33,697 bases of DNA from Bacteroidales bacterium. Its GTDB lineage: Bacteria; Bacteroidota; Bacteroidia; Bacteroidales; Cfx3-03. The stretch lies in contig JAHEYR010000014.1 in the NCBI GenBank assembly GCA_023251485.1, forward strand, positions 1 through 33,697. The letters run 5' to 3'. Every line of letters starts with the position of its first letter. The first letter of the stretch is position 1. Positions 1 to 33,697 of this stretch are shown piece by piece. Position numbers and translations under genes: made by a program. A model generated the notes under the pieces. That model saw nothing but the letters and a program-made list of their open reading frames with translations, did not search any database and was not told where the DNA came from.

Positions 1-38
1 AAGTTCTATTTCAATATTAACCATTAATCACTATAATT

Positions 39-608
39 ATGAAAAAGTTATCCATAGTACTCGGCGCTTTTTTGTTGTTATCAGTGTCATTGGGAAATGC
101 ACGGACAACAAAGCACCTCACAAATGACGCAATAAATAAAGCGTTAAAACATGAGAAGAGAAGTGAGAAGAAAACTGTAAAAAACCTTAATGGGAGCGAT
201 GGAAGTAAAATTAATAAGCTCAATTTTAATACTGATTTTGGGAAAAACAATGATGTGACCTGGACAAGGACTGCATACTTTGAAGAAGCTACCTTCTCTA
301 AGGACGGACATGAAATGACAGCTTATTATGATTTTGAAGGACAATTGGTTGGAACTACTACATATAAAACATTTGCTGATCTTCCTGCATATGGGCAGAA
401 GTATATCACGAAAAAATACAGTGATTATGCCATTGGATCAGTTCTATTTTATAACTATAATGGAGCTAAAGACATCGATAAGGTGTTATATGGTTCTCAA
501 TTTGGTAATGCCGACAATTATTTTGTTGAACTTACGAAAGGCGACAATAAAATTATGTTACAAGTTGACCCTGTTGGAGTCGTAACATTCTTTAAACAAC
601 TGAAATAG
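39..608 (+). CDS. Secreted PepSY-like hypothetical protein (189 aa)
   Basis: The protein begins with a clear signal peptide (MKK, hydrophobic residues 5-18, likely cleavage near residue 21), so it is exported. The mature part starts with a Lys/Glu-rich linker (about 28-50). The C-terminal half alternates Tyr-rich strands with a helix, as in Bacteroidota PepSY-like (beta-lactamase-inhibitor-like) proteins; the segment near residues 100-145 with DLPAYGQKYI and the closing strand VDPVGVVTFFK fit that fold. No catalytic motif is visible. Proteins of this type are usually small periplasmic or surface proteins of unknown role. It stands alone, convergent with the pirin gene, and a hairpin lies between them. 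Its promoter is outside or at the window edge. The fold assignment is inference from pattern. Confidence 0.8.
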   Translation: MKKLSIVLGAFLLLSVSLGNARTTKHLTNDAINKALKHEKRSEKKTVKNLNGSDGSKINKLNFNTDFGKNNDVTWTRTAYFEEATFSKDGHEMTAYYDFEGQLVGTTTYKTFADLPAYGQKYITKKYSDYAIGSVLFYNYNGAKDIDKVLYGSQFGNADNYFVELTKGDNKIMLQVDPVGVVTFFKQLK

Positions 609-633
609 GAAATTTTACTTTCTTAAATTTAAG

Positions 634-678
634 GAAGAGGAGGGAATCTCATTATTATTTTGGAGATGCCTCCTCTTC
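634..678. terminator. Hairpin between convergent genes
   Basis: GAAGAGGAGG (634-643) pairs with CCTCCTCTTC (669-678), and the stem continues imperfectly inward through AATCTC and GAGAT. It sits between the convergent PepSY-like and pirin genes. Neither side has a strong T run, so a bidirectional terminator role is inferred from position and stem strength. Confidence 0.5.
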
Positions 679-718
679 TCTTGAAATACAAAAGGTTAAT
701 TAAATTCAATATGAATTT

Positions 719-1735
719 TTATTTTATTTCCTCAGTCCCATCCTTATGTAATGCAAACCTGCCTCGTGAGCGAGGATGTACCTGACTGTCATTTGGCCAA
801 GGCCACCCACCAAAAGAAGTTCTGCGGTAATCATCCATCGCTTGTTGAATTTCAGCTTTTGTATTCATGACAAACGGTCCATATTGCACAACGGGTTCCA
901 AAATAGGTTTCCCCTGTAATAACAGTAAATAACTAATGGAATCACTGTTTTCGATTGTCACTTGTTCATTTGCTTTTAACTCAATTGCTTGATTCGAAGA
1001 GACCGTAACGCCATTAATAGTAAGGGAAGATCCTTTGTAGAAATATAACGTCCGATTTACTTTTTCACTCGCTACCGGTAGTTCCCACTTGGCTCCTTCG
1101 TCTATTTGAATGGTCCAGATTGCGACTTCATTTTCAGGGTCAGCAGCCCATGAATCCGGTGCAGGGGGTAGTGCCCTTACATCATCAATACAACCGGCAA
1201 TTACATTGATAATCAAAGATTTTCCTTTTTCATCTGTAGTTTTAAATATTGGAATATCTTCGGCCCAAAGCATTTTGAAATGGGGGGCAGCAAATTTTTT
1301 AGCTTTTGGCAGATTTAGCCAAATTTGAAACAATTCCAGTGTGTTTTCCCCTTCCGTATTAAGCATTGGAAACATCTCGCTGTGCTGTAATCCGGCTCCG
1401 GCTGTCATCCATTGCACATCTCCTCTGCCGTACCTGCCAGCCTGTCCATGTGAATCGGAGTGATCGACAAATCCTTCATTAACGATGGAAATGGTCTCAA
1501 ATCCACGGTGCGGGTGTACCGGAAATCCAGGGATCGTGTCACCATGATACATCCGCCATCCATCTTTCGCGGTGAAGTCATTGCCAATATTTCGGCCTCT
1601 CAGTGATGCCGCAGGTCCCATTTCTTCATTTCCTGCAGGATAATAGTCGAGATGATGTGCGAAAAAGAGGAATGGATTGATGACTGGCCACATAGCTTCA
1701 AGTGATTTTGTGCTGAGAATAGTATCTTTTTTCAT
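719..1735 (-). CDS. Pirin family protein (338 aa)
   Basis: A bicupin of the pirin family, cytoplasmic (no signal peptide). The N-terminal cupin holds the family metal site: H74 and H76 in HPHRGFE, then H118 and E120 in the GLQHSEMFP segment, matching the two-His/His-Glu Fe site of characterised pirins in spacing. The C-terminal cupin (about 225-300) is followed by a tail with SFGGWPWPND typical of bacterial pirins. Some bacterial pirins act as quercetin 2,3-dioxygenases; others have stress or regulatory roles, and sequence alone does not decide. It lies 49 bp or more downstream of the FMN reductase on the same strand and probably shares its transcript, forming a redox/detoxification pair. The family call is firm; the substrate is unknown. 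Confidence 0.92.
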   Translation of the reverse strand: MKKDTILSTKSLEAMWPVINPFLFFAHHLDYYPAGNEEMGPAASLRGRNIGNDFTAKDGWRMYHGDTIPGFPVHPHRGFETISIVNEGFVDHSDSHGQAGRYGRGDVQWMTAGAGLQHSEMFPMLNTEGENTLELFQIWLNLPKAKKFAAPHFKMLWAEDIPIFKTTDEKGKSLIINVIAGCIDDVRALPPAPDSWAADPENEVAIWTIQIDEGAKWELPVASEKVNRTLYFYKGSSLTINGVTVSSNQAIELKANEQVTIENSDSISYLLLLQGKPILEPVVQYGPFVMNTKAEIQQAMDDYRRTSFGGWPWPNDSQVHPRSRGRFALHKDGTEEIK

Positions 1736-1784
1736 AATTATAGATTTTAGCTTCCCTTTTTGTCATGATAAAAATATGAGCGTT

Positions 1785-2345
1785 TCAGGAGGACATTCTT
1801 TTTTTTGCTTCAATACACCATAACAATTCATTGATGAATCTTGTAGCCTGTTTATCAATTTGTGCCCTGTTTGTTGGTATTCCGTTTATATCAAATAAAT
1901 CCTGAACTCTTGAAACAGGGAACATGGCTGGAACAGTCCATGCACCGATCTTCCAAAGCGTAAACTGTAATGATGTGATTACTTGTGTGCCACCGAAACC
2001 TCCAGCTGAAACAGTTGAAATTGCAATGGGCTTGCGGCGCCATTCTTCATACAATAAATCAGTAATATTTTTCAGACTTGCCGGATATCCTCCATTGTAT
2101 TCCGGTGTAACGATCAAAATACCATCAGCAGATTTTATCTTCTCTGCAAAAGCAAGCGTTTCTGTTGAAGGATTTTTTTGAAACTGTAACCGTTCGTTAA
2201 ACAATGGGAAGTTAAGTTCTTTCAGATCAATGATTTCAACTGTAGCCAGGTTGTTTATCTCCAGATAATTCTTAAAGTATAAAGCAACCCTATGACTGTT
2301 TCTACCTATTCTTACACTCGATGATATAATAGCAATGTGTGGCAT
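1785..2345 (-). CDS. NADPH-dependent FMN reductase family protein
   Basis: A flavodoxin-like NAD(P)H:FMN/quinone reductase. The first strand PHIAIISSS with the following SxRxGRNS loop is the FMN phosphate-binding region, and ILIVTPEYNGGYPASLKN is the family's signature FMN-binding/dimer segment. I place the start at the ATG at 2345, just before the first beta strand; the in-frame extension to 2378 begins with TTG and adds eleven residues the fold does not need. It gives 186 residues, a normal family length. It is upstream of pirin on the same strand and divergent from the DoxX-like gene; this trio is common in bacteria and points to quinone or electrophile stress. The substrate is not determined. 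Confidence 0.9.
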   Translation of the reverse strand: MPHIAIISSSVRIGRNSHRVALYFKNYLEINNLATVEIIDLKELNFPLFNERLQFQKNPSTETLAFAEKIKSADGILIVTPEYNGGYPASLKNITDLLYEEWRRKPIAISTVSAGGFGGTQVITSLQFTLWKIGAWTVPAMFPVSRVQDLFDINGIPTNRAQIDKQATRFINELLWCIEAKKRMSS

Positions 2346-2492
2346 ATCATTATTAACTTTTGAGATGAATAACTTCAAATGAGCATCAAAGCATTTGTAA
2401 TATTTTTATCAAACAAAATTTTGACCCAAATGTTGATTGCTAGTTCTGTATGACAAATTATGTCTTTTTATTAAATATTTAAAATTAATATT

Positions 2493-2849
2493 ATGGCGAC
2501 GAGAGAAATTTCTAAGACAAGAAAAATCACTGCCTGGGTGATTGCAGGTTTGCTAACCGCACTCTATTTATTTAGTGCAACCGGTAAACTCGTTTTACAA
2601 CCTGAACAAATGGACAAATTGCATCTGGCAAACTGGCGTGTGATAATTGCTATTGGTGAAATAGTTTCATCTTTATTATTCTTATTCCCACGAACAAACA
2701 TCTATGGTACATTATTATTAAGCGCCTATATGGGAGGAGCCATTATCATTCATATGACCGGTGGCTTGAGTATTGTAATGCCATCTATTGTGCTTATTCT
2801 TATTTGGATTGTTGGATTTATTAGAAACCCTGAACTGATAAAGAAATAA
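2493..2849 (+). CDS. DoxX-like family membrane protein (118 aa)
   Basis: A small integral membrane protein with four predicted helices: about residues 14-30 (WVIAGLLTALYLFSATGKL), 46-64, 70-88 and 92-110. The pattern with FSATGKL after the first helix, and a second helix ending in LLFLFPRTN, is that of the DoxX-like family. Members are often encoded beside flavin reductases, pirins or thiol stress genes and are thought to act in membrane redox balance; no catalytic residues are evident. It is divergent from the FMN reductase, with 147 bp between the start codons. I found no convincing TAnnTTTG box in that gap. Confidence 0.82.
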   Translation: MATREISKTRKITAWVIAGLLTALYLFSATGKLVLQPEQMDKLHLANWRVIIAIGEIVSSLLFLFPRTNIYGTLLLSAYMGGAIIIHMTGGLSIVMPSIVLILIWIVGFIRNPELIKK

Positions 2850-2945
2850 AATCATCATCAATACATGTTTGTGCGAGAATAAAATCAGCAGGAAGTTTTA
2901 GGATTACGGTCATTTTCGTGACACCATCTACCAAAATTAAAAATA

Positions 2946-2976
2946 TTGCTTTTCAACGTTTCTCAACTTATATTTG
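2946..2976 (+). promoter_or_regulatory. Promoter of the amidase gene, with overlapping dyad
   Basis: A perfect Bacteroidota -7 box TATATTTG (2969-2976) is preceded after 20 bp by TTG (2946-2948). CAACGT (2954-2959) and ACGTTG (2982-2987) form a dyad that straddles the -7 box, so a regulator could bind here. The start codon is about 70 bp downstream. Confidence 0.55.
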
Positions 2977-3047
2977 AGTTTACGTTGAGGAGCATATTGT
3001 TTATTTAAAAGCTCTTTTTAAATAATAATCACGAAAAAAGAAAAGCA

Positions 3048-4646
3048 ATGAATAGCAGACCGTTATTAAATAAGTCGATCTTGATATTAATTATCTGTAT
3101 ACAAGTTTTCTGGCTAGAACAATCTGTTGAAGCTCAAAATAAATCGTATGATAATTTTAAGTTTCAGGAACAAGATATAGCAAAGATTCAGCAAGGGTAT
3201 AAAGATGGCAGTTTTACTATTAAAGAGCTTGTGCAGGCTTATCTGAAAAGAATTGTGGAAATAGATAAGAATGGGCCCCACCTTAATTCAATAATAGAAG
3301 TAAACCCGGATGTCCTTAAAATTGCAGAGGCTTTGGATAAAGAGATGAAGGCTGGAAAAAGCAGAGGTCCCCTTCATGGTATCCCTGTAGTCTTGAAGGA
3401 TAATATAGACACCCATGATAAAATGTCTACAACTGCCGGCTCCAGGGCTTTGATTGGTTCGCATCCACTCAACGACAGTTATGTCGCCAAGAAATTAAGA
3501 GCAGCTGGTGCAATTATTATTGGGAAAGCTAATTTAAGTGAGTGGGCTAACTTTCGTGGAGAGATGTCTTCAAGTGGCTGGAGTGGAGTGGTAGGACAAA
3601 CAAAAAATCCATATATACTAACAAGAAATCCATGCGGATCGAGCTCAGGCTCAGCTGTGGCTGTATCTGCTAATCTGACCATGATAGCGATTGGAACAGA
3701 AACGAATGGATCGATAGTGTGTCCTTCTAACAATAATGGGATTGTAGGAATTAAACCTACTGTGGGATTAGTCAGTCGTTCGGGTGTTATTCCAATCTCA
3801 TTTACTCAGGATACTCCGGGACCAATGGCGCGTACGGTTAGAGACGCGGCTATATGCCTGGGTGCAATCGTAGGGGTTGATTCTACGGATCAGAAGACCA
3901 TCGGTAGTCAGGGAAAATATTATACGGATTATACCCAATTTTTAAAGATAGATGGTTTAAAAGGGAAACGAATAGGCTTGTTCAAAGCTCCTTTAGGTAA
4001 AAACTTTAAGGTTGATGCGCTGGTATATAAAGCTGTTGATTTTATGAAGAGCAGAGGTGCTGAAGTAATTGAAATTGTAGATATTACTGGTGACGATGTT
4101 GATAAAAACTCTTTTGAGATCATGCTTTATGAATACAAGGATGGATTGAATAAATATTTTAAATCTTTAGGACCCCAAGCACCGATTAAAAGTATAGAGG
4201 ATTTGATCGCATTTAATAAGTCGGATGCTATTGAAATGAAATATTATAATCAAAAGTATTTGGAACAGGCTCAACGAAAAGGAGATCTGTCTTCAAAGGA
4301 ATATCAGGATGCGTTGGCGAAGATGTTTAAAGGGAGTAGGGAAGATGGAATAGACCGGGTAATGAATAAGTATAATCTGGACGCAATCATTGCTCCAACT
4401 GGTAATCCAGCATGGTTGACAGATTGGACGAATGGTGATAACTTTCAGGTTGACAGCTCTTCGCCTGCTGCTATTGCCGGATATCCGAATATTACGGTAC
4501 CAATGGGATTTATTGATGATCTGCCAGTCGGGATATCTTTCTTTGGAAGAGCATGGAGTGAGCCGGTATTATTGGGGATAGCTTATTCTTATGAAAATGG
4601 AACGAATTGTCGAAAAGCTCCTCGTTTTCTTACTCCCGCTGAGTAG
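3048..4646 (+). CDS. Exported amidase-signature enzyme (532 aa)
   Basis: An amidase-signature hydrolase, related in fold to GatA but a stand-alone exported form. Residues 9-30 form a signal peptide ending in VEAQ. The Ser-cisSer-Lys triad is present: K117 in VVLKDNID, S198 in the Gly/Ser-rich CGSSSGSAVAV loop and S222 in TETNGSI. The downstream GIVGIKPTVGLVSRSGVIP and DTPGPMARTV blocks are the conserved substrate-channel segments. Length fits single-domain amidases such as peptide amidase. It would hydrolyse an amide in the periplasm; peptide C-terminal amides or small amides are possible substrates, not determined here. It is monocistronic with its own promoter and no linked GatB/GatC, which argues against a tRNA amidotransferase role. 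Confidence 0.93.
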   Translation: MNSRPLLNKSILILIICIQVFWLEQSVEAQNKSYDNFKFQEQDIAKIQQGYKDGSFTIKELVQAYLKRIVEIDKNGPHLNSIIEVNPDVLKIAEALDKEMKAGKSRGPLHGIPVVLKDNIDTHDKMSTTAGSRALIGSHPLNDSYVAKKLRAAGAIIIGKANLSEWANFRGEMSSSGWSGVVGQTKNPYILTRNPCGSSSGSAVAVSANLTMIAIGTETNGSIVCPSNNNGIVGIKPTVGLVSRSGVIPISFTQDTPGPMARTVRDAAICLGAIVGVDSTDQKTIGSQGKYYTDYTQFLKIDGLKGKRIGLFKAPLGKNFKVDALVYKAVDFMKSRGAEVIEIVDITGDDVDKNSFEIMLYEYKDGLNKYFKSLGPQAPIKSIEDLIAFNKSDAIEMKYYNQKYLEQAQRKGDLSSKEYQDALAKMFKGSREDGIDRVMNKYNLDAIIAPTGNPAWLTDWTNGDNFQVDSSSPAAIAGYPNITVPMGFIDDLPVGISFFGRAWSEPVLLGIAYSYENGTNCRKAPRFLTPAE

Positions 4647-4845
4647 TTTTGAGTTGGGGATATAAATGGGATCATGGACTAACCACTTGGTAGGCCTTCG
4701 GCAGTGCCGAAACATGTAAGCCCGGGCGAAAGCAATCCGATTGTCTCAATTGACTGGAAATATCCCTCATCTTTAAACCGTTTTACTATCGAAGAGACGG
4801 TTCATGTTTACTCGGATAGAATAGATGAAATCGTTAAAATAGGCG
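4647..4845. other. Intergenic stretch without a supported gene
   Basis: About 200 bp between the convergent amidase and ATPase genes. A short hairpin TTCGGC/GCCGAA lies near 4697-4711. One plus-strand frame stays open from 4683 through 4895, but it has only a GTG start, runs into the 3' end of the ATPase gene and resembles nothing I recognise. It could be a gene remnant. Confidence 0.4.
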
Positions 4846-6117
4846 TTACAGAATGCCACACAGCCATTTATATGCTGGGAGTAGTTGGATATTAAATTCG
4901 TTCCTTTTTATCGTTTCTTCCTTATTCCAAGTAATGAGTAGTAAGTTATTGCAAGCCAACTCCGAAGAGGCTTCCACTAAAGCATCTATCTCCCGTTTCA
5001 AGGCCTTGGGGCTTGTAATATCATAACATACTTGAATCAACTGCTCGACACGATATCCTTTTCGGCATACAAAATCTATTTCCCGGTCGTTACGCGTTCT
5101 GTAATAAAATATATCTAATTCTGGTTTGTAATTTCGTCGTAGCAATTCAACGAACACCACGTTCTCGAGTAATCTCCCATAATTTGGGGAAAGCTCAAAC
5201 GAACGTGCGTAAATAAATCCATTATCTATGATATAACTTTTCTTTTGAGATTTTTGTTGAAGCTTTATTTTGGTGGAATAACGTGTTAAATTGAGAAATA
5301 GATAAGGTTCGGAAAGGTATCCGACAAATTTTTGAACTGTTGAAACACTACTAAAGTTGAGATCTGTCTTGAGTTGATTATAGGAGTAAGGATTTGTGTA
5401 GTTTGTTAATAAATAATTCGATAAATCATAAAGTTGCTGAGATTGGCGTATTTGAAAGCGCCTCATTATATCTTTCAATAATACCGAGTCGAATAAAGAT
5501 GATAAATAATTTTTAAGAATAGATTGATTCAAAACTATTTCGGGGAATCCTCCATTCAGCAAATAAGTATTTAGATGACTCAACACGATCCCTGCTTTCT
5601 GAGGAGTAAGAGATTCTTGTTCGGGTATTGATGTTTTTTGAAAATATAAAAACTCAGCAAAGCTAAATGGATAAACAGCTATCTGCACATATCTCCCTGT
5701 GAGTGAAGTAGCCATTTCACGAGAAAGTAGTTTAGCATTAGAGCCTGTAATAACAAGATTCACACCTCTGCGATAAAGCTTATTTACCCATAATTCCCAA
5801 TTGGGTAAGTTTTGAATTTCGTCCAGAAGTAGATACTGATAACCGGGATATAATTCATTTAAAGCTTGAATTACCGCATCTTCGTCAAAGTGCTTTAAAA
5901 GTAAATCATCGTCAAAATTAAGGTAAGCAAAGTTTTCATTCTTTAACAACTGAAGCGCTAAGACAGATTTTCCTGCTCGACGAGGTCCGGTAATTAACTT
6001 AACGAGTCCTGTAGACAGGTATTCTGCTTTTACTATAACATCCATACGCTCAATATATGGATGTTTGAGTAAACTGTCACGTTCTTCCTGTTGTTGAAAA
6101 AGTATGTTTTTGATCAT
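4846..6117 (-). CDS. AAA ATPase with DUF4143-type C-terminal domain (423 aa)
   Basis: An orphan P-loop ATPase of the type found in many copies in Bacteroidota and archaea. Walker A is GPRRAGKS (44-51), Walker B is YLLLDEIQN (95-103), and the sensor-like segment LVITGSNAKLLS (121-132) precedes SLTGRYVQIAVYPFSFAEFL, a family hallmark. The C-terminal domain (about 210-423) contains FYYRTRNDREIDFVCRKG followed by EQLIQV, resembling the degraded PD-(D/E)xK-like fold of DUF4143. The true function of this family is unknown; membership in mobile or variable regions is common. It sits beside gene debris (a decayed malQ end) and shares no operon with its neighbours, so it may be an accessory insertion. 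A TATTTTTG box 20 bp upstream could be its promoter. Confidence 0.92.
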   Translation of the reverse strand: MIKNILFQQQEERDSLLKHPYIERMDVIVKAEYLSTGLVKLITGPRRAGKSVLALQLLKNENFAYLNFDDDLLLKHFDEDAVIQALNELYPGYQYLLLDEIQNLPNWELWVNKLYRRGVNLVITGSNAKLLSREMATSLTGRYVQIAVYPFSFAEFLYFQKTSIPEQESLTPQKAGIVLSHLNTYLLNGGFPEIVLNQSILKNYLSSLFDSVLLKDIMRRFQIRQSQQLYDLSNYLLTNYTNPYSYNQLKTDLNFSSVSTVQKFVGYLSEPYLFLNLTRYSTKIKLQQKSQKKSYIIDNGFIYARSFELSPNYGRLLENVVFVELLRRNYKPELDIFYYRTRNDREIDFVCRKGYRVEQLIQVCYDITSPKALKREIDALVEASSELACNNLLLITWNKEETIKRNEFNIQLLPAYKWLCGIL

Positions 6118-6136
6118 TCCATTTAGCTATAATGAA

Positions 6137-6144
6137 CAAAAATA
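6137..6144 (-). promoter_or_regulatory. -7 promoter element for the AAA ATPase
   Basis: TATTTTTG on the minus strand fits TAnnTTTG, about 20 bp before the ATG. No clear -33 TTTG is seen, so this is tentative. Confidence 0.4.
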
Positions 6145-6234
6145 CTGTTTTTTATTCAGTATATAAATATTTATGGTTAAATTATTACATATTATGCCAT
6201 ATTTTGGGTGTACCTGTTATTCAGTCAACGTTAT

Positions 6235-6449
6235 TTAATACACGTCCAATCTACCTGATAATCTTATTTGCTCACGAGGAAAATTATTGAATTCGGTTTG
6301 ATGCATAAGGTCTTCAAGGTTTAGATGAAATCGATAACGCCAATAATGGTTTGGGTTTCCGGGTTGGGCTGCCGTAGATTTTCATCCATTCCCAACAAGT
6401 CCTGGATTGGAGAGGCAGCTCACATGCTTGGTGAATAGAGATGTTGAAC
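6235..6449 (-). pseudogene. malQ: Decayed 3' end of GH77 4-alpha-glucanotransferase
   Basis: On the minus strand the sequence reads VQHLYSPSM, then TGA (6420-6422) where the family has Trp, then AASPIQDLLGMDENLRQPNPE. After a frameshift and a small loss near 6355-6360 it continues as NPNHYWRYRFHLNLEDL and on to an SGR motif and stop at 6235. The QDLL-MDE, P-HYWRYR-HL and terminal SGR blocks are, from memory of the family, the C-terminal end of Bacteroidota-type 4-alpha-glucanotransferases (starch/glycogen metabolism). The remnant has one nonsense codon and at least one frameshift; degraded similarity (EAVTPDL-AIL in a shifted frame) may reach to about 6520. The 5' part is missing: the dipeptidase gene ends at 6578. 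It is clearly non-functional. Assigning it to GH77 is recognition by eye, not alignment. Confidence 0.72.
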
Positions 6450-6577
6450 GGCTGGATGCCTTGAGTATTGCTGGTAGATCAGGTGTCACAGCTTCATTCA
6501 ACATCCACAAACAGGCTATTGAGATGATCGATGCTTACAAAAGCTTCTCAAATAAGTTTATTATATTCAGTGAAAGA

Positions 6578-8200
6578 TTAGAATCCTCTTGCGAATAAAG
6601 CCCAAAGTGTTTCACTGATTTCGTTCCATTTATACATGGCACTATAGGCAAAATGGTTGGTGTAGGTAGTGAGGAATTCTTTGTATTTCAACTCTTTCAC
6701 TCCCATCTCTTTGTCCTTATACAATTCGAGGGCTCGTTTTTGAATCATTGGAAGTTCTTCGAAAGCTTTGTTCTCAAATTCAGTAACACCTTCTTCTATA
6801 TATTTACGACCGATGCCCCATTTTACGGTAGCCAACTTATTCGCTTTTCTAAACCACCAGCCGGCAGCGTCTTCTCTAAAGCGATGTTGCATGCAGATAT
6901 TAAAGCTTGAAGGTAACGTAAGGTTGCCGGCAAAGATTGGGAAGCGGGGACTCTCTCCGGGGTTATCGAAAGAAAACCATGCAACACCGCCAATTTCATC
7001 AGGTAACCAATCGCGCAATTGAATGATGTGCGAGTATGAACATTGAGGAACAGCAATTGTACGTTGGCGTTCAGCTGATCCGGGCTTGAGTTCGTTGAAG
7101 AGGTTTCGGGTATCGGGAGATAAAAATGGATTAGCGACCGGGCTCATGATTTTTTCGTCAACCACTTCGCCTTTATCATTCTTTGTCTTTTGTGTAACCA
7201 TTAAATTTTTGGTTACATCATAAGGAGACCCTTCATAAGTGGTGCGATAGAATTTCATCACATCGCGTACCGATACTTTGCTTTCAGGTTTAACGGAGAA
7301 AGGAAGTTCTTCTGCGTCAAGTTTAAGTTGGAGAGAAGGGGCTAGACTAGATAGAACAAAGAACTCGCGGATGCCAAATGGTTTGCCACCGCTATATGCT
7401 TTCCAGAATTTGAAAGGATCTTTGCCATCCCACCACCCCATCTTTTGGGCGAGCGTAAATACATTTTCTGATGCCATGAAATGGTCTGTGTCTTTTAGAT
7501 CTAATATGCCTATACGTGGAATATTGGCAGAAATACCAACATGATCATCCGGAATTCGTTGAGCTGCCCAGACTGAACCAATCTCATCGGGGCCACCTCC
7601 AAATATCTCTAGCTGCCAAACTTCATGCTTATCAGCAATTGTAATACATTCGCCCCAATCGGCATATCCATATTGTTTTACCAGTTTCCCAATCAAGCTA
7701 ATGGCATCTCGTGCATTTGTACAACGTTGCAGCACTATCTTTTCAAGCTCTTCAATTAAGAAAAGACCTCTTGTGTTGACCAACTCCTTTTTTCCGGTTA
7801 TGGTTGATTCTCCTATCCCTAATTGCTTTTCATTGAGACAAGGATAGGCTGTGTTGAGGTAAGCATAGGTTTCGTCAACATCAGGTATCTCACCTTTATT
7901 GATCATGGTTGTAGAGTCGAAGATACTTTCAGTATGTAAAGTGCCCCAGTAGATATTCATTTTACTATCGGGCTTATTCTTTTTATGTGCGACAATATTT
8001 AGCCATGTTCGATAGTTTGAATCGCATGAATGACTGGTGATTACAGATCCATCGGTTGAAGCTTTACGGCCTACCATGATACTGGTGCAACTTTCGGCTA
8101 TTCCATCTTCGCCTAGTTGAAGCTGTTGAGCATTCGCAATTAAGGGAAAAAAGCTACAAAGGATAGTTATAAAATAGATATTCAAGAATTTTGAGTTCAT
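6578..8200 (-). CDS. Secreted C69 family dipeptidase (540 aa)
   Basis: A peptidase family C69 (PepD-like, Ntn-hydrolase) dipeptidase. Signal peptide at residues 1-24 (ending ANAQ), then a short propeptide up to the expected N-terminal nucleophile C38 in ESCTSIMVGRKAS; autocleavage before this Cys would activate the enzyme. The segments DGSVITSHSCDSN, RGLFLIEELEKIVL and IADKHEVWQLEIFGGGPD are conserved family blocks. It would cleave dipeptides with broad specificity in the periplasm or outside. It is the last gene of the degradative locus, but a terminator follows the upstream arabinofuranosidase gene and a TATATTTG box lies before this start, so it is likely its own transcription unit. Family call firm; link to the locus is by position. 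Confidence 0.93.
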   Translation of the reverse strand: MNSKFLNIYFITILCSFFPLIANAQQLQLGEDGIAESCTSIMVGRKASTDGSVITSHSCDSNYRTWLNIVAHKKNKPDSKMNIYWGTLHTESIFDSTTMINKGEIPDVDETYAYLNTAYPCLNEKQLGIGESTITGKKELVNTRGLFLIEELEKIVLQRCTNARDAISLIGKLVKQYGYADWGECITIADKHEVWQLEIFGGGPDEIGSVWAAQRIPDDHVGISANIPRIGILDLKDTDHFMASENVFTLAQKMGWWDGKDPFKFWKAYSGGKPFGIREFFVLSSLAPSLQLKLDAEELPFSVKPESKVSVRDVMKFYRTTYEGSPYDVTKNLMVTQKTKNDKGEVVDEKIMSPVANPFLSPDTRNLFNELKPGSAERQRTIAVPQCSYSHIIQLRDWLPDEIGGVAWFSFDNPGESPRFPIFAGNLTLPSSFNICMQHRFREDAAGWWFRKANKLATVKWGIGRKYIEEGVTEFENKAFEELPMIQKRALELYKDKEMGVKELKYKEFLTTYTNHFAYSAMYKWNEISETLWALFARGF

Positions 8201-8236
8201 ATTTTGGGTGAGTGTGTAAGGGGTTTAAATTTTTTT

Positions 8237-8244
8237 CAAATATA
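8237..8244 (-). promoter_or_regulatory. -7 promoter element for the C69 dipeptidase
   Basis: TATATTTG on the minus strand matches TAnnTTTG and lies about 37 bp before the ATG, just past the T tract of the upstream terminator. The -33 region is weak (TCTG). Confidence 0.45.
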
Positions 8245-8250
8245 TATGAA

Positions 8251-8293
8251 AAATTATAAAAAACAGAAGCGAGTTCGTTTAAAACTCGCTTCT
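8251..8293 (-). terminator. Rho-independent terminator after the arabinofuranosidase gene
   Basis: AGAAGCGAGTT (8265-8275) and AACTCGCTTCT (8283-8293) form a perfect 11-bp stem with a 7-nt loop. In the minus direction it is followed by a T-rich run (8263 down to 8251). It lies 33 bp past the stop of the glycosidase gene. Confidence 0.85.
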
Positions 8294-8326
8294 TAATTAA
8301 TACAACAACAAAACAGAAGAAAAATA

Positions 8327-10693
8327 CTAATCTATTTTTGTTTTCATTATTCGACAACCAAATATCCTACCGGCAGTCTTCTTATAATTTGCCTCAATTC
8401 TGATTGTCACTTTTGCCTTGTTTTGGGTCATCTCAGATGGGATAGGGTAGGAGAAGTCATAAAATTTGCCAGCTTTACCACCAGCCCATTCAACAGTTGT
8501 AAGCTTAACACCATCGATCATGATATCGAATTTCCGGTCTTTATCATCGCCAATATATGTCAATAACAGGGTGTTATTTTTATCAGGTTGTGTCTTAATT
8601 TCAAAAGAAAAGAAATTACCTGGTCTGGCTTCACGACCGGTTCTACCTAATGCTTCATCAACATAAGATTGCGCACTGGATTGTAGATTATGATCACGTT
8701 CAGGTTGCATCTCACCAATTCTGAAGTTATCAATTGTGTTTTCTTCAATCTCCTTTTGGCGTTTTTTATCAGCTTCATATTCAGCCTGACGAGAAGTCCA
8801 TTCTGCAGAGGTGAAGAAATCGAAATATACACTGTAGTGTTGATCATAAGTGCTATAGAACGGTTTCAACAAAGGATCAAAAGGTCTCCCTACTCCGGTC
8901 ATCTTAAATGTTAATGGCTCATTTTCTACCGGCTTAATCCAATTACTGATATTCCGATCGTCAGTTAGTAAAACAGGAGTTCCTACTAAAGGATCCGGGG
9001 TCTCTTTTCCAAGTTGTCCGGCTAAAACGATAGGACCATACAAGAAGGCGACCCTGTTTACATTGTCTGGAATACTCTCAGTATGAAGTGTCATTGGAAG
9101 TGTGATCTCTACTTTATCATTCGATTTCCATTTACGATTGATCACCAGATATCCATCTTCGTTTAGTGATGGAGATTCTACCTCTCCATTCACTTTAACA
9201 ACTACTCCATTGCTTGCCCATTTAGGATTCCTAAGATAGAGCGCGAACTGCTTTGGTGTTTTTAGAGTGAATGTTAAACTCGATTGATTGTTTTCAGGGA
9301 ACTTGGTTTCCTGTTTGACCGTGATCCCTTTCTCTTTCCAATTTAATATGGACGGAATAAACAGATTTACATATAAGCCACCATCTTTAGCCTGATAATA
9401 AATACTCTCTACATATTTGCTGTGATTCTCCATCCCGGTTCCCACACAGCAGGTGAATGTGTTGAATTGATCACTAAACTGCTTCTCTGTTCCCATGCGG
9501 AGTGGAACAAAATAGCACATCATTCCATCTGTTGGATTCTGAGAGGAAAGGATGTGGTTATAGAGTGCTCTTTCATAATAATCTGCTAAATCCTGACTTG
9601 GTTGCCAGCAAAACAGATGCATGGTGAGCTTCAACATATTATAGGTGTTACAAGTTTCGCAGGTGTTATCGCTCAATCTGTCGTTTAACTTATCTTCTTC
9701 TCCACAATATTCGTAACTACTATTCCCTCCTATGACATAAGAGTGGTGATGAACCATTGTTTTCCAGAAGAATGAGGCAATGGTTTTGTCAGAAGGCGTA
9801 TTGGTTAGTTCATAACTTCTGGCCGAGCCGATAGCTTTGGGCACGTTTGTGTTTGAATGTTTGCCGGGCATTGGATCAATCTCTTTGGCCAATTGTCCCA
9901 TCACAAACTCGTCATTAAATTTACGTGAGAGATCAAGATATTTTTTATTACCGGTGATGGCATAGATATTCACCAGCACATCATTCATGCCTCCATACTC
10001 ACAGTTCAACATTTTAAGACGTTGCTCTTCTGTAAGGTTTTTAACAATGTTATTCGTCCAGTCTGCCATTTTTACGACCACCTGGAGTGCTTTCTGATTA
10101 TCGCAGTACAGGTAGGCATCGACCAACCCAGCCATTACTTTATGAACGGTATACCAGGGTGACCAACCTCCATTTAAATCGAAACCACCTGATCTGATGA
10201 TGCCTCTCGATACGCGGTTAAAGAGTGTGTCTTCATTCGGAATAGCTCCGACATAACCTGTTTTACGCGCATCCTGACATCGTGCAAGTTCATCAACGAT
10301 ATAGTCTGATCGTTTTTTGAATTCAGGATTACCAGATGTTATCGCAAACATTGAAATTGCTGAAAGATAGTGTCCAAGTGTATGTCCAGAGAGTCCATCG
10401 CTTTCCCATCCTCCATAGACATCACCTTTTGTTGGTAGACCGGCATTTTTGTAGAATCGGTGTAATAACCTGTTCGGATCAAGTAACAAAAGATATGCAG
10501 CATCTTTATCCATTGCATTTTTAAAGATACTTCCGTCCAATAATTTTACGTCACGGATGTTGAATGCCGTTGCTTTTAAGTCAATAACCGGAGCAACTTT
10601 GAATTTTGAGTCTTTCTTTTCAGGAGTATAAGATTGTGCCTGAATACATAGTGAAAAGATTGTGAAGGCAGTAAATAATAATATTTTCTTCAT
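8327..10693 (-). CDS. GH127/GH146-type beta-L-arabinofuranosidase (788 aa)
   Basis: A secreted DUF1680-clan glycosidase (signal peptide 1-20, ending QAQ). The (alpha/alpha)6 catalytic domain spans about 40-440, followed by beta domains. The zinc/thiolate site of the clan is present: E346 and C348 in CETCNTYN, and the pair C415-C416 in FTCCVGTG, one of which is the Cys nucleophile in characterised members. The acid/base is probably one of the Glu residues in SYEYCGEED (327-334), an unusual version of that loop. Length near 790 and the YVIGGN and NTYNMLKL segments favour GH146 (BT0349-like) over the shorter GH127 HypBA1. It would release terminal beta-L-Araf from pectic side chains or hydroxyproline-linked arabinosides. 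It lies 78 bp after the metalloprotease gene on the same strand, likely one transcript, and ends at a terminator. Confidence 0.9.
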   Translation of the reverse strand: MKKILLFTAFTIFSLCIQAQSYTPEKKDSKFKVAPVIDLKATAFNIRDVKLLDGSIFKNAMDKDAAYLLLLDPNRLLHRFYKNAGLPTKGDVYGGWESDGLSGHTLGHYLSAISMFAITSGNPEFKKRSDYIVDELARCQDARKTGYVGAIPNEDTLFNRVSRGIIRSGGFDLNGGWSPWYTVHKVMAGLVDAYLYCDNQKALQVVVKMADWTNNIVKNLTEEQRLKMLNCEYGGMNDVLVNIYAITGNKKYLDLSRKFNDEFVMGQLAKEIDPMPGKHSNTNVPKAIGSARSYELTNTPSDKTIASFFWKTMVHHHSYVIGGNSSYEYCGEEDKLNDRLSDNTCETCNTYNMLKLTMHLFCWQPSQDLADYYERALYNHILSSQNPTDGMMCYFVPLRMGTEKQFSDQFNTFTCCVGTGMENHSKYVESIYYQAKDGGLYVNLFIPSILNWKEKGITVKQETKFPENNQSSLTFTLKTPKQFALYLRNPKWASNGVVVKVNGEVESPSLNEDGYLVINRKWKSNDKVEITLPMTLHTESIPDNVNRVAFLYGPIVLAGQLGKETPDPLVGTPVLLTDDRNISNWIKPVENEPLTFKMTGVGRPFDPLLKPFYSTYDQHYSVYFDFFTSAEWTSRQAEYEADKKRQKEIEENTIDNFRIGEMQPERDHNLQSSAQSYVDEALGRTGREARPGNFFSFEIKTQPDKNNTLLLTYIGDDKDRKFDIMIDGVKLTTVEWAGGKAGKFYDFSYPIPSEMTQNKAKVTIRIEANYKKTAGRIFGCRIMKTKID

Positions 10694-10771
10694 TTAAGTA
10701 ATTATTTGTTTTACATCAAAGAGTTTGTCTGAGTTTAATTGTCTACCTGATTCAATAGCATAACAACAATT

Positions 10772-12835
10772 TTATTTGTCAGGTATTTGTCGTGTTTTTG
10801 ATTTTGCTTTTATTTCGAATGAAGATGAAACTGTATTTGAGGGATTACTTTCTGAACTGGCTGTAAGTGTCACTTTTGCAGAGGGGGAACAATTTTCATC
10901 ATTCGATAAATATACTGAGATTTTCTCAGTATCGCCTGACTTTACAGATGCCAGGCCATTCAAAAGTTGAGCTTTCCAACCTTTTCCTTCAACGCTTACT
11001 GACAAACGATAAATATCATTATAAAGAGAAGCTGTTGAGATCTGTTTGTGTGATATCGTGTCAGTCTTTGTGACTAAACCTGTATTGGAAAGTGTAAAAC
11101 TGAAATATTCACCTTGCGAATTCATCTTCTTAGCGGCAGGAGGAATAATAGCTGTTTTTTGTAGTTGCGATCCAATGTTATCAAGAGATCTGATACCTAC
11201 TTTATAAACAAGTATTCCATTTGCATTCTTTTGGACATCAATTACATAAAAGTGTAATCTGTTTGCGGTATCTTCCCATTCAAACTGACTGCCTGAATTA
11301 AGTCCGGCATGGAATAATGCATCGTTCAGTTGACGGTAGTCAGCAATAGTCCTCATTACAACTTTTCCGTCCGGTTTAATATAGTCGACCTTATTAATAT
11401 CTTCGGGATGGGCATCAATAACCCAGTTAAAACAGTTGAATTCATTGGGACCTCCATTGCTACTCTCTTTGTCTTTATTCTTTGCGAGAAGAACTCCATT
11501 ATCGGGACAAAATGAATCATAGCCGATACGCTGAACAACCTCAATTGAGTAAAAATCGAAGTTTGGAATACCTGCCGACAATGGATTAACAGCAGGATCA
11601 TCTACCGGCGTTCTGTCGTGTGGAGCTGCACCATCGAGTCTGATAATAACACCGGCAAATGTACCTTGAAGTGGTTCAATGGCTCTTGCGGTAATTGTTG
11701 CAACTACGGGACCTGATTTTGCCAGTTCCTCACGGCTGAGGGTCAGTACCTGTTTCTCTGGGAGAAATCCATTCAATATTCTATTCCTGAGCATCAAACC
11801 TGCCGGCATACCAGCTCCCATTGTTGCTGGTACCACCCATCTCATGTGGGGACCGCCCGGACCGTTGAAAGAACCTCGATCCATCATATCCCATGGACCA
11901 GAACCAGCTCTTCTATAGGGTTTGATATATGGATTATTATTATTATCGCCAATATCGAATGCAAAATGACCAAGCTCATGGGTTATCGTTCCAGAGTTTT
12001 CCCCCTGTCTGATTGAGGAGATTCCCCACTGCATCTGTCCTGCTTTCCATGAGGTCCAGGGAACATAGCGTGTAGGGCTCCATCTCGGTTTTGAAGGATC
12101 AGGATTTCCCCATTCAGCAGGGATATCATCTTTTGATAGGAATTTCATCTCTCCGAATTCAAGCCATACTCCTGTCTCATCGTAACCTGCATATAAACGC
12201 AGGATCGCATCATATTTTTTGCTAATATCTCCTTCTGCTGCTTTCCAGAGCGCATCAACATCAGGTTCCATGTCGCTGTTTGCCTTTGATCCATCAGGAG
12301 TCGCATTATTCTGTCCCCATTCATTCAGTCCATATTCCCAAAGCTTTTTAGGCATTCGGTAGGGGCCGTATGCATCAAGTTGTGTGATACCGAATTTACC
12401 ACGCGACTGTTCCATCCAATAACCATTAATTGTATGTCCATGGTTGATTGCAGAAGGATGGAGCCAAAAATCTGAATAAAACTTAGGCACATCTTCTCTT
12501 TTAACTGGGCTTATTTGAGGATTTCCAAAAAGATCAGATTTCTTTGGCTGCGTGATTACAAAAGGCTGATCAGAAAAATCAACTGCAACCAAAGCCATTT
12601 TGAATTTACGTTCCGGAATAAGTGATGAGCTGGCCCAATCCCTTCCTGGAATAGGACTGTAATCTTCCCATGTCATGTCGCTTTGGTCATGAACTAATTG
12701 TGGATCAATTGGCTTTGGCGATACGGTCTGTTCTTTTCCTGTTTTTCTATCTGTGAGACCTGATCTTTGGCTTTTCTGTGACCAAGAGTTTATCGTAAAT
12801 GATAGCAGAAGACAAACAGCAAGAAACTTTTTCAT
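10772..12835 (-). CDS. Secreted M6-like zinc metalloprotease (687 aa)
   Basis: A signal peptide (1-20, ending SWSQ) precedes a basic linker and a metalloprotease domain. The zinc motif HELGH is at 286-290 in GTITHELGHFAFDIGDN, and a Met-turn-like WDMMDRGSFNGPGG follows at about 315-328, in the arrangement of M6 (immune inhibitor A-like) peptidases. The N-terminal block KMALVAVDFSDQPF with a later SRGKFGI also fits M6 proteins. The C-terminal 200 residues are beta-rich, perhaps binding or sorting domains. Known relatives degrade extracellular proteins; the substrate here is unknown. It has its own good promoter and begins a probable two-gene unit with the arabinofuranosidase. Pairing a large secreted protease with a SusCD system suggests a proteinaceous target. 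Confidence 0.85.
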   Translation of the reverse strand: MKKFLAVCLLLSFTINSWSQKSQRSGLTDRKTGKEQTVSPKPIDPQLVHDQSDMTWEDYSPIPGRDWASSSLIPERKFKMALVAVDFSDQPFVITQPKKSDLFGNPQISPVKREDVPKFYSDFWLHPSAINHGHTINGYWMEQSRGKFGITQLDAYGPYRMPKKLWEYGLNEWGQNNATPDGSKANSDMEPDVDALWKAAEGDISKKYDAILRLYAGYDETGVWLEFGEMKFLSKDDIPAEWGNPDPSKPRWSPTRYVPWTSWKAGQMQWGISSIRQGENSGTITHELGHFAFDIGDNNNNPYIKPYRRAGSGPWDMMDRGSFNGPGGPHMRWVVPATMGAGMPAGLMLRNRILNGFLPEKQVLTLSREELAKSGPVVATITARAIEPLQGTFAGVIIRLDGAAPHDRTPVDDPAVNPLSAGIPNFDFYSIEVVQRIGYDSFCPDNGVLLAKNKDKESSNGGPNEFNCFNWVIDAHPEDINKVDYIKPDGKVVMRTIADYRQLNDALFHAGLNSGSQFEWEDTANRLHFYVIDVQKNANGILVYKVGIRSLDNIGSQLQKTAIIPPAAKKMNSQGEYFSFTLSNTGLVTKTDTISHKQISTASLYNDIYRLSVSVEGKGWKAQLLNGLASVKSGDTEKISVYLSNDENCSPSAKVTLTASSESNPSNTVSSSFEIKAKSKTRQIPDK

Positions 12836-12869
12836 TGTTAAAGATTTTGAGATAAAGATGTTTTTTTAG

Positions 12870-12899
12870 CAAAGCTAATTAGAAACTGCGTAAACCCAA
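12870..12899 (-). promoter_or_regulatory. Promoter of the metalloprotease-arabinofuranosidase unit
   Basis: On the minus strand TTG (12897-12899), a 19-bp spacer and TAGCTTTG (12870-12877) match the Bacteroidota -33/-7 promoter layout. It lies 34 bp before the ATG. The 18-bp tandem array begins at the base next to the -33 element. Confidence 0.65.
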
Positions 12900-12991
12900 C
12901 CGCGTTATTTCGAACGTAACCGTTATTCCAACCGAAGCCGTCATCCCAACCACAACCGTCATTCCAACCGAAGCAGTTATTCCAGCCGAAG
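12900..12991. repeat. 18-bp tandem repeat array
   Basis: Four 18-bp units start at 12920, 12938, 12956 and 12974 with consensus CCGTCATTCCAACCGAAG (1-4 changes each), preceded by a 20-bp degenerate unit at 12900. The next unit-like sequence at 12992 (CCGTCATTTCGACC) is the start of the inverted-repeat element, so the array and the hairpin share sequence. The minus strand encodes a GW-rich hexapeptide repeat, but no credible gene. Confidence 0.88.
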
Positions 12992-12992
12992 C

Positions 12993-13073
12993 CGTCATTT
13001 CGACCTTTTGGGAGAAATCTACTAATAGATATTCGCAAGAAGAAAAGATTTCTCCCAAGAGGTCAAAATGACG
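12993..13073. repeat. 28-nt inverted-repeat element, copy 1
   Basis: Left arm 12993-13020 and right arm 13046-13073 match at 26 of 28 positions as an inverted repeat around a 25-nt loop. The arm begins CGTCATTTCGACC and ends GGGAGAAATCT. A close copy lies at 23066-23147. REP- or MITE-like, with no coding content. Between SusD and the metalloprotease it could also end the SusCD transcript or protect its 3' end. Confidence 0.9.
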
Positions 13074-13088
13074 AGGTGGGGTTTATGA

Positions 13089-13116
13089 AGATTTCTCTCA
13101 AGTGGTCAAAATGACG
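13089..13116. repeat. Solitary third arm of the inverted-repeat element
   Basis: These 28 nt differ at two positions from the right arm of copy 1 (13046-13073), in direct orientation 43 bp away. Similarity continues into the flank (GGTGG). There is no matching left arm, so it is a partial duplication of the element's right half. Confidence 0.8.
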
Positions 13117-13136
13117 CGGTGGAACTTAATAGTTTC

Positions 13137-14723
13137 TTAGTATCCCGGATTTTGTTTTAAATTCGGGTTCTTATTCAACTCTTCCTGAGGTATTGGGAAA
13201 ATCTTCTTTGTCGCTCCATTTGGCTTATGATTTAGCCATGTTTTTGTTGAGAAGACTCCAAAGCGAATGAGATCCTGACGGCGATGAGCTTCTGCTGCAA
13301 ATTCCCAGCCTAATTCATCTAAGAATCTTCCGTATGTGATATCTGCACCACCTTCTACAGGGGAAATGACTCCATTCAAAGAATAGCCATAAACATAACT
13401 ACTGCCTTTTTGAAGATTTGTGCCAGTTACAGTTGCCTTTGAAGGATTTGTTTTAAAGTCTCTGTTTCTTACTGTCGTTACGATTGCTGCAGCATCATCG
13501 GCATGTCCTGTTCTGAGCAGACATTCAGCTTTCATCATTAATACTTCTGCATATCGGAAGATGGGGAAGTCGTTACTTAAGCTGCCTTTAGCACCTTGTT
13601 TAATTTCATATTTCCCAATACGATAACCATCATAACTATTATTTGGACCATAGATGCTTGCTACATAATTTGGAAAAGATATTACAACCGTTCCGTTATC
13701 CGGATTTAGCTGATCGCCCATTATCCAGGTATCTTTTAATCTACTGTCGTCTGGATCGTAGGTATTGATAAACTGGGGTACTGCACAACTACCTCCCCAA
13801 GGTTGAGCTTCCATCTTAAATACAATTCTCATTTTAGGATCAAGTGTCTTCATGTGGATACCAAATCCCTGGCCTTTTGTTTCATCATAAGGAACCGCAA
13901 AGATGAGTTCTCTTGATGTTTCATTAGCGGTTTTGAACGATTCCTTATAATTGGGTTCCAGAATGTATTTTCCGCTTGCAATAACCTCATCACATAATTT
14001 AGAGCAATCAGTCCACATACCAGTACCTGTATAAGTTATAGCGTTTAGATAGACTCTTGCCAAAAGTGTTTTAGCACCCCATTTGGTAAATCTTCCATAA
14101 GTTACCGTACTCACCTCTTCCGATAATAAAGGAATACTTTCGGTTAACTCTTTTACTACAAAGTTATAGATTTCGAGCTGTGTGCTTTGTTTCGGAACAT
14201 CTTTACTGGTATAATCGGTCACTAATGGCACATTTCCATGGTTGTCACATAAGAGGTAATAGTAGAAGGCTCTGACAGTTCTTAATTCAGCTATGAGTGC
14301 GTCCTTGCCTTTTGTCATAACAATTTGTCCTGACTGAATTTGATACATTACTCTGTTTGCTGTATTAATTCCGGTATAGCAATTGTTCCATAGATTCCAT
14401 GGTTGCCATTCCTGAGTTGTCCATTCATGTTTATGCATACGTTGATACGTGCCACCATCAACCCATCCATTTGGACGAGCTGGCGTTACAATTGCATCAG
14501 CTGCTTCTTCCTGCACATCAAAATAACCTTGCCAATCAGCCATCATGGGGCGCATTACAGAATATACCGGTCCTATTAAAGCAGGAATATCTGCTTCAGT
14601 GGGTACAAAATCTTTTTGTAATACTTCGCTATAGACTTTTTCATCCAGTTTGGTACAACCGTTTAATACTGCAATTGAAAGTGCAAGTAACAGTGTTATA
14701 TATGATTTATATGTTTTTTTCAT
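13137..14723 (-). CDS. SusD/RagB family substrate-binding lipoprotein (528 aa)
   Basis: Lipoprotein signal peptide with lipobox VLNGC (Cys23). The mature protein shows SusD/RagB features: an N-terminal TPR-rich scaffold with AELRTVRAFYYYLLCDNHGNVPLVTD (the conserved RAFYYY block), the FPIFRYAEVLMMKAECLLRTG helix, and the C-terminal HRRQDLIRFGVF followed by FPIPQEELNKNPNLKQNPGY. It sits on the cell surface as the lid of the SusC transporter and binds the oligomer to be imported. The gene begins 11 bp after SusC and is co-transcribed with it. SusD sequence does not reveal the ligand. Family call very firm. Confidence 0.97.
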   Translation of the reverse strand: MKKTYKSYITLLLALSIAVLNGCTKLDEKVYSEVLQKDFVPTEADIPALIGPVYSVMRPMMADWQGYFDVQEEAADAIVTPARPNGWVDGGTYQRMHKHEWTTQEWQPWNLWNNCYTGINTANRVMYQIQSGQIVMTKGKDALIAELRTVRAFYYYLLCDNHGNVPLVTDYTSKDVPKQSTQLEIYNFVVKELTESIPLLSEEVSTVTYGRFTKWGAKTLLARVYLNAITYTGTGMWTDCSKLCDEVIASGKYILEPNYKESFKTANETSRELIFAVPYDETKGQGFGIHMKTLDPKMRIVFKMEAQPWGGSCAVPQFINTYDPDDSRLKDTWIMGDQLNPDNGTVVISFPNYVASIYGPNNSYDGYRIGKYEIKQGAKGSLSNDFPIFRYAEVLMMKAECLLRTGHADDAAAIVTTVRNRDFKTNPSKATVTGTNLQKGSSYVYGYSLNGVISPVEGGADITYGRFLDELGWEFAAEAHRRQDLIRFGVFSTKTWLNHKPNGATKKIFPIPQEELNKNPNLKQNPGY

Positions 14724-14734
14724 GACTCTGTAAT

Positions 14735-17700
14735 TTAAAATGTAATATTTATACCTAGCGTGAACGTTCTGGTAGTTGGATATTTATCGCGCTCGTCATC
14801 TCCTGGATTTAATCCGGATCTGTTAACTTCAGGATCGATTCCTTTGTATCCGGTGATGGTTAAAAGGTTAAGAGCAGATGCATACACTTTGGCATTTTTA
14901 ATAAACTTTACATTTTTCAAATTAAAGGTATAACCCAAAGTTACATTGTCGATTTTTAAATAATCTCCATTTTCAATATAATAACTCACCAATGCAAGAT
15001 CGCTATTCAAAACGGCTTTTCCGTAAACCTTGTCGAAAGCAGTTTTCAGCATATTGTATTGTGTGACCTTTGGATTATCGTAATACATACGTTGAAAGTT
15101 TAAAATCTGGAATCCAAAAGCACCACGTAGATTGACGGTAAGGTCGAAGTTCTTATATTGGAAAGCGTTATTGAATCCAAGATAGTATTTGGGAAGTCCG
15201 TTTCCTAAGACCTGTTTATCATCGTCTGAGGCATCAACAATACTTTTAGGTTTTCCATCTTTTCCTTGAATGATCCAAATGCCATCAGCTGAAATATCAA
15301 TTGATTTGAAACCCCAGAAGTTGCCAATAGGACCACCAACTTTAACCCGATGGGTTGTTGTCTGAATGGGTTCGCCGGTATATCCTGTATCAAAAAAGTC
15401 GTTAGTCATTTTGAATTGATCGTTTGACAGAGATACCAGTTTATTTTTATTGGTTGAATAAGTAAAACTGGATGTCCAATTAAAGTCTTTTGATTTTAAT
15501 GGAATAAACTGAATATATGCTTCAATACCTTTGTTTTCCATAACCCCAACATTAGCTGTAGTAGTACTATAGAGATTTGGAGGTACCGGTACCGAGTAAT
15601 CATAAAGCATATCTACGGTCTTTCTTTGATAGACATCCATGTTCCCAGAAATACGCCCTTTCAAAAATGAGAAGTCAAGTCCTAAATTGAGCTCTTTCTT
15701 CTTTTCCCAACGTAAATCAGGATTTGCATTTCTTACAGGTGTTATACCCTGAATCCATTTTCCATTATTTAGGAACCGATCACCATAGTTTAAACTGATT
15801 TGCGACATATATGGGCTACTGGGTTCAGTTCCTGTAATACCGTAACCGGCTCTGATTTTTAAGTTCTCTACAAAATCGAGTGATTGCATAAATGGCTCTT
15901 TAGAAATTCTCCAACCTACAGATACGGCAGGAAAATTACCCCACTGGTAATTGGCGCCAAATTTTGTTGACCCTTCTCTTCTGATACTTGCCATTAACAG
16001 GTATTTATCGTCGAAGTTATAATTGAGACGCCCAAAGAATCCAATTAATTTGGATGAACTTTTGCTACTAGCCATTACAGCTTCGCCTCTGGACAACGCA
16101 TCACCGGTTGCCATGTTATTATAAGAGTAGAGATCCGTTGGGAAATCCCAGTTTTGCATCCAGAAACCTTCATTCGTTTGATCTTGATAACTGTACCCGC
16201 CTAATATAGATGCTCTATGTTTTCCAAAGCTTTTTGAATAATCAGTAGTGAATTCTAAAAGATTGTCTTTAGACGCGGCAGTGCCTCTTGAAGCATATCC
16301 ATTTTTGCCATATTTTGTATTGGAGACATTTTGTTTTGTCTGGTAATATCCACGTAAGATATCATCACTATTTTGTGATACCAATAACTTAATATTTAAT
16401 TCTTTGATTGGCGAAAAGATTGCACTTCCTGCAACACGCATCTCTTTTTCTTCATACAGACCATCTGTCTCCATTAATAATCCTACAGGATTATCGTACA
16501 TGTAGGTATCAGTTTCTTTCCATGTTCCGTCAGCGTTTTTTACAACATCTGTTGGGTTACGGATGATCGCTTGTCTGTATACACCTGTGTTAAAGCTATA
16601 GCCATCACCACCTGTCCAATATTTATCATCTCTAAATGATGAACTCAGGTTTAATTTCAGTTTGTTATCAAACATTGCATGATTTAGGTCTAACCTGCCA
16701 ATTAGTTGCTTATCGTCAGAACGTTTGAAAATGCCCTCCGAGCCTTTAAAGTTTATAGAAGCTGTATAGTTGGAAGTTGTATTTCCACCTTGTAAGGTTA
16801 GATTATGGTTTTGGCTGATGGGTGTACGTGTAATTTCTTTAAGCCAATCCGTTGAGCCCCCAAGATCTTCAAAACCTACTCCTTGTTTGATTAATCTTCT
16901 GTAATCAGCAGCATCAAGGAAGTTCATCTTTCTGGCAATCATTTGTGTACTTACATAACTGGAATATTCCATTGTAGGCTTCATTTCATTCGTAGCTTTC
17001 TTTGTCGTAATGAGGATTACGCCATTTGTTCCTCTTGTTCCATAGATTGCTGCTGCCGAACCATCTTTTAATACGTCTATTGATTCTATATCTTCCGGAG
17101 CTACAGTAGATAAACTTCCAGGTATACCATCAACTAAAATGAGAGGGGAGGAGGATGCCAGCAAAGTGCTGATACCACGCAACATGATCTGAGTCCCTTG
17201 TGTTGGGTCGCCAGATGAAGTAGAAACGGTTAATCCGGATACTTTCCCCTGAATTAATTGAGCAGCATCTTTAGCCGATCCTTTTAAAAATTTATCCGAC
17301 TTCACACTCGAGACAGAACTTGTTACATCTGATTTCCGTTGTGTTCCATAACCTACAACCACTACTTCATCAAGATTTCGTACATCCTCTTGCAGTGTGA
17401 TTTTGATAGTCTTCTGATTCCCAACGTAGATTTCCTGTGATGTATAGCCCATACATGAAACTTGAAGTACGGTTTGCGGGCTGGGGATATTTAGCGTGAA
17501 CTTGCCAGTGATGTCTGTGACTGCACCTTGTTTCGTTCCTTTGATTCTAACATATACCCCTGGAAGTGAATTACCTTTTGAATCATTAACAATACCCGAA
17601 ACACTAAGTACCTGTTGAAATTCAGCGAGTACTGTATTTTCATAATTGTCCATGCCCGGTACTGTAATCAAAACAATATGTTTATCGATTACTTTATAAG

Positions 17701-18025
17701 CTATATTGGTATTTTTAAAGACGTTTTCTAAGACATCCGATATTTTCATATTGGTTGCATCAACGTCGATCTTATTAAGAACATCTATTTGCTGGTTGTG
17801 ATAAAAGAAGCGATATTCTGATTGTTTTTCTATTTCTCTGAAAACATCTAAAAGAGTTGAACCCTTCAAATTAATATTCACTTTCGTACTTTGTGAATAG
17901 GTGCTTTTTGCTATTACCGATAGGCTACAGCATAACATCAAAATTGTAAATATTTTCATTATTCGAAGTGTTTGCGTAAGACATTTTATTTTATGGGTAT
18001 GTCTTAGAATTGTAGATAAATTCAT
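14735..18025 (-). CDS. SusC-type TonB-linked transporter with STN domain (1096 aa)
   Basis: Outer-membrane TonB-dependent importer. A long N-terminus (cleavage near residue 45) leads to an STN/secretin-like signalling domain (about 52-119), a carboxypeptidase-regulatory-like beta domain (about 142-213) with the SusC hallmark SLPGVYVRIKGT, the LDEVVVVGYGTQRK box, a plug (about 230-345) and a 22-strand barrel ending in TLGINITF. The STN domain is what contacts FecR anti-sigma factors, and a FecR/FecI pair lies just upstream, so the transporter is probably also the sensor of substrate. Paired with SusD. Substrate unknown, but the linked enzymes suggest an arabinosylated glycan or glycoprotein. 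Confidence 0.97.
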   Translation of the reverse strand: MNLSTILRHTHKIKCLTQTLRIMKIFTILMLCCSLSVIAKSTYSQSTKVNINLKGSTLLDVFREIEKQSEYRFFYHNQQIDVLNKIDVDATNMKISDVLENVFKNTNIAYKVIDKHIVLITVPGMDNYENTVLAEFQQVLSVSGIVNDSKGNSLPGVYVRIKGTKQGAVTDITGKFTLNIPSPQTVLQVSCMGYTSQEIYVGNQKTIKITLQEDVRNLDEVVVVGYGTQRKSDVTSSVSSVKSDKFLKGSAKDAAQLIQGKVSGLTVSTSSGDPTQGTQIMLRGISTLLASSSPLILVDGIPGSLSTVAPEDIESIDVLKDGSAAAIYGTRGTNGVILITTKKATNEMKPTMEYSSYVSTQMIARKMNFLDAADYRRLIKQGVGFEDLGGSTDWLKEITRTPISQNHNLTLQGGNTTSNYTASINFKGSEGIFKRSDDKQLIGRLDLNHAMFDNKLKLNLSSSFRDDKYWTGGDGYSFNTGVYRQAIIRNPTDVVKNADGTWKETDTYMYDNPVGLLMETDGLYEEKEMRVAGSAIFSPIKELNIKLLVSQNSDDILRGYYQTKQNVSNTKYGKNGYASRGTAASKDNLLEFTTDYSKSFGKHRASILGGYSYQDQTNEGFWMQNWDFPTDLYSYNNMATGDALSRGEAVMASSKSSSKLIGFFGRLNYNFDDKYLLMASIRREGSTKFGANYQWGNFPAVSVGWRISKEPFMQSLDFVENLKIRAGYGITGTEPSSPYMSQISLNYGDRFLNNGKWIQGITPVRNANPDLRWEKKKELNLGLDFSFLKGRISGNMDVYQRKTVDMLYDYSVPVPPNLYSTTTANVGVMENKGIEAYIQFIPLKSKDFNWTSSFTYSTNKNKLVSLSNDQFKMTNDFFDTGYTGEPIQTTTHRVKVGGPIGNFWGFKSIDISADGIWIIQGKDGKPKSIVDASDDDKQVLGNGLPKYYLGFNNAFQYKNFDLTVNLRGAFGFQILNFQRMYYDNPKVTQYNMLKTAFDKVYGKAVLNSDLALVSYYIENGDYLKIDNVTLGYTFNLKNVKFIKNAKVYASALNLLTITGYKGIDPEVNRSGLNPGDDERDKYPTTRTFTLGINITF

Positions 18026-18090
18026 AATTTTATCAATGTTTAGTTGAACAATAAAAGCGTTAATTTTTCAGATGCGTTTTGCTGAACATT

Positions 18091-18119
18091 AGAGCGGGGA
18101 AGTGGCGCTTTCCCGCTCT
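18091..18119. terminator. GC-rich hairpin between FecR and SusC
   Basis: AGAGCGGGGAA (18091-18101) pairs with TTTCCCGCTCT (18109-18119): an 11-bp stem with one G-T pair and a 7-nt loop. In the minus direction no T run follows, so it may be an incomplete terminator or attenuator that lowers read-through from the sigma-FecR unit into SusC. The T-rich side faces the plus direction. Confidence 0.55.
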
Positions 18120-18184
18120 TTCAGCTTTTAAAGAAATCCTGTTTTTCCTTCATAGGCAACATGTTTAATTTTAAAAGCAGTGAA

Positions 18185-19195
18185 TTAATAAATGTAAATT
18201 AGATTCTTTTGAATGGTATAATTCATGTGGGTGTTGATCTTGATGACTTTTAGAATCGTATCAATTGATTCGTAATCAAAGAAGGTCCCCGAGAAAGTAA
18301 GATGTTTTATTTTTTGATTGTGGAAGATGAAGGTCACCCGATGTGATCGTTCTAGTCTCTTTGCAATTTCTTCAAAAGTGAGATTTACAAAACGTGATTC
18401 ACCGAACCTCCATGCAGAGTATAATTCAGTGTCCACATTTTGAACTGCAATATTTTTCCGGTCGGATGAGAGTGTCGCTTTTTGTCCGGGTTTAATGATT
18501 GTATGTTCTTTTTGATTTCCAGCACCGACTGAAACGGATCCCTCTACCAGAACCGTGCTGATTTCATCCGAGTTTTCATATCCTGTTACGATGAAAGCTG
18601 TACCGAGTGCTTTTACAGTAAATCCTGAACTATTTACAATAAATGGATGTGCTGAATCCTTTTTGACTTGAAAATAAGCTTCTCCTTTTAGATCGACGCT
18701 TCTTATTTTGCCCTCTTTGTGATAACAAAATGAACTACATGAGTTGATCCAAACCTTTGTTCCATCGGGTAATATCGTTTTGGTTCGTTCACCTTTTCCG
18801 GTAATAATGATGATGCCGGGATCTTTTTCTGAATTATATTTAGTTTGGTGGTTGAAAAGAAGGAAAGAAAATAGCATGCCAACGAGAAGGATGGCGGCAT
18901 ATTTAAACAACGTAAGTGCAAGTTTAACGATGGGTGTTTTAGCCTGCTGAGTATTGTGAGACGATTCATTTATCCTTTCCAAAAGGAGTTTCCATTCTGT
19001 CGTTGAATTAGCTTCATTTAAACGTGTACTCCACAACCCGGCATCACAAATCTCTTTGAGCTTAAAGTATAGCGCTTCGTTTTCTTTATCTTTTTCTATC
19101 CACTCTAAAATTTCTTTCTTTTCCTCTTCAGTAGCATTTCTGCCTGATAGTTGCTTTGAAATTAAAGTAATGTAGTAGTCATCTTTTGAGTTCAT
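18185..19195 (-). CDS. FecR family anti-sigma factor (336 aa)
   Basis: Inner-membrane anti-sigma factor. The cytoplasmic N-terminus (1-95, with ATEEEKKEILEWIEKDKEN) binds the sigma factor; one membrane helix spans about 98-115; the periplasmic FecR domain (about 126-225) contains RTKTILPDGTKVWINSCSSF and VDLKGEAYFQVKKDSAHPFIV; the C-terminal DUF4974 domain (about 265-335) contains FVNLTFEEIAKRLERSH. DUF4974 is where the STN domain of the partner SusC is expected to dock. It follows the ECF sigma gene by 98 bp, which holds a perfect 9-bp inverted repeat. Together sigma, FecR and STN-SusC form a trans-envelope switch that induces the locus when substrate is bound. Confidence 0.95.
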   Translation of the reverse strand: MNSKDDYYITLISKQLSGRNATEEEKKEILEWIEKDKENEALYFKLKEICDAGLWSTRLNEANSTTEWKLLLERINESSHNTQQAKTPIVKLALTLFKYAAILLVGMLFSFLLFNHQTKYNSEKDPGIIIITGKGERTKTILPDGTKVWINSCSSFCYHKEGKIRSVDLKGEAYFQVKKDSAHPFIVNSSGFTVKALGTAFIVTGYENSDEISTVLVEGSVSVGAGNQKEHTIIKPGQKATLSSDRKNIAVQNVDTELYSAWRFGESRFVNLTFEEIAKRLERSHRVTFIFHNQKIKHLTFSGTFFDYESIDTILKVIKINTHMNYTIQKNLIYIY

Positions 19196-19213
19196 ATTAT
19201 TATTCCCTTTTGT

Positions 19214-19238
19214 AGTATGACACCTAAATTGTCATACT
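19214..19238. promoter_or_regulatory. Inverted repeat between sigma and FecR genes
   Basis: AGTATGACA (19214-19222) and TGTCATACT (19230-19238) form a perfect 9-bp dyad with a 7-nt loop. No T run follows, so it is not a clear terminator. It may be an mRNA hairpin that sets the sigma to FecR ratio; function unknown. Confidence 0.4.
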
Positions 19239-19293
19239 TACTTACATTGGAAATGAAAATTGTAAAGAAATAATTTGAAATTATAATGGAGGG

Positions 19294-19884
19294 TTAATGC
19301 GAAAGAAGAAACAGGAAAAGGGGAAGGTAATCTTTTAGGTGCTCTTTAAGTATTTTAAGCGCCCGATAGTTTTGGTGCTCAACTGTTCTTATTGATAAAT
19401 TCAATGTCTCTGCGATAGTTTTGTTGTCAATTCCTTCAATGCGACTCAGCAGGAATATTTTCTTACAACTTTCAGGCAATGAATCAATACTCTTTTTAAA
19501 AATCTCTTCAATATCCTTAAAATAGATACTTACATGGCTTTCCTGGAGTTCATCGAAATAACTTAACTCCATTTCTTTAAATCTTAATTCGATTGAATTT
19601 TGGTAGCGCAATCTTACTTTTTCATTTCTGAGATGATTAAGACATCTATTGTGAAGCATTTGAAAGAGATAAGCACTTAATGAAGTGTTAATTTGAAGGA
19701 GAAGTCTCTTCTCCCAAAAGCAAAAGAATACATCTTGAACAATATCTTTTGCTAATTCGATGTCGTCTACATACTTTCTGCAAAATGCATATAACTTCGG
19801 ACGGAGGTCTAAATAGATCGTCTCAAACGAGTCAATATCTCCCGCTCTGATTTTAGTGATTACATCTTGTTCAGAAATAGACAT
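19294..19884 (-). CDS. ECF RNA polymerase sigma factor, FecI type (196 aa)
   Basis: A Bacteroidota ECF sigma-70 factor. Region 2 is LRPKLYAFCRKYVDDIELAKDIVQDVFFCFWEK (about residues 27-59), and region 4 is SLPESCKKIFLLSRIEGIDNKTIAETLNLSIRTVEHQNYRALKILKEHL (about 136-185), a helix-turn-helix that binds the -35 region of target promoters. Directly upstream of the FecR anti-sigma gene and the STN-bearing SusC, it most likely turns on SusC-SusD and perhaps other units of the locus. A 7-bp hairpin AAGGGTA/TACCCTT lies in its leader (19919-19937). A terminator separates it from the GH3 gene upstream. Confidence 0.95.
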   Translation of the reverse strand: MSISEQDVITKIRAGDIDSFETIYLDLRPKLYAFCRKYVDDIELAKDIVQDVFFCFWEKRLLLQINTSLSAYLFQMLHNRCLNHLRNEKVRLRYQNSIELRFKEMELSYFDELQESHVSIYFKDIEEIFKKSIDSLPESCKKIFLLSRIEGIDNKTIAETLNLSIRTVEHQNYRALKILKEHLKDYLPLFLFLLSH

Positions 19885-19981
19885 AATACCTCTTTTTGTC
19901 CGTTACCTGTATGGTTATAAGGGTAAAAAATACCCTTTAAAATTTGTTGCCAAAGTAATCAAATTTTAAAGTAGTTTTAAG

Positions 19982-20055
19982 AAAAAATAAGAAAAAAAGC
20001 AATTTCATCAAATAACGAGGAGGCACGATGAACGTCCTTCGTTATTTGATGAAAT
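19982..20055 (-). terminator. Rho-independent terminator after the GH3 gene
   Basis: ATTTCATCAAATAACGA (20002-20018) and its exact reverse complement (20039-20055) form a 17-bp stem with a 20-nt loop. In the minus direction a long T-rich tract follows (19999 down to 19982). It isolates the GH3 gene from the sigma operon. Confidence 0.85.
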
Positions 20056-20068
20056 CAGTGAGTAAATA

Positions 20069-22651
20069 TTAGTTGATCAATTTAATAGCGTGTGTCAGCA
20101 GAATGTTTTCTGCGGAAGCTCCTATCATGAGTTTATATTCGCCCAGTTCAACTTTCCAGCATTTATTGGCTTCATCCCAGTGGCGTAATTGATCCACTGC
20201 GAATTTTAAATTGATTGTTTTTGATTCTCCTTTTTTCATGGCGACTCTCTTAAATGCCACCAATTGTTTGACCGGTTGCTTATATTCAGCTTTCTCCTGA
20301 TGAGCATAAAGTTGTACAACCTCGTCCCCATTGTATTTGCCACTATTTTTAATGGTGACCATTACTTCAACAGAATCCTTCGAAGAATAAGCCTCTTTCT
20401 TACTATAGAAATTGGTGTAATCAAATTTAGTATAGCTTAATCCAAAGCCGAACGGATAAAGCGGTTTCTTGTCAATGTATTGATAGGTTCTTCCCTTTGA
20501 AATTTCATAATCGTCAAAAGGCAGGAGGTCGTCAACTGATTTATAAAAGGTCAGCGGTAACCTGCCAGCAGGGTTATAATCTCCGAATAATACATCGGCT
20601 ACGGCTGTACCTCCTTGTTCTCCAGGATACCATGCATCTAAAATCGCAGGGATATTTGCATCGATCCAGTTGATTGCTAAAGGGCTTCCGGCAACCAGGA
20701 CGACGATTGTTTTAGGATTCACTTTGAAGAGTTCTTTGATTAAAGCCTCCTGATCGGCCGGAAGGTTTAGGTCTTTTTTATCCTGACCTTCTCTTTCAAT
20801 GCTTTTGTTGATTCCTAAAACAGCTATTACATAGTCAGATTCTTTAGCTGCTTTCTTCTCTTTTGCATAAATCTCTTCTTTAGCTTCTTCTGGTAGTGAC
20901 CATTTTAATTGAGCAATAGCATCACCGGCGCGATCATAATATTCCATCACAACTTTATATTCTTTGCCTGCTTGCATGAATAGTTTGACTTTATTGCTAA
21001 TGTTTGAACGGTCAACCCATTGATCAATCACACATTTATCATTGATATATAAACGTAAGCCATCATCAGAATTGGCTGAGATCGCATATTCTCCTGTGAT
21101 CTTAGGTGTTAACATACCCGTCCAACGAATCGATTTTGGACTTTTGGGAATAAATGGATCAGGTGGTTGATTTGCCGGATCAAAATTAACAATGGATTCG
21201 ACTCTGCTTTTAGCTTCTCCAGTCAAGTTCATTGTTGAAAAATATTCCGTTTTTAATCCCTTCGTCTTTGACTTTTCTAAGTGAAAGTAATTTGCCGGAA
21301 TTAACTCAGACCCCTCTTCGCGGTTTGTCCAGGGCACATAGTTAATCTTGATTTTCTTTCCGGCTTTGATTTTTATCCCTTCTAAAATACTGACCGGAGT
21401 ATTTAATGGTACCCCGCTATAATCCCCAAATTCACAAACACCCGCATTGATACCAACGATCGCGATTGACTTGATCGACTGTTTATTTAATGGGAGTATG
21501 TTTTGCTCATTCTTCAACAACACAATAGATTGCTTGGCGGTCTCAAGTGCCAGATCTTGATGCTCTTTGCACCCTACCATTGCTGGTGCGATTTTATTAT
21601 AGGGAACAGATTCAGGGTTGTCATAAACACCAAGTTTGAATCGGGCTCTTAATACTCTGATGGCGGCACTGTCTATCTGAGTTTCTGTGACCATTTTTTT
21701 ATTGTATGCATCTAATAAGAAAGTCGTGAAGGTATCTTCTCCACACTCCAGATCCAGCCCTGCATCTAATGCTAATTTAGCTGCTTCTGTTTTATTCCTC
21801 GCATATTTATGATTTGTCACCAATAACTCGGGCCCTCCACAATCAGAAACCACATAGCCGTTGAAGCCCCATTCAGTGCGGAGGATATCAGTCAATAAAA
21901 GTTTATTAGCTGTACATGGAATTCCATTTACTGCATTATAAGCACTCATAATCGATTCAGCCTTTCCTTCTTTGATGGCAACTTCGAAAGGTGCCAGATA
22001 ATATTCGCGCATGGAACGGTCACTCATGATGGCATTGCATTCAAAACGATTGTGTTCTTCGTTGTTTGCTGTATAATGTTTTGGTGTAGCAACAGTCTTT
22101 AAGTATTTTGGGTCATTACCTTGTAGGCCTTTGATAAAAGCAACCCCCATGCGGCCACTCAGGAATGGGTCTTCACCATAGGTCTCGGGTGTCCTTCCCC
22201 AGCGCGGATCGCGTGCCAGATTGATATCGGGTGACCAAAATGCAAGCAGGTCACTATAAAGATCTTTTTGATTCTCTCCTTGCTTCAGCTCATTCCAGCG
22301 GGCTCTTGCTTCAGTTGAGATGGTTGAAGAAACTGTGTAGATGAGATCCGTATTCCACGTTGCAGCAAAAGCAATAGCCTGTGGAAATACGGTAAACTTT
22401 CCAGGTCGAACAATGCCATGCAGGGCTTCATTTCCATGATAATATTTTGGGATGTCTAATCGGGGAAACCCTTTGAATGTTGCATGTAATAAAGATATTT
22501 TCTCTTCGACCGTAAGTCGGGAAACAAGATCTTTAGCCCTTTGATCAGATGATAGCTTTTCATCTCTGAAGGGTGGCGTTTTACTATTATCTTGTGCTTG
22601 TGCAACATTAAATAGTAAAAGCGTTATTATACAAAGTAAAGTTATACGCAT
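20069..22651 (-). CDS. Secreted GH3 glycosidase with PA14 insert (860 aa)
   Basis: Glycoside hydrolase family 3 enzyme with signal peptide (1-20). The N-terminal TIM barrel carries PDINLARDPRWGRTPETYGEDP, KHYTANNEE (substrate Lys191-His192) and the nucleophile D270 in GYVVSDCGG. The alpha/beta domain begins about residue 375 and is interrupted by a PA14 domain (about 466-587, WTGMLTPKITGEYAISANSDDG), a carbohydrate-binding insert seen in beta-glucosidase and xylosidase-type members. The segment SIEREGQDKKDLNLP (618-632) lies near the acid/base. A fibronectin-III-like C-terminal domain ends the protein. Specificity (beta-glucoside, xyloside, alpha-L-arabinofuranoside or galactoside) cannot be set by eye. 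It lies upstream of the sigma gene with its own terminator, so it may be regulated separately from SusCD. Confidence 0.95.
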   Translation of the reverse strand: MRITLLCIITLLLFNVAQAQDNSKTPPFRDEKLSSDQRAKDLVSRLTVEEKISLLHATFKGFPRLDIPKYYHGNEALHGIVRPGKFTVFPQAIAFAATWNTDLIYTVSSTISTEARARWNELKQGENQKDLYSDLLAFWSPDINLARDPRWGRTPETYGEDPFLSGRMGVAFIKGLQGNDPKYLKTVATPKHYTANNEEHNRFECNAIMSDRSMREYYLAPFEVAIKEGKAESIMSAYNAVNGIPCTANKLLLTDILRTEWGFNGYVVSDCGGPELLVTNHKYARNKTEAAKLALDAGLDLECGEDTFTTFLLDAYNKKMVTETQIDSAAIRVLRARFKLGVYDNPESVPYNKIAPAMVGCKEHQDLALETAKQSIVLLKNEQNILPLNKQSIKSIAIVGINAGVCEFGDYSGVPLNTPVSILEGIKIKAGKKIKINYVPWTNREEGSELIPANYFHLEKSKTKGLKTEYFSTMNLTGEAKSRVESIVNFDPANQPPDPFIPKSPKSIRWTGMLTPKITGEYAISANSDDGLRLYINDKCVIDQWVDRSNISNKVKLFMQAGKEYKVVMEYYDRAGDAIAQLKWSLPEEAKEEIYAKEKKAAKESDYVIAVLGINKSIEREGQDKKDLNLPADQEALIKELFKVNPKTIVVLVAGSPLAINWIDANIPAILDAWYPGEQGGTAVADVLFGDYNPAGRLPLTFYKSVDDLLPFDDYEISKGRTYQYIDKKPLYPFGFGLSYTKFDYTNFYSKKEAYSSKDSVEVMVTIKNSGKYNGDEVVQLYAHQEKAEYKQPVKQLVAFKRVAMKKGESKTINLKFAVDQLRHWDEANKCWKVELGEYKLMIGASAENILLTHAIKLIN

Positions 22652-22661
22652 AAATATGGTT

Positions 22662-22937
22662 TTAGTTTTTATGATTTTGATTCCATCTTTCGAGTTTGGG
22701 GATATTCATAGCAAAAAGCTTTGCGATAAGACGAGGGAATTTCATTTCAACTAACTTTTCTACTACAAGGCTTTTCATCTCCACTGCAGTTATATCAGGT
22801 CGCGTAAATTGACCAGATATAAAACAATGACTGCAATACATCAATGATTTTGAACCATCAGTATTCGTACCTCCTCCAATGGGGTCTTGTTTTAATGGCA
22901 TGCCACAACTTTGACAGACTTTATATGCTTTTTCCAT
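22662..22937 (-). CDS. Small putative zinc-ribbon protein (91 aa)
   Basis: A small soluble protein with two CxxC knuckles: C8/C11 (CQSCGMPL) and C35/C38 (YCSHCF), the pattern of the putative zinc-ribbon family whose members read CQSCGMPL near the N-terminus. The second half is a helical tail (about 48-90). Its role is unknown. Its stop lies only 10 bp before the GH3 start on the same strand, so the two could be co-transcribed, although no functional link is evident; chance proximity is equally possible. Confidence 0.85.
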   Translation of the reverse strand: MEKAYKVCQSCGMPLKQDPIGGGTNTDGSKSLMYCSHCFISGQFTRPDITAVEMKSLVVEKLVEMKFPRLIAKLFAMNIPKLERWNQNHKN

Positions 22938-23065
22938 TTCACGAATCTTTAACTGTGAGAATTACACTTATGTAAAATTAGTAAAAAAACAAATAGAACA
23001 ATGTTGGTTCTTGATTCAGTCAAGAAAATGGAGGCGAGTGTTTGTTTTATTATATCAACCTTAAC

Positions 23066-23147
23066 CGTCATTTCGGCTGTTTGGGAGAAATCTCTTATTA
23101 ATTGCGGGTATTTATAAGCAGATTTCTCCCAAACGGTCGAAATGACG
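23066..23147. repeat. 28-nt inverted-repeat element, copy 2
   Basis: Left arm 23066-23093 and right arm 23120-23147 match at 26 of 28 positions as an inverted repeat around a 26-nt loop. The arms are nearly the same as those of the copy at 12993-13073 (CGTCATTTCG start, TTGGGAGAAATCT end), while the loops differ. It lies between the Rrf2 gene and the zinc-ribbon gene. Confidence 0.9.
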
Positions 23148-23221
23148 ACTGATTTAGAAATGAATTCTGTCAATAGAGAAGCAAAGGAAGTGTGATTTAA
23201 TTTGCTGAAATTCTAATTTCT

Positions 23222-23632
23222 TTACTTCGAAATGCTTTTAGCAAGACTCTGAACGGTATCTTCTGAAACTAACTTATTAATAGCATTTCTTATAGGTGCA
23301 TATTGATCATGTAGTGGACAACGATTGTTTTCATCACATTGTTTTAATCCAAATCCACAACCCGAAAAGGTTCTGTCGCCTTCAGTAGCTAATATCAAAT
23401 CTTTAAGCGGAAGTTCTGGTTTCTCCACATCAAAGTAGAAACCTCCTCCTTTCCCTTTTGTTGAAGCAATAAAGCCAAGACGAACAAGGCGTTGTAAGAT
23501 CTTGGCCATGTAAAATTGAGGTGAGTCTATCTCTTTTGCTATCTCTACGATACCTGGCTTTTTACCTAGCATGTTTTGTGTCTGGATATAAACCAGCCCT
23601 CTAAGTGCATATTCCGTCTCTTTATTAAACAC
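23222..23632 (-). CDS. Rrf2 family Fe-S regulator (136 aa)
   Basis: A winged-helix Rrf2 regulator. The N-terminal FNKETEYALRGLVYIQ helix, the HTH around PGIVEIAKEIDSPQFYMAKILQRLVRLGFI and the wing STKGKGGGFYF are typical. Three cysteines C92, C99 and C105 (in GCGFGLKQCDENNRCPLH) match the Fe-S cluster ligands of IscR/NsrR, so it probably senses NO, oxygen or cluster supply. I chose the GTG at 23632: a longer frame to 23704 exists, but it would start upstream of the gene's own promoter. It is divergent from ric, and a palindrome overlaps the promoters. Likely represses ric and itself; NsrR-like function is inferred from context. Confidence 0.92.
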   Translation of the reverse strand: MFNKETEYALRGLVYIQTQNMLGKKPGIVEIAKEIDSPQFYMAKILQRLVRLGFIASTKGKGGGFYFDVEKPELPLKDLILATEGDRTFSGCGFGLKQCDENNRCPLHDQYAPIRNAINKLVSEDTVQSLAKSISK

Positions 23633-23665
23633 AATCTTTCTTTTTAATGTGGTTTGTTTTCTGAA

Positions 23666-23696
23666 CAAAGATAGAAATAATATGTTATAATACAAA
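23666..23696 (-). promoter_or_regulatory. Promoter of the Rrf2 gene
   Basis: On the minus strand TTTG (23693-23696), a 19-bp spacer and TATCTTTG (23666-23673) fit the Bacteroidota consensus. It places transcription start downstream of 23704 and so supports the GTG start at 23632. Confidence 0.7.
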
Positions 23697-23714
23697 AGGA
23701 CCATTTAGTCCTTT
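23695..23714. promoter_or_regulatory. Candidate Rrf2 operator palindrome
   Basis: AAAGGAC (23695-23701), 6-nt spacer, GTCCTTT (23708-23714): a perfect 7+7 dyad. It overlaps the -33 element of the Rrf2 gene and the -33 region of ric, so one protein could control both. Binding by the Rrf2 protein is inferred. Confidence 0.6.
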
Positions 23715-23730
23715 AATGTAAAATGTTTTG

Positions 23731-23738
23731 TATATTTG
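23731..23738 (+). promoter_or_regulatory. -7 element of the ric promoter
   Basis: TATATTTG fits TAnnTTTG and lies 26 bp before the ric ATG. The -33 region falls within or beside the operator palindrome and lacks a clear TTTG, as expected for a regulated promoter. Confidence 0.6.
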
Positions 23739-23764
23739 CAGTCTAAAATTTAAAATCTAAAGAA

Positions 23765-24466
23765 ATGACAAAGATATTATTTGACGCCAATACTGTTGGT
23801 GAGATCGTAGCTAATGATTTCAGAGCTGCATCCGTATTTAAAAATGCAGGTATTGATTTCTGTTGTGGAGGAAATAAAAGTCTCCATCAGGCTTGTGATG
23901 AAAAAGGGGTGGATGTGACAACGCTTGAAAAGGAATTGAACGAGCTCAACCAATTACCAGTAAATGAGTCGCAAAGATTTAATGAATGGGACCTAGATTT
24001 CTTGAGCGATTATATTGTAAATACCCATCATAAATTTGTTAAAAAGACGTTACCAGAACTGGTTTTCTATACTCAGAAAATTGCACGGGTTCATGGTCCG
24101 AATCATCCAGAACTAGCTGAAGTTGCCTCATTATTTGAAACTATAAATGAAGAGTTGACGCAGCATCTTCAGCATGAAGAGGAGGTGTTATTTCCTGCAA
24201 TAAAGGAAGTACTAAAAAGCAATAGCTTAGCGGCAAAAAAAACTGTCATATCTGAGATAACACGTATGCGTGGAGAACATGAAGTCGCCGGATCAGCAAT
24301 TGATAGAATCAGTGACTTAACACAGAAGTACCTTGTTCCTTCTGATGCTTGTAATACCTATCAGGTGTCTCTTAAATTATTAGAGCAGTTTGATCATGAT
24401 CTCCATATTCATGTTCATCTCGAAAATAATATCTTGTATCCGAAATCATTGGTATTAGCAAATTAA
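23765..24466 (+). CDS. ric: Iron-sulfur cluster repair di-iron protein (233 aa)
   Basis: A RIC/YtfE/ScdA protein that restores Fe-S clusters damaged by nitric oxide or oxidants. The N-terminal ScdA domain carries DFCCGGNKSL (31-40) with C33-C34. The hemerythrin-like domain holds the di-iron ligands by pattern: H88 or H89, H134 and E138 in TQHLQHEEEVLFP, H172 in GEHEVAG, and H216 and E220 in HIHVHLENNILYP. Length is close to the E. coli protein (about 220). Divergent from an Fe-S Rrf2 regulator and followed after 13 bp by a second hemerythrin gene, it is very probably induced when that regulator's cluster is lost. The symbol follows the family name; ytfE or scdA are equivalents. Confidence 0.95.
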   Translation: MTKILFDANTVGEIVANDFRAASVFKNAGIDFCCGGNKSLHQACDEKGVDVTTLEKELNELNQLPVNESQRFNEWDLDFLSDYIVNTHHKFVKKTLPELVFYTQKIARVHGPNHPELAEVASLFETINEELTQHLQHEEEVLFPAIKEVLKSNSLAAKKTVISEITRMRGEHEVAGSAIDRISDLTQKYLVPSDACNTYQVSLKLLEQFDHDLHIHVHLENNILYPKSLVLAN

Positions 24467-24479
24467 AACGACATATATT

Positions 24480-25025
24480 ATGAACAGCGCAACAAAAAAT
24501 CTGGAGAACGATCACGTTCATATCCTCCGTTTAATTGATGTGATGGAACGTGCTACTAAAGCAGAATCTCCCGATGTAAACCATCTGGAGTTAATGGTTG
24601 ATTTGATTAAAAGTTTTGCGGATGGTTTTCATCATGCCAAGGAAGAGACATTATTGTTTCCATTATTGGTTGAAAAAGGATTTTCGCTAGAGCAGGGACC
24701 TGTTGGTGTGATGCTGAATGAGCATGTTCAGGGACGAAATTATGTAAAAGGAATGACTGAAAACATTGCCCTTTATAAGACGGGAAATCAGAACGCTCTT
24801 CCTCTGATCTACCAGAACATGAATGGATACATCTCTCTTTTGCGAAATCACATCAATAAAGAGAACAATATATTATTTAAAATGGCAGATAGGGTACTCA
24901 CTGAAAATGATCACGAAACCCTTTTGCATCAATATGGCGAGATTGATACTCACAATATTTGTGGGGGAGATTTAAACCAATGCCTTAGCAAGATCGAAAC
25001 ACTTGCCAAGGCATATAATGTTTAA
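24480..25025 (+). CDS. Hemerythrin-domain protein (181 aa)
   Basis: A second hemerythrin HHE protein, in operon with ric (13-bp gap). Likely metal ligands: H12 or H14 in ENDHVHI, H52 and E56 in FHHAKEETLLFP, H82 in NEHVQGR, and H124 and E128 in RNHINKENNILF. A C-terminal tail (about 145-181) contains two Cys (ICGGDLNQC). Such proteins bind O2 or NO at a di-iron site. Close relatives co-occur with Ric or hybrid cluster protein in anaerobes; here it probably works in the same NO/oxygen response. Role inferred from context. Confidence 0.9.
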   Translation: MNSATKNLENDHVHILRLIDVMERATKAESPDVNHLELMVDLIKSFADGFHHAKEETLLFPLLVEKGFSLEQGPVGVMLNEHVQGRNYVKGMTENIALYKTGNQNALPLIYQNMNGYISLLRNHINKENNILFKMADRVLTENDHETLLHQYGEIDTHNICGGDLNQCLSKIETLAKAYNV

Positions 25026-25045
25026 ATATTTAATAGTAGTTAAAA

Positions 25046-25072
25046 GGCTAGGCTCCTTTTCGGGGTCTAGTC
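25046..25072 (-). terminator. Hairpin at the end of the TonB receptor gene
   Basis: GGCTAG (25046-25051) pairs with CTAGTC (25067-25072), with inner GC pairs around a TTTTC loop. In the minus direction TTTT follows at once. It overlaps the receptor's stop codon and also lies just past the hemerythrin gene, so it may stop transcription from both sides. Confidence 0.55.
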
Positions 25073-27586
25073 TCCAATTGGAAATGATAGTTTAAATCCA
25101 ATATTCCGTCCCATATCATAAATGCCGCTTCTGCCGGTACCATTGTTTGGGTAATCCTCAAAATATTTCAACCTGCTTAGGTGCGACTGATAGGCCACAT
25201 TGGTAATATTATTTCCCGAAACATGAATACTGCAAATGGTCTTGCCTTTTTTGTTTAAGAGGTCGGCTCCAAAACCGGCATTAAATAAAGTATAGCCCGG
25301 CGTCATGGTTTCTGTATTGTCAGCAGCATATATCCTGTTTTGTTTTGCATAATAGTCCATCTCAATTTTTGCATAGACTGCTGAGAATAACTTACTGTGC
25401 GACGTAATATCTGCTTTCAACTCAGAATGTGTATGCAAGGGTGGGATAAAAGGTAAATACTTAGCATCGCTTGCAACACTGACTCCTGTAGTCCCTTTGT
25501 TTACAGCAAAAATAACAGAGAGTGAGTTCTCGAAGTGTAACCAATCGAGTGGGTGGGGGTGAATGTCGAGGCTAATCTCTCCTCCATATAGATGGGCTTT
25601 CGATTGTTGATATTTGAAAGTTTCATTGCCACTTATAATAACTGAATCTTGTCCAAGATGGTTTAGCAGCTTCTGATTAAAGATATAATTGTCGATATCT
25701 GCATTAAACAATTCAATACTTCCTTTAAAATGATTATGCGAATAAAAGATACCCAAATCTTCTTGCAGACTGAATTCGGGTTTGAAGTTCTGGTTGCCTA
25801 TTTGATAAAGATTGGTTCCCGGGTGAACGCCATTGGCAGAGATTTCTGAGATGTTGGGTGCTCTGAATCCCCTGGCAATATTCGCTTTAATCGTTAAATC
25901 TTCATTTATTCTATAGCTGGCACCTACACTACCCGATAGGCCTGCGAAGGTGTGATTGTATTTGGTAAATGTTTGCTCTTTGGGTTGTGTGGAGGTGGAA
26001 TTTACTTGCATTTCAAATCCGGTTGTAGGATCTGTTGACACATACATACCATCATTTGAAAAGAACCTGCTATCATAGCGTACTCCGGCACTAAGATCTA
26101 ATTTTCCCAGATTCTTTTTTATATGGAGAAAAGGACCCATATCGAATTGCCGATAATCTGGAATGATGAATTCTGTTCCCCTGTTTTGATTATTTTGAGC
26201 CATACCATTTACACCAAGTGTGGTTTCCCATCCGTTTAAATCGGGGAAGTGATATTTTAAATCATATGTAAATGTGTTGAGGACAAGATCGAGCCCGGGA
26301 GTAGACGCCGATTCAGGATGACTAAATTCCTGTCGGATGTTTTGTTGGTAACCCAACGTGACCCCTAATTTGCCATCGCCTAGGATGAAATTATTTGTGG
26401 AGTAAACTTTGTAGTGCTGAATATGCTGATGTAATGTTCCGATCTGATAGCTGTTAAGCTCTTCATCAGATACAATCGGTCTATAGGTATCGGCTTCTGT
26501 AATCTGCTTGGTAAACTTTCGGGTGATAGAATCACGGCTGCCATCAGGAATCATTTGCAGGTCGTTATAAATTGAAAAGTTAAGATGCGAATAGCCCCAC
26601 TCTTTATTTAATCCCACATACCCGCTGGCATCAGTTTCTGCAAAAGCAGTCCCATATACACGCCCATCAAATTTGTTTTGATAATTGGTGGCTTGCTTAT
26701 ACGACATACGGCCTCCCCAAACGAATCCATTATCGTTCCCATCGATTGATGCAGATGTGCCGATAAGCCTGTTATTTGTTTGATAGTTTGTTGAGATATT
26801 TCCTCTTATCTCACCCGGTGAAACTGAAGGGAAAGGGATTAAGTTAACCACTCCGGCCAAAGCATCCGACCCATAGGTTAGGCTGGCTGGTCCTTTTACG
26901 ATTTCAACTTTATTAATAGCATTTTCGTCGACTTCAATACCATGCTCATCCCCCCACTGTTGTCCTTCCTGACGTATTCCATCGACCAGCGTTAAAACCC
27001 GGTTGAATCCCATTCCATGGATAAAAGGCTTTGACACATTCGGGCCTGTGGTCACTGCATTTATTCCGGGTAGTTTTGCAATGGCATCTATAATATTGGT
27101 GCTCATCACCTGATCAATGTTCTTTCTGTCCATTACCAGTATGGGTATGGGGTCTCTTTTGATCTCAGAAGAACGCGAAGTTCCAGTAATGACCACTTCA
27201 TTAATTTCAGTAATAGACGATTCAAGTACAAAGTCTTTTGTGGTAGTAGTTGCAAAATCAATCTTTTCGATAATCGTTTTGTAACCAATGAAACTAACTT
27301 GTACCAGTAACTTTGTCTTTGGAAGATTGGTTAATCTGTAAAATCCATTCGCGTCAGAAGCTGTCCCGCTTTTTAGATCAGGAATATAAACGGCTGCTCC
27401 AGGTATCGTTTCACCGGTTTCTTTACTGGTGATTCTGCCTGAAAGATAGGCGGTTAATAGCTCCGGTACGTTCTCATAATTTGATGTGTGACTTAAAGTG
27501 GAGGCTTTCGGTGAATCGTTATTGTTGGCGAATGTATGTAAAGTGGTTAGTAATAGGATTACTAACAATTGAATTTTCGGTTTCAT
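25067..27586 (-). CDS. TonB-dependent receptor, probable metal importer (839 aa)
   Basis: Outer-membrane receptor with signal peptide, a carboxypeptidase-regulatory-like domain (LSGRITSKETGETIPGAAVYI), a TonB-box-like EVVITGTSRSSE, a plug and a barrel. The plug segment LTLVDGIRQEGQQWGDEHG, followed by VEIVKGPASLTYGSDALAGVVN, resembles ZnuD-type zinc or related metal receptors, where an Asp/His-rich loop binds metal. I start it at the ATG at 27586; the frame is open further upstream to 27688 but has no signal-peptide logic there. There is no SusD partner, so this is not a glycan transporter. The small His/Cys-rich protein gene upstream on the same strand supports metal uptake. The metal (Zn, Cu or other) is not determined. 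Confidence 0.93.
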   Translation of the reverse strand: MKPKIQLLVILLLTTLHTFANNNDSPKASTLSHTSNYENVPELLTAYLSGRITSKETGETIPGAAVYIPDLKSGTASDANGFYRLTNLPKTKLLVQVSFIGYKTIIEKIDFATTTTKDFVLESSITEINEVVITGTSRSSEIKRDPIPILVMDRKNIDQVMSTNIIDAIAKLPGINAVTTGPNVSKPFIHGMGFNRVLTLVDGIRQEGQQWGDEHGIEVDENAINKVEIVKGPASLTYGSDALAGVVNLIPFPSVSPGEIRGNISTNYQTNNRLIGTSASIDGNDNGFVWGGRMSYKQATNYQNKFDGRVYGTAFAETDASGYVGLNKEWGYSHLNFSIYNDLQMIPDGSRDSITRKFTKQITEADTYRPIVSDEELNSYQIGTLHQHIQHYKVYSTNNFILGDGKLGVTLGYQQNIRQEFSHPESASTPGLDLVLNTFTYDLKYHFPDLNGWETTLGVNGMAQNNQNRGTEFIIPDYRQFDMGPFLHIKKNLGKLDLSAGVRYDSRFFSNDGMYVSTDPTTGFEMQVNSTSTQPKEQTFTKYNHTFAGLSGSVGASYRINEDLTIKANIARGFRAPNISEISANGVHPGTNLYQIGNQNFKPEFSLQEDLGIFYSHNHFKGSIELFNADIDNYIFNQKLLNHLGQDSVIISGNETFKYQQSKAHLYGGEISLDIHPHPLDWLHFENSLSVIFAVNKGTTGVSVASDAKYLPFIPPLHTHSELKADITSHSKLFSAVYAKIEMDYYAKQNRIYAADNTETMTPGYTLFNAGFGADLLNKKGKTICSIHVSGNNITNVAYQSHLSRLKYFEDYPNNGTGRSGIYDMGRNIGFKLSFPIGD

Positions 27587-27775
27587 GTTTAAATCGTTAA
27601 TATTCAGAAAGAAATATTGAGTGATTGTAGAAATTAATGGATTTGAGAGTGCATAACTCAGCCAATTCCAGATGATACAATAAATCAATAAGCTTGCATG
27701 TGCTTTGAAGACAAGCCGATTTAATGTAAAATGATTTGTAAGGTAAAGCGCGTAAAGAATAAGTCTTTACTTAAA

Positions 27776-28099
27776 TTATACCGTAAAAAGGGGAGGTGCT
27801 CTGTTTGAAAAGCAATTAAAAGTAGCCGATATAACCTTCGAAGTGCTTCTGGTTGAAACGGTATAGAGTACCTTTTTGAAAACAGACTGTCTCTCTTTAT
27901 CTGCTTTGATAAAGGTGACAAATTCGAAATGACAGAGTGGACATTGTTCGTGCGAGGTGCTTAGCGACTTGTCTTTTGTTGGAACAGCATATTGCGGTTC
28001 AGCATGATGATGGTGTGTGCTTTTTATTACCTGAGGGGTAATAAACACCAGCAGCTGAAATAGGGCAATGATGATAATATGTATGCTGTTCTTTTTCAC
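27776..28099 (-). CDS. Small His/Cys-rich membrane-anchored protein (107 aa)
   Basis: One N-terminal membrane segment or signal (about 7-24), then a metal-binding-looking region: HHHH at 29-32, H50, and CPLCHFEF (C53, C56, H57). The C-terminal NRAPP tail is common in small Bacteroidota proteins of this kind, which are usually encoded next to TonB receptors for metals. It probably binds or delivers a metal ion in the periplasm. The start is GTG, after a perfect 14-bp palindrome in the leader. It lies 189 bp before the receptor gene on the same strand and may share its transcript. Exact function is unknown. Confidence 0.8.
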   Translation of the reverse strand: MKKNSIHIIIIALFQLLVFITPQVIKSTHHHHAEPQYAVPTKDKSLSTSHEQCPLCHFEFVTFIKADKERQSVFKKVLYTVSTRSTSKVISATFNCFSNRAPPLFTV

Positions 28100-28101
28100 C
28101 G

Positions 28102-28115
28102 GAATTGATCAATTC
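28102..28115. promoter_or_regulatory. Perfect 14-bp palindrome, candidate operator
   Basis: GAATTGATCAATTC lies 2 bp before the GTG start and about 12 bp downstream of the -7 box. Its position suits a repressor site, for instance of a metal regulator. The regulator is unknown. Confidence 0.5.
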
Positions 28116-28127
28116 ATTTAGAATGCA

Positions 28128-28135
28128 CAAAAATA
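28128..28135 (-). promoter_or_regulatory. -7 element for the metal-protein/receptor genes
   Basis: TATTTTTG on the minus strand fits TAnnTTTG, about 29 bp before the GTG start. No distinct -33 TTTG is visible, so this is tentative. Confidence 0.4.
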
Positions 28136-28219
28136 ACCCTTAAAACGATAAAAGGTTTCGGGGTTACTTCATTTTAAAGAATTGTTAACATTTCGAGGTT
28201 CAGAACATTAAAACAAGAG

Positions 28220-29080
28220 TTATTTCTTTAGGATATCTTGCAATGCCTTTCCAAGTCCCGGATATTGAAAAGAAAATCCTGTCTCCAATAATCGTGTCGG
28301 TTCAACAAAAGCACCGTCAGTTAAAGCTATTGAGCCTTCCCCATACAGTAATTTCAAAGCGACGACAGGAACTTTAAAGAAGGTAGGACGATGGAGCACT
28401 CGTCCCATTATTTTGGTATATTCTTTATTTGAGAGCACCTCGGGTGCCACTAAGTTATAGACACCTTCCGATTCGGAATGGTTCATCATAAAAAGATAAG
28501 CCTGTAGTAAGTCGTCTATATGGATCCACGGCATTCCCTGTTCGCCATTTCCTATTGGCCCCCCCAGTCCAAATTTGAAAACAGGGAGCAACTTTTTAAG
28601 TGCACCTCCATCTTTTCCAATCACAACACCCAGTCTGAAAATGACCGTTCGAGTGAGTTTTGAGGTGGTGAGGGCAGAGGCTTCCCAATCTTTGCAGATT
28701 TTACTTAAATAGCCTGTGTCATAAGTAAAGGCGACTTCCGTATTGTGTGTGTCGTTTTTATAGATGCCTACAGCCGAGGTCGATATAAACAAAAAAGGCT
28801 TAATCGCGGCATTTCTGATGGCATTGGTTATCTTCTGGGTCGTACGGATTCGACTGATATAGAGCTCTTCCTTATATTTTTTGTTCCATCGGTGAATGAT
28901 CGGTGCGCCTGCCAGATTAATGACTGCATATGCACCACTTATCTTCTCTGCTAATGTTGCATCACTTCCCGCAATATCATTGCGCGATAGTATCTTAACC
29001 TGAAATCCCTGATTCGAAAGGAATTCTTTTAAATGGCTCCCGATAAACCCATTGGCTCCACTAATGCATACTTTTTTCAT
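28220..29080 (-). CDS. TIGR01777 family NAD(P)-dependent epimerase-like protein (286 aa)
   Basis: An extended short-chain dehydrogenase/epimerase of the TIGR01777 (YfcH/SDR39U1-like) group. The Rossmann motif GANGFIGSHL is at residues 8-17. The segments VINLAGAPI-RW, LFISTSAVGIY and MPWIHIDDL are family hallmarks, as is the C-terminal DUF1731-like part with YTKIMGRVLHRPTFFKVP and LLETGFSFQYP. Cytoplasmic, cofactor NAD(P); physiological substrate unknown throughout the family. It is monocistronic and divergent from mutA. Confidence 0.93.
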   Translation of the reverse strand: MKKVCISGANGFIGSHLKEFLSNQGFQVKILSRNDIAGSDATLAEKISGAYAVINLAGAPIIHRWNKKYKEELYISRIRTTQKITNAIRNAAIKPFLFISTSAVGIYKNDTHNTEVAFTYDTGYLSKICKDWEASALTTSKLTRTVIFRLGVVIGKDGGALKKLLPVFKFGLGGPIGNGEQGMPWIHIDDLLQAYLFMMNHSESEGVYNLVAPEVLSNKEYTKIMGRVLHRPTFFKVPVVALKLLYGEGSIALTDGAFVEPTRLLETGFSFQYPGLGKALQDILKK

Positions 29081-29249
29081 GTCTCAAAAATGTATTTGTC
29101 AAAATGAAATCGATGCTACTCATTGAATGCGATTTTCGAACCCAAAGGTAAAATTAGTTTCATGAAAATGGTACATTTTAGTCCTAAAACTGAATATGTC
29201 GTAGGACGGCCGAATGCATCATAGCTGATAATCAAGCCCAAAAAATAGA

Positions 29250-29277
29250 TTGTAGTTTTATAAAAACTGTATCTTTG
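29250..29277 (+). promoter_or_regulatory. Promoter of mutAB
   Basis: TTG (29250-29252), 17-bp spacer, TATCTTTG (29270-29277). The leader to the mutA ATG is about 65 nt. I saw no cobalamin riboswitch motif in it. A 14-bp dyad TTTTAG-TC-CTAAAA lies upstream at 29176-29189. Confidence 0.55.
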
Positions 29278-29350
29278 CACCACTTTTAATCACTTGAACT
29301 CCCTCCTTATAATCAACGAGTGAGGTTATAAACATACAAAAGATCATCTT

Positions 29351-31285
29351 ATGGATCAAAAGAAAGACGAAAAGTTGTTCACTGAATTTCCTGCGGTTAC
29401 TACTGCTCAATGGGAAGCTAAGATCCGGGAAGACTTAAAAGGTGCCGATTACGAGAAAAGACTTGTATGGAAGACGTATGAAGGTTTCAAAGTAAAGCCC
29501 TATTATAGAGCTGAAGACCTTTCATCGTTGAGCTACCTAAAGGCTAATCCGGGCGAATATCCTTATGTTCGGGGTAATCAAACCAAATGTAACGAATGGG
29601 AAATTCGTCAGGACATTGACGAGGCAGATGTTGTAAAAGCAAATGCTATTGCCGTTAATGCACTGGAACGCGGTGCTACTGCCATCGGATTTAATGTTGA
29701 AAAGGTTGTTACCGTTGAAAATTTAGTTGCCCTTTTGAAAGGCGTAAACGTTGAAAAAGCCGCTGTGCATTTTTATTCGTCACCTAATTGGGTAGAATTT
29801 GCAAGGTTATTGGTCCCTGCTTTAAAAGCGTTGGGTGTTGATGCAAAGAGCGTTAATGGTTCTTTCGACTTCGACCCAATCAGCTATCTGTTGCTTTATG
29901 GCGACTTTTATTATTCTCAGGAAGTAGACATGGCTCAGGCGGCTGAACTACTTGCCTTCGTTGCTGCTGAATTGCCTAAATTCAAGGCGATTACTATTAA
30001 TGGTGATTTCTTTCACAACGCTGCTGCTACCTCCGTTCAGGAGCTGGCCTTTAGCCTCAACAGTGCTGCTGAATATCTCACTTTCTTAACCGGTGCCGGT
30101 TTCTCTATCAATGAAGTAGCCAGCCGTGTTAACATCTGTTTTGGTATCGGTTCGAATTATTTCATGGAGATCGCTAAAATCAGAGCTGCCCGTTACCTAT
30201 GGTCTAAGATGGTTGAACAGTTCCCTGGTGCCACAGATGAAGCTAAGAAGGTTTACATCCATTGTACCACTTCAATCTGGAACAAGACGATTTACGATTC
30301 ACATGTAAATATTCTTCGTACTACCACCGAAGCGATGAGTGCAGCGATTGGCGGAGCAGATTCTATCACTGTTCTTCCTTTTGATGTTACCTATAAGGAA
30401 TCAGATGAATTCTCACAACGTATTGCCCGTAACCAACAGGTGATTCTGAAAGAGGAGGTTTATCTGGATAAAATTGTTGACCCTGCTGCAGGTTCATATT
30501 ACGTTGAAAACCTTACCGACTCACTGATCTCGCATGCATGGAATCTATTCCTTGCCACTGAAGAAAAAGGCGGTATGATTGAAGCTGTTAAATCTGCATT
30601 TGTTCAGGAAGAGATTGCAAAAGTCGCAGTCGAAAAATCAAAAGACATTGCAAATCGTAAGGTTTCTATTTTGGGTACGAATCAATATCCAAATACAAAA
30701 GAATTAATGCTCGACAAAATTGAAGAAGAGGAAGATTATGATGATGACGAGGTTGAAGAAGATGGCGAAAAAGGTCCTTCTTACGAGCCATTATTCCTCT
30801 TCCGTGGAGCAGAAGATTTTGAAGATGTACGTCTTGCTACTGAAACATACATTGCCGATGGAAATTCATGTCCTAAGGTATTCTTACTAACCATTGGTGA
30901 TCTGGCTATGCGTAAGGCACGTGCCGGATTCAGCAGTAACTTCTTTGGTGTAGCCGGATTTGATGTTATCGATAATCCCGGATTTAAGACAGCTGAAGAG
31001 GGTGTTAAAGCTGCATTGGCTTCGAATTCGAAAGTTGTAGTTGTCTGCAGTTCTGACGAGGAGTATGCTCAATATGGTTCGGCTGTTGCTAAGATGATCA
31101 AGAATGTGAATGATCAGATTGTCGTTCTCGTTGCAGGTTATCCTAAAGAGATTGTTGAAAACCTTAAGGAAGCTGGTGTTGACGACTTTATTCATGTTCG
31201 TGTTAACGCCCTTGAGTTCTTAAGCGACCTACAGTTAGTACTCGGAGTAACCGAAGAAGATGAAGACGAAGATGATGAGGACTAA
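29351..31285 (+). CDS. mutA: Methylmalonyl-CoA mutase small (beta) subunit (644 aa)
   Basis: Non-catalytic subunit of the B12-dependent methylmalonyl-CoA mutase. The TIM-barrel part (about 20-440) has family blocks [21 protein letters not shown] and [14 protein letters not shown]. The C-terminal flavodoxin-like part (about 508-632) has lost the cobalamin His motif: the place of DGHDRG reads [11 protein letters not shown], as expected for the small subunit. Two very acidic stretches stand out, one in the linker (about 457-473) and one at the C-terminus (635-644). First gene of a two-gene operon, 41 bp before mutB. With MutB it interconverts succinyl-CoA and methylmalonyl-CoA in propionate production or use. 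Confidence 0.96.
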
Positions 31286-31326
31286 TTAGCCCTTGCAATG
31301 TTGTACAATACCAAAACAAAGACGTA

Positions 31327-33477
31327 ATGCGACCCGATTTTAAAAAAACAGATATAAAGACTCACGCCGCTGTGAAAGACAGCGAGCAGTGGGCAAAAGA
31401 TGCCGGTATCGCAGCCGATTGGATGACGAATGAGCAAATTGCTGTTAAGCCTGTTTATGGCGAAGCCGATCTTGCAAATATGGAACATCTGAACTATGCT
31501 GCCGGTTTACCTCCTTTTCTACGTGGCCCTTATTCTACCATGTATGTAATGAAGCCATGGACTATTCGTCAGTATGCCGGTTTCTCTACTGCCGAAGAAT
31601 CAAATGCCTTCTATCGTCGTAATCTTGCCGCCGGACAAAAAGGTTTATCCGTTGCTTTCGACCTTGCTACACATCGTGGGTACGATTCAGATCACGAACG
31701 TGTAGTTGGCGATGTAGGTAAAGCCGGTGTAGCCATCGACTCTATTCTCGATATGAAGATTCTCTTCGATCAGATTCCTTTGGATAAAATGTCGGTTTCG
31801 ATGACCATGAATGGAGCCGTGCTTCCTATTCTGGCATTCTATATTGTTGCTGCCGAAGAACAGGGCGTTTCGATGGAAAAGTTAAGTGGTACCATTCAGA
31901 ATGATATTCTGAAAGAATTTATGGTGCGCAACACGTATATCTATCCACCACTTCCTTCTGTGAAAATCATTGCCGATATCTTTGAATTTACTTCAAAGAA
32001 TATGAAGAAGTTCAACTCGATCAGTATCTCCGGTTATCACATGCAGGAAGCAGGTGCTACCAATGATATCGAGTTGGCTTATACCCTTGCTGATGGATTG
32101 GAATATCTGCGTACGGGTATCGCTGCCGGTATTCCGGTTGATGCATTTGCTCCTCGTCTATCATTCTTCTGGGCTATTGGAACGAACCATTTTATGGAAA
32201 TCGCTAAGATGCGTGCCGCTCGTATGCTTTGGGCTAAGCTGGTAAGTCAGTTTAATCCAACGAATCCAAAGTCAATGGCTTTGCGCACACACTCTCAGAC
32301 TTCGGGTTGGAGTTTAACCGAACAAGATCCGTTTAATAATATCACCAGAACAGCTGTTGAAGCTTTGGGTGCAGAGATGGGACATACCCAGTCGTTGCAT
32401 ACCAATGCACTCGACGAAGCGATTGCTTTGCCTACCGATTTCTCGGCACGTATTGCACGTAACACACAGATCTACCTTCAAGAGGAGACCAATACTTGTA
32501 AAGTTGTTGATCCATGGGCCGGTTCATATTATGTTGAATCGCTCACCAATGAATTGGCACACAAGGCATGGAACCTGATTCAGGAAGTAGAAGCGCTGGG
32601 AGGAATGGCTAAGGCTATCGAAACCGGATTACCCAAAATGCGTATCGAAGAAGCTTCTGCCCGTCGTCAGGCGCACATTGATACCAGCAAGGATACCATT
32701 GTAGGTATTAACAAGTATCGTTTGGATAAAGAAGATCCAATTGAAACACTTGAAATCGATAATACCTCTGTACGCGATTCTCAGATCAAGCGTCTACAGA
32801 AATTAAAGGCCGAACGTAACAACGAAGAGGTGAAATTAGCATTGGATGCACTGACTCGTTGTGCCGAAACCAAAGAAGGTAATTTATTGGAGTTAGCGAT
32901 TGATGCTGCCCGTAAACGCGCCAGTCTTGGAGAAATTAGTACTGCACTCGAAAAAGTATATGGGAGGTATAAAGCTGTGATTCGTTCAATTTCCGGAGTA
33001 TATTCTGCTGAATCAAGTGATGACGATGCATTCAAGAATGCCGTTGCTATGGCTGATCAGTTTGCTGAAACAGAAGGACGTCGTCCACGTATCATGATTG
33101 CCAAAATGGGCCAGGATGGTCACGACCGTGGTGCAAAAGTTGTTGCTACCGGTTATGCCGATATGGGTTTCGACGTTGATATGGGACCCTTGTTCCAGAC
33201 TCCCGCTGAGGCTGCCCGTCAGGCTGTTGAGAACGATGTGCACGTTTTAGGTGTCTCCAGTCTTGCTGCAGGCCACAAAACTTTGGTTCCTCAGGTTATC
33301 GAAGAGCTGAAGAAGTTGGGTCGCGAAGATATTATGGTGATTGTTGGAGGCGTAATTCCTGCACAGGACTATGATTTCTTGTACAAGGCAGGTGCAGTAG
33401 CGATTTTTGGTCCCGGATCAAAAATTCCTGAATGTGCCATCAAGATTCTTGAGATTTTGATCGACGCCAGAAAATAA
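31327..33477 (+). CDS. mutB: Methylmalonyl-CoA mutase large (alpha) subunit (716 aa)
   Basis: Catalytic subunit. The N-terminal substrate barrel has [18 protein letters not shown] (Y73 and Y83, corresponding by constant offset to the active-site Tyr residues of the Propionibacterium enzyme), R201 in [11 protein letters not shown] and H238 in SGYHMQEAG. The C-terminal B12-binding domain carries [17 protein letters not shown] with H599 as the lower cobalt ligand, then [14 protein letters not shown] and [13 protein letters not shown]. Length is normal (about 715-730). Co-transcribed with mutA and followed by a strong terminator. No meaB or epimerase gene is within the window. Confidence 0.98.
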
Positions 33478-33497
33478 TTTTTTCTGAACCTATTAGG

Positions 33498-33534
33498 CGA
33501 GGCCATTCTGAAAAGAGTGGCCTCGTTTTGTTTT
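33498..33534 (+). terminator. Rho-independent terminator of mutAB
   Basis: CGAGGCCATTCT (33498-33509) and AGAGTGGCCTCG (33514-33525) form a 12-bp stem with one T-G pair, closed by a GAAA tetraloop. TTTTGTTTT follows. It lies 21 bp past the mutB stop. Confidence 0.95.
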
Positions 33535-33642
33535 AATAGAATCTGCCAAACATGGGTTCTGAAATTCTGTGATAAATCTGATACCACCTAGGAATAACAG
33601 GTAGAATACCGGTAGATTATTAGTGGATAACTTGTCTATTTC

Positions 33643-33697
33643 TCGCACCAGTGTCGCACGTGTTTCGGACCAGTTTCGCACGAGTCTCGCTCTATAT
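33643..33697. repeat. 11-bp tandem repeat reaching the window edge
   Basis: Four 11-bp units (33643, 33654, 33665, 33676) share the form TCGCACSAGTT with 1-3 changes each, and a fifth starts at 33687 (TCGC) before the window ends. The period equals about one helical turn. No credible gene covers it. Confidence 0.75.

Follow-up and report, generated by a model that had tools for sequence, protein, structure and literature searches.

The region at positions 6578–22651 of the window (the whole 33 697-nucleotide stretch of Bacteroidales DNA that was analysed) carries a SusCD locus in which an M6-like metallopeptidase gene lies beside a GH146-type glycosidase gene. We consider it just probable that this locus serves the ligand-sensing uptake of beta-L-arabinofuranosylated glycopeptides from plant or green-algal wall glycoproteins, arabinogalactan-proteins (AGPs) being a more likely source than extensins. 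In plants and green algae, extensins and AGPs are among the major glycoproteins that carry arabinose. To our knowledge, the bacterial systems described for them handle the sugars, and proteases opening the hydroxyproline-rich backbone are poorly known. A protease-like subfamily tied to GH146 and to an L-arabinose operon provides a concrete candidate for such a backbone protease, and cultured Perlabentimonas is a strain in which the candidate can be tested.

Searches with Pfam and NCBIfam profiles identified eight predicted ORFs, every one on the minus strand, and the gene list and span of the first-pass annotation were thus correct. The GH3 protein with a PA14 insert (20069–22651; Pfam; NF041776 at 761 bits, under the cut-off of 1250) appears beta-xylosidase-like. 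It is followed by an ECF sigma factor of the Bacteroidetes type (19294–19884; TIGR02985 at 164 bits, over the cut-off), a FecR anti-sigma factor (18185–19195; Pfam FecR and FecR_C), a SusC protein with STN, CarbopepD and Plug domains (14735–18025; TIGR04056 at 756 bits; E 2.9e-10 for the N-terminal STN signalling domain) and SusD (13137–14723; Pfam SusD_RagB; lipobox LNGC by eye). Then come the M6-like HEXXH protein of 687 amino acids, the key part of the locus (10772–12835; TIGR03296, E 8.9e-24, under the cut-off), the predicted beta-L-arabinofuranosidase of GH146 type, 788 amino acids (8327–10693; Pfam, E 3.5e-125), and a C69 (Ntn) dipeptidase (6578–8200; Pfam, E 1.1e-55; candidate nucleophile Cys38). 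Only 11 bp separate the SusC and SusD genes and the GH146 gene lies downstream of them; this adjacent susC/susD pair with a linked degradative enzyme makes the locus a PUL, and the linkage of the STN-SusC gene to FecR and ECF sigma genes is that of STN-SusC/FecR/FecI trans-envelope signalling. Read by eye, the signal peptides of C69, GH146, M6-like and GH3 look like type I and that of SusD like the lipoprotein type, for which reason ‘secreted’ most likely means periplasmic here.

The eight genes had been presented as one 16-kb set; all are present, but they probably form several transcription units, because hairpins with T-runs occur after GH3 (20003–20054, minus strand; RNA fold of -27.4 kcal/mol, z -7.6) and in the gap between GH146 and C69 (8265–8293, minus strand; terminator-like, 12-bp stem, fold z -5.2). 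Since these hairpins split off C69 and GH3, the core unit is (ECF-FecR)-SusC-SusD-M6-GH146. GH3, which holds its position in the congener, is likely a separate unit, and C69 is probably a neighbour outside the core. Placing C69 in the same unit as GH146 and M6 was rejected on the terminator-like hairpin and on the insertion, in congener G001, of two divergent genes between C69 and GH146; there is also no C69 gene in the Perlabentimonas stretch read, and the role of finishing enzyme first given to this dipeptidase is not supported. One further M6-C69 neighbour was found (locus L032), which is not clearly over chance. The 301-bp gap between SusD and the M6-like gene contains a long palindrome (13008–13058; fold z -9.1), a dispersed repeat with six copies in its own genome and none in two congeners. 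The gene seen in the SusD-M6 gap of the congener is an IS transposase and was rejected as an extra operon member.

The glycosidase, initially described as GH127/GH146-like, has the expected motifs and fold family and can be placed more precisely. Its domain order is GH127_cat, a middle domain, DUF4986 and DUF6805, with CETC at residues 345–348 and CC at 415–416. The closest solved structure is 5opj (BT0349; 498 bits, almost full length), with which the Glu, ETC, CC and QPE-DH motifs align, including the Cys3-Glu zinc site with its cysteine nucleophile. In a quick tree, with long branches elsewhere, it falls in the BtGH146 clade (SH-aLRT 99), separate from the GH127-type genes. By sequence, then, the enzyme is of the BT0349 (GH146) type, a predicted beta-L-arabinofuranosidase. 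The characterised GH146 enzyme Bll3HypBA1, whose gene sits in an AGP gene cluster, releases beta1,3-Araf from both AGP and arabinan but leaves beta1,2-Araf uncut (PMC10850190), which is why AGP is preferred here over extensin. Of the arabinosylated protein targets proposed in the first-pass annotation, Ara-Hyp of extensin in particular is weakened by this specificity.

The M6-like protein is, as judged from its sequence, a member of a divergent M6-like subfamily lying under the family cut-off (TIGR03296, 84.9 against a curated 110.8 bits). Its HELGH motif, at residues 286–290, and the TIGR03296 similarity agree with the protease assignment made earlier, but the score is below the curated cut-off and activity is predicted only. 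H286, E287, H290 and D297 are invariant across 47 homologues; the exact HEXXHXXGXXD pattern occurs only in homologue L097, most members being one residue longer. The window protein has no Pfam match of its own (PF05547 is absent), Pfam M6 is weakly seen in 5 of the 47 members, and a sequence search for solved relatives gave none up to an E of 1. In the AlphaFold model (mean pLDDT 78.9) confidence round the site is moderate; Foldseek matched beta-sandwich regions only and gave nothing for the catalytic domain. Few genomes carry this rare subfamily (3 of 148 relatives, 0 of 394 class genomes sampled), yet it numbers at least 238 homologues and is found across many phyla, with 50–65% identity between them.

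Conservation of the whole gene set, which had been put forward as a test, was seen in part. Two congeners were examined: the full eight-gene set is kept in G001 and absent from G002, while conservation extends further for the M6-GH146 and SusCD-M6-GH146 cores. Close SusD relatives occur in G027, G079 and G085, and the stretches read there lack an M6-like gene. Adjacency of M6 and GH146 recurs in other phyla: GH127_cat with DUF6805 is the commonest Pfam family next to M6 homologues (6/80 neighbours, against about 0.19 adjacent loci expected), and a GH127-fold gene lies in the flank of 11 of 80 M6 loci (1.36 expected). Among the M6-associated enzymes, those similar to the window's group with BT0349 in the GH146 clade, and the label for this pairing changes six times along the M6 tree. 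PF07944 genes are present in 73 of 79 M6-positive genomes and in 44 of 145 M6-negative relatives from the order, a comparison that mixes phyla. Most M6 homologues have no adjacent GH146 and, apart from that of the congener, this also holds for the window's nearest Bacteroidales homologues.

An orthologous locus occurs in cultured Perlabentimonas gracilis M08_MB, whose SusC is 61% identical to that of the window over 787 amino acids (SusD, 58%). The genes are ordered GH127, GH51-type, S9 prolyl-peptidase family, DUF5695, M6, GH97, SusC, GH146 (with LamG), the orthologous SusC/SusD, a sodium symporter, a NUDIX-type gene, AraA, AraD-like, a kinase and a mutarotase, and the L-arabinose catabolic operon is thus located directly downstream of the SusCD cluster. 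In a second locus, L100, the order is S9, GH146, DUF5695, GH146, M6; no useful literature was found on DUF5695, which is adjacent to or near M6 in both. In the genus of the window itself, an S9 orthologue (60%) lies about 9 kb past the L-arabinose operon in G001, and the host genome encodes elsewhere GH127 and GH51-type enzymes, a prolyl-peptidase-family protein and an AraA L-arabinose operon. The proposed protease-glycosidase link is supported by the adjacency in other phyla, by this cluster and by the PF07944 co-occurrence. Because the subfamily is rare, GH146-type enzymes are its commonest neighbours and the Perlabentimonas cluster contains both, the M6-like protease looks non-incidental to the locus.

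The chief rival to the glycoprotein reading is a pectic arabinan/RG-I system, in which GH146, like BT0349 in its own RG-I locus, would trim imported arabino-oligosaccharides of their beta1,3-Araf, and the M6-like protein would be a nearby maturation or housekeeping protease. We hold this to be unlikely. It accords with the architecture shared with BT0349, a member of an RG-I PUL whose presumed substrates are oligosaccharides (PMC10850190), with the GH51-type enzymes and AraA operon of the genome, and with the usual position of M6 genes, which is not beside GH146. Against it stand the recurrence of the adjacency across lineages, the prolyl-peptidase-family gene in the same clusters and the absence of an endo-arabinanase from the window. 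Another possibility, markedly less probable, is that the M6-like subfamily consists of secreted peptidases of general function, its GH146 neighbours marking degraders of plant detritus and the window locus being a fortuitous arrangement that two congeners have inherited. Most M6 neighbours are indeed housekeeping or unrelated genes, and others are generic peptidases (M28, M1, M14), but the adjacency exceeds expectation and involves GH146-type enzymes, and such conservation between phyla would be unusual for a generic protease. Activity on 3,6-anhydro-galactose of carrageenan or aceric acid of RG-II, known for some GH127 members (PMC5698469), is very improbable and was rejected on clade and genomic context, since the enzyme groups with BT0349 in GH146 and not in GH127, an L-arabinose operon borders the Perlabentimonas cluster, and no sulfatase is encoded in the window.

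Under the glycoprotein reading, glycopeptides or oligosaccharides would pass the outer membrane via SusCD, and the occupied STN-SusC would signal to FecR, freeing the ECF sigma factor so that the locus would be expressed more strongly. Inside the periplasm, GH146 would take off terminal beta-L-Araf and the M6-like metallopeptidase would cut the peptide backbone; the GH127, GH51-type, prolyl-peptidase-family and L-arabinose operon products encoded in the genome may finish the breakdown. Among the genes of the locus, none was found for an endo-acting enzyme of a type known to attack AGP or extensin. A wider proposal, possible though rather doubtful, is that of a cross-phylum metallopeptidase subfamily dedicated to beta-L-arabinosylated (hydroxyproline-rich) proteins and inherited or mobilised with GH146, glycan and backbone being eaten as one system, in Bacteroidota via a SusCD glycopeptide importer. 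If true, such a subfamily would be previously undescribed.

Compared with the immune inhibitor A/M6 metallopeptidases (TIGR03296, PF05547), the window subfamily is alike in HEXXH with a downstream Asp and in HMM similarity, but differs in its sub-cut-off score, its mostly longer motif, its rare Pfam matches and the lack of a structural match. With the RG-I/arabinan PUL of Bacteroides thetaiotaomicron that contains BT0349 (BtGH146) the locus shares glycosidase family, domain order, aligned motifs and SusCD context. We know of no M6-like protease reported in that PUL, and it has multiple GHs (PMC10850190). In the AGP cluster of Bifidobacterium longum (Bll3HypBA1), as is predicted here, GH146 is tied to arabinosylated protein glycans, and the Perlabentimonas GH146 also has a LamG domain; however, no protease is described in that cluster, the enzymes are surface-anchored, there is no SusCD and only the glycan is used (PMC10850190). 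HypAA/HypBA1/HypBA2 of B. longum, acting on Ara-Hyp of extensin, likewise remove beta-L-Araf from hydroxyproline-rich glycoproteins (predicted here), but do so with GH127 and GH121, an ABC importer of arabinobiose and no peptidase (PMC7263609). Finally, the degradation of hydroxyproline-rich glycoproteins proposed for Latescibacteria, with GH127 and peptidases including M06, shares the idea of a joint breakdown of algal extensin and AGP, whereas its genes were listed genome-wide and not as a linked locus, and its peptidases were termed non-specific (PMC4454575).

The eight genes named in the first-pass annotation were all recovered by ORF and domain scans, with the positions, single (minus) strand and domains it had assigned. 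In order of transcription they are GH3 (with PA14), ECF, FecR, STN-SusC, SusD, the M6-like gene (10772-12835), the GH146 gene (8327-10693) and the C69 dipeptidase gene, separated by gaps of 184, 98, 159, 11, 301, 78 and 126 bp. Sequence inspection and RNA folding placed a strong hairpin with a T-run between GH146 and C69 (8293-8265) and a second one after GH3 (about 20054-20003); folding also gave a hairpin lacking a T-run between FecR and SusC. Judging from these hairpins, the T-runs and the gap content, the core unit is likely SusC-SusD-M6-GH146 together with the regulatory ECF/FecR pair; GH3 and C69 are likely neighbours rather than members. Given the 301-bp SusD-M6 gap, M6-GH146 could be transcribed either by read-through from SusD or from a promoter of its own. 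This gap contains a long palindrome, present in six copies in the window's genome and absent from both congeners tested; the repeat, TTGGGAGAAATCT-N-AGATTTCTCCCAA, found at 13008-13058 and again at 23081-23132, looks like a small mobile palindrome specific to the lineage. The left border of the locus varies: it is flanked here by an AAA_14/DUF4143 ATPase gene (4846-6117), where the congener has another gene, of 913 aa.

The M6-like protein matches the M6 domain model with a score under the curated cut-off. Residues H286, E287, H290 and D297 are invariant in 47 homologues from several phyla; HEXXHXXGXXD is exact in one homologue and carries one extra residue in most. A structural search with its model (pLDDT 79) matched beta-sandwich regions and no solved peptidase. 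Because of the low score, the motif variation and the lack of a peptidase match, family membership is not demonstrated, and that the protein is a metallopeptidase is something we infer, with good motivation, from its sequence. Signal peptides, judged by eye, suggest that the protein is periplasmic in the window; orthologues in three other loci (L044, L054, L100) look lipoprotein-like. The window's genome encodes a second M6-domain protein, above the cut-off, on another contig (C290).

Apart from the window's own genome, the M6-like protein was present in 3 of 148 sampled relatives (G001, 87%; G034, 63%; G137, 62%) and in none of 394 other class members. A collection-wide scan gave 238 relatives, the best 80 of which are 50-87% identical and belong, according to record titles, to Bacteroidota, Aminicenantes, Acidobacteriota, Gemmatimonadota, Planctomycetota, Verrucomicrobiota, Actinomycetota, Myxococcota and others. 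Conservation of the gene set among relatives, a check proposed by the first-pass annotation, gave a mixed answer: congener G001 retains all eight genes (84-95% identity), although an IS transposase has entered its SusD-M6 gap and GH146 is separated from C69 by a GFO/IDH oxidoreductase gene and a xylose-isomerase-like gene, both divergent; neither the M6-like gene nor this SusD was found in congener G002.

Among 80 genes adjacent to M6 homologues, picked by position after removal of near-duplicate neighbourhoods, short ORFs, three very long ORFs and, because of poor ORF calling, Actinobacteria, the most frequent family was GH127_cat + DUF6805 (6/80, Pfam scan; the window's own pair is additional). 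Five of the six cases belong to an Aminicenantes/Zixibacteria lineage, directly downstream on the same strand, and one to Bacteroidota (L100). The number of PF07944 (GH127-fold) genes per genome predicts about 0.19 adjacent loci; any PF07944 gene in the flank was seen in 11 loci versus 1.36 expected. Since the Aminicenantes cases all come from a single lineage, events were counted conservatively as 5-6 (the M6 tree shows 6 label changes); on this basis the flank count has a P of about 0.013 and three adjacent events one of 0.001. The excess is real but not overwhelming. The M6-associated glycosidases tested sit in the GH146 clade, a specificity that is partly built in, as most were found through similarity to the window enzyme; the Perlabentimonas cluster, moreover, includes a GH127-type enzyme too. 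Across genomes, PF07944 genes occur in 73 of 79 M6-positive genomes versus 44 of 145 M6-negative order relatives, a comparison that mixes phyla. A second, non-glycosidase setting is a conserved block in five Bacteroidales genomes (L036, L039, L040, L042, L045), where the M6-like gene lies between genes for proteins of approximately 518 and 332 aa, the latter epimerase-family in some; most blocks also encode a 264-273-aa protein. In an Aminicenantes bin (L048:7891-16167) and an Acidobacteria bin (L066:9660-17948), the M6-like gene is followed by one for a giant protein (about 2,760 aa).

Most informative is the Perlabentimonas gracilis M08_MB locus (L044, L102, L103): GH127, at the far end, GH51-type (Alpha-L-AF_C), S9, DUF6144, DUF5695, M6 (65%), GH97, SusC, GH146 with LamG, SusC (61%), SusD (58%), sodium:solute symporter, NUDIX-type (232 aa), L-arabinose isomerase, AraD-like, FGGY kinase, aldose 1-epimerase and DUF885, the NUDIX-type and AraD-like genes being named by appearance, without a family scan. 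Among solved structures, the S9 protein is closest to prolyl tripeptidyl/dipeptidyl peptidases (2d5l and others). L100 reads S9 (69-70%), GH146, DUF5695, GH146, M6; in G034, S9-GH43-GH127 lies on a contig apart from M6, which adjoins an M14 carboxypeptidase gene. In the window's genus, an S9 orthologue (60%) occurs about 9 kb past the G001 L-arabinose operon (SSF, NUDIX-type, AraA, AraD-like, GH51, kinase, GH127, epimerase, GH51); these operon and S9 genes lie on two contigs in the window's genome. In both locus-carrying genomes of the genus, S9 follows a transketolase gene near the operon (L126:7097-9358, L124:8157-10421). The DUF5695 protein (about 900 aa; L044:7145-9877, L100:4640-7447), encoded directly upstream of M6 in one Bacteroidota locus and one gene away in the other, is possibly a further enzyme of this system. 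L-arabinose genes clustered with two peptidase families are what one would expect for a diet of arabinosylated proteins.

The closest solved structure to the window glycosidase is 5opj/6yqh (498 bits), entries for the GH146 enzyme BT0349; the catalytic Glu region, the ETC zinc motif, CC and the C-terminal QPE-DH motif are aligned. In the tree the window enzyme groups with BtGH146 (SH-aLRT 99); the GH127-type enzyme that accompanies the L-arabinose operon of the same genome lies apart. The BtGH146 nucleophile is one cysteine of the CC pair, C416 (PMC10728902). The characterised GH146 Bll3HypBA1 cleaves beta1,3-Araf in AGP and arabinan, not beta1,2; for BT0349, which has a covering C-terminal domain, oligosaccharides are the presumed substrate (PMC10850190). 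By analogy with these specificities, the likely target moves from Ara-Hyp of extensin towards AGP-type glycans or arabinan; of the earlier proposal, the arabinogalactan-protein part is kept and the Ara-Hyp part weakened.

Beside the directly established gene content, motifs, M6-GH146 pairing and orthologous SusCD next to L-arabinose genes, a plausible mechanism, for which a cultured strain is available for testing, may be proposed: arabinosylated glycopeptides would be imported by SusCD and sensed by STN-SusC/FecR/ECF, and in the periplasm GH146 would trim the sugar and the M6-like enzyme the backbone. The chief rival is utilisation of arabinan or RG-I with an incidental protease, which would suit a GH146 enzyme and has to be weighed against the recurrent M6-GH146 pairing. 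The second, a generic peptidase carried by plant-detritus degraders, has the same pairing against it.

In the open literature we found no account that pairs an M6-type protease with GH146, which is weak evidence of absence. HRGP degradation by GH127 and peptidases, including M06, has already been proposed genome-wide for Latescibacteria (PMC4454575). The present locus is a PUL, in a variant form that combines an M6-like putative protease with GH146, a pairing new to the literature searched.
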